DNA from: Ischnura elegans
Lineage: Eukaryota > Arthropoda > Insecta > Odonata > Coenagrionidae
Reading direction: 5' to 3'
Assembly: GCF_921293095.1 (NCBI RefSeq)
Contig: NC_060258.1
Coordinates: 1,178,001-1,242,000, forward strand
Length of the DNA: 64,000 nt
The translations under genes and the position numbers were made by a program. Of the stretch, positions 1-64,000 are shown one piece after another (the first letter of the stretch is position 1; every line of letters begins with the position of its first letter). The notes under the pieces are model-generated. The model saw only the letters and a list, made by a program, of their open reading frames with translations. It was not told the DNA's origin and made no database searches.

Positions 1-2866
1 AATAGCAAATAAGTAGGTTATGTAAGAGTCAACACTTTAGAAATGAGTAGTACCAAGTCTAGCAACACAAGTCACTACGCCTTGTTACATGGCATTGATA
101 ATTAAAACTTACGAATGTGGGATCCAGATTACAAACACCTAGGATTAAGGAACGATAAATGAACTTAAAAGCGACATAGAATGCAGAGAATCCTAAAAAT
201 AACGTACCAGACCACTTTTACTTTCTCGTTACTGTTCTCTCAGCAGGAAACGAGCTATCAGTGCACTCGTGGCAAAATACCCATAATACCACGCAAGTCA
301 AGACTCAAAGCATAGATACGGCGTTACCATGTTGATTGGAAACAATTGCAGTTAGCGCGGCAGTTTGTTTCTAAGCTGGCATGTATGCGGCTATTGTGAC
401 GACAACATATGATGTATCACGTTTTTAAAATACATTTTAAATTAAGTTGGCTGTTTAATTAAAAAGAAATATATTTTGTATTTCGAGAAATTCATAGCCA
501 ACCTTAAAGTAAGCCTATAAGTTCCACTGAATACAATAACATAAATGAAATTTATTTCATAAAATAAAACATTACAGTATTTAGCTAACATAGTGATATA
601 CACTAAAATATTTTTTCGAAGGCAATAGACTCATCAGTTTCGGGAAAAGTATTAAAATAATTTTTAAAAGCTACAATTTGTTATTAAAAAGGATGTCGTT
701 TAATAGGAGACCAAACTATATCTTACGTCACCTTAATTTTCCCTTGCGCCAGGAAATAAGAACAGGATGTAAGAAATAATACTGGATTACAACAGCCATA
801 TTTCATTTTATAATGACGTCAATAAATGTACTTTAAGAAACTCATATTATAACAAGCCTTCAAATAATGTTACCTTCGGTTTGAAAACAATAGTAATTTT
901 TTTCACCTGTAGCCAAAACCAATAGGCAAGATGCTAAAGTCATAGTATCTTAGAAGCCATTTCAGTAATTATGTATGAGTTTGCTGATCGGAAAATTGAT
1001 TAGTTTTTTTACAGGGATTAAAACTTGGGAAAACACCTGGATTCCCAAAAGTGACGTCACAAGCCAAGTGATCATGCATTATCGTCACGGAAGTCGGCCA
1101 GATCTATGTATGGTCACTAAAGATCGGAGGAGGGAACTGCTTCGAGACAAGTTTATGGTCAAGGTCAAGCATTAGTCAATTTCTCAAATAGTTTATTTCA
1201 TTGACTACGCAGGCTTTGATTGCACAAATGTGATGACCCCGTCGAAATTTTTTATGTGAGCGAAAGGCATGAATATTTGCTTGGACAAATGATTTCGGGC
1301 TTGGTTCGAATTGAGGTACGTGGTTTCTTATGTTAATGTTTAATTCTGGTGTATTAAAGGTGTCAGCGTTGTTATTGGAGCAAAGAAATTCCTCGAGTCT
1401 TCGAAAGAAGGGTAAATCAGATCCAATAGAAACAATTTTTTGTCTGGAATTTGAAAGAGATGTAATTATAGTTGACACTGAACATTTTTCATAAACTTGG
1501 TGAGAAGAATGGTCACTCTTTAATGCATCGTAGGTTACCTGAATTTGAGAATACTAATTTCATAAACTTCATTGATTTATCATTGTGGAATCGATGTTTG
1601 TGACGTATCCACATGATGACGGAGGATTGAGTGGTAATTGCTACTTCCCTTGAGTTTTGAAGGAACTCATTTTCATCACAGCTACTCGAACTGAACCATC
1701 CAAACAGTTTTTCAACTATTTCGATTTTCTTCATCGTGAGCATAGCAAATCATACATGATCCGTAAACTGTATTGCACATTCATGCATCTTGTGGCATAG
1801 TAATTACGACTTGAAGTATAATTGTTTTCGTGTGTTCACTATGTTAGTATCCCTTTCTATCAGTGAAATAGTATCCTACGAATCGTAGACTTTCCTTGAA
1901 CATAAAATGCCAGACTTAACAATCCAATACCAATTTGGTGATATTATTTGTTATATATGGTTAATTAATTCGTCATCTTATAATTCTCTGCCAGCCTCTG
2001 GAAAGCCTCAATGAATTCCAGCTAATTTGTGGGCTCAAATGTGCTAATTATAAGAAAAAAAGTGATTACATTCATGTAGTGATATACTTTTCCAAACTAA
2101 ATAAATCAGTTCCTCTGAGTAGTAGAATATGATGTTTGAAAACATAACCGGTAGGAACTTCAAAAGTGTTCCATTAGTGATCAAATTGAAATTCGATAGA
2201 GAATATCAGTTGATTCATCTTGGATATAAAAACATGAAATTTATTTTTTCCGGCGTAGAATTATTCAATACTCTCGAACCAGCTACATTACTGTTTCCTC
2301 TGTCCATTTTTTGTTGTGTGTTCCTATTAAGCAGGGGAAAGTGGGTCAAAACGGACGGGTAAACATTTTTTCATTTAAAACTTGACCCGCTGTGGCTAAT
2401 ATTCTTTTAAATGTGGTTAACAGTAATATTTATGCATATAGGGTGTAGCATATGAATGGAAATGCATTTTATGAAAGTAATTCCATATATTTATGATTTT
2501 TTTCAAACATTGACAAAATGGAGATTTTGCCTCAAAGATGGGACAAAATAGACACCAATTGAAATTGCATTTACAAAACCTTTATTGTACAATTTTGAAA
2601 GATTAATTTTATAAACACACTTTAAAAAGGTGTGATATTTCTAAACATGAAATAGTAAATTAGCTATATGTGAGGCTGGATATTAACTTGTGTACAGTAA
2701 TCACATAGAAATTGTCATCTTCTTCACAATTTGAACACGACTCTCAGCTCACTCTTTGCAGTTCAAACATTGTATCCAATCCACTGTATTCTTGGAACTT
2801 GAATACCACTCATTGAAAAATTTGCAAGCCTACTCGTCTCCTTCATCACAATCATCCCTATCTGCA
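1..2866. other. AT-rich stretch without a supported gene
   Basis: I see no recognised gene, RNA or element here. Short open frames occur on both strands but carry no domain and no splice context I trust. The least AT-rich part is 1176-1743, described separately. Confidence 0.5.
1176..1743 (-). other. Two adjacent unrecognised open frames
   Basis: Two minus-strand open frames of 76 codons (1513-1743) and 100 codons (1176-1478) follow one another. Their composition is less AT-biased than the surroundings and includes residues such as PFFRRLEEFLCSNNN and RSHKKFRRGHHICAIKAC. I do not recognise a family. They may be a decayed transposon or host ORF, or chance. Nothing else supports them, so I do not call a gene. 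Confidence 0.15.
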
Positions 2867-3096
2867 AAGGCCTGTTTACACGATGCATTAACACATACAA
2901 GTTAATGTCTGTCTTCGTGAATGATTTTTGAGGACCGGAACGGAACATGTGAGTGAACCAAATAAGAACAGGTTCTATTTTCTGTGAATGCATTGGTGCA
3001 AGTTGGGTGGTTAATGGTGCATTTGGGTGTTCATTCTCGCGTTCATACATTTAGACAATAACCCGTGCGTACTAATGCATTGCGTAAACCAGCCTT
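2867..3096. mobile_element. Probable 230-bp MITE with 24-bp terminal inverted repeats
   Basis: The left end (2867-2890) begins AAGGCCTGTTTACACGATGC, and the reverse complement of the right end (3073-3096) begins AAGGCTGGTTTACGCAATGC. They agree at 20 of 24 positions. The element has no transposase and is MITE-sized. The TIR start resembles PIF/Harbinger-type ends, but the flanking trinucleotides do not match perfectly, so the superfamily is only a guess. A related partial sequence lies at 35306-35366. Confidence 0.5.
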
Positions 3097-4008
3097 AAGA
3101 TTATCCAACCTCTGTCGGTCCTGCCCCACTCTCCCTTGACGGTTGTGCCCCTCAACACACAGCACAAAAAATGTGCCAATAAAAGTAATCCATAATATCG
3201 TGTATCCATAATCAATTATTCGGCTACACGGGCTTAAAACACAACTAAAAACACTAAGTTATCATATTAACTTACTGTTGGTAAATCAAATCAGCATATA
3301 AGCTGTCGGATCCAAAACAAACTTAAATCGTTCAGAAATAATTACTAATAATAATCCTTAGTAAAACTGTCTAATATTTGAAATATTCACAGAAACTAAA
3401 AAGTGGCCTCTACAAAAAGGAAAAAGAGCTGGATCTGCTGGTAATGGCAGCCACTTCAACTACTTTATATGTAATGTTGCTGCTTGAAAGCAACAACTAC
3501 CAGGTGATTTAAAAGGGCCGGTTTGATCCGCCCTGTTGGTTTTGCTCCATTCTAACCTGCATCATTCTTCTTACGTCAATTCATGCTGATCTTTGCTTAT
3601 ACTTTGGCATTGTGTGAATGAATGAGGTATGACAATGTGACAAGTGTTAAAAACCTGCTGTAGCATTGATGAAAGATAACTTTGAATGATCATTGCTTCA
3701 ATCATTGATTTCGTCTTGAAACAATTTTCCTAGCAAAATATTTTCAAACCCAGTCACACATACCTATATATGCTATTCTTTCAGTCAGCAAAGTAGCCTT
3801 GAATTTTAAGAAATCTTTTAGCGCAACTAAATTAGTGTCTTCGTTTATTACGGTGACTTTTGAGGTGCCATGTAGGTGAAGCCTGTCATGAGTTATTCCA
3901 ATCAATGCAATTTAAATTAAAATTTTACCTCAGAGCCATTCATCTAAAATGCATGTAGGACCCTGTGAAAACTGGCATCAGCACCTTGGCTTTTATTTCA
4001 AAACTTGT
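3097..4008. other. No feature seen
   Basis: AT-rich sequence with no ORF, repeat or RNA that I can support. Confidence 0.5.
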
Positions 4009-4790
4009 GTGTGCAGTATAGCATTTAAATTATTTCTAAATAGGTTGATTTAAATTTTCAAAGAACTTTTTCATCAAGTCATAGACATCTTAGAAACATC
4101 AGAAATGCCCATTGTGAGGAAACATTAATTTTATTTTGTCTATAATGTGGTGATATTTACACGGGAAAGTTGACCATGCCTTTCTTTCTGTTGACAGTGC
4201 CAATTTTTTAATCAAGTTACAGATGTCCAAAAAACATCAAAGATGGCCATATTATGCTACCACTTTGTGACCAAGTGTCATCTATAGATGATGGCAGGCT
4301 TCGCTTGACAAAATTTTCGGATCTGGGCTAAGTTAAAATTTTACTCTTGGGCTAAATGTGTTAAGGGGAAACATCAATTGTATGATGTCCATGATGTGGT
4401 AATATTAATGATGAAACCGGAATGGTAAAAATGTATTTTTTCTACATTGGTTTCTAATTTTTTTTCTAATTAATAATTGGTTCTGTTTAAAGAATTGTGT
4501 GTGCAGTATAACTTTTTTTTTTCTAAATCGGTTAATTTTAATTTTCAAAGAATTTTTATGAAGTTATAGACGTCCAAGAAACATTAAAAATGGCCATTAT
4601 GCAACCACTTGGACACTGAGTGTCATGATGGCTTCGCTTGGTAAAATTTTTGGATCTGATCAAAGTTGAAATTTTTACCTTCGGGCCGAATGTGTTAAGG
4701 GGAAACATCAATTTTATGTGAATTATGTGGTAATATTAATGATGAGACTGGAATGTTAAAAATGTCTTTTCTCTACGTTGGTTTCTAATT
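4009..4790. repeat. Diverged tandem repeat, about 2.5 copies
   Basis: Blocks starting AAGTTACAGATGTCC (4214) and AAGTTATAGACGTCC (4561) continue in parallel for about 290 bp through GGCTTCGCTTG and TGTGTTAAGGGGAAACATC to TTGGTTTCTAA. The offset is about 347 bp. A shorter, more diverged copy begins at about 4009 (GTGTGCAGTATAG, then GTCATAGACATC at about 4079). The two main copies look roughly 80% identical by eye. No coding frame is conserved, so this is non-coding duplication of unknown origin. Confidence 0.7.
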
Positions 4791-6590
4791 TTTTTCTCTA
4801 AATTGCGATACATATTGTTGATTGGGAAGTGCATTTTAAATTATAATTGTTTGAACATTCGAAATGTGTCAATTATGACTAGCTTTTCTTTCCAACCGTG
4901 ATAACTGCTAAAAGTACAAATGATAAGTAGTTGTTACTTATTCAAATGGCAAAGTTACTTTAATTAATGCAAATATTGTTGACTTTGATTATAAATTACT
5001 ATTTAATGTGAAAGTGTTTCACATTCTAGAGGGGATACATCTCAGTAATGCCGTTTACTAAAATTAACAGTATTTGCTTAAATATAATGCAATATCTTAT
5101 CCAAGTGGTGTTGGGCGATATGCTTGGTGCCAGTGTGGGTAAATACCGCCCACACTCTCAATGGTAGGGGTGCTAGGTTGAGGGTAGGAATGATTTAATT
5201 TTAGTTTAGTGATTCTATCGGATTTGGTGGTGAAGGACAAGTACTCGCTGAATGGTACACCTGTTCGTCACTGAGTTTCAGGAGAGGATAGGCAAAAGGA
5301 CAGGGTGATAAATGTAAAAAAAAGTAGGAAGTAGAACAAACTGAGAATACTCAGGCTCTCACCAACCTTGAATGTCGGAAGACCAAACGATGAAGTCTGG
5401 CTCCCAAAATACTGACAATGCGTGACTACCTATCGCCTCCCATCGGTCTAACTACTTCCGGAGCTGGAGGGGTGGCCTTCCTCCCCTCTCCTTCTCCAGG
5501 CCTCCACTGCAGTCTGCTGAAAAGTTAAAAAAAAGAAACATTGGGGCACTAATGGAAGTAATTTATTTTACATTTCAGGATTGCCTCTTCTGTATTGGGA
5601 ATAGGAAAGTCAAGGAAGGAGCGATTACCCATTCCAACCAGATTGCGTAACCTCTTTGGTAAGTAGGAAGTTGGAAATGCATTTAATCTATGCTTTTCCA
5701 TGAAGTATTCATTATTGTGTTGCTGCCTTGCTTTAAAGAAGCATACTTGTCAAGAGAAAGTTTTTATCTAATGAAATGGACAAACAGAGTTTGAACGTAA
5801 TGTATGATAAGAATGGTTGGCAAATATTTCGTGTTTTATTTGCACAAAATGTGTTTTGCTATAGTGTACTTCGTACTAATTCCCAAGTTTACAGACTTAA
5901 TACACTGCTCTGAAACTCTTGTCTTAAATGGAATCTGCATTTTTCTTTTGATTGAGTAATAGTCATATCGCTATGTTTGTGTGTACGAAATAGCTTTTGG
6001 TCACTTGAGGCAGTGTCAGAGGGCAACATTTGTCAGTTCTAATGAGCTGATTATTTTTTGCTTTTGTTTTAAATGGAGTTTTGAACCATAACCTTTGTCA
6101 TGCGGTCCAAGAGACCACTGCGTTTTTTAAATAATGAATGCTTTCAAAATGACAGTTTTGTTGTTCAGTAATTCCTTTATCTTCATATTTCTGTATTCTA
6201 TGGATTTAACAGTCTTGAAAACTAACATGTTTATTCTTTATTTCTGTAAATATCTGACTGAACTCGATTAATGGTCTGTGAGACCACACAACACTCCTGG
6301 CGAATTCATAAAGAAAAGGAAACATGAAATAAGTTCAAATGTTTCCAATTAATCAGCCATTTTAATCTAATATTTATGGCTATAATTTTAAAAATGGTGA
6401 GATGTTGATTATTAAAAACCATATCATTAAGTGTTTTACTCATCAGTTTTTTATTCTGTTTCACAGAACTATTTTAATCTTTTCGTCACCAAAGACGTAA
6501 ATATACATATAGACGTTTCCTGACCTGGGAGACGAAAGCTGTATATTTCCATTTGAGATTTTCCTGACCAAGGGAACGAAAGCCGTATAT
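4791..6590. other. No gene; small hairpin and a GC-richer patch
   Basis: GTGTGGG at 5133-5139 pairs with CCCACAC at 5149-5155 (9-nt loop). The patch at 5380-5515 is unusually GC-rich for the window and contains a CT-rich tract, but I cannot assign it to a family. At about 6510-6590 a 33-bp segment ending CGAAAGC-GTATAT occurs twice, about 56 bp apart. Nothing else is visible. Confidence 0.45.
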
Positions 6591-7335
6591 ACCGTATTTG
6601 CACGAATCTAAGACGAGGTTTTCTTCCCTCACAACTCCTGCAGAAAAGAGGGTTCGTCTTACAATTGGATGCAAAATTCTCGATGCCAATCGGGTTGCAT
6701 AATTTAGTTAGGAAAAAATTATGGGTACCTGAGTTTGCCACCTGATAGGTATACCATGAAAAATCATAGTCAAAAATAGCTGAACGGTAATTTAGCTTAT
6801 TTGATTTTGCGTTTACATAATAAAAAACATTTTCATTTTTAGGCAGCATGCAAAGATTTGGTCCTTGCCGATCAGTCGCTGGGTGCACTTCTGCCGTGTC
6901 CGCGTGATTGCCCGCTTTACCCTGGGTAAGGCTCCATCCAAATAAAAGCTTGATAAACTCACAAAATGTCCGTGTGATTGGTTACAATTAAGGTTACTTT
7001 CCCGCGGCACTGAGCTCCTCCCTATGGTAGTTCTATCTCCTGGGGATATTCAAAATGTGTGCCTGTTGTTATTAGCCGTAAATAACACAGTCATTTCGTC
7101 TCATTTTCATCAAATGATGGCTGTGGGAATAAAGTAATTAAACGTTAAAGCCTCATCACCGTCGCGGAATAAACTGCTACGAAGTTGTTGCATTTTTTCA
7201 GAGCAAGGGTAAGAAGGCAACATAATTTGCCTTTGATTGGAGAGATCGATTCAGTTGTGATTCCGTGCCTTTCAGACTATTACGATGGCAGAGAAAAGAA
7301 GTCAATACACTGCCGCTTTCAAAAGAAAATTTATT
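6591..7335 (+). mobile_element. 5' part of a pogo-like DNA transposon, interrupted
   Basis: The segment opens with ACCGTATTTGCACGAATCTA, which looks like an element terminus. At 7285 it contains an ATG followed by AEKRSQYTAAFKRK. This matches the start of pogo-superfamily transposases with a psq-type helix-turn-helix. After about 17 codons the frame runs straight into the terminal repeat of a different element at 7336, so the transposase is cut off by an insertion. No right end was found. The family assignment rests on that short N-terminus and is inferred. Confidence 0.45.
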
Positions 7336-8640
7336 CAGTGGAACCCCGATCTATCGTTCCGGCATTCATCGTTCGCCAATTCTGGTCCCAAATAAAGTTC
7401 CATATGGACAATGTAATTTTTTCCCGCTTCTACCGTTCCCCGAAGTATCGTTTTCCCACATTGATCATTTGAAGATCAAGATCCCAACAAAAAATTATTC
7501 CCTCATCCATCATTCGACGAAAATGAGATGAAATGATTGCGTGTCATTTATGGCTAATACCAACAGTCAAACATTTTGAATATTCCCCAGGAGATGGAAC
7601 TACCACTGGGAGGAGCTCAGTGCCAGGGGAAAGTAACATGAGCGCATTTCCCAAGATCCATTATCCCCCTCCATTCAGCACTCTTCTCCCACCTCTGACG
7701 CTTTTCTCTTCTCCAAAATCAAACAAAAGGTCCCAGGTCTTGCAGGGATTTTATTACAAAGACCTTAGCTTTGAAAGAAAATATCAAGTTATAGGAGAGT
7801 AATAGAATCTTGTTTCACCCTTCCCTCTTTCTCCCCCACTGACCTTTTTCTGCTTACCTGCTTCGAAGTTCCCCATTTCTGGAGATCAACTGCTTCATGA
7901 GTCACCTATTAGACCAAAAGGTGTCTAAAAATGACTTTCGGGAATTGATATTACACCTTCATTGGATTGAAATATTAGTAATGTGCGTGTAATTTGAAAA
8001 AGACTAAGATCAACCCGACGTATTTCTGACTTCATTTAAGCATTTTACGCAAGAAAGTAAATGTCAAAATATGACGGAGACTTAGCATTCTGGCGAAACT
8101 CGATATCCTTGCAGCTGAGCTTCTCAGAAGTTGATGCGGCATTTTTTTCATGAAACATATATGAAGTTACAAAATTTGATTTATGTTATAAATCTCTATT
8201 GTTACAGTCACAGACGAAGGGATATTTTTCAGGGCATTTGGTTTCTCCCTGCTAGCAATTCGAATTCATTTGCCCTTCTAGCGCAAAAACAAAATGGGCA
8301 TCTGTAGGAAAATATATTTCATGGCGCAGTCATATGGTCATGCTTCACCCTCTGCAGTATGCTCTGCATTCGCCATTTGCGAAAGCATCAGTTCCGAACT
8401 TCACCTCGTACGAGTGGTTCCCTACTTTCCAGGGTGGCTTGACTTCAAACCACCGATTGTTTTCCGCGTGAGTTTTATAAAGTCAGGTTTCATTTTCACT
8501 GGTTTAATTTTATTCGTCTTCTGACCATGGCCCCCCCGAAGAAACTATTGAGAACTTAAAGAGGTGAACTGAAAATAATTGAACATGAAGAAAAGAATCT
8601 GGGCTAGAAGCGCGTGAATATTGCTGAACGCCTTGGGTCA
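7336..8640 (+). mobile_element. Tigger/pogo-like element, left part, truncated
   Basis: The terminus CAGTGGAACCCCGATCTATC at 7336 is of the pogo/Tigger type (CAGT...ATCGTT) and aligns with the complete copy at 52881-54486 over most of the first kilobase. Shared blocks include CCCAAGATCCATTATCCCCC, GCAGTCATATGGTCATGCTT and GAACTTCACCTCGTACGA. It is followed by a remnant transposase start at 8527. Sequence similarity ends at about 8640, where a G-run segment begins, and no right terminal repeat was found. The base pair before the terminus is TT rather than the TA expected for this superfamily. Confidence 0.65.
8527..8640 (+). pseudogene. Remnant transposase N-terminus (CENP-B-type HTH)
   Basis: An ATG at 8527 reads MAPPKK. 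After an in-frame stop, a shifted frame reads GELKIIEHEEKN and then VNIAERLG. This is the usual order of Tigger-type transposases: a basic start, then the first helix of the CENP-B N-terminal helix-turn-helix (LKIIE...). The reading is broken by a stop and a frame change and ends where the element is truncated. The complete-looking copy at 52.9 kb lacks this segment. Confidence 0.5.
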
Positions 8641-9263
8641 TAGGCAGATCTAGGGGGGGGGGGGCATGTGCCCCCGATCCTTAAAAATTATGCAAGTTTT
8701 TTAATACGTTATCATTGCGTTCATTTTGTATTACGAGGTATCCTTGTGCCCTCCCCCGGAAAAAATACTGGATGCTGCCTTGCTTGAGCCCCCCCTTTAT
8801 AGGGCAAATATAATCCTCCACCCTTTTCCCCGAAGCCAACCCATCACGGCATACTTATGCGGTCAGTTTATTGTTAAAGTGTGATTTTAATTTTTTTATT
8901 GTTATTATTCTGGCAAATGTTTGTTCATCAACATATACCTTTCATTTTGCAATCCCTCTAGAACTTTTAAACTAAATTCTACGGTTATTTTTAGGGTTTT
9001 CAGTAATCACCGGGTTATGGAAAGTACACATTATAATAGACGGTTGATTTATCACTGTATGGATTCCGAAATGGCGGATCTGTTCGATATCTTTCCCTTG
9101 TCGGAAATGGGAAATGAATATAATGTGATTTGTTAAATGTATTGTGATAAGGGAGACTTATATCAGGATTGGCGGTAAATTTTGCAGTTACTCACAGATT
9201 CCTGAATTTCTCACCACGGTAAGTGAGATGACTTAATAGTTTTACCCACTTTCACAATTCTGT
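8641..9263. other. No gene; G-run with palindromic CATG core
   Basis: A run of about ten G followed by CATGTGCCCCC lies at about 8653-8680. A similar GGGAGGGCATGTGCCACCCCC occurs at about 16029 with a nearby shared GACGCAATGATTA-like tail. This may be the end of an unclassified dispersed repeat. The rest holds nothing I can support. Confidence 0.35.
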
Positions 9264-9530
9264 TCACTATCAACTCACTTTGAAGAATGCAGCTTATTTG
9301 GATTATACATTTACTTTTTGAATCCAGCGTTATGTTTACGGCATATTGGGAATGGTGCTAATTATATGAAATGGAAGAAAACCTTAGGTCACACTTACAA
9401 GACCTCACGATATTCGGTCAGACATTCGAAACCATTTTCGAGATTTTGTTATTTGAGTACACTTTCATATGAGTTGCTGGGAAAATTGAGTATTACTGCT
9501 TCTTTAAAGTAATTCTGCAGTAAAAATGGA
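9264..9530 (+). repeat. Diverged direct repeat, copy 1
   Basis: This copy aligns colinearly with 10780-11061. Shared landmarks are CTCACTTTGAA-AA-GCAGCT, GTATTGGGAA-GG-CTAATTA and CCATTTTC-AGATTTT-TATTT. It is roughly 70% identical by eye and has no conserved frame. The open frames that overlap it are therefore probably meaningless. Confidence 0.6.
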
Positions 9531-10779
9531 CACACTTGATAGAGAAAGTCTTTTCGAGGGACGTATCCCATACAGCAAAGGGAGAATTTTACTCATTTAT
9601 ACTTGGTCAAAAGTTGGTGTAAGGTATAAGTCAAGAATTCGCCCATTTTTAATTTGGGCCAACTGCCTTGACCCTCATATACAAAAATATGTAGCAAAAT
9701 TTAGTACTGCATATGCTGTAGTCAGCAGTAATCTGTCCAATGAAATCTGCAAATACTCCGGAGTGCCTTCAACTAGCTACTAAGTGGTCTGTTATTTGCT
9801 ACCGAACACAACAGCTTAAGCTGTTACACCACGGTAAACATCATGCACCCGCTTCCTGCCTTGCTCTAGATGCTCCTGTTAAAATTAGGGTCAGGGAAGG
9901 AGCGAGTCATTTTTTGCCAGAAATTCAAAGGGAGTGCACAGAGGCAATGGTGATATTACTTACGCTGCAGTTCTTGGACATTGAATCTGGATGCCTTTTT
10001 GTCTCCAAATTAGCGGGGATGGAATTCACAGGGAGGAGATAAATTTAACTGTGATTTATCTGAAAACACAGTAAGCACTAACCCTCATTACACATTCTCT
10101 TATCTCCCCCAAAGTAAACTCAAATGTCTTGGGGAGCAGCTTTTACATTCAAAAGGCAACAACAAATTATTAAAAGAGACATATAGTATAAGGAACAATT
10201 TAAAGTACATATTGCAATCATCAAATCATGTCAAAAATTATTACCTGAAGAAAAGTAGGATTTAAATGAAATGGATTCATGTTTTATAATAGTCGTTAGC
10301 CATAGTAAGTGAATATGTTACAAGCTAGAAAACGCTAATGTACCTTCTTTTTACTTTGATAGGGTAATGAGTTTCATTCAGAAGGTTTGGGGGGATAGGT
10401 GTGAGAAATGAAGTGTTTCTTAATTTACATTGTGGAGCCACGATATTGGAGAATAAAATATATTTTAATTACATTCAACCATAGCCATTAATATTCAATG
10501 GCCATAATTTCCTCAATTTGCAATTAAAACCATCCCCACAATCTCATAATCTATTATCGCCATCGCCATTAATCTAATCTCGCCATCATTAATTCTACCA
10601 CTTTGACTTTTCTCCTGACTGGTCCGACAAGAAATTCTCGTAGCAAACGTAGCGTCTGTGGACCGGTGCTCCATTGCACTTCCATCAGGAGGGTAGTTAA
10701 GCGAAAGTAGTGTTCTTTGAACCGCACTCCATGGTAACAAAGACGCATTAATAGTCTTATCTACATTCAGAATTCAACT
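9531..10779. other. No supported gene
   Basis: Open frames of 85 codons (9526-9783) and 100 codons (9740-10042) overlap on the plus strand. The second reads moderately protein-like but shows no motif or splice context. The stretch 10430-10740 is ordinary AT-rich sequence with short inverted ATTAAT/ATTATC runs. Confidence 0.4.
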
Positions 10780-11061
10780 TCCTATCACCTCACTCACTTT
10801 GAATAAAGCAGCTCACTTGGATCATATCTTTGACTTCTTAACACAGTGTAATGTTTTCAGGGTATTGGGAAAGGCACTAATTACATAAAATCAAAGACAA
10901 CTTTGGGTCTCACCCATATAAGACTTTGCAATATCCAGCAAGACATTGAAAGTCCACAGAAATCCATTTTCTAGATTTTTTATTTCAGTAGGTTTCTTTT
11001 TGTTTAAAATTCTAGGAAAATAGTGCTTTTGTTTCTTAAAAAAAATGCAATAGTAAAATGG
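10780..11061 (+). repeat. Diverged direct repeat, copy 2
   Basis: Partner of 9264-9530, about 1.5 kb downstream in the same orientation. Either a segmental duplication of this intergenic DNA or two insertions of one repeat family would explain it. Confidence 0.6.
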
Positions 11062-11279
11062 GGACTTATGCATTTTCAGGACATAAATCTCGCCCAATTT
11101 TCTCTGGCAAAATTTGAAGCTAAATTAAACATATTTACGATCAATTATTAGTGAGACTACCTGTCCAACATTTTCTCTATTTTTGCAGTAGCAGAAGTCC
11201 TTCCCAAACGATTTCTTTAAACACGCGTTGTTAGAAAATTGAAATTGCAGCTATCCTCGATAATAGCATGAAAGTATGT

Positions 11280-11475
11280 TATGGATTTTAATACGTTCAC
11301 TGCCACTTCGATCATAATAACCGAAACGTGTACTTCACATTGACACTATTTCGGTTATAATGACTAAAGTATGAGTCGCTTTTTTGGAGTCTCATACCAC
11401 ACCGACGCGACGGTCACATCTACTTCAGTGATGGGTATATGATGTGACCGACATTAGACACACAGCCGAACCTGT
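11280..11475. repeat. Two adjacent hairpins, possible MITE remnant
   Basis: TCATAATAACCGAAA (11312-11326) pairs with TTTCGGTTATAATGA (11349-11363) with one mismatch. CGGTCACATC (11411-11420) pairs perfectly with GATGTGACCG (11441-11450). The left side has TTTTAATACGTTCACTGCC, compatible with a TTAA-flanked piggyBac-type end, but I found no matching right end. Confidence 0.4.
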
Positions 11476-12844
11476 CCAAGGGAATATTTTGTAGTGGTAC
11501 AAAATGGCAATAAGACATTTTTCTTGTTCACTGTATCATGTAAACTCCACTGCTGTCATTTTAAAATTTGTATTGCGAAAATTCATTTTGTTTTCTTTTG
11601 AAATCGTTATTTATTTGCCTCGAAATCTCAATACACCTAGAAAAGGAAAAACATTTCGGCAGGATATTTTCTGCATCAAGTCGTCTTTCTTATTTTCCCA
11701 AAACTTCTGCTATGATTGAGACTTTATTTTGCACTGCTTGTCATTGTAAACTGTAGAAAACATAGAATTTGCCCTTTAGCTTATTACTGTGCAGCTTAAT
11801 ATTAGTTCATTTACATATTTTTGGTAAATCAACATGTTATATCTATTATCCAAATTGCAGAAGTGGGCAAAAAAATCATCTAAACTGAGTTTGCAGTGTC
11901 CATTTGGAATTTGAAACTGTCCTTAAAGATGCCAAAATTCTATAAATATTGAGGTTTGCCACGATATATAATGGTATTTGAAGTAAGCTGTTTTTCACTA
12001 TTGAAGGGAGATAATATGTATGAGGGAGATAAGATGGGAAGCTCAGCATATCCATGAAAGGTGGATATGAAGGTTTTAAAAGAATGTATTCACCATTGTC
12101 AGCATATTCCAAAGTTACGTTGTCAATTTCATAGTCTGATGGTGTAGTATGGTAACATAATATAATAGATGGTATGTGTGTGTGGGGAATACAACCCAGA
12201 GCTTAGGTGACTTTCATTGCTGGGAGGAGAGGAGAGAAGGAAGTGTAGACGAAAACACTGGGTGAGCCAGCTTTCAACAAATAGCACCACGGGGACTGCA
12301 TTCCATGCGACAAACTGAGTGTTTTACTTGAGGTGTCCTCAATAAAGTATCCAAGTAGAGATCACCAATTTTCTGTTGAATCTCAATTGCCAGCTATCTT
12401 CTATCGCATTTTTTTTAAGGATTATGTATAAAATAATTATTTATATATGTCTTTCTCTTTTTTCACTGCCCATTTTCCTATCTTATCAAATCAAAGCATA
12501 GATTTTTGTGTATACCTTTCCTATTTTTGTGCTAACCTGCACTTCCCTTGTTCTTGATTCCTCAGGTTACTAGGTAATCCTTGCGTTCACGCTCCAAACT
12601 GTACATGAAACCATTTTATGTTTTAGTCTGCTGTAGAATTGTTATTTCATCATAAAAATGGTCATTGCATTTGATGACATTTTCTTTAATGGCACTCTGT
12701 GGCAGTTTTACTTTCATTCAGGGTTGTGTATTAAGTGTGATATTCTATGTTTCACAAGTCAAACTTACGTTTGTTTTATTGTTCCAACACTGATATTAAC
12801 AAATTCAAAGGTAATTATTTGATATTAATTCTGTTTCTTTGCAG
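11476..12844. other. Upstream region of the ankyrin-like gene
   Basis: No coding exon was recognised. An acceptor (TTTCTTTGCAG) ends at 12844, so the gene to the right must have at least one non-coding exon upstream, in this stretch or beyond. I cannot place it or its promoter. Confidence 0.4.
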
Positions 12845-12984
12845 TCAATATTTCATCCTTTCCTGCCAATGCTGAGATAGTGTTTTTTGTCCATGATCAT
12901 CACAGCCACTCCTTTTATCCACTGTCAACTTCCTGTCTGCCATATCCATATAACAATCAAGTAATTATTTAAGGTTTCCCAATA

Positions 12985-14310
12985 ATGGCGAGTAATGTGT
13001 CTGATAGTATTGCTGAGGAATTTGTTGAAGATAGGCTGTTTTCTGGATTATTTACCGGTTCGTTGCTCCAGCATAAGGAGCTACTGGATATGGTGGACGA
13101 TGTGAATGTACGGGGCGTGCGGCAAAAAACACTCTTGCATGTAGGGGTGAGGCTTGGGAAGGCTGATTGGGTTGAGGAGCTGCTGGCAAGAGGGGCTGAC
13201 ACAGACCTTGTGGATGACACTCAATTGAATGCACTTTCTTCAGCTAAGGAGATGGTTCAGCGTTTTCCTGAAGACACGGAACGCTCAGAAGTTCTGAAAT
13301 TGGTGTCATTGGTTCACAGGAGAGACCAGGTGATTCTGCGTCGTCTGGAATCATCTTTGAGTAAGAGCACTGGCCTTGTAACACCCGTGGCTAGCCCAGA
13401 GTGTGATATTGCATCTCTCAAGTCCTCTGTTGATGCAATGAGACAGGAGATGAAATCCCTACTGTGTCAGCTGAGCTCATCATTGGAGGAACTCAAGGCG
13501 AAAGTGTGTGGACGTGACATTTTGTTGCGTTGTTTGGAAGAGGCGGTGACGTCTACTGTAGAGGATGTGACGTCAATTAAGTTTCGCCTAGGAGGGGATA
13601 TTGCAGTGAATCCATCTCCATCCAATGCGGCCAGAGCTAGGCAGGAGTGTGTAGATGCCATGATGTGTAGGACTACGATTGTGTGTAGATATGGAGCAGA
13701 TATTATGCGAAGTTTTTATGAAAGACTGTATGATGAAGATTGTTACACTGCATATATTATTACTTGCCTGTGTAGGGATGATAGGGTGAAAGTTATGGTT
13801 GACCCTGATTCTATTCACATTGGAAGAATGAAGGATAACGTTATGGCTTTGGATGGGACTCAGTTGAGTGGGTTTCAATGTTTGTCCTTTGGTGATTTGC
13901 AGAGTGAGATTGTATATTTGGGTGCAAAGGTTTGTTCAGATAATAGTGAGAAAGACATATGTGGTAGGTTAGCTTTGACCCTCGCACAATTATCTCTCAA
14001 ATTAGTTTTTGATAATGAAGGTTGGCCATATAAGAAGGGAGATGTTATAAGTGAGTGGGATTGGATGATGGCTCTAGAAGAATTGGAGGAGGAGGGGAGG
14101 AAAAGGGTATGGGGATTACATAGGAAGATCCAATATGCCTTGGATCGGAGGACACAGTTGGCGAAGGTATGTTACCTAGCAGCTACTGTCCCTCAGATTA
14201 TTACTTTGCATGGATCCACAGCAGGAAGATCTATACTGCAGCAGCAAGCCCCTCGCCTCCTCTCCTTGTACTGTGACCACGTGATACCAAAACTGCAAGC
14301 CAAGGTGAGG
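12985..14310 (+). CDS. Ankyrin-like/coiled-coil protein of unrecognised family, main exon
   Basis: The main coding exon encodes 442 residues. One clear ankyrin-type unit (TLLHVGVRLGKADWVEELL, residues 49-72) is followed by a short helical tail. Residues 143-200 form a probable coiled coil (SLKSSVDAMRQEMKSLL...). Residues 215-442 form a conserved, cysteine- and tryptophan-containing region that I do not recognise (DPDSIHIGRM, GFQCLSFGDL, VYLGAKVC, ALDRRTQLAKVC). The start is the first ATG after an in-frame TAA. The exon begins in the 5' UTR after an acceptor at 12844, whose sequence is conserved in the minus-strand paralogue. A donor AGG|GTGAGT at 14310 aligns with AAG|GTGAGT in the paralogue, so the further open reading to 14367 is probably intronic. 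No signal peptide or membrane segment is seen. It is probably an intracellular scaffold-type protein; its function is unknown. Confidence 0.75.
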
Positions 14311-14615
14311 GTGAGTCCAATTTCCGAAACGACTTCTGACACGAGTTTCTATTGTATGCCATCATGATACTCTCATTCATTGCAAGCCACTGTATCAGTA
14401 GGGCCTGTTGTTCACAATGGCTGTTTAATCAAAATTTTCAATGGACTATTGTGTGAGGTATTTTTAATTTTTGTATTTTGTACAATTTCATTGCATTTTT
14501 TGTTTTTTCGCCTTGTTAATGATATCCATTCAGTTTTTTTTATGATTTCACCTTCTGTGACTCTAAAAATATTGATGGTGAATCAATTCGCAACTTTTTT
14601 CAATTGTTGGTACAG

Positions 14616-14654
14616 GTATGGTTCTCCCCATTGGTTATCCATACTCGGTCCTGA
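14616..14654 (+). CDS. Possible terminal coding exon of the ankyrin-like gene
   Basis: An acceptor TTGGTACAG ends at 14615. In phase 0, matching the donor at 14310, the sequence encodes VWFSPLVIHTRS and then TGA. An AATAAA follows 38 nt later. The position, phase and nearby poly(A) signal fit a short last exon, giving a protein of about 454 residues. The polypyrimidine tract is acceptable but no paralogous exon was found, so this is an inference. Confidence 0.4.
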   Translation, partial: VWFSPLVIHTRS

Positions 14655-14691
14655 GGATAAACTCTTATTATCTAAATGTATGGCAAATTTT

Positions 14692-14697
14692 AATAAA
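14692..14697 (+). terminator. Candidate poly(A) signal AATAAA
   Basis: AATAAA lies just downstream of the proposed stop codon of the ankyrin-like gene. It is followed by ordinary AT-rich DNA and then a transposon end at 14833. Confidence 0.4.
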
Positions 14698-14832
14698 CAC
14701 CATTTTGACCCTATCTGGGTCGTATCTATTCTTTTTTGACAGAAAATTTGTCTGCAGGACTAAACAGACATTGATGTTGAAGGGCTGCATGAAATATACT
14801 TACAGTTAGAGTACAGTTTACAGAACTTAACA

Positions 14833-15825
14833 TTAACACTAGAACGTCCGGACTTCCACTTCACCTTCAACGGCCGAGGGGATCAAATTGATCCCCTCCG
14901 AGTTTTCCGCATATATATACAAGTAGTTGTGGGTAATGAAATTAAAACAAAAATTGTTTTTACTGGTCATTTATTTGGTTGTACTAGTTAGCTTAGCTAA
15001 TATGAAGTCAATCACACACAGGGCAGGATGTTAAAAAAACTCACTTTTATGACAATATTCTTTTTGGATTTTCGTTCCATTTATTTTCAAAAAATGAAGT
15101 TGGAGAAAAAATTGGAAATATTTCATAGAAGTTAACGTTATGAAAATATATTGTTAACATTATAACATATCACTCTAAAAATTGTCGTTTACTAATTAAG
15201 ACTCCTCGCAGACAACACAAAAGTAGTTCACTCTGTCAGTGCATTGTCCACAAACCATTTTCCTGCACTTGATGCACATCTCTCATGTTTTATTTCTTTT
15301 GCAGTTTTTCTGCACTTGGCAATTACGCCTTTTAGTACTGCGCTGTAAATTGTTTTCATAAAGTTCAGGAATCGGCTCAATTCCAACACTTTTTTCTTTT
15401 GAGTAACTTAATCTCACCTCTTTGATAATTTTTGAAGAATTCTTTTCCTCGACAGCTTTTCTCCCGTGACAGCTTTATATATCGCGAAAGCGTTTCTTGC
15501 AGCGAGGTCCAGAATATTGTGGAATGCATGCACGGACCACCTTGATGATGCTTTTACCGAAAGGTGTGTTGCCATTTGGTCAACGATATCGACACCATTG
15601 TGTGGTTGTAATACTTTGTTCCCAGTGTCCTCTTCGTGCTTGCAAGGATGCTTACTCTGGGGTGTAGGCTGCTAAGTAAGATTACATTCCTGTTTTTCTT
15701 GCTCTGATATATTGTAAGTGAAATTCCGTCGTGTGTCATAACCCGTGTACTGTGAATCACTATTTTTGATGTTTTCACAGACTCTGATATTTCTCTTCTT
15801 ACCGAATTTATCGTTCGTTGCTCAG
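14833..15825 (-). mobile_element. Degraded piggyBac-family transposon, 3' half
   Basis: TTAA at 14833-14836 followed by CACTAGAACGTCCGG is a piggyBac-type terminus with its target-site tetranucleotide. A perfect palindrome GAGGGGATCAA/TTGATCCCCTC follows at about 14876. The minus strand encodes transposase pieces. Near 15690-15560 is the conserved GVDIVDQMA-like block followed by RWSVHAFHNILDLAARNA. At the C-terminus (stop at 15196-15198) is the cysteine-rich finger MCIKCRKMVCGQC, then FCVVC. The frame changes several times and the 5' half and left terminus are missing, so the copy is dead. It lies between the two ankyrin-like copies. Confidence 0.8.
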
Positions 15826-18345
15826 GCCCTCAGTCAGCCTGGGACCTGGAGTCGGCAACACTGTTTATACCTGATATTTAAAACGAGATATAACAATTAC
15901 TATACGAAATATTCTCTCTATTTTAATACGATACTTATTTATATGAAATTAAACGAGTCTCCTTAATACACAAAAAATGAACCTAATGAAAACTGTATAA
16001 AAGATTTTTTCTAAAGTTTTAGGATCAGGGAGGGCATGTGCCACCCCCTAAATATGCTTATGGACGCAATGATTATTAGGTTTAAAGACTGATAATTATA
16101 TTAGATATAATTAAAACGGTATATTAATTCATCTGCAATACAACTTCTCCATTATCAATATTTTTCATTTGTTACCCTTTTTATTTCCTTACCACCACCT
16201 ATCGAAGAAAGGCATCGAAAAAGGAAAGATGCATTCCTGGTCAGAAAAGTGGGATTAAAAAAGAATGATGGACTTATCAGCAAATTTTCACTAATGTTCC
16301 ATTTAACAGCACATTATTTTTCACGGAAGTGTTTACAAAATTATTTCCTGAATTCGCCTTCAAAACTATTGACAGAATGTATAAATAATAAAAGATTTCA
16401 TAGAATATGTACAGAAAATTGTTGGCGAGGGTTGCTGGTTACATTAATAATTGAATTTTGAGAAATAATAGAAAAAATACATTTTATTATTATTATTACT
16501 TATAATGCGGAAGGTTTTCAAATAGGAAAGTTTCTTAATCAGAAAAAAAGGGTCTAACAATTAACGATGAATGACTTTTCAGTGCATTTTCACTACTTTT
16601 ATATTTAATAAATTAGTATTTTACATAATATTATTTTAAAAGTTATCTGGTTACATAATTTATTAAATACAGGGTTATAATAGCACATATTATGTGACGT
16701 TTGATGAGTATGTGCGATGCTTGTCTCATACAGCACAGGAAGACATAAGAGGTGGATAAAAGCGGCAGGGAACCCAATGGAATCCTGAATTGGAAATAGC
16801 GATGACCAACAACAACACTATTGATGACATCCTGCAGAAAGAGCTTCAGGGCAGCAGAGCTTGCTCGCCATTCAAAGAGAGTGCCACTACTCCTAAAACT
16901 GAGGAAAATTTAGTATCAGTTTAAGTATTAATATTCACAAAATTTGGTGAACTTGAGCAGTAAGTGTGTCACCCCATCATACAAGAAATTACCTCTCTTC
17001 AACCAAGATGTATGCATGCTTTTTATATTGTTAAAATTATTAACCACATATGCTTCAATGTGACATCATGCTTTGTATCTATTTCAAAGGAACTATTTGC
17101 TTGCTACATTGATGTATTTACTATATTACTTGAAAAAGTACAATACATGGTAAGGAACTGATGTCACAGTCTGTCTAAAAATGGATATTTATTGTAGTAA
17201 AGACTTCTAGCATTTTATGAGGGTTAAAGATCAACAGCCTGAAGGCATATTTCCATAGATGTTGAAACATTCATTTCACTTCATACCTTAGCAGAGGGCA
17301 AACATGTGAACATTGAGACAAATTTTCATGCTGATTCCTTTAAAATTTGTTTTGAAATACCTTTCTGAAAGGATAACCCTTGCAACTTTGACCATTGAAG
17401 TACAGATATAGGAGCACAAAGCAAAGATTTCAGTCAGATAATATTAATAACAAATTTAACTATTCTAAATAAAATGAACTGAATATCATATAAGCCACAT
17501 TTCTGGCACTCGCTGGTAGTAAATGAAAAAATATATAAAAATGGGCTTCAATAGTAGATAAGTCACTACAAAATTTTACGCAATTATCATAGTTGCAAAC
17601 AGCAAGCAATTAACTTAGAATTGCATGTGCCAAGCGACTCCATCAAAACAAGCAAACCAATTTTTACTGAAAGGCTAGATAAAGATGGAAACATCAGGCA
17701 AAGGTAATTCCGGCTATTAGAGAAGAGAAGCAAATGTTGCAAATGGATATGAGTTTAATAAAGAATAAAATCACATTGCTGAGCCAATTGCTGCATTTCG
17801 TGCAAACTGCAGTGCATGAAATACATAAGATATTAACTCTAGAACCACTACAGCAGTCATCTTAACCACTCGACACTTTCAATGGTTGCTGATAAAGTAT
17901 AGACACAAATATAAGTGTGTGGTTCTACTACTTTTCGTAACTCTATGAAAGGAAACTACATGAAATTTTTCTTTCACCGTCGAGTCTGGTTTTAAGAAAC
18001 TAATCAAAAATAATAATGTTCCAGGAGCTTATCTTACAAAAGACTGGCTAAAAATTCTCTTCATATGCCTACTCAAGCTCTTTGTAAATAAGTTGAACAA
18101 TGTTGACATGCATCTTATTTGGACCATGATATTCACTGAAAAAAGTGCTGGAATGGAATTTTTTTAAATGACCTCTTGACCCCTTTTACCTAATACCAAT
18201 GAGAGACAAGACTTAAATGAGATTATGTCAAAATATTGCTGCTCAGAATAAATGAGAACAAATGGGATGTCAATGGACAGGACAGGAATAAATGATACTC
18301 TGCAAATATGTAGGAAGGGGAAGTATTAGCATGAGATAGAAAGAG
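15826..18345. other. Intergenic stretch between convergent ankyrin-like copies
   Basis: No gene is supported. It contains the G-rich CATG-centred motif near 16029. Two loosely similar blocks lie at about 16220-16330 and 16515-16625. A small plus-strand open frame at 16760-16924 is listed separately. Terminal exons of the two ankyrin-like copies could lie here, but I could not identify one for the minus copy. Confidence 0.4.
16760..16924 (+). other. Small open frame with coding-like composition
   Basis: Between stops the frame reads WNPELEIAMTNNNTIDDILQ, then KELQGSRACSPFKE, and ends at TAA 16922-16924. Its composition is clearly less AT-driven than its neighbourhood. A plausible acceptor (CTTGTCTCATACAG, ending at about 16733) lies just upstream, but it leads into a different frame. 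It could be an exon or an exon relic. No family is recognised. Confidence 0.2.
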
Positions 18346-18352
18346 GACTCAC

Positions 18353-19675
18353 CTTTGCCTTGGCCAGCAGTGTTGGTACCACCTGGTTAGAGAACATGGA
18401 GAGGAGGAGAGGGGCTTGCTCCTGCAGTTTCCCTCTTCCTTCTGCAGATCCATCATGAATGCTAATCTCAGGGACTACTGCTGCAAGCCAACATACCTTA
18501 GCGAACTGCGTCCTCCGATCCAATGCATAATTGATATACCAATGTAATCTACCACCCCTCTTCCTCCTCTCCACCACCTCCTGTAGAGCCCTCATCCACT
18601 CAGACTCGCATTCTGTGTAGCTGTGTTCATATGGCATCCCCCTGTTGCCAAAAGCAAACTTGAAAGATAATAGTGAGAGGGATCGAGCTAACCTAGCAGC
18701 TACGCCTTTCTCACTGTTATCCCAACAAGCCTTTGCACCGAGATAGACAGCATCGGTCACCAAGTCACAAAATGAAATCCAATGATACCCATTCTCCCGA
18801 GTCCCATCCAAGTTCACAAACTTATCCTTCCAATGTGACTAGACTCACAGTCCACCAATACCTTCACCCTATCATCCCCACTCAGATACCTACTTCATTA
18901 TACAAGCAGTGCAATCATCTTCATCAAAAATTCTGCAATAATACCTACGCATAATGTCTACTCCATCTCCGTACATTATCTCAGTCTTGCGTAGCATGGC
19001 TTCCACACACTTCTGTCGAGCATTGGCCATACTGGATGGAAGCAGATTCACCACAGTCTCCCCAAATAGACCACACTTCATTGATGCCACATTCTCAGCA
19101 GTTGAGGTGACGGCCTCTTCCAAGAAACGCAACAGTGTGTCACGTCCACACACTTGCGCCTTGACTTCGTCCAAAGAGGAGCTCAACTGACTCACAATAG
19201 ATTTCATCTCCTGTCTCAATGCCTCAACAGAGGACTTGAGAGATTCAATATGATGTTTAGACATATCCACAGATGTCTTGTAGTCAGTGCTTTGACTGGA
19301 TGACGATTGCAGGCGGTTCATCATCACTTGGTCCCTGCGCTGTACCAACGTCACCAACTTCAGCACCTGAGAGCAGTCCCAGTTCTCAGGGAAACGACAA
19401 ACCATCTCCTTGGCTGAAGACAGTGCATCCACTTGATTGTCATCCGTCAGTTGCGGGTCAGCACCTCTCGCCAATAGCTCTTCCACCCAATCAACTTTAC
19501 CTAGTCTTACTCCAACATGCAATAGCGTACTCTGCTTTATCACCCTGGCATCGACTCCTTCCAACACATCGAGTAGCTCTTTGTGCTGGTTCAATGAACC
19601 AGTAAACAATTCATTTAAGTGCCTCTCCTCGACATATTGCTCCGCATTGCTAGCAGAAACATTGCTTGACATCAT
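18353..19675 (-). pseudogene. Ankyrin-like/coiled-coil paralogue, disabled copy
   Basis: This is the inverted paralogue of the gene at 12985, about 60% identical in protein over its length. The order is the same: the ankyrin unit (TLLHVGVRLGKVDWVEELL), the coiled coil (SLKSSVEALRQEMKSIV) and the C-terminal region (VYLGAKACWDNSEKG, ALDRRTQFAKVCWLAA). The ATG at 19675 follows an in-frame TGA. A homologous acceptor sits at 19801-19800, and the donor AAG|GTGAGT follows base 18353. The first 261 codons end at TAG after ...DDCTACIMK (18890). The remaining 163 codons resume in another frame at about 18817, with at least two frame changes between 18890 and 18817. The breaks are absent from the plus copy, so I call a pseudogene. 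A truncated 261-residue product is possible. Confidence 0.7.
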
Positions 19676-19799
19676 CGTGAATCATTGGCACAACCACTGA
19701 AAGGATTGTTGTGTTATGTTGACAGGAAGCTGCCAAACTGCCGATGGTTATCCGGGAGAAACACACTACCACAGTTGACACAAAAGGATGAAATGTGAG
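19676..19799 (-). other. 5' UTR part of the disabled ankyrin-like copy
   Basis: After the acceptor TTTCTTTCCAG, the sequence CTCACATTTCATCCTTTTG parallels TCAATATTTCATCCTTTCC of the plus copy (12845). In both copies stop codons lie in frame before the ATG. This conserved non-coding start shows that both genes have upstream exons and were duplicated as spliced genomic units, not as processed copies. Confidence 0.5.
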
Positions 19800-22146
19800 C
19801 TGGAAAGAAAAAAAAATGAAAATCTAATTACTGCCATAAAATTAGTCAATAGCAGCGACAAAACAAGAGAATTGACATGCACATGACTTGAGAAACAACG
19901 AAAAGTATTTCGCTTAATAGGCAACCCAGCATATAAAGAATACTTTTCAAGAGTGGAATTTATTAACTGAAATCACTGTGTATCACCATTTTTACCATGA
20001 AATGAGTAACAAGTCTGCATCAGAGCAAAGCATTCTGGAAGGTAAGTGATTGTAGGGACAGTCTTGAACATCTAAGCAATGGAAAATGCCTTGTTTACCA
20101 TGAACCCTACGTAAATAAGAAAACATGTTTGGAACTGATGAAGATAAATAAGGAAATCTAAGCTCTGGCAAAATAAAGTGAGAAAATTGGCAACTGAAAA
20201 AAAAAAACAATCAAACAAATATAAATGATTTAAATAAATAATCCCTTATTTGGTCCTCTTGAGAGACAAATAAATACTTTATAGTGACAGTGGTGTAAAT
20301 TTCGTGGTAGTCCCTCTCATCACTCCAATAAGAAATAAAGGAATCTGATCAAGCCTTAGTGCCACTTGTTGAAAGCAGACTGAACCTGGGTTCAGTGGCA
20401 GTTAAATAAACCCCCCACCTTTGCGGTGCAACTCTTATTGCAAAACATAGCTGAACCAAAATTGTAGCTGTTTAATATCATAGGATTGATTGTCTTGTAT
20501 ATGTGAATACACAGTTTAAATGAAACTTCCTAAAACATTCCTTGTGACTTATTTTTTTATTACGATGAAAGTAAAGGTAACTCAAGGTATCTTTTGCACT
20601 CCCTCCTTGAGTTTTTTTCTGCATGTGCTGCTGCCTGGGTTTCCCTTCGCACTTCCTTCTCTTGCATCCTCTTGGTAATGAAATTTACCTCAGCTCTAGA
20701 CCGTCTTCTCAAAATGCTATAACATTGGACGACACACAATAACAAGCATTACCTTGGGATACATTGACAATGGAGAATTATTGGGAACACGATCTCATCG
20801 ACCTCCAATAGAAGCCTTCATTTAGAACATTCCATCTCTCATGGATGCACCGCCACTTTTCTTATCTCCATCGTACACATGACTGTATCTTCATCGCACC
20901 CTCTTCTGGTGCATCTTTTATCTCCACCTCAACCCCTTTTGATCTTTCTTGAAAATTTGCTAACACCTTCCCTTGATTTAATTCTGGGTAAGTGAAAATC
21001 TAAATAAACCCACTGCATGGGCTGTGAAACTGCAATTGATCAAACTGATAACTTCGTTGAAACTTAAGAGTTGTCTTGTTATTACAGCATAAATTATGAC
21101 TTTATGATTGTACCCTGACTCATACTCATAAAAAAGTAGTCTTGACAGTTATTAAGAGTTGGAATCACATTATATCATACTTTTAATGGCAAAAGTAACA
21201 GTTTATACCTTCATTTTGAGTAAAATAGTTGTTTTTCATGAAAAAGCTAAATGCGAAAGTAGAATGATTCAATGTTAATGAATTGGAAAGTCTTATTTCT
21301 TTTTATTTTAGTAAATTAAAATTTTCATTTTCAAGTGAAGGACATGTCTATAGTTAATGCCAAATTGAAATGTTAAATTAAACCCTATCACCTGCATTGT
21401 CATTATGACAAACTGATAATTATTTCATTATTAATAAAAGTAAATTTTATTATTTTACGTTAAATAAATGCAACAAGGTTTGGGATTGCAAATAAACGAT
21501 TTTAACGAGTGAAACATCGCTGTGAACTTCAATCGGCTAACAATGATTACGCTGAGAGTCCGAGATAATACCAAATTACGAATCCAAGCAGAAACGAAAA
21601 TTACACTCCTATCTAGGCCGATAACTTTGAAATGTTTCCAACCTCTCATAGAAGAGACAAAATAACCCACAGAAAATTCTAACTAAATATTCTACTACAT
21701 TGCACATTCGAAAGCCTACGCAAGACGTTCCATAATTTCACTATGGTTATTATTATTATATTATATGGTATGGTTATTTATATTTACCCTATTCACTAAT
21801 CAATGCTAGAAATTGTGCACTAAAACTATAATGCGTACATAAGACCCGCCGAAGTCGATTGATATCGTTAAAAAGTTATATGATGGTATGAGAACATTGT
21901 ATCTTAGGCATGAGTATGATACACACAAGACAACCATAACTATCAATCCAACTTTCCGACGTTAATTTCTGACACTTTTCCTGAAAACCACAATGTAATA
22001 CATTACAGACAAAGCATGATTAACCTTGAGATAAAATATCCGGTCTGTAGGTTCCAAGACAGAAAACGTACCTCACGGAAAAGATTAAATGAGTCAATTC
22101 TCATTTCTCATTCAGTCAAGTTGAACATGCAGCAAAGAGTTCACAC
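19800..22146. other. No supported gene
   Basis: The region is AT-rich. A minus-strand open frame at 20560-20745 contains a charged helical segment (EVNFITKRMQEKEVRRETQ) followed by AAAHAEKNSRREC. It might be an exon, but no acceptor/donor pair is convincing. No counterpart of the last three exons of the plus-strand zinc-finger gene was found here. Confidence 0.4.
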
Positions 22147-22269
22147 CTGAACAGCAGAGGCATGTGGCATCAGGTCATTACTGGCCCAATCAGTGCAGTC
22201 ATATTCTTCTTCATCGTCACCGCTCTTATCCATCTTTACTGAAGTGGACGTGTATGTTCCCCTGCCACT
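22147..22269 (-). CDS. ZAD gene (minus), exon 6 of the visible gene
   Basis: A 41-codon exon between TTCTCTTTCTATTAG and GTGTGA. It reads SGRGTYTSTSVKMDKSGDDE and matches the 43-codon exon at 52133-52261 (SGMGTNGSPSVKADQSSDDE). The donor is weaker than in the other exons. If it is not used, the product ends in V followed by TGA. Confidence 0.65.
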
Positions 22270-25200
22270 CTAATAGAAAGAGAATTGCAATTCAAGTGAT
22301 AAACATTTTCACCAATTTGCACAAGAAACAAAACTGATCACAACCGAAACATGAATTACGGCGTGTCTGTAGAAATAAGAAATTACCTAATTCAGGAAAA
22401 CTATTCATACTGCATCAGGGAAGGTCAAATAAATTTTTGGCTAAAAATATAGTCCAATAGTCATTCTGCACTCACTTAACCAAACAGAACTTTACACAGT
22501 TATCACAAAATCCATACCTACAACAATCTGATTTTGGTGAACATGCATTGCAACCCCAGCATCCATTCCTCCCCACGATATAGGAAAGATGGCTGTGGTT
22601 CATTCGTTTTCGAAGATTAACATATTTTATACACCAGAACGCCTGGTCCAGGGTCATCAACTTTTATTTCATCCTATTTATTAATGGAAATTATATTTCG
22701 GAATGGTTCTTTAAGAACAAGGATACTGCGTAAGTAAACTCCCTTTGGTGTAAAGTGAATTGCAAGTGTTAGAGAAATATGGCATTTTATAATCTTTTTG
22801 TGTTCTTATTACGCCAACGTGTTGCTTTATTTTAAAGCCATCATTCCCTTTCCGAATAAGATTCCACTGGATTTTGGCAATTCCTCAAGTATTGCCGAGA
22901 TAAGTAATCGTACGCGGAAAAAAGGTTTAGTTGGAACTATCGAATTCTGATGAAATTTATCAAACTTTTCGGTCGTCATATGGCTCATTGAAAAATTTAG
23001 TAACAATTACCAACCCAGTTTGAGAAATTATATCAAACTGGTTTGGTAATTGATACCGAAATGGCCACAGCAGTTCGATAAAAACTATCAAAATCAAAAG
23101 ATAATAAAACCGACGTAGCGTGCACGGTGCGCGTGAAAGATTTTTCAATCCAGAAAACACTATTCTGATTTGAAATCATAAAATTAATAGTTTAAGGTAA
23201 GTTTATGCTAAAGAAATACAAAAAAAAGCTTACAAAAAATTAACCTTCAAGCAGAATCGAGCGTGGGCCCTCCGCGTGGTAGCGACGGGCGCTAAACACT
23301 GGGCTAAATCGGTTACAGTAATTATGCCATACACAAACGCAATAATATTTTATTAATGTAAATAATCAACCTTTGCGTTGAAATGTGAATAAGATGTGAC
23401 TAAACTTTCCCTTTCTAAGCTTAAGAGGAATACTTGATGCACACAATTGCATTACGTAGTTACTCCATATCCATTTCTAGTGCAGATGCGCAAGAAAACT
23501 TTATTTGTAGGCTTTTTACATCGATGTAGAGATGATTTTAACGAGCTGGGTGATGGATTGAGTTTAGTATGACGACTTTTATCACATGTCATTCAACATG
23601 ATCGCGAATGATTATGCCTCAGGAATACTTCTAATTAAGGATTTAATGTGTCGAAATACACAAACATCTCCTTACAGCTTTAATATCCATGATAATACGC
23701 TATTCAATCATTGCCTTTGATGCACCGGCTTACGGATAACATTGCAATGTAAAGCAGAAATAAACAGAAAAATGAACGTAAACAAAATTAAAACGTTATC
23801 GCCATCACAAATAATAAAAACAAAATCATTTCTACCATCCTATCTTTTATGTAAGGCCTGTTAAAAAATCTTTAAAGTGATGAAATGGTTGTGAAGTGGA
23901 TGTGAAGGTTGGGGCAGACCAACCTACGCTGGTGAGGAGTCCTTCACCAGCAAAGTGCGCTGAAGAAGACCTTCGGACGTCTCTCGAACTGAAATCTATC
24001 CTTTAGGAGCCGAGGAAGATCCCAATTTCACTCATGCATTCATGCATTTCCATGCCATTTTTGAAATTAATGCAGCTCTAACCTGCACAATTCAGTGCGC
24101 CCTGTAAAACGGCCTCAAGTATTGCTGGGAATGCTCCACAGGGGAATGGATTTGCATCATAAAAAAAACTGTGCTAAACAAGGAAAGAGTGCTGACTCAC
24201 CAACTCATCAATAGCCAATGGGTGTATGGCATCACTTTCAATTCCATCAGGAGCTGTCCCATAAAGCACTTCACCATTCTCTTCCCTTAAGGGATCCATG
24301 TTCTCCTCTTTTACATGAAACTAGAAGAGAATGCTGTGTATGTCACTCCACAACATACAATTAATAACAATAGTGATAAAAATAAAACCTCCTCATTCAT
24401 CACAGAATACTAATCCTGGTCAAATGCAACTATGCCTGAGATCTTTGTGACCAACTTCAATGAAATTTCTGACATGATAGCTCCTTTCTCTCCAACTGAG
24501 CCAAGGAGACCTCGTAGCATGGTTGAATGCTCCCATTCTGTTTATAATACTAAATCACTCATTGTAAGCAATTTTTTCACGAAAGACAAAGCCCTGCAAT
24601 ACTTGATCACATTTGATCAAGTGAGGGAAGAGTTTGTGTTTTTTTGCTCAGTCACACCAGGAGTGCTCAACTGAGGAATGGAATTGCATCATAAATTAAC
24701 TGTGCTCAACAGATTCCGTGCCAACCGTTTTTTGGAGAAAACGCCCTAGGGCTGACTTCATGGCAAAATTTTGTATTTTTATGGTATTTTAACGACGTGA
24801 TCTTATGATTTGTGATACCTGATACATTTTTTCACACTTTTTTTCCAAAAATAACCCTTTTATTTAGTAAAAATTTTAAATTAAAATTTTCTAAGTATCC
24901 TGTCCAACTTTTGATACCTTCCCGCAACACACCTACATGATTCCTTTATTTCTTTGCTCTTTGTCAGTACTGTATCGAAAACCCGTTCAGACTTAATCAC
25001 TTTCTGGAAAAAATAATGAAAATATTAATGCAGCAAAATATTAATTTTTTATCTGGAAATGAAACATTTAAATACGATTTTAAATGATTCATTGCTCTAA
25101 AGAAAATATTGGGAGTATTACCAATATTTCCAGCAAAAGTGTTGCTCCCAATGAAGGAAGTATTATACTGAACAATATGATATCCACTGGGTTAGATTTT

Positions 25201-28200
25201 ATAATGATATACGAATTGGTTTATAAAGGAAAAGGAAAATTTGTATAAACAAAGAATTATTGCAATGAAACATATTGTTTTACAAATCAGAAATTGGCCA
25301 GCATAATTTGAATACTTTTTCATTTACTAACTACTATGCATTACATTAAATCATTTTAAATACACATTTAAATAGGAAATATAAAAAAATAATTTTCCCC
25401 GCTTGGTAAATAATTTTCTGCATAACAAATTCCTGTGACGCTTCTGGAAACAGTCAAGACACAATCGAGGCTCAGGGTGGGGCTATATTATGATGTATCT
25501 TGGTGGTCATTCTTCTTGTAGCACTACCTACATCTCTTCTGTTTTCGTATTTTCTGTCTTTCCTGTTTTTCAGATAATCGGGGAAATGATAAGTCCTTCG
25601 TTTCGGATGAGGCAGGCTAGGATGACTACCTCCTGAAAGGGGACGAAGGTACAGATACTGTCATAAGAGATTCTATAATTTGAATAATGAAGTTGATGAG
25701 GGTGATTTTCCAAAAATTTTCATTGAATAAAAAATAACGGTTCAGCAACAGTAATTTGGTTATTATTGCAAGCATACCAGCAAATAATCATAGTGACAAA
25801 AAAACTTTTTGCCATGATGAAATCAAAGGAAATGAAATTCACTTGGAATCTTTAAAGGTTCAAGAAAGGAAGCATTTATTATTTATCATAAGGAATGAAT
25901 AACACACACCAGGAGTATGCCAGATATTAGGCAACCAGCCAAGCAATTAACCACCATAGCGTTAATTGACAATAAAAATTAAAATAACAACAAGGGAAAA
26001 ATATTTCCATTCCTTCCTGTAAAATCAATTAAATATTCACATGCAAATCATTGCGTAAAAAGGCATAAAGAAAGATTAAATACCTCGTAATAAAGTACCT
26101 TACCTATCTTCATCAACTGCAAAAGAACCTTTTTTTTATTTCCCTTTGAATAATTGTTAAAGTTTTTTTTTAATGTATAAGAACAATCGTGGGAATATTT
26201 TACTGTTTTCTGCATTATAAAATGAAAGTAATAATGAAATAGGTTGTAAAAACCCACCCCCGATGACGTCCTTGCAGAGCAAAACTGGGTAAAATAGAAA
26301 AAATCTAAAAAACAATTTTTCGAAGCTTTCAGCACGGCAAATAGGTAAAGAGTGGAGAATGACCCTCACCCATACCTTAACACCATTGGCTGGTGCTCAG
26401 GGCGGAAAATAAAGCAAAAGGGAATCATGACATAACCTTACGTCATCAGCCACTTGGTAGTGGCTGCCATGATGTAGATGTTGCGTCATGAGCACCGAAT
26501 GTGTAAACAAGGAAAGAGTGTTCACTTACCAAGTCATCAGTTGCCAAAGGGTCCATTGCATCACTTTCAATTCCATCTGGAGTTGTTTCATGCAGCATTT
26601 GATTATTCTCCTCTCTTTGAGATTCATTATTCTCCACTTTTACATGACACTGGAAAAGAATGCAGCACAACACTCAATAAATTCCTAATATTAATTACAT
26701 ATTTTAAATAATATTTAATATAGTACAAATACGTCTGTCCTCAACAGACTCATAACATCAAAACCTTTATCCATAAGAACCAAACTTTAAATGTATGAAA
26801 CCACAATTACACTGACCCTTCTGTATAGAGCTGAATCAAGGCTCATCGAAAAAAGAACAGAAAAAAAGTTTATTATGTACCTTTTAAAATGAAGTTTTTA
26901 GAACAGCTTTTTTCGACCCAGAAGAGAAAATTAAAACTGAAAAATAAAAAACAACAGGGAACTCAGGGATCAATTCAACTTGCCAAATATAGTTGCTGAA
27001 ACTTAAAGAGCTGCAGATTGTGATGGGCAGGGCAATTCCAAGACAGATAGAGGCCCTAGCAAAAAAGACTGGGAAGAAACCCCTGATGGAAGACAACCTC
27101 CAGGAAGACCAAAAAAAGGATGGAAGGATGAGGTGCTGATTGATACGGGGAGAATGGGAGTCCGCAAGGAGGAGGCAGAAGATAGAAAGAATTGGAGGCA
27201 GACAGTTGGTGAGGCTAAACACCATTTTGGGTATAAATGGCCATGGGAGAAAGTAGGTATTAGTACACCCAGTAATTGTCTCCAAACCAGGGGTTAAATG
27301 TTCGAATGCCACCTTCTGTCTGTAAAGAAATGCAAGAGAGCCAAGTTTGAGGGCCTTTATCATGTAAATGAGGCAATAAATTTCAACGCAACAAATAGAA
27401 TATTAAAGACAACCAATTTCTTCATTGGATTATTCATTTAAAAAAATTTCCACCCCATAGTATTTCCTGTACTTATATTTTTCCAAATATGTACCCATTA
27501 TTAGCGTGTAAAATCAAGTTGCTAAAATTTGAGCTTCATATATCCCCGTACTTTTCATTCCAATAACTAGGAATTTTTACGTAAAAAAGCCAGATCTATT
27601 CTCAACATTTTTTAGATTATAAATTTTTTCTATCACATAAATTGATGGATGTTTCAAACAACAAAAATCTCTGCTAACTTCCCAACCATTTGACCAACTG
27701 AAAATTTATTGGTACTGTTGTTTGCCGTGGAATGTAAATAATGCAAGAATTTAGATCATACACATTAAATGGCAGCAGCATATTTAATACCGTTTGATAT
27801 TTATGCTTTTTTTCTGCTCCAGTTGTCAGTTTTGCTCTGCCTTGTGAGGAAGGCCAAACCAAAACAACAGAAAAGTGAAAGACTCTCAAAGTTGTGCACA
27901 GTTGCCATATCGTGCAGTTCGATGCATTGTACCCTGGTAGTATATGAATCGCCCACTTGTTGCCTAGGCCGAGTTGTTGGCAACCACGAACCTCATGTCT
28001 CTTCCCTCTCCCACGGCAGAGCTGCCAGTATACGTGTAGAAACATTTAGATAAATATTTAGCAACACTGACTCAGCAATATTCAATGTAAATGTTATCAA
28101 CAGTAGTATTAAAATCATCGTACAGCATACAGCAGTACCAATCAATTTTCATTTGATCCATTGGCTTTGAATTGAGCAAGGCTTTGCATTGTTTACAAGA

Positions 28201-31200
28201 AATCTATCAATTTCTGTAGTGCAAACATTTTTTTACAGCAAATGGTCAACCAAATATCTGGCTTTCTTGTATAAAATTCAAAGTTACTGGAATGAAAACT
28301 GTGGGAATACCAAGTTCTCACAGTTGGCAACTTGATTTTACACACAAAAAACAGGTACTATTTTTAGAAAAAAATAAGTACAGGAAAAACCATGGCCAGG
28401 ATAGAATTTTTGAAGTAAATTATCCAACATAAAAATAAATTCTCTGTTGCATGTTCTTGGGTCATTTAAATTGATTACCTCGTTTAGATGATATAGCCCA
28501 TCAAACACTGGTATCTTGGTTTTTTTTCAAACAGCAGGTGGGTTCCTGTGTGTGGATGTATATTTGAGGGCACCGACTGCATCGTCATCATTTCGTGCTG
28601 CTAAAACTAGTTTTTAAATAAGGATGAAGTTATTTTTGTCACAATTATCTCAAAATAAAGGTTTTCTGGCTGACATAATCCATCATGATGGGAGCTAGCC
28701 AGTTCATATTGCATTTTGTTACTGGGGTAGACTATGAGCTGATAAAACAATACTGCATGTCTTGAAAACTCTGCAGGCATGTCAGATTCCATTTTTTGAT
28801 GTGGGGGTACATATGTATGATGAAGCTGTTTACTTCTTGGTTCCATTTCATGCATGCATGCTATCAGTAATCTTTTGTGGCCTTCAGTAAGAGAGGATTC
28901 TCATAAGCACTTTCAAATGCTGGATCCATCATTGGCATTTGGTTGCTACTAAAAAGTCTGTATAGTATTACAATCTGGTATATTTGCAACCCCTGCAAAG
29001 ATGCTATTGTCACCCAACGGTGAATAGACACTCCTATAAAAGGTGTTCTCTTTAGGTCTACGGTCGGCAATTCTATTTTCCATGTACCCTCCAATCTTAA
29101 ACCTTAACTTATCTCTGGTTACAATCTCTAGAGTCCTCTGTCCTTAGTTATAAAAATTCCCCTTCCATCATCATTTTCAAATTTCCAGTAAGCCCTAGTA
29201 TCCATTTTATTTATTATTTATCATGTATTTACAAATAACCTAGAAAATATGTCTTAATTTTTCTCCATTACCCAATTTTTACTGTACTACAATCATACTC
29301 TTATTTTTATTGTTACAGCAGAAATGGATGGATGCATTTGTTTTTGAAAAACCCAGAGCATTAAGAAACTTCATGCCTTCATTCAGGTTTGCCAAGCATT
29401 TAATGGTCTGCCAATAGGGGACCTAACCAATCCTGTTTTGATACACCATTTGCCATGTAATTCCCATATTTTAAATGTTTAATATGCTTCTTCAAGCCTT
29501 AAAATAATGATATAGGCAATGAATGGAAACATTTGTATTAAAATGATTATATAACTATACGTAACTACTAAATAGAGTTTTATACTCGTACTTTATGTAT
29601 AACGGGAGTTGTTCAATTTCCCTTCTGGAGCTTGTTGGAGAATAAATATTCTTAACTCTCTTGATGCATATGATTGGCACATGTTTCAACATGAGTGGTT
29701 GCCAGCTTCCCCTGCTCTACTATTATCTTATAACGGTCCTCCTCTCTGAGATTGAGATATGGATGATAGATAAGAGTATTTTCAGTACTATTAGCAAAGA
29801 GACAACATAAAAGGTCCCAATTCCATTGCATACAAGCTTGACTGATGTTGTCATTTGAGGAGCATTGTAAACGGTTCACAGAAAATTCTGCAGCATGGAA
29901 AGGAGAGCAGAGAGTTCCATTCACTCATGATATTTGTAACAGAATAAACTCCAAATTACCTGTGCACAAATTTTGAGTTGTTGATGGACAGAATTTCAAC
30001 AAATCTAACATGAAATCGTTTTCTATAGTGAAGCTTAATGCTACTTGAACACTTAATTACCCTAATGCTATTTTTTCCTTCCAATCAGAAAATCAGGACA
30101 TGTTCACAAAAAAAATTGTGTCATCGAGTTTTAGTTCCTATTACAAATGAAATACACATAAATTGGGATGAGAAAAAATTCCCTTGGACTGTTGCAAATT
30201 AAACCATTGCTGGCTGACAGTGCAGATCACAATGCAGATTCCTAGAAAAATATTACCAAAGCTCATGGTACTAGGTGTTAGGCCCCCACGGTTTATCAAG
30301 GATGGCAGCACGCAGGAGAATAGACTTCAATGAACCCACAACTGGTTGAGAGTCTAATCAAATATTTTTCTTCTTAAAACAAAATCAGGGTCTCCCACCA
30401 AAATATTCTTTCCATCTAACATTTGTGACTACAACAGTCACCCCCACTGAATACTGCCGATATTGCCCCAAAAAGTACCATGGTAAGTTACAGATGTGTT
30501 TCAGACAGTATAATTTAAATTCTGTACACCATAGGATTAATTTAGTGTGGCTATTTCACAGCCATCCAGATCAATTAACCTTTATCATCCTTGCAGTCCA
30601 ATAATACCACATAATGTTTACATATAAGCCCTCCAGTCCCTTTCAGGACCAATGAGACACACTTCATTTAAAATCGGCTCATAATAAGTTTCATTGCACG
30701 AGAGTTAACTGGGGAGCCCCTTATATTTTAAACCAAGACCATTTAACATTGGCGGTATTGTGAACCTAAGATTGAATTGTGAGTAAATGGATAAGCATTT
30801 TACCTTCTATCATACAACTTAAGGTCGGAATGATAAAGAATACTCCCCAAAGAAATGCATATATACTTACGCTAGGAAAGCCTATTTTCATCATATAACG
30901 ATACATTAATATAACAAAAGCTAAAATAATGAATCTTCCGACACAGGTTTTACCGTATATGAGAATAAAACTTACCAAGATATTGGTTGTGGGCAGTTGG
31001 ATGTCTGGCACAGGGATGAATATTTCATTTGGTTGGACTGTGCATACTACCTCTGAAGTGCTTACAATCGCATCATGAACGCAGTCATTAGTTTCAGTAG
31101 AAGACCTCAAATTGTCTTGAACTGCCCCCTCTCCTCCAATACTCTGCAAAGAGAGTAACACTGATACAAAAACTCACCTAATTCAAAATCAACAAATAAG

Positions 31201-34200
31201 GAATGCTGATAATCACGATGAAGCAGGATTTTTGCAATTTTATCAATGCAATTAAATGAAAATTGAAACGTGTCTGCAAATCAATCAGCCATAAACTACA
31301 TGGCTGTTAGAATCAACATTGGGCAAGAAGATTCTTGGTGAAACTCAGGTCTTTCTATTATAGCTTTATTATAACATCACATGGGCCATTGGAAGGCCTT
31401 CAAATCGTGTCATTCACAGCAAACTCATGTTACCCCTGAAATATCAAGGTCATGCAAAGTATCTTAACTCCCTTCCTTTAAAGTTGCAAGCTAGTACATA
31501 AAACAGAAATGTAGGGTGACAATTTTCACAGGTAAATTACATTTATGTGTACATTCATTCAAGTGTAATTTCATGGGTTCATTTATTTGGACAATAAGTA
31601 GTAAGGTGACGTGGTGTAAGTGCGACCTCACTCAAGAAGATCGTATTTCCGTTCTCGAAGAATGTTGCGGTCATACAACATATTTCACATATTTTAAGCG
31701 AACCAGAGCCAACTATTTCGAAATATTTATCCCTCGAATTCTTGTTCAACACTCTTAGAAAATATACCCTTCAGTTCATCTCGTAGTTGTTGTTGGTTGT
31801 GAGGACAGGTAACACCACAGTTCCTTCAGCATCTACGTATCAGAGGTGCTAGGTAACACCTATATCTTGTTTTCTCTTCTTCATGGATTAGTTTTCTTGC
31901 TTTCTTTAAATTTTAGAACTCGGATCATTACATTTAGTTTAGATGGTGGGGTCGCACATTTCCCACCATATCCAATCATTCTTTCCTTACGGGGCTACAT
32001 GATTGTAGTCTGGCTCAAATTTTTAGTTTCTGTCTGGCAATTCTTGAGTTAAACTTTTTTTGTATAAATATTACAAATCATTGTGGACTATAGAACTAGG
32101 TTGTTTAATGAGAGTTCTCACGTCAACTTTTATTTTTATGGTTGTTCTGATAAAGAGGCTTTCTTTAGTTAGTTTTCATAAAATAATTACCTCGCATTTT
32201 GCTCTCACCATAACAATTGTATCTTTTTAAGCATCATAACCTAAGTTGATTGAGGTGAAATTGTTTATGCAAAGTTAAACTTGAGACCTTTCCTGTAGCC
32301 CTACCAAAATCAAGCTTAAATTTTTAGTAGACATATTTGTGTATTTCCTTCACTGTGTTTAAGACCTGGTCACAAATATACAATTATTTCGTGCATATTA
32401 TGGGTGTTGCTGTCATAATATGAGCAATAATTAATATTGCATGGTGAAATGGTACACAATTATGTGAGAAAAACACAAAACGGCTGCCAAATAGCAACGA
32501 TGACCTAAAGAAGGCACTGAACGAATTTATAATTGGAAGAATGGGGAGAAAATGTGCTGGTATGAATAAATATGGATTATAGTTGTCTAAAAAAGTGGAT
32601 TTTGAAATGGTTGCTGATCATGCTCATAGAAATAGCATAAAATACCTTTCAAAGACGACAAACATCCCGATGATTGCTTTTTTGGTCTAATTTCATAGCA
32701 CAAATTTTCAATTAAAAAACCTCAAAGGATAGAGTATGCAAGGGCAAAAAAATTTCTGACCTTTTGCGATAAATGCTCAATTTGATTTGTTGCAAAAGAC
32801 AATCCATGAGTTGCACGATGATAATAAACCAGAATGTATGTATAGAATCTGGACGAAACTTCATTTTCTATGTACCCAGGGAAGACAAGAGTCGTTTTCA
32901 AGAGTGCATTTCCCTCGACTCATACAATTAGTTTATTAGGTCGTTTGAGCATCATTGTTAATGGCGGAAAGGGCAAATGAGATCAAAGCCCCTACTTTGA
33001 TAGTAATCGAAGGGAAATACGCTTGAGATAGTTGGTGCACTCCCAAAAATACAGGATTGTAGTGGAGATTGGATTCTAGCTATATTCAGTGGTAAAATGT
33101 CAGATGCTCACTATATCAACAAACTTCTGGAGATCAATGAATAAGGTTATCCTGTGGTTTGCTTTCCGAGGACATGTTGAGGGACTGAAAAATGTTTCAC
33201 CTATCCACAGAATGAGGGTTCAAGCCAAATAACTAGGGAAGAAATAAACATATTACCTAAGCCTTCCGTTGGCTGTTAAGGATAAGTTAACCATTTGCCC
33301 ATCTTTCTTGGGTTAAAACCCAACTTAAAATGAACAAATCAATATTCAATGCTGAATAGTTTGAAGAAATAGTTTGAGTTGTTCCTTTCAATCTAATTTA
33401 TATACAAATATCTTATCATAAAAAAACTTGACGCTATTTTTATCATTAATTATTCAGCTTCTACACACATTAGCTATTTGTAATACGTGTAAATTAATGT
33501 ATGCAATTCGAACCATGATTAGTAGATCCAATTTCACCAAAATTCCTTTGTGTAATATCTAATTAACCAGAAGATGCAATAAAAGCCATTTCAAATACCT
33601 TGGAGAAGGTATTGGAAGTCATTGGGTTTATAGTAAATAGAAATGATATTAAACTGCAATTCTAAAGTTGTTTATATAAACAAAGACCTAAAAGATTATT
33701 ACTTTTGATAGAAGCTTTGAAGGCTACTCGTTAACTTAACATAAGATCTTAATATCAATTAATAACCAACATTAGAGTAATTCGTGCTATTGAAATCAAT
33801 GCTGATATGAACATAGTTGATTTATTTTGGTTCTGATTTATTCAAATTGTAGATATATTGTTTATATTAAATGCACTATAAGTTATTCCTAGATAAAAAT
33901 CTAATGTAATTATGGTAGTTATGATTATGATAATAATCAATAAAGCTCTTTCAAGTACTAGACAAAAACTCCAATATCTTGGATAAGGTATTGGATGTGG
34001 TGAGTTTTTCATGAACGGTTAAACGTAAGTTGGTACCATAAAGAGTAATGTAAAGCTGAATATCTGGGCAAATCGCACTTAGCCCATGCGCCATGCAATG
34101 TGGAAATATATTGCACATCAGCCATGGGACTCACTTGCCCCACGCACGGGGAAAGTGCGATCCCTTGACAAGGCTTTAAGAAAAAAATTACAAAATAACC

Positions 34201-35841
34201 ACTTTACAGAGAGAGGAATGTAAATCCTAAACTCTTATTCGGTTATTAATACATGTATTTTACAATGAATCTCAGGATTTTAACAAGCCTAGAAAAAATT
34301 CCTAAGCTAGTTAAAGTTGATATATGCTATCTAAGGGTAGCACTTACCACACCTTTGTTATGTAAACAAAATATTATTTACCATTAAATAATTTGAATAA
34401 AGGTTTTTGTAATCAAGCAGATAAAAATTTTTATGAACCACTGACATAGATAATTTTAGCAAATAATATTGTTATCAAATCACTCAAATATGATACATAT
34501 ATAAAAAATGCATATAAATATATTATTTTAACATAACAACGGACAAGTACACTAAATAGCCATGGTGTGTAAAATCATTTTTCTTAATACGCCTTAGATA
34601 TTTTAATCTTTTTGTTGAAATATTTTCTTGGATACTTTTTGAGTTGCTAATTTACCTTTTAGTACTTGTAAACGTATGCATTTCTCCCATCTCTTAATGT
34701 TTAATATAACTTAAAACTGGCAAATGAACTTTAAAAACGTCCGCAAATACGATTCTATTAATGACCTAAACTTCAAGAGTTCAAATTTAAATCCAAACAG
34801 GAGGTTTAAAGTAAGAGAAAGATATCGAAAACACATCCCAACAGTTATTCGCATTCATTGATATCCTTAATTCGTAGGTCATAGTAGTTGAATTCCAATT
34901 ACCCACTTTTTTGGCTTGGATTGAATTTTAAACACATAGCTGTAAGAAAAGACAAAACGTCTGCGGTCCTCACCACTGAATAAATAAAATCGGAAACACT
35001 ACGTGGGAAATTGGACTAATTTCACTATTCCGTCGATCATTGGCGAGGTCCTTTCATATCATTTAATATTGCTAATGAATTAATTTAATGCTCCATTAAC
35101 TTTTGTATCCTAATCTAAGTGATTTTTAATAAATTTTGTATATACTAATTTGATGCAGACATATATCTTAATACCTTGCCCGTCTTGGATTCATCAAATA
35201 CACGATTAAGTTACTTTTTCACGCTATTGTCTTAACCTGTTGAACCCACAAACACAAATATCTTACAAAAGTTTTAAATCTCGTCGATATGAACGTGAAA
35301 CTATTAAGGCTTGGCTACACGGTAATATAATATGAACAAGTTAATATCTATTTGCGTGAATGATTTCACATTATTTGCAAGTTACACTAGAATTCCAATG
35401 AAAAAAAAGATGCACTCACCCTTGAGTAATTTATACACGAAAAATTTCTCAGTTCTCCGTCCGATTTATGACAAACATTTCTGAAATCATTGAATTCGAT
35501 GAGCTTTTCCAAGCACAGTGCACATAAAGTGGCAGGCAGGCCATCTCCCACAGCAACCTAAGAAATCAATGAAAACGTATGCAAGACACCTCAGACATAT
35601 CGTGGAAAATAAGTTCATAGAACGGAATAAAAACAGAACTCAGGAAATCCATAAAATGTAAACCGTCACTTACTTTTAAGTCGACTAAATCATATAAGGC
35701 ATCCTCTACAGTTATCTGGCTTGCCACAACTGAAGTGAATATGTTGTAATAATAATCATTTTTCTTCATGCAAAGTCTGCACGGGGTACTCTCCGAATAC
35801 TTTCCTGAAGACTCCGAGAAATCACCAATGGTAATACTCAT
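22147..35841 (-). CDS. ZAD-domain gene lacking a visible zinc-finger exon (six exons)
   Basis: Six exons (35841-35674, 35557-35420, 31143-30976, 26649-26530, 24320-24201, 22269-22147) join in phase 0 into about 279 codons and match the plus-strand gene at 41538-62876 exon for exon. The product starts with a ZAD (zinc-finger-associated domain), the cysteine-ligated dimerisation module at the N-terminus of many insect C2H2 transcription factors, with CRLC at residues 21-24 and CALC at 68-71. An acidic linker follows. No C2H2 exon occurs on this strand down to base 1. After the last exon (CAG|GTGTGA), read-through would stop at once (V, stop). The locus is either a finger-less ZAD protein, which could dimerise with fingered paralogues without binding DNA, or a 3'-truncated relic. 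No disabling change is seen in the six exons. Confidence 0.7.
22270..24200 (-). other. Intron of the minus ZAD gene
   Basis: No element is identified with confidence. At about 23930-24000 a GC-richer piece contains CTGAAGAAGACCTTCGGACG, which looks like part of a dispersed retroelement tail, but I cannot classify it. Confidence 0.35.
24201..24320 (-). CDS. ZAD gene (minus), 40-codon acidic module, copy 2
   Basis: The exon lies between CATTCTCTTCTAG and GTGAGT. It reads FHVKEENMDPLREENG and ends HPLAIDEL. Its flanking intron sequence (TGTGCTAAACAAGGAAAGAG) is also duplicated next to copy 1, so exon and flanks were copied together. Confidence 0.75.
24321..26529 (-). other. Intron of the minus ZAD gene
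   Basis: AT-rich. At 24655-24715 a second copy of the sequence that follows exon copy 2 (GGAATTGCATCATAAA...AACTGTGCT) occurs without an exon beside it, suggesting one more duplicated unit whose exon was lost. Nothing else is recognised. Confidence 0.4.
26530..26649 (-). CDS. ZAD gene (minus), 40-codon acidic module, copy 1
   Basis: The exon lies between CATTCTTTTCCAG and GTAAGT. It reads CHVKVENNESQREENN and ends DPLATDDL. It is a paralogue of the exon at 24201-24320 and of two exons in the plus gene (47238 and 48940). The HVKxEN start and PLAxDxL end are the constant parts. Confidence 0.75.
27020..27297 (+). mobile_element. LINE fragment (C-terminus of a reverse-transcriptase ORF)
   Basis: From 27073 to the TAA at 27295 one frame reads GRQPPGRPKKGWKDEVL, then GVRKEEAEDRKNWRQTVGEA. 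The GRPxxxWxDxV...GxxxEEAxDRxxWR pattern is the recurrent C-terminal tail of many arthropod non-LTR retrotransposon polyproteins. Related sequence upstream (RAIPRQIEALAKK) lies in another frame. It is a 5'-truncated, dead copy in an intron of the minus ZAD gene. The clade cannot be fixed from this tail. Confidence 0.6.
27421..28432. repeat. About 1-kb foldback with 310-bp imperfect arms
   Basis: The left arm (27421-27730) aligns with the reverse complement of the right arm (28121-28432). Paired landmarks are TATTTCCTGTACTTAT (27461) with GTACAGGAAAAA (28377), GTAAAATCAAGTTGC with GCAACTTGATTTTAC, GAAAGCCAGAT-type blocks, and ATTGGTACTGTTGTTTGC with CAGCAGTACCAAT. Identity is roughly 65-70% by eye. 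The spacer of about 390 bp has open frames without motifs. It is either an old foldback transposon or two inverted insertions of one repeat. Confidence 0.65.
28433..30975 (-). other. Intron of the minus ZAD gene
   Basis: Minus-strand open frames at 28607-28855, 28864-29094 and 29652-29924 follow one another and could be one decayed transposase, but I recognise no motif. The rest is AT-rich with nothing seen. Confidence 0.3.
30976..31143 (-). CDS. ZAD gene (minus), linker exon 3
   Basis: A 56-codon exon between CTCTCTTTGCAG and GTAAGT. It includes SIGGEGAVQDNLRSSTETND and the conserved core EIFIPVPDIQLP. It matches the 56-codon exon at 46345-46512 (EIYIPVPDCLLP). It is an acidic linker with no known fold. 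Confidence 0.75.
31144..32479 (-). other. Intron of the minus ZAD gene, first part
   Basis: No element or exon is recognised. Plus-strand open frames at 31516 and 31846 have no supporting context. Confidence 0.35.
32480..33240 (+). mobile_element. Possible decayed pogo/jerky-like transposase
   Basis: Plus-strand pieces read NSNDDLKKALNEFIIGRMG, which resembles a psq-type HTH (EDLxxAxxxxxxGxMS). About 230 nt later comes KPQRIEYARAKKFLTF, similar to the linker before the DDE domain of jerky-like transposases. Stops interrupt all frames and no terminal repeats were found. The assignment is weak. Confidence 0.25.
33241..35305 (-). other. Intron of the minus ZAD gene, second part
   Basis: Very AT-rich. 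It contains the imperfect palindrome at 34066-34163, and short repeated phrases near 33600 and 33980 (CTTGGANAAGGTATTGGA) that suggest an old local duplication of about 380 bp. No exon matching the plus-gene exon at 42288 was found. Confidence 0.4.
34066..34163. repeat. 98-bp imperfect palindrome, GC-rich
   Basis: The left end GGGCAAATCGCACTTAGCCC and the reverse complement of the right end GGGATCGCACTTTCCCCGTG share ATCGCACTT-CCC-TGCG. Inside, ATGCAAT and ATTGCA, and GCCATG and CATGGC, extend the symmetry. It is much richer in GC than its surroundings, so it is probably a tiny MITE or MITE relic. Confidence 0.45.
35306..35366. repeat. Partial copy related to the MITE at 2.87 kb
   Basis: AAGGC-TGGCTACACGG, then ACAAGTTAATATCT and CGTGAATGATTT, follow the same order as in 2867-2935 (AAGGCCTGTTTACACG, ACAAGTTAATGTCT, CGTGAATGATTT). 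The right end is not visible before the ZAD exon at 35420. Confidence 0.4.
35420..35557 (-). CDS. ZAD gene (minus), exon 2: second half of ZAD
   Basis: A 46-codon exon preceded by TTTCATTGATTTCTTAG. It reads VAVGDGLPATLCALCLEKL and contains the second zinc-ligand pair CALC plus the conserved LIEFNDFRNVC helix. The donor is AGG|GTGAGT. It is identical in length and phase to the exon at 41833-41970. Confidence 0.8.
35674..35841 (-). CDS. ZAD gene (minus), exon 1: first half of ZAD
   Basis: This 56-codon exon starts MSITIGDFSESSGKYSE and carries the first zinc-ligand pair CRLC and the YYYNIF motif. It ends DLVDLK|GTAAGT. The ATG was chosen because it aligns with the start of the plus-strand gene and gives an exon of the same length. 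Two upstream in-frame Met codons (35883 and 35862) exist. Confidence 0.75.
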
Positions 35842-38800
35842 ACTTTCACCGCAATAACTCATTGAATCTCTAAACCAGTTCACTCCAACAAATCATCCAC
35901 GTATAACTCAGTAATTTCCAAATTCCTAATACATTAAAATCATTTCCATGACATACACCAATGCAAAAACATTAAACTTATCAAGGAAAAGGGCGTATTA
36001 AGTTCACATTTAAATCGGACTTCATAAAGAAATCACATAAGCAGATGAGTAAACAGCAAACGAGTCACAAGAATTCAAGCTTATTGACATCTTATTCGCG
36101 ATTCCAGCCCGGAAGACGCCAACTACCGGCGAAAAATGTAAGCAGCGCGATGGTGATAGAGTTGATTGTTTACGTGTAATTCATATGCCGAATATAGGCT
36201 GCGTAGAGCCTTATAGTAATCCCTGACGCCTGTTGGCTTCTTTCCTGACAATTATCCCTCTTTAATAGATCTTTCGCTTATCTCGCATTTCAGTGATACC
36301 TCCAAAACTGTATATTTTATGTAACTCTTAACTGTAACGTAACTGAATTTTCTGTTCTCACAACTCAGCCTCTCACGTATTCGAACTTCGCTTGCAGTCA
36401 TTTCCATTATTTCTTCTCGGAAATTCACTGTAATAACCTCTTAATAAGTCTCAAGCATTTATAGTTTAATTCCTTTCATTCCACCTTCTTTATTTTACTT
36501 TCGTCGTACATTTCATATGTATCCTGTATTTCATTCAAGAGGAAAATAATCGGCAAGGTGATTGTCTCTCGGCGTCATGGACGCGTTTTTTGGTGGAAAT
36601 TCTTCTTCAAGAAATATTATTTAGGGAGAATGTGTCATCAAAGCTAGGCGTAGGTATAGTTCCTGTTGGCGCTAAGGTGAAGAGAGAGGATCGCGATCCA
36701 AAACACATTGATTGTATTTTGATATCCTAATTGGAGACATGGTGCAGTGAGTTAAGTTGAAACAGTTCATTAGATTAATAAATTTTCTTACTTGATAACG
36801 TTCTTCGTTTGAGAACTCAGTGTAAAAAATTCTCCTCATAAAATCAAAGATTCCTTATAGTTTTCAGCACTTAATCAAGCAGGATCATTAAATTATCTAC
36901 ATTAAGGTTAATATCCCCATCTGGAGTATGATACATACAGATGACAACAACATATAAATAAATAAACTTAACAATCGAAATATAAAAAAAGATTGTGCAT
37001 GGGAATCACATTTTTACGGCTAATTGATTGAAAAAAACACCATTTCTAACTGATGCAAACTTTCTTCCATTTTTAATCCCAGTTCTGCAGAAGTAGCTTC
37101 CCACAGAATAACCAAGTGATATTACTATAGTATATTACTATCACCTCTAGTTGACTCTCCTTTAGGACATTCATACTATATTCTTTGGAGTTCCTCAGAG
37201 TATATGATATTTGATGTAGAAATCATTTATATAAGTAGCTAGTTGAAATATTTTCCATTTGTTACTCTCCCTAATATGTGAGCAAAATAATTAACCACCA
37301 CCTTTGATGATAATATTGTATCTTATTGTAACCATACGTCATCTACCATTTGGTTCACTATGCTTCTTTTAATGCTCCTATTGCCTAGAAGAAGCATCTC
37401 AGTATCAATAGGTACTCATATAGCTCTGATAGTTGTTCTGTAGACACTCTACTGATAGTTGTGTGTTGGTTAACATACTCTCAAATGATGACTTGAAGTC
37501 AGGTCTATTCTTATAAGGCCAGCTGGATGCCTTAACATTATTTATGTCTTTTTGATGAGAAGTGCAATCTATAAGTGTCCAATGAAGAGTAAGGTGGATT
37601 AGAGAGGTTATAAATAAGGTAGAAGTGCAATATGGATATGGTGACTGAATAAGCCAATGCAATCATTTCTTCCAATTGCACCTTCTCCTTCATCACTCCC
37701 TCCACTTATAGCTTATTTTACCTCTCCACCTAGAGATTTTTTGGTTTTTCTCCAGTAATTAATAACTAAACATCCAGTTGGCATGCTTAAGTACAGACCT
37801 GACCTAATGGTATCATGCAGCTCCTGTACTTGTGAGTAACCATTCCAGCCCAGTTAATTCTTTCTTACTTCCTACTCACTGACCCCTTTCCCTAAAAAAA
37901 TACTCAAAATAGACTCAACCTGAACGATTTTACTCTCAAATGTTGACTAAGCAATTTTGACTTGATGCTTCCTATCATTGGTGGTGAATACAAGTTTCAA
38001 GTGGGGATGGCAATAAAATATTTATAGAGTTTACTGTCAGAGAGGGGTCTGAGAAGTACAGAATTTTTCTGATTATTGGTGGGCAATCCTTATCCCTAAT
38101 TCCTACAACTGCTTCACAGAGGAAAAGCCCTCTTTTAAAATGATGTACTGAAATTGGTAAATTAGAGTGCAACAAACCCCAACTGTACTGATAATACATT
38201 CCTAATTATAAAACTTAATGGCACCCCTAAAAAGCATATTTGGACCCATTTGGACATTGAGTATTTTAGAAATTAATTATTTACAATAACAACTACCCAT
38301 GCACTGGAGAGGATAACCATCTCAGGCAGTTCTTCCCATGACCTTCAGCTTGCAAAGCGAGGCCTTTGCTCCACCATAACAAGGCCAGCATTATTGAGTT
38401 TAATTTACCAATACCCCTCGAAGACTATCAGTTGATATGACTGGACTCTTATAAAGTGATGGTGGAGTGGATAGATTAAATAAAGTTAAGGTGCAACATG
38501 TAGACAATAAACAATATTGACTCAGGATCAACTGTGTGAACACAACTTATTTTAACATTAAAAGAATACAAAAAAGTTTTTCTTTTCATCTACGATACAG
38601 TTGCAATTGTTAAGTTGGACTATATTCTTCTCCATACTGCAACACTTTGTTTACAAGTACTTACCTTAAGACCTACTTTTTTACCACTCCACTCCAATGC
38701 ACTTTTCATCATCACAGCCCACTTACTACTTTCTGTCAATGTCCTCGACTCTTTCCCCCATTATTCATCAAAATTAGCTAAGAAAAAGTAACTAGGTAAA

Positions 38801-39105
38801 ATAGATTCCATGAGCTAAGGTACCAGCAATACCACAGAAAGTTAGGATGGCCTTAAGCAAAATTGAAGAAAATTTTATGTGAATTCAATTATTTATTATA
38901 CTTTTTGGATATTTTGAAAACACGATACAAGAAAGAGGTAGGTAGAGAGTACCAAGGTTATGAAGTTTATATGAGTGCTGATTATTACTTAAGTAATGGG
39001 TTTTTTACTCAGATCAGGGATACTAATGTAAACTTGGGAGGAAAGAAAAACATTTGTGATACACCACATAGAGAAGTGGCAGGTGGATAACATAAAGGAC
39101 TTTAA
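35842..39105. other. Region upstream of the minus ZAD gene
   Basis: The promoter of the minus ZAD gene should lie in the first part (about 35850-36700), but I see no clear TATA or initiator. Further right are only short open frames (37405, 37975, 38863) without motifs. Confidence 0.35.
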
Positions 39106-40215
39106 AGTCAATATAAAATAGGTTCAGTTAGCAAGCTGGTTCATAAATACAAAGCCAATAAGTCAACAACAGTGAGGACATTACAATCACAGTTCAACCA
39201 TGGGCCTAATCATCAAACAAGTGATTTGTTAGGAGGAACAATGATAAAATGTTTATGAAGTAAGGTTCAGTTGGCATGCAGGTTCATAAATACAAGGCCA
39301 TTGAAGTCAACAACAGTGAGGAAATTAAAATCAAAGTTCAATCATGGGCCTAATCATCAAACAAGTGATTTGTCAGGAGGAACAATGATAAAATGTTTAT
39401 GAAGCAAGGTTCAGTTGGCATGCAGGCTCATAAATACAAAGCCATTGAAGTCAATAACTGTGAGGAAATTAAAATCATAGTTCAATCATGGGCCTAATCA
39501 TCAAACAAGTGATTTGTCAGGAGGAACAATGATAAAATGTTTATGAAGCAAGGTTCAGTTGGCATGCAGGCTCATAAATACAAAGCCATTGAAGTCAACA
39601 ACAGCGAGGAAATTAAAATCATAGTTCAATCATGGGCCTAATCATCAAACAAGCGATTTGTTAGGAGGAACAATGATAAAATGTTTGTGAAGCAAGCTTC
39701 AGTTGGCATGCAGGCTCATAAATTCAAAGCCATTGAAGTCAATGACTATGAGGAAATTAAAATCATAGTTCAATCATGGGCATAATCATCAAACAAGTGA
39801 TTTCTTAGGAGGAGCAATGATAAAATGTTTATGAAGTAAGGTTCAGTTGGCATGCAGGTTCATAAATACAAGGCCATTGAAGTCAACAACAGATAGGACA
39901 TTAATATCAAGTTCAATCATGGGCCTAGTCGTCACTCTGGTGATTTCTTAGGGAGAGAAATTAAAAATGTTTAAGAAATAAGGTTCAGATAGAAAGCAGG
40001 TTCATAAAAACAAAGCCATTTAAGTCAACATAAGTGAGGACGTTTAAATCACAGTTCAATCATGGGCCCAATCGTATCACAAGTGATTTGTTAGAGAGAG
40101 AGCACTGATAAAATGTTTATGAAGTAATGTTTAGTTAGCATGCAGTTTCATAATTACAAAGCCATTGCAGTAAAAATAAGTGAGGACATTAATAGCACAG
40201 TTAAACTATGGGTAT
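39106..40215 (+). repeat. 144-bp tandem satellite, about 7.5 copies
   Basis: The phrase ATGGGCCTAATCATCAAACA recurs with its TGGGC at 39201, 39345, 39489, 39633 and 39777. More diverged versions lie at 39920, 40063 and 40209. Spacing is 144, 144, 144, 144, 143, 143 and 146 bp. The central copies are nearly identical and the edge copies diverged, the pattern left by unequal exchange. The unit is non-coding. Confidence 0.9.
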
Positions 40216-40378
40216 AATAAAAGGAAGTTTTATGGAGAAACCTGTTTCAAAAAAGGAATCTGAAGGGAATGTATGGGAACGGAGTTCCTATTTTATAGTT
40301 CGATAAGACTACCGAATAACATTGAGAAACGCTTAATTTCTCCTCATCGTTGTTTTCCTCGGTGGGACCATCGCCTTG

Positions 40379-40684
40379 TTAGTGTTTTCCATTACGCTTT
40401 ACAAGTTGAAAATTACGATAGAGCTCTAAAATGAAGTTAATAATGAACCAGCGGAATAGATAAATGTGCACCAATGTATTGGAGAGTGGTTCAAAAAACG
40501 ATATATATTGAATGAAAAAGAACACTACATACGGAAAATCCTCTGTACTGTGACGTGCAAATACGATACTTAATAAATCCATAGATGTTAAGGAAAAATA
40601 TAGCAGAAGATGGAGCAAAATAGCCATATAACGCTCGTTGCGATCTAATCTAGCAACATACTTTATCACCAATGTGTCCGCCAT
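40379..40684 (-). CDS. Small multi-pass membrane protein, unrecognised
   Basis: A 101-codon minus-strand ORF begins CCAAGATGGCGGAC, a good animal start context. It encodes a polar N-terminus (MADTLVIKYVARLDRNERY) and then two or three hydrophobic segments (about residues 20-42, 52-70 and 72-90), with a basic C-terminus NFQLVKRNGKH. The base composition is typical of coding DNA in this window. It may be a whole small gene or the first exon of a longer one (a donor-like CTT|GTAAAG lies near the 3' end). It lies between the divergent ZAD genes, and its 5' end faces the plus ZAD gene about 0.85 kb away, so they may share a promoter region. I cannot name it. Confidence 0.45.
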   Translation of the reverse strand: MADTLVIKYVARLDRNERYMAILLHLLLYFSLTSMDLLSIVFARHSTEDFPYVVFFFIQYISFFEPLSNTLVHIYLFRWFIINFILELYRNFQLVKRNGKH

Positions 40685-41537
40685 CTTGGAAAATTACGTC
40701 ACCGACGCTAGCGCCGCTAGTGGTGATTTGAGTCGCCAATAACTGACCAGGTAAGCTAGGTTTAGTTCTGATACCGAACTTTAGTTGCGTATTAATCCGC
40801 TAGAGGATAACGTATGCAACAGGCCTACAATCCAAACTAGGTATTTTCAACGGATAGAGGCATAATATTGGGATTTATTGAGAAATATCATTCATGAATA
40901 TTTTTAAACGACTAATTCTACATCATAGAAAGTTTAAAGTTATTTTTAGATTTAAAAAGCGCCAATGGATTATGAGCGTGTGCAAGCCGAAGTTGGCCTT
41001 AAATTCCGTATCTGGACAAATTATTGAATTAATAATAACAAAATACAGTTATTTTACAATTAATTGAAATAAAAATTATGAACATCAATGCATTGTCTAT
41101 TTATTTTATCAAATGGAAAGAAAATTGTCTTCAACCGCGTATGTTTGGCCTCTACTTAAGGTCTGCTGTTGGCGGATAAAATGGCAACTAGAAACATCGA
41201 CTCAATAATGAAGTGTGATTGTTTTGTCTTATGCTAACAAGTAATGTTGTGGATCAATATTTGTTGTGTATGTGTCCACGGAATTTGTAATCGTGTCCAA
41301 AATTGTTGAAAATATTCTCGGTCCATTCTATTTCGTCCTGGTTTATCTTTCAGGCGATTCATTAATTGTTGGCTTTTATATTCCTTTCGTTGAGCATTCT
41401 AAAGTATTTCATTTTCACACGTACTCTAGTGAATGCAGTTTTCTTGTGGGATTTTGTTATGTTTGTCAATGCTGAGTGGATGATTTCTTTGACGATAGAC
41501 CTGTTTTAAATATTGATTGATATTTTGAAGCGAAAAG
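40685..41537. promoter_or_regulatory. Probable bidirectional upstream region
   Basis: This 0.85-kb stretch separates the start of the minus-strand membrane ORF from the start of the plus ZAD gene, so any promoters of both must be here. The GC-richer part at 40685-40760 adjoins the membrane ORF. No defined core elements could be read. Confidence 0.3.
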
Positions 41538-41705
41538 ATGAGTCACACCAGTGGGATTTTCTCGGATTCTTCTGGAAGGAGTTCAGAGATTGACCATTGC
41601 AGACTTTGTATGAAGAATCATGAGTATTATTACAACATATTCTCTTCGAGTGTAGCGTGCAAAATAACTGTGAAGGATGCCCTACATGATTTAGTCGGTT
41701 TATTT
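41538..41705 (+). CDS. ZAD-C2H2 gene, exon 1: first half of ZAD
   Basis: A 56-codon exon, MSHTSGIFSDSSGRSSE..., with CRLC (residues 21-24) and YYYNIF, ending DLVGLF|GTAAGT. The ATG context is AAAAGATGAG. No in-frame alternative is needed, because the paralogue aligns from the same Met. Confidence 0.85.
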
Positions 41706-44700
41706 GTAAGTTCCATTTTATTATATACACGGTACATGTTATCGATTTTCTTTAAAATGCTGCTTACTTCATTATGTTTTCCATGATAATTCCTAATGCT
41801 GTTGACGTTTAACTTGTTTATTAACCACTCAGATTGCTGTGGGAGATGGCCTGCCCGCTACCATGTGTCCACTGTGTTTGAAGAAACTGACGGAGTTCAG
41901 TGTTTTCAAAAAGACTTGTTTAGAGTCAAACGCATTTCTGAGAAAAAGTTTGACGAGAAAATGCTTCAGGGTGAGTACTTTTCGTTTTTTCTTATTTGAA
42001 GACTGGTGTAGTATAAATGTTGCACAGTTAAAAGTGACTCTCTTTGGTTTTTGTCTACAATAGTAGGAATCTAGGGAGAAAATGTTTGCTGACAGAAATA
42101 GTTACAGCATAAATTCACAAGGATTATCTCAATATGACAATAGATTAGTCGCTCGGTGACACAATTAGAGAAATATATAATGTTTTACAACTGCCGGTGA
42201 CCATTAAATCGAATAGTAACTAAAAAGGCACTTCGATTAACGATCAAAAGATAATTTAGCGTACCTTTTGTTAATCTACAATTGTAGGGATATGTAAGGC
42301 CCTCAAAAATGGTTTACGGAAAAGTGATAATAGTCCTATTTCCCATAAACGGCTTTTCCGCACCTGTGAATCCTTGGAAGGGTCATATTAATGTTGGAGT
42401 TGGTTTTTCAGTGGCAACTAATGAAGACATTTTGTCTTCTGGCAAAACTGAGTGTGTGCTAAACAATGATATCCTGGTAAGTATAGCATTCAAATGCACT
42501 ATTTATCAACTGAAAAAGGCAATCTACCCACTAGGCTGTACCGCACTACCTTTTTAAGTATTTGATTAGGTAATCGGAGCATGCTAAAGTGAACAAACAA
42601 ATCCCTGACGATTTGCTGCTAAAAAATGAAGTGTCAGAGACCCGGAAATTTTTATGCGTTGTCAAATAAAGTCTCGTATGCATGCAAACATATTTTCTTT
42701 CTTTTGTTCGGGGCCTCTTCCTCACCTTTAACTGTGATCTCATGAGGCTAAGGCTCTTTATAATTAAGCATCTTTGCTACGTTTCGGAAATTCATTGTTT
42801 TTATTCAAGGCATTTCATGGTGGGTACAATGAAGGCATGATGGGCAAATTATTGGAAATTAATTTAAGTGCGCAAAAATTATCCTAGAAAACATATTCAT
42901 CCATGGGTGTAAAATAAAAGCAATTAGGATTTTTGATGTGATACATCTTACCCGTAATTGCTAACTCTAATTTACATAAAAATATTCCTATATTTGAATA
43001 TTATTTTTATATTTGCGTTTCTGTTAGTGCCTTCATTAAAATTACTTGTATTTTTGTTATAAAAACAGTTTCTTTAAAAAATCTCTCAGAAAAACTGTAT
43101 TTTAAAAATGCATTATAAAATTGGAAAGCTTCCTTTAACATTGGTGGTTAGCAATTTTAAATATAACCTTAGTATAAAAAATTTTAAAGGTTAACTGTAT
43201 GATATTGGCCTACAACTTTAAATATGACCTTGGTATAAATAAGTTAAAAGGTTACCTGTGTTGGGAAATACATTTTTAGGTACATTTTTTTCATCCCGCA
43301 TAACAGCCTTCAAAATCGTGGCAAATACATGATATGCAGAAGGTTGCCCCATAATTACACCTGGTCAGATTCTCCAACTCCATCTTCGCTGACATTTCAT
43401 TGTTCGAGTTTTCCAGGAGCTGTATTACGTATCTCCAAACCGATCAGTGAGGCACCGATCTTTGGGTGGGCGTCACACTGACTCCCGGTTAGCAGTCGTG
43501 TGATTCTGTACGAACCCAAGTGGTACAGCACGAACAAGTAAAAGAGTGATCATCGATTGCCGTACGGACACCAAAAATGTATCAGAATGGCCACCGCGTA
43601 GGGGGTTTCATTAATCCCCCCATGCACATTGTACATTTTATTTTGTTTTTCCCTCATCAACAAATAAATATGAGGTTTTCCACTATGTTTAATCTTTGTC
43701 AACCTTTGAATAGGCCAGTATAATTTACTGTATCATCAACTATTGATTACCTTAACAAAAATATAAGGTATTGGTTAATAAATATGAGGTCTGCCACCAT
43801 TTTATCACTTTCTCTCATTAATGATATCACTTTCACTTACTTGGAACAGGCTTTATTTCACTCTATCATAATTTATTTACTCCCTTCACATAATAAAAGA
43901 AAAAGATAATTAGAAATAAAATGGAGAATGAGATAAATTGTCACAAACCTCTTTAATGACTTGGTGATGAGGGGAAAACGAAATAAAACACACAATTTGC
44001 TTGGGGTATTCATGAAACTGACTAGTTGGTGGCCGTATAGGCACCTTTTCTTTGTTGGTATGGCTAGCGATGATCTTCTGTTTTCACGTCGGTGCTGCAC
44101 CCATCAGCTTCATACAGAATCGCAGGACTACTTACCGCGAGTCTGTATGATGTCCAACTGGGCGAATCGGTGCCGCACAGATCAGTTTGGAGATACAGAA
44201 TACAGCCCCTGACCCGGTGGAATTCCTGAGTAACCTTCCACAAATCTCTACGCTTGGAAAACCTGTGATAGCCCTTTATATTATATGCATGCCTGGCAAG
44301 ATTATTGCATTCTTAATTTTTTAGGGCTTCCGACTTAATTAAGGTGTAATAATGTACGATCAAAGTATATAAATTCCTATTGTCTATTTTGAGGTCAACT
44401 CCTTGAAACCTTTTTTTTAATTTGTTTTGATGACATTTGTGTTGTGATTGTGTGAAAATTTGAATAGGATAGTGTTTTAATTTGTGGATCAATTTTATTC
44501 TTTGAGTTTGAAGTGTGGTGACAGAAATATTTTCTAAGTACTTATTGGAATGGTTAATGTTTTTTGCTCATATTTTTCCAGAGTTTCTTTGAGTTTATGC
44601 GGATAACTGTTGAGAAACTTTTTCATGAAACGTAGAGTTAAAGATTTTGTTTGCTAGGTGTATGTATTTATTTTGTATTTTAATGGTTCATTTGATTAAT

Positions 44701-47700
44701 GATTTAAAAATCTGGGTGATTAATAAGGTTCTGTCCACCCTATGATAAAAACGGAGCTATGTATCCAAATTTCTAATGGGTTACACATAAAAGGAAAGAA
44801 GCTGTCCATCGTCAGATGCAATTTTTCTGTATAATTGTGGCAGAGCTTGAATCGTGATGGTTAAAGTGTTCATCTTTTGAGGTTTTGCATGAATGAAGCC
44901 ATTTTTCATTGTATTCACGTGGGTGCAAGTGCGGACCTGTCAGACCATGTACCATCGAATGGGACAAGTAATAATCAGACAGTGCAATGCCTGGAGAATC
45001 TGCAAGCATTGATTGGCCCTAACATTTGATTATTTCCAGCTAGGTTCTAATGGATTTTTTAATGTGAGGTGGATCATTTATATGCCTTATAATTACTGTT
45101 AAATCATTGGGAACTCAAGTTCCTTGCTTAATACTAAATTACCAACGCATGCAATGGCTGGGTGGGTAACTCCAAGTACAAAGCAAACTCTTCTTAAGTT
45201 TTCCAATCGTCTTCTTCAAGCAATACCTCCATTTAAGTTTCATTGAAGGCTTTTGGTCTTCCTTCACATGGACGGTCATCATCATTAGAATTACTGTGTT
45301 TGAAGCAATGATACCAATCCTTTAACGTTGATTCTTTTGTAGCAGCATCTCGGTTAACTTAATGGGACTCTTGATGAACTTCATCCCCTGTTTTCTCTGA
45401 ATGAAAGAAGGAAATCATTTGCTTTCACAAATGATGGTTAATTGGCTCAAAATTAGGCATTTTCTCACAACACTAATTATATATTACCAAGGTGTATTCA
45501 TCATGGTCATCGAGCTGTTTGTCTACCAAGTGTCTTAGCTTGAGTCATGATGTTTCTGGTATTTCAAAAACGATGAGCAATCAGTTCTACAGCCATCTAT
45601 TGACAGACAGCAAGAACTTTGCATAGTGCATAATACATAATTGTTGTATGACTGGTTTAGCAAGTTTTAAGGATAATAGTATCAGTGTTATTTAAAAAAC
45701 AGATTCATAAAAAAGGATTTGGAAAACAAGATGACTTTGAGGTTTCTTTTCTCTGTGAATAAATATTATACCCAGTATTCTCCTACAGAGTTTATATTTA
45801 AATATTAGCAGGAGGTCTAGAACATTATAAATGCATTGAAAACATGTTCCACATGTTTTTTCCTCAGCTGTACTGTTGAGAAAAGAATAAGTAGTGATTT
45901 TGGCTTAACAAAAGGCACTACTCCAAAAATTATAATTGTGGAAGCAAATTGTGTCTAACAGTATGAAACTCGATTATTTCATTTTTTCATCAAAAATTTG
46001 AATCATTAATTTGTAGTTTGATTTCTCATAATTTGAAAAATGATACATCTGAATGATCTTCATTGTCTATGGTATAGTTCGCATGAAGGGCCAGCTACGA
46101 TGGCCAAAATCAATTTAAAAAAGATGCTGCATGAACTCAGAATATCATGGATCTTCTTGCTAAACTTCATTTCAGTCGGCACTGTAGCTTTTCAGTGATT
46201 GATTAATAGGCGTGCAGACACCTCTCCATTTTTATATGAAAGCAGATACATAATGTTCAGCATCCTTTTTTGTAATGCTATAGTGCATCCCATGCATGTG
46301 TTTAAAAGGAGATTAGTATTTTGTCACTGTTACTTTGTCTGCAGAGTTTTGAAGGAGGAGGGGCAGATGATGAGGAGTCGGAGCCTTGTGTGGAGACTAA
46401 GGACTGCATTCAAGATGCAATTGAAAACAATTCACAGCTCACATGCTCAGCCCAAACCACTGAAATATACATTCCTGTGCCAGACTGCCTACTGCCCAGG
46501 GGTGACAAATTGGTAAGTTTTATTCTTATGCACAGGGAAACCTATATTGATCCATCTTCAGCTGTACAAATTTCTCAGTCATATGGCAAAAGACAGTATG
46601 TCCGTCATAAATGTAAGTATTTCAACTCGAAGTCACTAGCGTATATGCAACCTTCAGTAGCTGTACTTTTCTAGTAGTAACACATAAGGTAGAAATCCGA
46701 ACCACTTGAATCTTTTTTTATGCAAGTCAATATCAGTTGTACAACCCTGCTAATCTGTTGAAAGAAATGTCTATTATCCTGTGGAGTAGACTTTTGGCAA
46801 AGCCTTGTCAAATCTCTGTTCAAGCCATTAGTGGTGGCTGTAACTGAGCTGTCTCTCATGATTGCCCTTTATTTGTGCAAGCCATCTTCCTCCTTTATTT
46901 TAACTAAGGAATCACCTAAAACTGTTGCAATACCTCTTTATATGCATAGGTTAAGAAAAGGTGAAGACAATTAAAGGTACGCTGGGACCTCAATCTATCG
47001 TTCCCTTACTGTAAGTGACCAAAATTCTCATTCAAAACTCTCAATCAATGTGATCTTGGTGGTGTAGCTCCCCCTCTATTTGGACGTTTATATTCTGGAG
47101 TTTGATCTGTGAGTTACAAGATTCTCATAAGTATTTTGACCAGATGGAGTGGTCTCAATTAAAATAAGAGTTTTTATTATCGAATGAGGGAATTATTGTT
47201 TTGCTTTTATTGAGTGATGCCCATTATCCTCTTCTAGATTCATGTGAAAGATGAGAATGAAGGTCAACTCAATGAGAATTATCCCATGCTGTACACATCA
47301 GATCCAGCTGCAATAACAAGTGATGCCTCAGACCCATTGGCCATTGATGACCTGGTGAGTGTACTTTTGCCAAGTGTAATTTAATTTTTCTATGGCACAA
47401 TGTCATTCCTTTATGCATTATTTATTTATAGCTCTCAGCAGAAACATACTACGTTTTGCCTTGCCTGTTCAATCATGAACAACTACGGAAGAACTTTCAT
47501 ATTTGAATCATTAAAATAAAATGTAATGAAAAAATATTTTGTATTTTGCCAAACTGACCGCTCAACTTTGCTCACTGAGCAATTAAGTTCTCTGTTATCT
47601 GGGCACTGAGCAGTCATTTGTTATGTGATCATACAAACACAGTTTCACTTCTGTTCACCACAGAACAGATGGGGGGATGTAAGGATTTGGAGAGTTAAAC

Positions 47701-50700
47701 TGAGCACTATTGACTTAGGTACGCTGAATAAGATTGATCGTGACATCATGATGTAGCTGCTAGCAAGATTCAACCACATATCTCTCATTCCATATGAGAG
47801 ATTAATGGTTACAGGAATCAGGTTGTTGCCAATTTGGGTTTAGTGATGAAAGCAAACAGGAATTTATTGTGGGGATAAGAGAAACATCCTTCTTTGCCAT
47901 TTTTAAATTGGATGTTGCATGTTGGCAGTATAGGTCAATTGCTAAAAGACATCAATTGTTTGTGACACGATCTCATTTTTATTAACTTTGAATCCATTTT
48001 CTTCAATTTGAGTGTTGGACATCAGCAATGAAAGTCAGTTCCCAAAAATATCAATTGTTAGTTAATTGTTAGTACTGTTTTGCTATGGCAATGTCATTTT
48101 GAAGTGGAATATCACTACACCTCAGCAGAACCAACAGCATTTTTTTCTTGCCAGATCGTGAGAAACCATGAAAGGGCTTTCATGAAAGAATTATTGAAAG
48201 TGATTGATGCATTTTAATGAACAGATTTGGTGTATTTTGCCAAACTGACAGCTCAACATAGTTTACTGAGCCAGTGAGCTCTCTGCCATCCCTTCACTCA
48301 GCAGTCTTTAATTTTGTTATCATACAAACGCAGTTTTCACTTCCAATTATCTCGGAGCAGAAGGGGGGAAAGGAATTGAGAGTTATGCTTAGAACTATAG
48401 AATTTAGAGCTCTCTAATAGATTGGCAATGGCATTATTATGCAGCTGCTAGCAAGATCTGACAACAAAACTCGTTCCACATGAGAGATTGATATTCACAG
48501 GAATCAGATTGCTTCAAAATGGATTTTGTGATGAAAGTGAGCAAGAATTTATAACCAGTGCTAGGCAATTAAGTTCGATTGCCAAATGATTTCAATTGTT
48601 GGTGACATGAAGTGTTTTTGATTAAATTTTACTCAATTTTTTTCTGCTGTTATTCAAAGTTTTGAAAAATTTGCAACTATTTTTTATTGTAAGGTAATAT
48701 TATTCTTAGATTTTAAGAAATATTTTTTCTAGAAGAATTCAAGTTTTTAAATCATTGCCATTATAATGTTAAACGTCGAATCATTTTGGAAATAATTATA
48801 ATGATTTTGAACAAATTGGGTGGCTGCAAGTAGAAGAAAAGCTTTAATTATCAAAGGAGGTTATTATTGTTTTGCCTTGTTATGTGGAAATGAGGTTATT
48901 ATTGTTTGGTTTTTACTGACACCCATTGTTCAATTCTAGTGTCACGCGAAAGAGGAGAGCCAAGATCACCTCAGTGAGGAGAATTATCCTGTGCTCTACA
49001 CATCCGATCCAGCTGGAATTTCAAATTATATATCAAACCCATTGGCAACTGATGAATTGGTGAGTTAAGTCTTGCCTTGTATGTTCTTTTTTCTAAGAGC
49101 ACAATGTCATTACGTGACAGAATATTCACAAAACCACTCAGCAGATACCTACAGCATTTTCCCTCACCTGATCAGTCATTTACAAATACAGAAGAGCCTT
49201 AATGAATAATTATTTAAAATGAGTGACTCATTGTACAATGTTATGTAATGAACAGATTTGGTGTATTTTGCCAAATGACAGTAAATTTTGCTCATGGGGC
49301 AAGTGAGCTCTGTAACATCAGGGCACTGAGGAGTTATATTTTTTGTGATCATGCAAACACAGTTTTCTTTTCTGTTCACCTCGAAGGATAAGGGGGCTAG
49401 GGAATTGAGAGTATTACTGAGTTCTGTTGAATTTGGTACTCTAACAGAATGACCATGACATCATGATGCAGCTGCCATCCAGATCCGACAGCAAAATGAG
49501 TCCCTAATGAGAGATTTGTTATTCACAGGAATCAGGTTGTGCAGATTGGGACTTTGCGATGAAACCTGAGCAGGCATTTATTATGTGGACTAGGGATTTG
49601 CCCCTCTTACCATATTTGAATGGGGTGTTGGATGTTGGCAGTACAAGTCGATTGCCAAAACACATCAATTGTTAGTGACGTGAACTGATTTATATTTACT
49701 TCATAACAACTAAACACTCTTTAAACAGGGAGCAGGCAAAATTAAATGGCACTGAAAATTGTAAGTACGGATTAAGAGTTATCACGTTCCAACAATTTTT
49801 AGAGATTACATATAATTTGTAAAATTGTGCGGAGATCGATTACGGTGCTAAAAATATTTCAAATAGTTTCAGCACAAAAGCTTCAATGCCTCCGAAATAA
49901 AAGCACCCTGGGTGATATAAATACCTATGATTAAAGACCTGTATAGGAACTGAATAGTGAGGATGTCTGCTGCATTGTGAACACTTTAGGGGTTAAGGAG
50001 ACCATTTCATGGTGGAATTCTGGAAATTTTTTCTACCTTAAACTAGGTACACAGATAGTGAGGATGTTACTCCACTCCAATGCAAATTTTGAGAAAGCAC
50101 CTAGCACTCTGAACCAATGGCCATGCTGTGGACATTATTGAAAACAATTTACCTATAATGCATTTCCCATCATCATCATCATCACTGATCAATAATCTTA
50201 AGATTGGTTTCATGCACGTCTACACTCAATTCTCTTATCAGCTTAAATTTTCACCGTAATGCACTATGAATGACCTTTTAAATCAAGCTCCTACATGATG
50301 GAATATTTTCTCCTTCATGTTGCCTCTTAGACTATGAAGCAGCAAATACTCACTGCATTGGTAGCATCCAAGTCACACTCTCATTATTGGTGTAAGGATT
50401 GTAGTTGAAGGCAGATTATATCACTATGATGATCGCAACATCCATCTAGTGTCTCACTGGTAACATAGTAATGTGTCACATGACTTGAATGCGATGAAAC
50501 GGTTAAATATAATGATACATTGCAAAACAATTTCTTCTCAGCCTCCCTGATATTTAAATTTTCCACCTCACATCATACATGTGTCTGAAATGGACCTTGC
50601 TAGGTACCCACTCTGTAGTAATACTTAGGCTTTTCAGGCTTTTCAGGCTTTACCAGAAAAACAACACCTTTATGCTAACTGTCTCAAATGTGAGTGAGTA

Positions 50701-53700
50701 AGCTTAAGACTGTGTAGGGGAAATTATACGGGGCCTCAGGATTTGTCCTTTACCATCTTTGGAAAGGGTATTGGATGTTGGCAAACCAGGTTGGTTGTTG
50801 TGAGGTGTACATTTTTTGATGGAGCTTGTTGTGTGCATACACATAGTGGGATACACGACTCAAATATTAGGGGAAATGAAAAACTAGTTATACCTCACCA
50901 CTGGATAGTCAGAGTCAATAAATCATTCATTTTTACAGCATGTCACAATTGGAACAACATTGACTCTCTCGAAAAAGGCCATTTGGGCTTACAGCCCTAC
51001 AGGTCTCTCTCCATTCCACCGACATTTCAGAGCACGAGTTGGCTTCCATCCTCAGGGCTAATAGGATGACAATGGAACCAAAGTCGTGTTCCGAAGCATC
51101 GGCAGAATGGAGGGAGACCACCAGGCTGAAAGCCCAAATTGCCTTTTTGAACGTATTCACCGGGAAAGCATCAGACTTAAAATTGACTTGCCCCCACGTA
51201 AATTGTCATAACCTGACTCCTTCAAAAAGGCACTACACCGAAAACTTCTTTGAGAACAACAACGAGAGAGGTAGCATCGTGGGATCAGAAGGAAAGCTTC
51301 CACATCTATCTCTTCCAGCTTCATTTAATTTTATTTTTCTTTCCATGTACTGGGTATTATTTCCTTGTAATTTCTTATATTTTTTGATACCCAGGTTTAC
51401 ATTACCTCTTTCTCGGCAGGTTTTCCAAGATTTCTCACGCCCCCTTCTTGTGTGGGTATTTTCCTGCTGTGGGTTTTTTTTCCAAAAAGGGCGATAGTCA
51501 ATATCCTCAGGTTTTTCCCACGTTTGTTTTCATTTTTTTTCACTTGGTAAATGGTTACTTTGTTGACTTACAATTTTGTTTGATGTTTGAAAATGGAACT
51601 TCTATGTCTCTTTTGTAATTTCTCTACCTGTATTTTCATGAGCTACATGACTATATATTGAACTGCATAAATTTCATGCTTGATGAGGGGTTATATGGAA
51701 GATGGGACCTCCTAGTCCAAATCTCATATTATTATTATTGCGTCCAACTCTGATTGAATTTAAATAAAATTATTACCTTTAACAGATGAAATTGACATTT
51801 TTGTACTCCTTCTGCTTGTGTAAACAAAGATTCTTGGTTGTCCATGAAGGATGTCATGAGACCATCATGTCTCAAAATATTGCTGATAAATTTGTTCTTC
51901 CCTCTTTGGAAGGTTTTTCTATGGCTAATTGAAATGACAAATTTGCGTAATGGGCCAGATTTTGTTAGTCAATAAATTTATCCTTCCTGCTTCTCAGATC
52001 ACAGAATAGATTTGCTGGGAATTTTTGATTTATGCATGCACCTGTAATTCATGTTTTGGTTGTGATCTTTTTGCTCCTCCTACCAATTGGTGAAAACCCG
52101 TATCAATGTAGTGTTAATTCTCTTTCTCTCAGAGTGGCATGGGAACAAATGGGTCCCCTTCTGTAAAAGCAGATCAGAGCAGTGACGATGAAGGACGAGA
52201 TGTGCACATTGATAGCACTGGTGGGACCACAAATGAACTCGTGCCCCAACCCTCTGATCAGGTAATAATTATATTTTTATTGGTCGAGTGATTTGCTTGT
52301 ATAAATATAGGACATGTCAAGGAGTGAGTAAGATAAAAAAGCGTACAAGTTAAGAAAGAAAAAAAATTAGAATGAAGAAATTAGTGCATAGTATAAAAAA
52401 GTGTTTCAAAGTAAACTCATTAATCTTGCACTTGAAGAGGGATGTGGTCTTTACTCACCTTACTTCCTGTGGAAACATATTAAGTAACAAGAGGCCCATG
52501 TGCCTAGGGACATAACTCATTTTTTTGTTCTTTAAATGTTTTGTGGAGGCTTGAAACGTTACTAGTTTATTAACAATGATAATTGTCATTGGTTGCATAA
52601 TTATAAATATAATTTTTTGCCCAAGCAATTGCAGCATGCATGAACATATAGGGGTGAGGAAATATAGTCAATTTTTGAACTAGAGGGTGACATGGTGTGT
52701 AAGAAGGCATTTTACCTCAGAGCTGCAGTATCCTCTTTTGAATTTTGAAATTTTTTTATAACTGGGTCTAGGGCTCCAAAAGAGGATATTAATCATCTCA
52801 TGCAAGTAGAATTCACCATAACAAGTCGGCAATAATACATTAATATCTACAATTTTTCTGATAGAATCAAAAAACAAGTACAGTAGGACCACGATTTATC
52901 GTTCCTGCATTCATCGTTTTCCCGCATTCATCGTTTGGAGATCGTGCTCCCGTCGAATAATTTTCCCCCATTCATCGTTTGATAAAAATTAGACGAAGTG
53001 TTTACAACGTGTTATTTATGGGTAATAACAACAGACACATAGTTTGAATCTTCCCCAGGATATTGAAATGCGATAGGGAGAAGCAGAGTGCCGTGGGATA
53101 GTTACATTAGCACATTTCCCAAGATACGGTATCCCCCTCCATTCAGCACTCGCCTCCTTTCGTTGAAGCTTTCTTCTTCTCCGAAATAAAAAAAGGTCCC
53201 AGCTCGAGCAGGGATCGTATAACGACGACCTTAGCTTCAAAAGAAAGAAAATATCAAGTTACTCGAGAACAAAAGAAACCTTTTTCACGCCTCCCCCTCT
53301 CTCGACCGCTGACTTTTTTTAGCCGATTCCCTTTAAAGGTGGAGGTCAACTGCTGCATGAATCAGCATTTAGCGCAAAAGGTATCTAAAAATGAATTTCG
53401 GCAATTGGTATTATACTTTCATTATATTGAGATATTAGTGATGTGCACGTAATTCAGTAAAGATTGATACTAAGCACGATGTATTTCTAACGTTATTTAA
53501 GCATTATAACTGGGAAATAGTTGGAAAAATACGATGGTGATTTCTGGCGAATAGCGATATCCTTGCAGCTGATAGTAAGCTTCACGGCAGTTGATGCGAT
53601 TTTTTTTCGAAAACAGGTCGTCTGGTTACAATTTACGAGTTATGCTACAGGTTTCACATGTCTGAGTTGCTAATGAAAAGATGTCTTCTCAGGATATTTT

Positions 53701-56700
53701 GTTTCTCTTGACTAGCAACCTGAATTCATCTGCTCATCTAGAGCTATGCTACTTATTGTTAGAAAGGAGTGGGTAAGTTGTCTTCTCTATAGCATAAAAA
53801 ATTCATTGCGCAGTCATATGGTCATGCTTTACCCTCTGCAGTAAGCTCTGCCTACGCCGTACGCGATAACATTAGTGCCGAACTTCACCTCGTACGAATG
53901 GTTGGTCCCTGGTGAAAATAAGAAGTGGGATGAAGCCGAGGATCAGATGGGAGTGCTGCTGACGAATAACGCCACATTGCCTCAATCATATTAAAAATTT
54001 AATTGCTAGGAAGGAACATTTCAAATAATAAACTATTTTTGGCCTTCTTGATCCATTTCATAACCAATCTCTGCGACGGCGAAATCAGTTGTTTGTGGCA
54101 TAACACGCACATTTCTCTCGTAAACACATGTCCTCGAAATGGAATTTGATGGATAAGAATTTTTACATCAGACAGAAATGCATAATAGCCGTGAAAATTC
54201 CGAGTGGAGTGCAAACATTTTAACAAGGCAGCTTGTTCTCTAAGGATTTTAGAAAGAGAGATAAGTCGAATCAACAATATGACCTAAGTGTTTCGATAAA
54301 GTAATAATATTCCTGTAATCAGCTGAAATCTCGTTTGAATCCATTAATGAATGTCATAATTCGCAAAAAGCCAGCAGATCCTGGGACATAGGCAACCCGG
54401 ACAAACATTCCCGCATTGATCGTTTTCCCGCATTCATCGTTTTATTCATCCATCCCCCTGAAAAACGACAGATTGAGGTTCCACTGTAGTCCTCATTTTT
54501 CTGTGTAGCATCTGCATATGTTGCACCCAGGAGACTTGATTATCAAGCTTTTCACCCGGATAAGAACAACTGAGATTTTGTGTAAAATATGCATCACTTT
54601 TTGCAGAGTGAGGAGCTGGTTGCATACACTGTTGGGTCTCATGCACTGGTGGACCTTAAAATTACTTAAAAATATTGAGATTATTCTCTTAAAAACTAAT
54701 TTTTCTATGATTTGAATAATGAACATTTTATGTATACAGTTACTACTCAGAGTGCACCCCTAAAAATGCACCAAAAATCATAATGTTACCGGAATGGCAT
54801 GCTTAGGATCGTTTTAGGCTTACATCCTGTACGTAAAAGTGGGCATTGTATCCACTGTACTTTAGGTTAGATAGGCTTTGGAATGAGTACAACTTGCAGT
54901 TATAGTTTGCATGCTATGAGTTACTCCTTTAGACTCCTTAGCTATTTATTGCCTGGCTCACTACAGAATACCAAACTATTTCATCGTGACATGTAGAAAT
55001 ACAGCCCCTCGGTACAGTGAGGTAATATTGGAAGATGATAGAATGGTAGGCTATATAGAATGATAGACTGATAAAAATTTTGATGAATAAACTATCTAGG
55101 AGATGTAATCCACAGAGTACAAACTCTTTTTACATGCATGGAAGATAAGTCAAAGTAAAGAATAATAATAGCAACAATATCATGAAGCAGTTGAAATTAC
55201 ACCTAAGTCTCAACCACACATTCAAGCATTAGACAAGTATTCATTCACAAATTAGTTGTGATTTTTTACTTGATACTAATCCTACATTTTCTTGATAAGA
55301 TTGGTGTATTTTTTTATCTTTTGAGCACTATGATAGATTATAGTACAATTTAGTGCTAAAAATGTCACACACAAGCTATTAGCATGTAAATATTACAAAA
55401 GGAAATGTTTTAAGGTTCCTTGTGCATATATATCAATGCAATAAATAGGAATCATTATTTTTTGGTGAACTCACGAATCTATTTCTACATTTCTGTATCT
55501 CTGTCTTTAATGATGCTTATTGTGGACACATATGCAGGCACAGGCCTCAGCATCTTCCCAATGGGGAGAGGTGGATGCTGAAGAGAGAGGAGCCATTGGG
55601 ATAGACCTGGACTCTATGCTGGTTTTGGCCAAGAAAGAATCACCCAAGGAGACTGATACCACTGAGGTATACATGAAATTCACATTCAATGAAATTAATG
55701 GATGAAAGTCATATTTGGGAGAAATCCTGAATTTTAAATTCTGTAGACAGGGCTACTTGAGCCCAGATTTTGAAACCATTATCATTATTTTCAAAAATGG
55801 GCATAACGTATTATAACTGATGGCGCTTGGCATGGTTCATTGGTAACTTAAAATTGGTGTGCACAAGGGAAGGAGATCTGATAAAATATCGTGTGAGTGT
55901 GTGTAATTGAGCCTCAATGGAGTGTGAAGAGTTTTCTCCTTCCCCCATGATTCCCCACTTTCCCAATTTTGGTTTTTTTCTGTGTTATGTGCATGAAGAG
56001 TGAAAGGCCCTCATTTTCCCAATCCCCTCCCTCTAAACAACACCTGTGAGCAGCAAATGCAGAGTGACGTAATCAGCACCTCTTCCTTCTACAAAATGAG
56101 GACATGTTTCATCAAGCCTTCTTCCCTATGGTGAGGATTCTAAGGAAACCCACTTCCACCCATGTTTCCCCCACCTGCCCCAATCCCAGAATACTTACCC
56201 TCTGTGCGTTGTAAACCCGGACAAATATCAGCTCCAGAAGACACATTTACCCTAGATTTTTTATGCGGCCGAAGCCTACGCTGAACAGCTGAAGGCATCT
56301 TGCCTGTCACGTGGAGGTGAGGTAGAGAGAGAAGAGAATCGTGGAAGATAGAGGGATAAGTGGAGAGTGAACAGAAGGGTAGATTTCCTGCGCCAAGAGA
56401 AATAAAGTCAACACTTGATGCCCATATTTAAATATTCTCTCAGCCCTCGTTGAATGAAGATGCAGGGACCACGATATGAGCCAGCCAAGGAGGTCATACC
56501 CATCCATGACCAAGAGTCGATAAGTAGAACTGTTATCCCGTATTAGCCCCCCCAAGGTAAAAAGATTCACGAAGATTTTCCCTTATCCTTAGATCAAGAA
56601 TAGAAGAACTAACTGTGAGCGAAGCCCCTCTGCCCTGCAATATGTTTCCGTTGTATTTTTATATTCTTTATTAACCCATTTCATTCATGTTTGTATTCAC

Positions 56701-59700
56701 TCCAGAGAACCACAAGAAGTGAAGATTCTTGTTTCATTTTTTATTATTTTCTTGGTGTCATTTGTTTTGGGTAAATGTGATTGATTTTGGTTTCTTTTCA
56801 CTGGCCAGTATTGTGGGAGTTGAAGAAATAAACACTTTGCTATTTCTTTATAGTGGCTTATTGTGACGACAAACTTGCAAGCCTCCTCTCACAACAGCTG
56901 TTACAACATATTTGCATGCTAGTTTGTTTCAAAATTTTGAATCTATTGCCAAGTATCCCAAGAAAGTACATAGCACATTTAGTGGAAATCACCCTAATCA
57001 AGTCAGATACACTGCATCCACTGATAAGTGAAGTTTGTTAACTCCTGAAATTGCACACAAATTAACAGTTTTTTATTCATTGGCAGGCATAAGAAACAAT
57101 TAGATAGCGTAGCTATGGGGTCACCTTTGTCCCCGGCCATAGTTAAAATTTATATGGATTATTTTGATAAACTTAAGTTCTCTATTATAGCTCCCTATTT
57201 CAAAAAGCATAAAATGATATCGATATGAAGACTAATGCAATGCAAGACAGCTAATGCAATTTCTGAGAGTGCTCAATGCACAGGATAAATACATATGTGA
57301 ATAAATAAATACAATTTTTGGTATGGAAGTCAAGAAGGAGGCATACAATAAAGTGTAATGGGTGTAGGCCACAGACTCAATTGGAATACGTTTCCACTGC
57401 TGTTTATCATTTTTATCATTATGAAAGGATGGAAAATCAGATTTCTTTACATTTGCTGTCATCCATAGAGAATACATATTTTATCATAAACATTATTGAT
57501 TTTCTTTATGTTTACATGGAAAATATGAACTAATATGCGAGTTTATATGGTTTAAGAATTTGTTGTATCTTATCACCTGCTAAGATAGTTCCAATTCCCT
57601 GTCCATTCATATTTTGATGCTTACTTTCAGCCTACTTTTATGGAGAATGGAGAGCTGATTCAGAAACAGACAATGGCCATGGAGTCTATGACGGAGGCAT
57701 TGGGTAAGTGCTCTTAAGTGCTTGAAAATGACTTCACAGAAAAGACTTGTAACTTTATCTGATTAGGCAAATTTCCCAACACTGGATCGCAGAATTCAGT
57801 CAAATTTTGCGATCCTTGCATGAAATTTTTTCTTACTTTCATTCTACTTTCTATTTTACAAGAAGCCTGTTATTTGTCTATATTTCCATAAATTTCACTG
57901 AAAATTTTATTTTTATGCCTGGATCGACACTGAGTCCTCTGGGTGACAACTGGACACCTTAAGCACTAGACTTATGCTCACCCTTTGCAGAGTGGCTCTT
58001 ATACATTAATGCATTTCACCTGCAAATGTTTTTCTGGATTTGTATTTTAAAATATTGGTGATACATATAACCCTATATGGGGGATGACTCGAGGACAACT
58101 CGCAATGGACTATAACAACAAAATTTGGTTGAACTCTTAGACAAGGTTATTGGACACTCCACTTGTGAAGGATGTAGCATCTGAATTTGTCATCCTTCTA
58201 TACTTTCTTTCTTCGTGTAAACAGTTCCGCTGGATAATTTAATCAGGTCGGCAAATGTCTAGTAAATTTTTCCTGTTTCAGTGAAATAAAGCAATATTGG
58301 GGGTCGTGTGTATTCCTATGGGAACTCCCCCATACTTTACCTAACAATTTTGTTTTTAACCCTTTGGTTGGGGGCAGAAATTTCCTTATGTCTCACCTGG
58401 TGGGGAGCAAATCCACCGATTTTTGGAGATGCCGTTTTCGAAAAAAAATTATAGTAAAGCTATTGCACAAAAATGGCAGTATACTTAAAATATATTAGTA
58501 TAGAACCTCTGACAAAGCAAAAAACATGCAATGATGCATAAAGAATGTTCACGCCTTCTCCACAAAACATTGCGACGCGACGGCACGCGCGACTATAGTC
58601 GCGCTCCCCACCTGGGGTGCGGAGTCCGCTTGCGACTATAGTCGCTCTCCCCAGTTAAGGGGTTAAGATTGGTTAGTAGAAAATAATTACCAAAAAATCA
58701 CTTGTGAAGAATACGAAGCATGAAATTTCAACTTCCACATCAATTGTGTGGTATCAATATACAAAGTTAACATGAAACTTGTAGAAATGAGGACAAAAGG
58801 GTAGGTTCAGTTTTGAAATAATGGGAAAATGTTGCTTTCATACATATCCCATTCAAGTAACCCTGTTGTGGTCATTGAAACTGCTTTATTAGTTCAAAAA
58901 CATATTCCTGGAAGTATTGAAATATAAAAGAAAACTGATTTTGCTAACTATAGGCTAAACTCAATGTCAATACCTTGTGTGCAGAAGTTATGGTTCTGCA
59001 GAGTTATGACGTGAGCAACCAGACAATACTTACTTACATGCTTACTTATTGTTCTTAACTAACATAAGATTTCAAGGTTATATTTTCATTCACATTTTTA
59101 AGGTGGTACAATGAAGTACAGTACATGATCCTCATTGAGGGTGAATATGAGAAGTTTGAAGATTTTGGATGTAATTTTACTTATAACTGCTTGGTATATT
59201 TTTTCATTATGATGCTATAGTGCCATTTTGTACATTGCTTTATATTTTAAATACCTTGGATTTAGTGAAAATATATTCAGGTCATATTAAAAATGAAAAT
59301 AATATCTTGAATTGTGATAATTTCAGGAGAAAATTGATAAACTATAATGGAAGAGTTAGGTATTTGGAAATTAAATACTAGTCGCCCACTGGTAATCAGG
59401 AATATTTGCCATTTTTACCTTTCTCAAATGAAGTCTATAAATCAATTAAGTGAGGAAATGCAGAAGATATTCTAACAGACTTACTCATGAATCAGGCATT
59501 TAGGGTTAGTGCAGGCTATACCTAATTTATGGTGAATTCAACCCTGCCAGTGAAAAAGAACTATTTTAGGTCGCCCTAGGATGGAGCTGGGAAGTAATGT
59601 GGTTTGAATGCGTTACGAGTTGTACAGTTTGCCGATTAAATTCCTGTTTGCATGCAAAGCCTTTTATGAAAATGGTGGGAGCATTGTTCAAACACGACAA

Positions 59701-62700
59701 GCTTTTTGTCATTTTAACATTATCCATAACTGGTGTGTTCTGATGGAAACCAATCCATCCTGAACCATCCAGACTCTCAAACAAAGACTTGCAGAAAGAG
59801 ATAGGGGCGGCACCGTTAGGGCACATTCAAAGAGAGAATCAGAACTCTTTCCACTCTTCTTAAATGGGGAGTGCATTAACTGAAGCTATAATTTCAAGTT
59901 TTGAATCGAGATTTGATACCATCCATGAATTTCGATCTGAGATATCTGATGAAGAGCAATATCCACGTATATTTGGATATGAGGCATTGAATCTACCATC
60001 ATTAATGTTAACCTATGTATGAAATATTCAACTACTCTCATTGTTGTCCTTGGTTATGCGGGGAAAATTTTGAAATTTTTTGAATATATTGTGACAGAGC
60101 ACAACGTGACATACAAGTTTTGGAGGAAGATAATCATGATCGTCTCGAGTAAAGGAATATTGAAGTCAAACAAACTATCACTCTCTGTTAAACATAGAGA
60201 ATATATTTTACCCTTCATGAATTGTTACATTCTTCACAAAACAAAACAAAAAAATAATACGCTGATATGAATGATATTGTTGAAATGACCCCACTTCACA
60301 GCAAAGAAAATAATGATGATGATGAAAAACGGGATGCTTCCCCCCCTCAAAAATAGTGCAATTTACAAAAACCTTCCAATATGAATTATTTGGGCCACTA
60401 TCAACTTGTATCCCTGGATAGTTTTTGAACTTGGCTTTTCTGAGCTCTTCTTAAAGTTATTTGAAAGGACGAGATGCACTTGTAGAAAACAATTTCTCTC
60501 TTCTGATTAGGGAAAGTGAACGGTCGTCTGACCTTAAACAGATGATATAAGAGTCGCGACTGCGTCTTTCGTACAGTTTTCTGTTGCAGCTGGAATGGAA
60601 GAATGGTTTGTAGCACAATGATGTGGATCAGATGATCCACGGCACCGAGGTAAACTCCTCTCGCACCGGGCGCGGGACACTGCCGTAACTCGTCCGGGCT
60701 GATGTCAGCATTGGCCACCGAGAGTACTCCGCTTCCAGGCTTTGATGGCAATCACGCACATCAAATACTTTCCCCCTTAGTCGTCCAGTCAATCATGCTC
60801 CTCATGCATGCCTTTCATGGGCATTTATACCCCTCGGGAGGGGAAAAATCACAGGTGGAATGGTTTGTGGGGAGGGAGGGTGATTCCACTGCGGCCGGAA
60901 ATAAGTGGGTCTCTAGTTGGTCCTAGATGACTGAGGCCAACACACCGGCCACCACACACACCTGACTCACTCATCCTCACGCATTCACCCATGGCAGGAC
61001 GCTATGCCCGACTCCAAGACTATCCCCTGCTCGAGTCGTCACGCTAATGTGAGCAATTATGAAAGAAAATGCCCAATCGGCTTATAAAACAAAAATTACA
61101 TTCTGTACGGTACGCTACAATATGTTATCCTTGAAGGTAAGATCTTATATTATAATGTATTTTTGCCCATTTATCTTTCTGTCAATGGTTTATTAAGCTG
61201 GCAATGATTTTTTTGCGAGCTATAATTACCCTCTGGCTCCTGTAGTTCCTGTCCACATGTATTCTGCATATGTTAAGCCTTGCACTTAAAGGATGTTCAT
61301 ATTTGCATTTAATAAGAATGATGATTGTTTCAATTCAACATTATGTGTGTGCATGCAATTTGTAATTTGACTTAATGATTACTTATGTGCGTGAAATAGT
61401 GCACTGGGGTGTTTTCTAGAGTAGATATTTGAGGTTAGTGTGTAATACCTTGCTGAATTTCTCTGAGCAGCAGTGCCACTCAATTTGTGAAGAGAGATTT
61501 GGAATCAGTGTAAAAAAAATTACGTGACACATTTGTTATGTGCATGGTATCAAACCAAAAGATCGGTTGAAGGGGTAACTTTGATAAATGACTAATGGCT
61601 ATTATAAATTAGCTCAACGAATCATAGATTACATGTCTGACTTTACTTATTTTGAATGTGAAATTCTTTTCCAGATCTCCCTGCTCAAGAAACAGCAGCC
61701 GCTTTGTTTGGATTCCTTGAACCAAAAATTATATCATCACATTCAAGGAAAGGATGGAAGGTGATGGATAAAGACATTAAAAAATATGGTACAGGGGTTG
61801 CTGATAAAATAACTTCGTGCTCAATTCCTGATGATGGACAGTTTCATTCAAAATCTAGGCGTGTGTCTAAAATCAGAGGAGATAAAGAAACAATGACTGT
61901 TACTGGGGAAACAAGTGGTTGTGATAATCCAGACACCATAAAGTTTTTTAAAGTCACTAACAGTGGGAATAGTGGCCATGAGGCAGTCATGTGGGAAAAC
62001 AAAAAGATAAGTGCTGGCATGATCAAAAATACTGGGAAGCGTTCCAAATCAAAGGACAATTCTTATGTTTGCTTCAACTGTGGAGATGCATTCAATGCCA
62101 AATATGATCTTATCAAGCACCTCAAAATTCATTTAGGTTCAGACAATTTGGATATTGACGCAGATTTGTCAATCGGAAAAAATATGTCCCTCAAAACCCT
62201 TGTTTCAAAAAGAAAAACTGATAGTTCCCATCAGCCCACCTCCTCCAAGAGTTTAAATAAGCTCATATGTAAAAGACAAGAGGTGAGACAAGAAGGAAAT
62301 GGGCTATTTAAGCCAAACTTTGGAGGAACAACGGAGAAGAAAAATGTGAGGGAATTGAGGAGAAGCTCCATTGTAGATGGGAAATCAGGCACATACAGTC
62401 CACACACAGCAAAGAAACCTTATTACTGCAGTGAATGTGAAAAGTCTTTCTCTCAAAAGAGTAACCTTGTCCGTCACATTCGGACTCATACGAAGGAGAA
62501 ACCTTATTCCTGCAATGAATGTGAAAAGTCATTCTCTCGAAAGAGTCACCTTATCGATCACATTCGGACTCATACGAAGGAGACACCTTATTCCTGCAGT
62601 GAATGTGAAAAGTCTTTCTGTCAAAAGGCTGTCCTTATCCGTCATATTCGGACTCATACGAAAGAGAAACTTTATTCCTGCGGTGAATGTGAAAAGTCTT

Positions 62701-62876
62701 TCTCTCAAAAGAGTCACCTTGTCTCTCACATTCGGACTCATACGAAGGAGACACCTTATTCCTGCAGTGAATGTGAAAAGTCTTTCTCTCAAAAGGGTAC
62801 CCTTGTCCGTCACATTCGGACTCATACGAGTGAGGAACCTTATTCCTGCGGTGAATGTGAAAAGCCTTTCTCTTGA
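41538..62876 (+). CDS. ZAD-C2H2 zinc-finger transcription factor gene (about ten exons)
   Basis: Exons 41538-41705, 41833-41970, (42288-42476), 46345-46512, 47238-47354, 48940-49059, 52133-52261, 55538-55666, 57631-57703 and 61675-62876 keep one frame across GT-AG introns. All introns are phase 0 except the last (phase 1). The product is about 747 residues, or 810 with the uncertain third exon. The N-terminal ZAD (CRLC at 21-24, CPLC at 68-71) mediates dimerisation in this family. An acidic, serine-rich linker follows. The C-terminus has one isolated C2H2 finger and an array of five complete fingers (ECEKSFSQKS, HIRTHTKEKPYSC linkers), followed by a TGA inside the next finger. It is expected to act in the nucleus as a sequence-specific regulator. 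The target is unknown. A paralogue lies head to head at 35841-22147. Confidence 0.85.
41833..41970 (+). CDS. ZAD-C2H2 gene, exon 2: second half of ZAD
   Basis: A 46-codon exon after TTAACCACTCAG. It reads IAVGDGLPATMCPLCLKKL and then EFSVFKKTC, the second zinc-ligand pair and last helix of the ZAD. The donor is AGG|GTGAGT. Confidence 0.85.
42288..42476 (+). CDS. ZAD-C2H2 gene, uncertain exon 3
   Basis: Between TTAATCTACAATTGTAG and GTAAGT, 63 codons stay open in phase 0, beginning GYVRPSKMVYGKVIIVLFPI and ending ECVLNNDIL. The donor and phase fit the rest of the gene. The polypyrimidine tract is weak, and no matching exon exists in the minus-strand paralogue, so it may be a species-specific or alternative exon, or chance. 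Confidence 0.4.
42477..43416 (+). other. Intron of the plus ZAD gene
   Basis: AT-rich. At about 43140-43262 a block of about 63 bp (TTTAAATAT-ACCTT-GTATAAA...AAAGGTTA-CTGT) occurs twice in tandem. Otherwise empty. Confidence 0.45.
43417..44209. repeat. Inverted repeat pair with 160-bp arms, possible 0.8-kb MITE
   Basis: The left arm (43417-43576) starts GAGCTGTATTACGTATCTCC. The reverse complement of the right arm (44051-44209) starts GGGGCTGTATTCTGTATCTC. Both continue with CCAAAC-GATC-GTG-GGCACCGAT..., GATTCTGTA-GAA and GATCATCG. Identity is roughly 70%. The arms enclose about 470 bp of AT-rich DNA. The outward ends could be the termini of one non-autonomous element. I found no clear target-site duplication. 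Confidence 0.65.
44210..44794 (+). other. Intron of the plus ZAD gene
   Basis: AT-rich and T-rich. No feature seen. Confidence 0.4.
44795..45460 (-). mobile_element. Internally deleted mariner-family transposon
   Basis: On the minus strand the remnant starts MPNFEPINHHL at 45460. It continues MISFFHSEKTGDEVHQE and DWYHCFKHSNSNDDDRPCEG, then RPKAFNET: the mariner N-terminal HTH and GRP linker. It then jumps to LADSPGIALSDYYLSHSMVH, LHPREYNEKWLHS and SKDEHFN, and ends SDDGQLL near 44795. The second block is the end of the catalytic domain with the third acidic residue (SDY). The middle, with the first two catalytic Asp, is gone (junction about 45010-45130). In-frame stops are present. Terminal repeats were not identified. 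Confidence 0.75.
45461..46344 (+). other. Intron of the plus ZAD gene
   Basis: The first part (to about 45650) may be the 5' untranslated part of the mariner copy. The rest shows nothing. Confidence 0.35.
46345..46512 (+). CDS. ZAD-C2H2 gene, linker exon 4
   Basis: A 56-codon exon between TACTTTGTCTGCAG and GTAAGT. It includes SFEGGGADDEESEPCVETKD, then EIYIPVPDCLLPRGDKL. It has the same length and core as the paralogous exon at 30976-31143. Confidence 0.8.
46980..47004 (+). repeat. Tigger-type terminal repeat fragment
   Basis: CGCTGGGACCTCAATCTATC, followed by GTTCCC, closely matches the termini of the elements at 7336 and 52881 (CAGTGGAACC-C-AT-TATCGTT). A TA precedes it. It is only a solo end in an intron. 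Confidence 0.45.
47238..47354 (+). CDS. ZAD-C2H2 gene, acidic module copy 1
   Basis: A 39-codon exon between TTATCCTCTTCTAG and GTGAGT. It includes IHVKDENEGQLNENYPMLYT and ends DPLAIDDL. It is a tandem paralogue of 48940-49059, lying in a duplicated exon-plus-intron unit. Confidence 0.8.
47355..49690 (+). repeat. Triplicated exon-plus-intron unit
   Basis: Three diverged copies of about 600 bp run from about 47355, 48077 and 49060. Each carries, in order, CAATGTCATT, GTATTTTGCCAAA (47541, 48232, 49263), GATCATRCAAACACAGTTT, GCAGCTGC, AGGAATCAG and a GTTGGCAGTA...CAATTG end. Copies 1 and 3 follow an acidic-module exon. Copy 2 has no exon in front of it. An extra end-piece lies at about 48035, and another at about 50755 (TATTGGATGTTGGC). 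Confidence 0.7.
48940..49059 (+). CDS. ZAD-C2H2 gene, acidic module copy 2
   Basis: A 40-codon exon between GTTCAATTCTAG and GTGAGT. It includes CHAKEESQDHLSEENYPVLY and ends NPLATDEL. It shares NYPxLYTSDPA with copy 1 of the same gene, but its first residue and PLATD ending match copy 1 of the minus gene. Confidence 0.8.
49691..50971 (+). other. Intron of the plus ZAD gene
   Basis: Contains a short CATCATCATC microsatellite near 50167, a triple TTTTCAGGC run near 50633, and the extra end-piece of the triplicated unit near 50755. No exon is recognised. Confidence 0.4.
50972..51148. repeat. 177-bp foldback hairpin with 77-bp arms
   Basis: AAAAAGGCCATTTGGGCTTA (50972) pairs with AAGCCCAAATTGCCTTTTT at the right end. 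ATTCCACCGACATTTCAGAG pairs with TTCCGAAGCATCGGCAGAAT. The arms 50972-51049 and 51072-51148 are about 80% complementary, with a 22-nt loop. Each arm contains a GGATG...GAAAT/GAAGC-GTCGG pattern common in tails of arthropod retroelements, so this may be two inverted copies of one such tail. Confidence 0.65.
51149..52132 (+). other. Intron of the plus ZAD gene, possible retroelement tail
   Basis: The T-rich sequence ends in GATGGGACCTCCTAGTCCAA and a TATTATTATTATTG microsatellite at about 51727, which resembles the 3' end of a non-LTR retroelement. No coding trace was found. Confidence 0.3.
52133..52261 (+). CDS. ZAD-C2H2 gene, linker exon 7
   Basis: A 43-codon exon between TTCTCTTTCTCTCAG and GTAATA. 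It includes SGMGTNGSPSVKADQSSDDE and ends LVPQPSDQ. It matches the last visible exon of the minus gene. Confidence 0.75.
52262..52880 (+). other. Intron of the plus ZAD gene
   Basis: No feature seen up to the transposon terminus. Confidence 0.45.
52881..54486 (+). mobile_element. Tigger/pogo-like element, both ends present, non-autonomous
   Basis: The element starts CAGTAGGACCACGATTTATC and ends with the inverse of CAGTGGAACCTCAATCTGTC. It is flanked by TA on both sides (52879-52880 and 54487-54488), as expected for this superfamily. Length is 1606 bp. Near both ends the phrase GCATTCATCGTTTT is repeated, three times on the left and twice on the right in the same orientation, which may be transposase-binding repeats. 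No intact transposase was found. It is a full-length relative of the truncated copy at 7336 and sits in an intron. Confidence 0.8.
54489..55537 (+). other. Intron of the plus ZAD gene
   Basis: AT-rich. No element or exon is recognised. Confidence 0.45.
55538..55666 (+). CDS. ZAD-C2H2 gene, linker exon 8
   Basis: A 43-codon exon between GGACACATATGCAG and GTATAC. It includes AQASASSQWGEVDAEERGAI and then KKESPKETDTTE. It is in phase 0 on both sides. No counterpart is visible in the minus gene. Confidence 0.65.
55667..56949 (+). other. Intron of the plus ZAD gene
   Basis: CT-rich tracts lie at 55930-56170, and the GC-richer block 56170-56580 holds the opposite-strand exon candidate. No other feature. 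Confidence 0.4.
56199..56298 (-). other. Candidate first coding exon on the opposite strand
   Basis: On the minus strand ATG 56298-56296 begins MPSAVQRRLRPHKKSRVNVS, then SGADICPGLQRTE, and runs to a strong donor AGAGG|GTAAGT at 56199. The upstream 280 bp is GC-richer than the intron around it. It reads like a genuine short exon, either of a gene nested in the intron or brought in by a mobile element. No second exon or homologue was identified. Confidence 0.25.
56950..57230 (+). mobile_element. Penelope-like element fragment (reverse transcriptase)
   Basis: The plus strand contains SVAMGSPLSPAIVKIYMDYF at about 57105-57165. This is the hallmark block of Penelope-like reverse transcriptases (DGVAMGSPLSPxxAxxFM). 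Weaker similarity extends to its left. It is a short, broken relic, so probably old, with no endonuclease region or terminal repeats seen. It lies in the intron between exons 8 and 9. Confidence 0.6.
57631..57703 (+). CDS. ZAD-C2H2 gene, short exon 9
   Basis: A 73-nt exon between GATGCTTACTTTCAG and GTAAGT. It reads PTFMENGELIQKQTMAMESM and then TEAL plus one base (phase 1). The phase fits the acceptor of the finger exon, where G + AT makes Asp. Confidence 0.65.
57704..58355 (+). other. Intron of the plus ZAD gene
   Basis: No feature seen before the piggyBac-type MITE. Confidence 0.45.
58360..58662. mobile_element. piggyBac-type MITE, 303 bp
   Basis: TTAA at 58356-58359 and 58663-58666 flanks CCCTTTGGTTGGGGGC on the left and the inverse of CCCCTTAACTGGGGAG on the right, the layout of piggyBac elements (TTAA target, C-rich start). 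Near the right end the palindrome GCGACTATAGTCGC occurs twice, separated by a CCCCACCTGGGG palindrome. There is no coding capacity. The GC-rich end contrasts sharply with the intron. Confidence 0.8.
58667..60539 (+). other. Intron of the plus ZAD gene
   Basis: The minus-strand open frame 59566-59826 (ending HSNHITSQLHPRAT) is less AT-rich than its surroundings and may be a transposon relic, but I cannot classify it. Nothing else. Confidence 0.3.
60540..61040. other. GC-rich island inside the last intron
   Basis: About 500 bp of markedly higher GC and CpG content, with ACTGCCGTAACTCGTCCGGG and CTCGGGAGGGGAAAAATCAC. A minus-strand open frame of 116 codons (60401-60751) crosses it. It may be an inserted retroelement 5' part, an alternative promoter or a first exon. 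There is no diagnostic motif. Confidence 0.3.
61041..61674 (+). other. Intron of the plus ZAD gene
   Basis: No feature seen up to the acceptor of the finger exon. Confidence 0.5.
61675..62876 (+). CDS. ZAD-C2H2 gene, terminal exon with zinc fingers
   Basis: After AAATTCTTTTCCAG the exon starts DLPAQETAAALFGF and continues through a basic, lysine-rich spacer. Finger 1 is isolated (62070-62132, CFNC...H...H). Array fingers have their first Cys at 62427, 62511, 62595, 62679 and 62763, an exact 84-nt period (C-x2-C-x12-H-x3-H with HTKEKPY-type linkers). A sixth array finger starts at 62847 but ends at TGA 62874-62876 after CGECEKPFS. Sister fingers have CGA (Arg) at this point, so the stop looks like a CpG transition. 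The overlapping frames show long shadow ORFs caused by the repeat. Confidence 0.9.
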
Positions 62877-63131
62877 AAGACTGACCTTGTCCGTCACATT
62901 CGGACTCATACGAAGGAAAAACGTTATTCCCGCCGTGACTGTGAAAAGTCTCTCTCTGCTAGGAGAAGCCATGTCTGTCACTTGCAGACTCATACGGAGG
63001 AGAAATCTTATTCCTGCAATGAACGTGAAAAGTTTTATGGTACCAAACGAAACCTTGTCTTACACATGCGTGTGCATAGGAAAGAAGCCTTATTCTTGCA
63101 TTGATTGCGAAAAGGCTTGTTCTCAATAGGT
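62877..63131 (+). pseudogene. Decayed continuation of the zinc-finger array
   Basis: After the TGA the same frame continues KTDLVRHIRTHTKEKRYS, then a finger in which the first Cys has become Arg (SRRDC), then one in which the second Cys has become Arg (CNEREKF). A frame change near 63075 separates the last half-finger (KKPYSCIDCEKACS). The 84-nt spacing is kept. These are former fingers that decayed after the stop arose; they are now 3' UTR. Confidence 0.8.
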
Positions 63132-63461
63132 TCACGTATTCCCTCATTTAAAAACACAGTGTTAGGTCTTAGTAGTCTAATTTATTTGTGATCATCAGTC
63201 ATCAAGGTAAATAATTCTTAATACTACGATGAATGCATGTTTGAAATGAAAGAATTGCCTCAATGTTGACATAATACATTAATATTCAATTATGTCTGTG
63301 ACATAATTTCTCAATTTTCAAGGACTTTTACTATTTTTTCAAGGATCATAAATTAATCCTTATCTTTATCTGCTATTTTTAATGGTAGAAAAGTGTATAA
63401 ATTTAGATGAAAACCATGCATTTCAACACTTCCGATAATACTTAAGGCACTGAGTCTCAAT

Positions 63462-63467
63462 AATAAA
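63462..63467 (+). terminator. Candidate poly(A) signal AATAAA of the zinc-finger gene
   Basis: AATAAA lies 586 nt after the stop codon, followed by a GT/T-rich stretch (GTTCTATGTGAT). It is just upstream of a MITE, which fits the end of the transcript. Confidence 0.5.
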
Positions 63468-63502
63468 GTTCTATGTGATATCAATTCTAATTTTCTGATT
63501 AA

Positions 63503-63717
63503 TTAACCCGCGATGGCACGCGTGGGCGGGGATTCCCCGCCCGTTTGAAAAAAAAATTCCTATTCGGCACACTGCGGCCCCCTCTCTTCGACACTTAATC
63601 TAATCTACTATTTCTGAGTCCTTTCCAAGTTACAGTCCGTAAATTTGAAAAAGAATCTTTGTATTACATTTTACTTCATTACGGTCGAATCCCCGCCGGC
63701 GCGTGCCTTCGCGTTAC
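63503..63717. mobile_element. piggyBac-type MITE, about 215 bp
   Basis: TTAA (63503-63506) is followed by CCCGCGATGGCACGCGTGGG. The reverse complement of 63692-63717 reads GTAACGCGAAGGCACGCGCC and then GGCGGGGATTCG, matching the left end through GGCACGCG and GGCGGGGATTC. The right tetranucleotide is TTAC, a near-match to TTAA. There is no coding capacity. Alternatively these are terminal and subterminal repeats of a larger element running off the window. Confidence 0.6.
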
Positions 63718-64000
63718 AATGTCTGCTTGCGGAGTATTTGAGACTCGACTCGATCAATCTCTCAGTTTACATTGCTGTTTCGCTACGTTTGTTTGCCCAT
63801 TACAATGTCGCAGGAGAGGATGACTTGGGTATGGGTTGAGTATACCTCTCTTGGTTCGACCTTTGGGTATATATTTCTCTCCGATTCAGTCTGAAAAGAA
63901 CTCGTGAGGGAAGCCTACGCTAGTTCCATTTGGTGATCGCTACCGTGGGTCCAACCGTGTGCCCTGTACCAGTGAACCTCGCCTAAGTAATTACAACTGT
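63718..64000. other. Right edge, GC-richer unclassified sequence
   Basis: Base composition stays higher in GC than the intergenic average, as in the MITE just before it. This may be the inside of a longer piggyBac-like element that continues beyond the window. No ORF is supported. Confidence 0.3.

Follow-up and report, generated by a model that had tools for sequence, protein, structure and literature searches.

Insect ZAD-ZNF (C2H2-ZAD) factors combine an N-terminal ZAD, which carries two Cys pairs, with linker exons and a C2H2 zinc finger array, and exist as many duplicates. A review describes Pita, ZIPIC and Zw5 as proteins whose ZADs form stable homodimers only (PMC5509000). Five Drosophila ZAD proteins, dlip, dbr, CG15435, CG31109 and CG31457, are reported to lack C2H2 domains (PMC7655104). 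In the SCAN zinc-finger family, the zinc-fingerless SCAN protein SCAND1 is proposed to limit its fingered relatives (PMC6627353). Furthermore, the published description of the Ischnura elegans colour morphs places the female colour-morph locus on chromosome 13 and reports three zinc-finger genes common to all morphs (PMC10781644).

Here we describe a head-to-head pair of ZAD genes in I. elegans within a stretch of 64,000 nt (NC_060258.1, 1,178,001-1,242,000), hereafter the window, to which all positions refer; E1-E8 are exon numbers, C13, C14 and C17 are contigs, and gene assignments outside the window rest on position and strand. The pair shares with ZAD-ZNF factors the N-terminal ZAD with two Cys pairs, the linker exons, the C2H2 array of the plus gene and the many duplicates, but differs in its fingerless minus gene and in the copy number, the concentration on five contigs and the head-to-head units observed. 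The ZAD zinc-finger family is very large in I. elegans, and the contigs that concentrate its copies probably represent chromosome 13. The Drosophila proteins, to which the minus gene is likened by domain content, are reported as single named genes of another insect, whereas here a single E6 type is shared by about 15 loci. SCAND1 likewise carries the interaction domain of its zinc-finger family but no fingers, although SCAN and ZAD are unrelated domains.

Anatomy of the head-to-head gene pair

The E1-E6 chain of the minus gene is open over 279 codons and encodes a ZAD that scores 50.1 bits against Pfam zf-AD (cut-off, 28 bits) with both cysteine pairs, while C2H2 fingers are absent, which is the anatomy of a ZAD-only gene. 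The plus gene comprises eight exons, with a ZAD of 47.7 bits, also with both cysteine pairs, and six C-terminal tandem C2H2 fingers (Table 1). As proposed in an earlier sequence-only reading of the window, the six minus exons correspond to plus E1-E6 and both ZAD ligand pairs are present: E1, E2 and E3 measure 168, 138 and 168 nt (56, 46 and 56 codons) in both genes, E4 120 vs 117 nt, E5 120 nt in each and E6 123 vs 129 nt, and all E1-E6 junctions agree in phase 0, AG acceptors and GT donors. That pairing is incomplete at the 3' end, where the plus gene has two further exons, E7 and E8, both missing from the minus gene. E7 had been overlooked in that reading; direct splicing of plus E6 onto the finger exon was ruled out because the phases are incompatible without it. 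Decayed finger units continue beyond the in-frame stop of the plus finger array.

Table 1. Features of the gene pair and its surroundings (window positions)
Feature	Position	Strand	Remarks
Minus E1	35674-35841	-	ZAD first half; ATG at 35841; CRLC pair
Minus E2	35420-35557	-	ZAD second half; second Cys pair CALC
Minus E3	30976-31143	-	56 codons
Minus E4	26530-26649	-	40 codons
Minus E5	24201-24320	-	40 codons; internal duplicate of E4
Minus E6	22147-22269	-	last exon with homology; donor CAG/GTGTGA next, V-stop if unspliced
Retained ancestral intron 6	22116-22146	-	31 nt; homology to nine other copies stops at ~22116 (breakpoint)
Joined segment	17300-22115	-	ankyrin-type gene neighbourhood
Insert	36096-40738		~4.64 kb, within the shared upstream region; contains 144-bp tandem repeat (39120-40167)
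Plus E1	41538-41705	+	ZAD first half
Plus E2	41833-41970	+	ZAD second half
Plus E3	46345-46512	+	
Plus E4	47238-47354	+	
Plus E5	48940-49059	+	
Plus E6	52133-52261	+	donor CAG/GTAATA
Plus E7	57631-57703	+	73 nt; phase 0 to 1
Plus E8	61675-62876	+	linker and six C2H2 fingers; stop 62874-62876

With dS = 0.57 over E1-E2, neither gene is a recent copy of the other, and both have far closer relatives at other loci. Head-to-head pairs of this kind form an amplified unit, seen also in seven of nine other copies with ATGs 1.04-1.07 kb apart. In the window, the 4.6 kb insert lies between the minus gene and most of the upstream region that it had ancestrally. A PDB sequence search gave 7pok_A as its best, weak match (E = 0.024).

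The missing 3' end of the minus gene

The absence of a finger exon to the left on the minus strand, claimed from the sequence alone, was confirmed, with neither the exon nor a remnant of it found in the 82 kb downstream. Scanning 154 kb (the window plus 60 kb to its left and 30 kb to its right) for the C2H2 pattern recovered six fingers, all belonging to the plus gene, and none for the minus gene; a lone, chance-like pattern match lies on the minus strand at 17523-17597. With the whole E8 protein as query, tblastn against 82.1 kb left of E6 on both strands returned a best E value of 0.074, on the other strand. E7 was likewise not found for the minus gene in the 82 kb downstream.

The loss of the 3' end is accounted for by a rearrangement whose breakpoint lies 31 nt beyond the donor of E6, and the same join recurs in at least two other genomic places. 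The sequence that replaces intron 6 shares 97-99% identity with two other E6 loci along 1,847 nt (best 40 of 2,783 candidates), and the match to those copies continues at 95-99% across the ankyrin-type gene (best 40 of 181 scored). The joined segment is 99% identical at C14:17659428-17664268 and 95-97% identical at C17:1946416-1950991 (up to window position 17563); it also occurs at C17:3522740-3525836 (90-95%), without a minus-type E6 among the matches listed there. When the continuing intron 6 sequences of eight of the nine other copies were used as queries, only weak (65-75%) or very short matches were obtained in the 154 kb. An insertion that displaced the 3' exons leftward was rejected, as the 82 kb examined do not contain the ancestral intron.

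The sequence-only reading had placed a stop one codon after the last exon. A V-stop does follow if the exon is left unspliced, but these codons are the start of intron 6, which reads CAG/GTGTGA in 12/12 close E6 copies. Because this motif occupies the donor position of the plus gene and the flanking intron is conserved alongside it, it is read as a splice donor, and the stop as a designed end of the protein was rejected. In three more distant E6 copies (L060-L062), the alignment reads as a GT to AT change in the donor, and one of them also carries an in-frame TAA.

We propose that the minus gene is a recent, 3'-truncated member of the ZAD zinc-finger family, and consider it more likely than not to be a by-product of birth and death, with genes rapidly duplicated and lost. 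The rearrangement within intron 6 replaced all sequence past the first 31 nt after E6, so that E7 and the finger exon were lost. From the orphaned donor we infer that transcripts, if produced, would terminate within the joined sequence and might encode a 280-residue ZAD-plus-linker protein without DNA-binding fingers, presumably with no selected role.

Minus-type copies and selection

Finger loss looks like a trait of a subfamily and not a single event, the latter being the implication of the sequence-only reading that was not borne out. The minus-type group appears, from its exon matches, to comprise about fifteen copies, nearly all apparently fingerless: among the matches listed, 14 of the 15 minus-type E6 loci have no E7 of known type within 40 kb downstream. 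All 115 candidates were scored for this sample, and 15 of the 49 listed (identity of at least 72%) were used, the lower ones being left out; for plus-type E6, the best 150 of 213 candidates were scored and 113 of the 150 used (E up to 5.5e-5), again without the lower ones. Among the matches listed, E7 lies within 25 kb of 79/113 plus-type vs 1/15 minus-type E6 (Fisher p = 3e-6), although 34/113 plus-type E6 also have none within that distance, so that some absences outside the window may be gaps in the lists. A finger linker is present within 25 kb, among the matches listed, in 62/113 plus-type vs 2/15 minus-type cases (p = 0.0045; 171 places pooled from the best 150 of 853 and the best 150 of 700 candidates). 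The exception is C14:1595963+, a minus-type E6 followed by E7 at 19.4 kb and by E8 at 20.9 kb. At two other minus-type E6, a weaker linker (41%) follows at 15.9 and 48.4 kb, respectively. For minus-like E3, E7 occurs within 40 kb at 7 of 38 loci among the matches listed (top loci at identity of at least 66%, from the best 150 of 629 candidates). Further searches covered the best 150 of 900, of 1,231 and of 208 candidates scored.

The copies are young, with intron 1 of the minus gene differing by 1.7-6.0% from the nine nearest copies fetched. The earlier observation of no disabling change holds in that the E1-E6 frames and splice sites are all intact, but it is a weak argument, since so little divergence would leave few disabling changes even in an unselected gene. 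The suggested comparison of synonymous and non-synonymous rates yielded dN/dS of about 0.57-0.69 over joined exons: the minus gene gave 0.60 and 0.65 against two relatives (E1, E2, E3 and E6) and 0.69 against the plus gene (E1-E3), the last with a bootstrap range of 0.46-1.11 that includes 1. For E3 alone, two of these comparisons gave 1.58 and 1.16. Across E1-E2 of ten copies including the window, 15 non-synonymous and 11 synonymous changes were counted vs 242:64 sites (p = 0.011), the loci having been chosen as best E1 protein matches; in E2, which was not used in that choice, a hand count of the same changes gave 11 to 6. This skew is a hint of purifying selection, its E1 part being biased by the choice of loci.

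Alternative explanations and meaning

The strongest alternative, which we regard as possible but unlikely, is that the fingerless copies are functional ZAD-only regulators. These would be expressed and kept by selection, and would titrate fingered relatives by dimerising with their near-identical ZADs, in the manner proposed for SCAND1 and SCAN zinc-finger proteins. Consistent with this are the size of the group with no E7 listed within 40 kb, the E1-E2 skew towards synonymous changes, the open E1-E2 frames with all four ZAD cysteines in all ten copies examined (window included), the Drosophila precedents reported in PMC7655104, and two close relatives, assigned by position, that keep E7 and linker (C14:16417556+ and C13:7344771-). 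Against it stand the dN/dS of the minus gene, which at 0.60-0.69 is not clearly below 1, the biased E1 share of the selection test, and the insert that stands between the gene and most of its former upstream region. The more specific suggestion that the minus gene blocks or redirects its fingered neighbour found no support in what was tested: the two ZADs share 47 of 73 residues, and those of Pita, ZIPIC and Zw5 are, in the review cited above, homodimeric only. If a ZAD-only protein is made, the same-type relatives that keep fingers would be its likelier partners.

It is improbable that the 3' exons exist but are distant, divergent or misassembled, with CAG/GTGTGA still used and the protein fingered. 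The conserved donor in the close copies and the distant E7 and E8 at C14:1595963+ would agree with this, but the 82 kb downstream is fingerless whereas 65 of the 79 plus-type E6 with an E7 listed within 25 kb have it no more than 10 kb away, and intron 6 is replaced at the breakpoint by the ankyrin-type gene neighbourhood. Splicing into the ankyrin-type gene 2.5-4 kb downstream as a ZAD-ankyrin fusion is very improbable, for although its ORFs (19681-18890 and 18838-18326) lie on the same strand 2.5 kb off and copies of this arrangement exist at C14:17.66 Mb and C17:1.95 Mb, the frame is split in two pieces, the gene has its own ATG and the intact sister copy scores below the Pfam cut-off for ankyrin.

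By analogy, and more tentatively still than the regulator explanation itself, an amplified fingerless ZAD subfamily, arranged head to head with fingered ZAD genes across a shared upstream region of ~1 kb and yielding ZAD-only proteins that tune fingered relatives, might be an insect counterpart of SCAN-only proteins that evolves by copy number. With very many ZAD genes on a few contigs and one repeatedly fingerless subfamily among them, the question of whether such copies are debris or regulators becomes testable.

Two gene models and a missing 3' end

Both gene models of the sequence-only reading stand, the fingerless minus gene and its head-to-head fingered partner, the plus gene, except that exon E7 of the latter had been missed. 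E7 is needed because plus-gene E6 ends in phase 0 and E8 starts in phase 1; joined, E1-E8 give an open frame of 704 residues with six C2H2 fingers. The AG/GT borders and frame of E7 are conserved in all three fetched relatives that cover it, and the exon is also recognisable at two more distant loci. An in-frame stop cuts the plus finger array, and the decayed finger units behind it end in a KEALFLH tail resembling the open-frame ends of the relative loci L038 (KEALFLH), L035 and L036 (both KEASFLH). Direct repeats lie around E4 and E5, with a third, middle copy that matches the intron part only. A 40-residue stretch (AMGSPLSP), perhaps from a reverse transcriptase, has a 47.5% match to two places left of the window.

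The six minus-gene exons, all phase 0, comprise 279 codons, followed by V and a stop if E6 is unspliced. Neither a finger array nor E7 was found in the 82.1 kb left of minus E6, made up of 22 kb inside the window and 60 kb beyond it, and the E8 protein, searched against both strands, gave nothing better than E = 0.074, while the same query recovers the plus-gene array as a positive control. Over this range the claim that no finger exon lies left of this gene is borne out, and here the absence of E7 and fingers is direct, independent of genome-wide match lists. Each ZAD gene carries a long imperfect intronic palindrome (64-65% self-complementary), perhaps a transposon remnant.

Exons and other features of the window
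Feature	Position	Strand
Minus gene E1	35841-35674	-
Minus gene E6	22269-22147	-
Plus gene E1	41538-41705	+
Plus gene E2	41833-41970	+
Plus gene E3	46345-46512	+
Plus gene E4	47238-47354	+
Plus gene E5	48940-49059	+
Plus gene E6	52133-52261	+
Plus gene E7	57631-57703	+
Plus gene E8	61675-62876	+
Stop and decayed finger units	62874-63110	
Direct repeats	47183-49701	
Middle repeat copy	48066-48570	
40-residue stretch	57052-57171	+
Palindromes	27309-28541, 43414-44211	
Ankyrin-type gene	12419-14324	+
Ankyrin-type gene	18339-20244	-
Segment between ZAD genes	36096-40738	
Tandem repeat	39120-40167	

A probable fingerless subfamily and a breakpoint in intron 6

The finger loss, first read as a one-off event, is more probably a trait of the subfamily to which the minus gene belongs. 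With all 115 candidates scored, minus-type E6 exons comprise 12 copies at at least 85% identity, window included, and three further copies at 72-74%. Among the matches listed, a same-strand E7 follows within 25 kb for 1/15 minus-type versus 79/113 plus-type E6 (p = 3e-6), and a finger linker for 2/15 versus 62/113 (p = 0.0045); divergent or unlisted 3' ends may escape these counts, and 34 of the 113 plus-type exons likewise have no listed E7 in that range. The E7 exception is C14:1595963+ (E7 at 1615411, 17-finger E8 at 1616853), and the other locus with a linker, C14:15649489+, carries it at 41% and a distance of 15.9 kb.

E6 and its flanks were fetched from 14 other places and aligned with the window. 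The junction CAG/GTGTGAAC is kept in 12/12 (window and 11 copies); the remaining three, more distant, have no donor GT. Downstream of the splice donor, one sequence is common to C14:17659305, C17:1946293 and the window, and a different one to the remaining nine of the twelve, the switch falling 31 nt into intron 6, at window position 22116 (a second comparison covered eight of the nine). Identity of the joined sequence to the C14 and C17 copies, respectively, is 99% and 97% in the 1,847 nt that follow minus E6, and 99% and 95% across the downstream same-strand ankyrin-type gene. The same ankyrin-type neighbourhood recurs at C17:3522740-3525836 (90-95%) without a listed minus-type E6; both DNA searches for the joined segment scored 40 candidates each, so that further copies are possible. 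The two sequences past the donor, together with the joined segment elsewhere, show that the minus gene was severed within intron 6 and fused to the neighbourhood of an ankyrin-type gene, and that this join was afterwards copied to other places. The two ankyrin-type genes of the window form an inverted pair with 69% DNA identity, the minus-strand member being split into two frames, and have many relatives on C13, C14, C16 and C17 among the matches listed.

The head-to-head unit and its genomic setting

In seven of the nine other close copies fetched, the minus-type ATG and the start of an open plus-type E1 are separated by 1,042-1,071 nt; locus L039 keeps only the upstream part. In the window, an intervening segment of about 4.64 kb puts the two ATGs 5,696 nt apart, so that the minus gene retains about 254 nt of its ancestral upstream region. 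The unit may have a common bidirectional promoter. The inserted segment holds a 144-bp tandem repeat (7.3 copies). At L045 (C13:1469453-), also among the nine, finger-array-like C2H2 sequence replaces the partner directly upstream of the ZAD E1.

Contigs C13-C17, the first of which carries the window (C13:1178001-1242000), hold 134 of 146 zf-AD matches (hand count; best 150 of 900 candidates scored). Chromosome 13 of Ischnura elegans is described as fragmented, with a main scaffold and several unlocalized ones (PMC10781644), and these contigs probably represent it and its unlocalized pieces. C14 carries more zf-AD matches in head-to-head pairs, with a spacing of about 1.6 kb (e.g. 3535811-/3537429+, 8905652-/8907270+ and 4688918-/4690581+), perhaps another branch of the family. 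Searches of the open-licence literature, for the most part covering the top-ranked hits, brought up no work on odonate ZAD genes.

Selection and possible function

The frames of the minus gene are open, as first read, but missing disabling changes say little, since intron 1 of the window gene is only 1.7-6.0% diverged from that of nine copies. The proposed comparison of minus and plus genes gave a dN/dS of 0.69 over E1-E3, with a bootstrap range of 0.46-1.11 that spans 1 (0.52 over E1-E2, 1.16 over E3). Among minus-type relatives, over E1, E2, E3 and E6, dN/dS was 0.60 (window versus C14:17.64 Mb), 0.65 (window versus C14:1.58 Mb) and 0.57 (between the two C14 copies). Distinct changes in E1-E2 across ten copies including the window numbered 15 non-synonymous to 11 synonymous, for a site ratio of 242:64 (p = 0.011), the E1 part being biased because loci were chosen as best E1 protein matches; E2 alone gave 11 to 6 (hand count). 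These values fit relaxed or weakly constrained, perhaps even neutral, evolution of the minus gene.

Fingerless ZAD proteins are described in Drosophila (PMC7655104), and for SCAND1, likewise without fingers, a role in limiting SCAN zinc-finger proteins has been proposed (PMC6627353); any function of the minus gene is putative. The ZADs of Pita, ZIPIC and Zw5 are reported to form stable homodimers only (PMC5509000), and the minus and plus ZADs are identical at 47/73 residues. C14:16417556+ and C13:7344771-, with E1 identities of 85% and 95%, have E7 and a linker downstream, assigned to the gene by position. The predicted ZAD-only protein, if made, would more plausibly pair with ZADs of its own type than with that of the plus gene.
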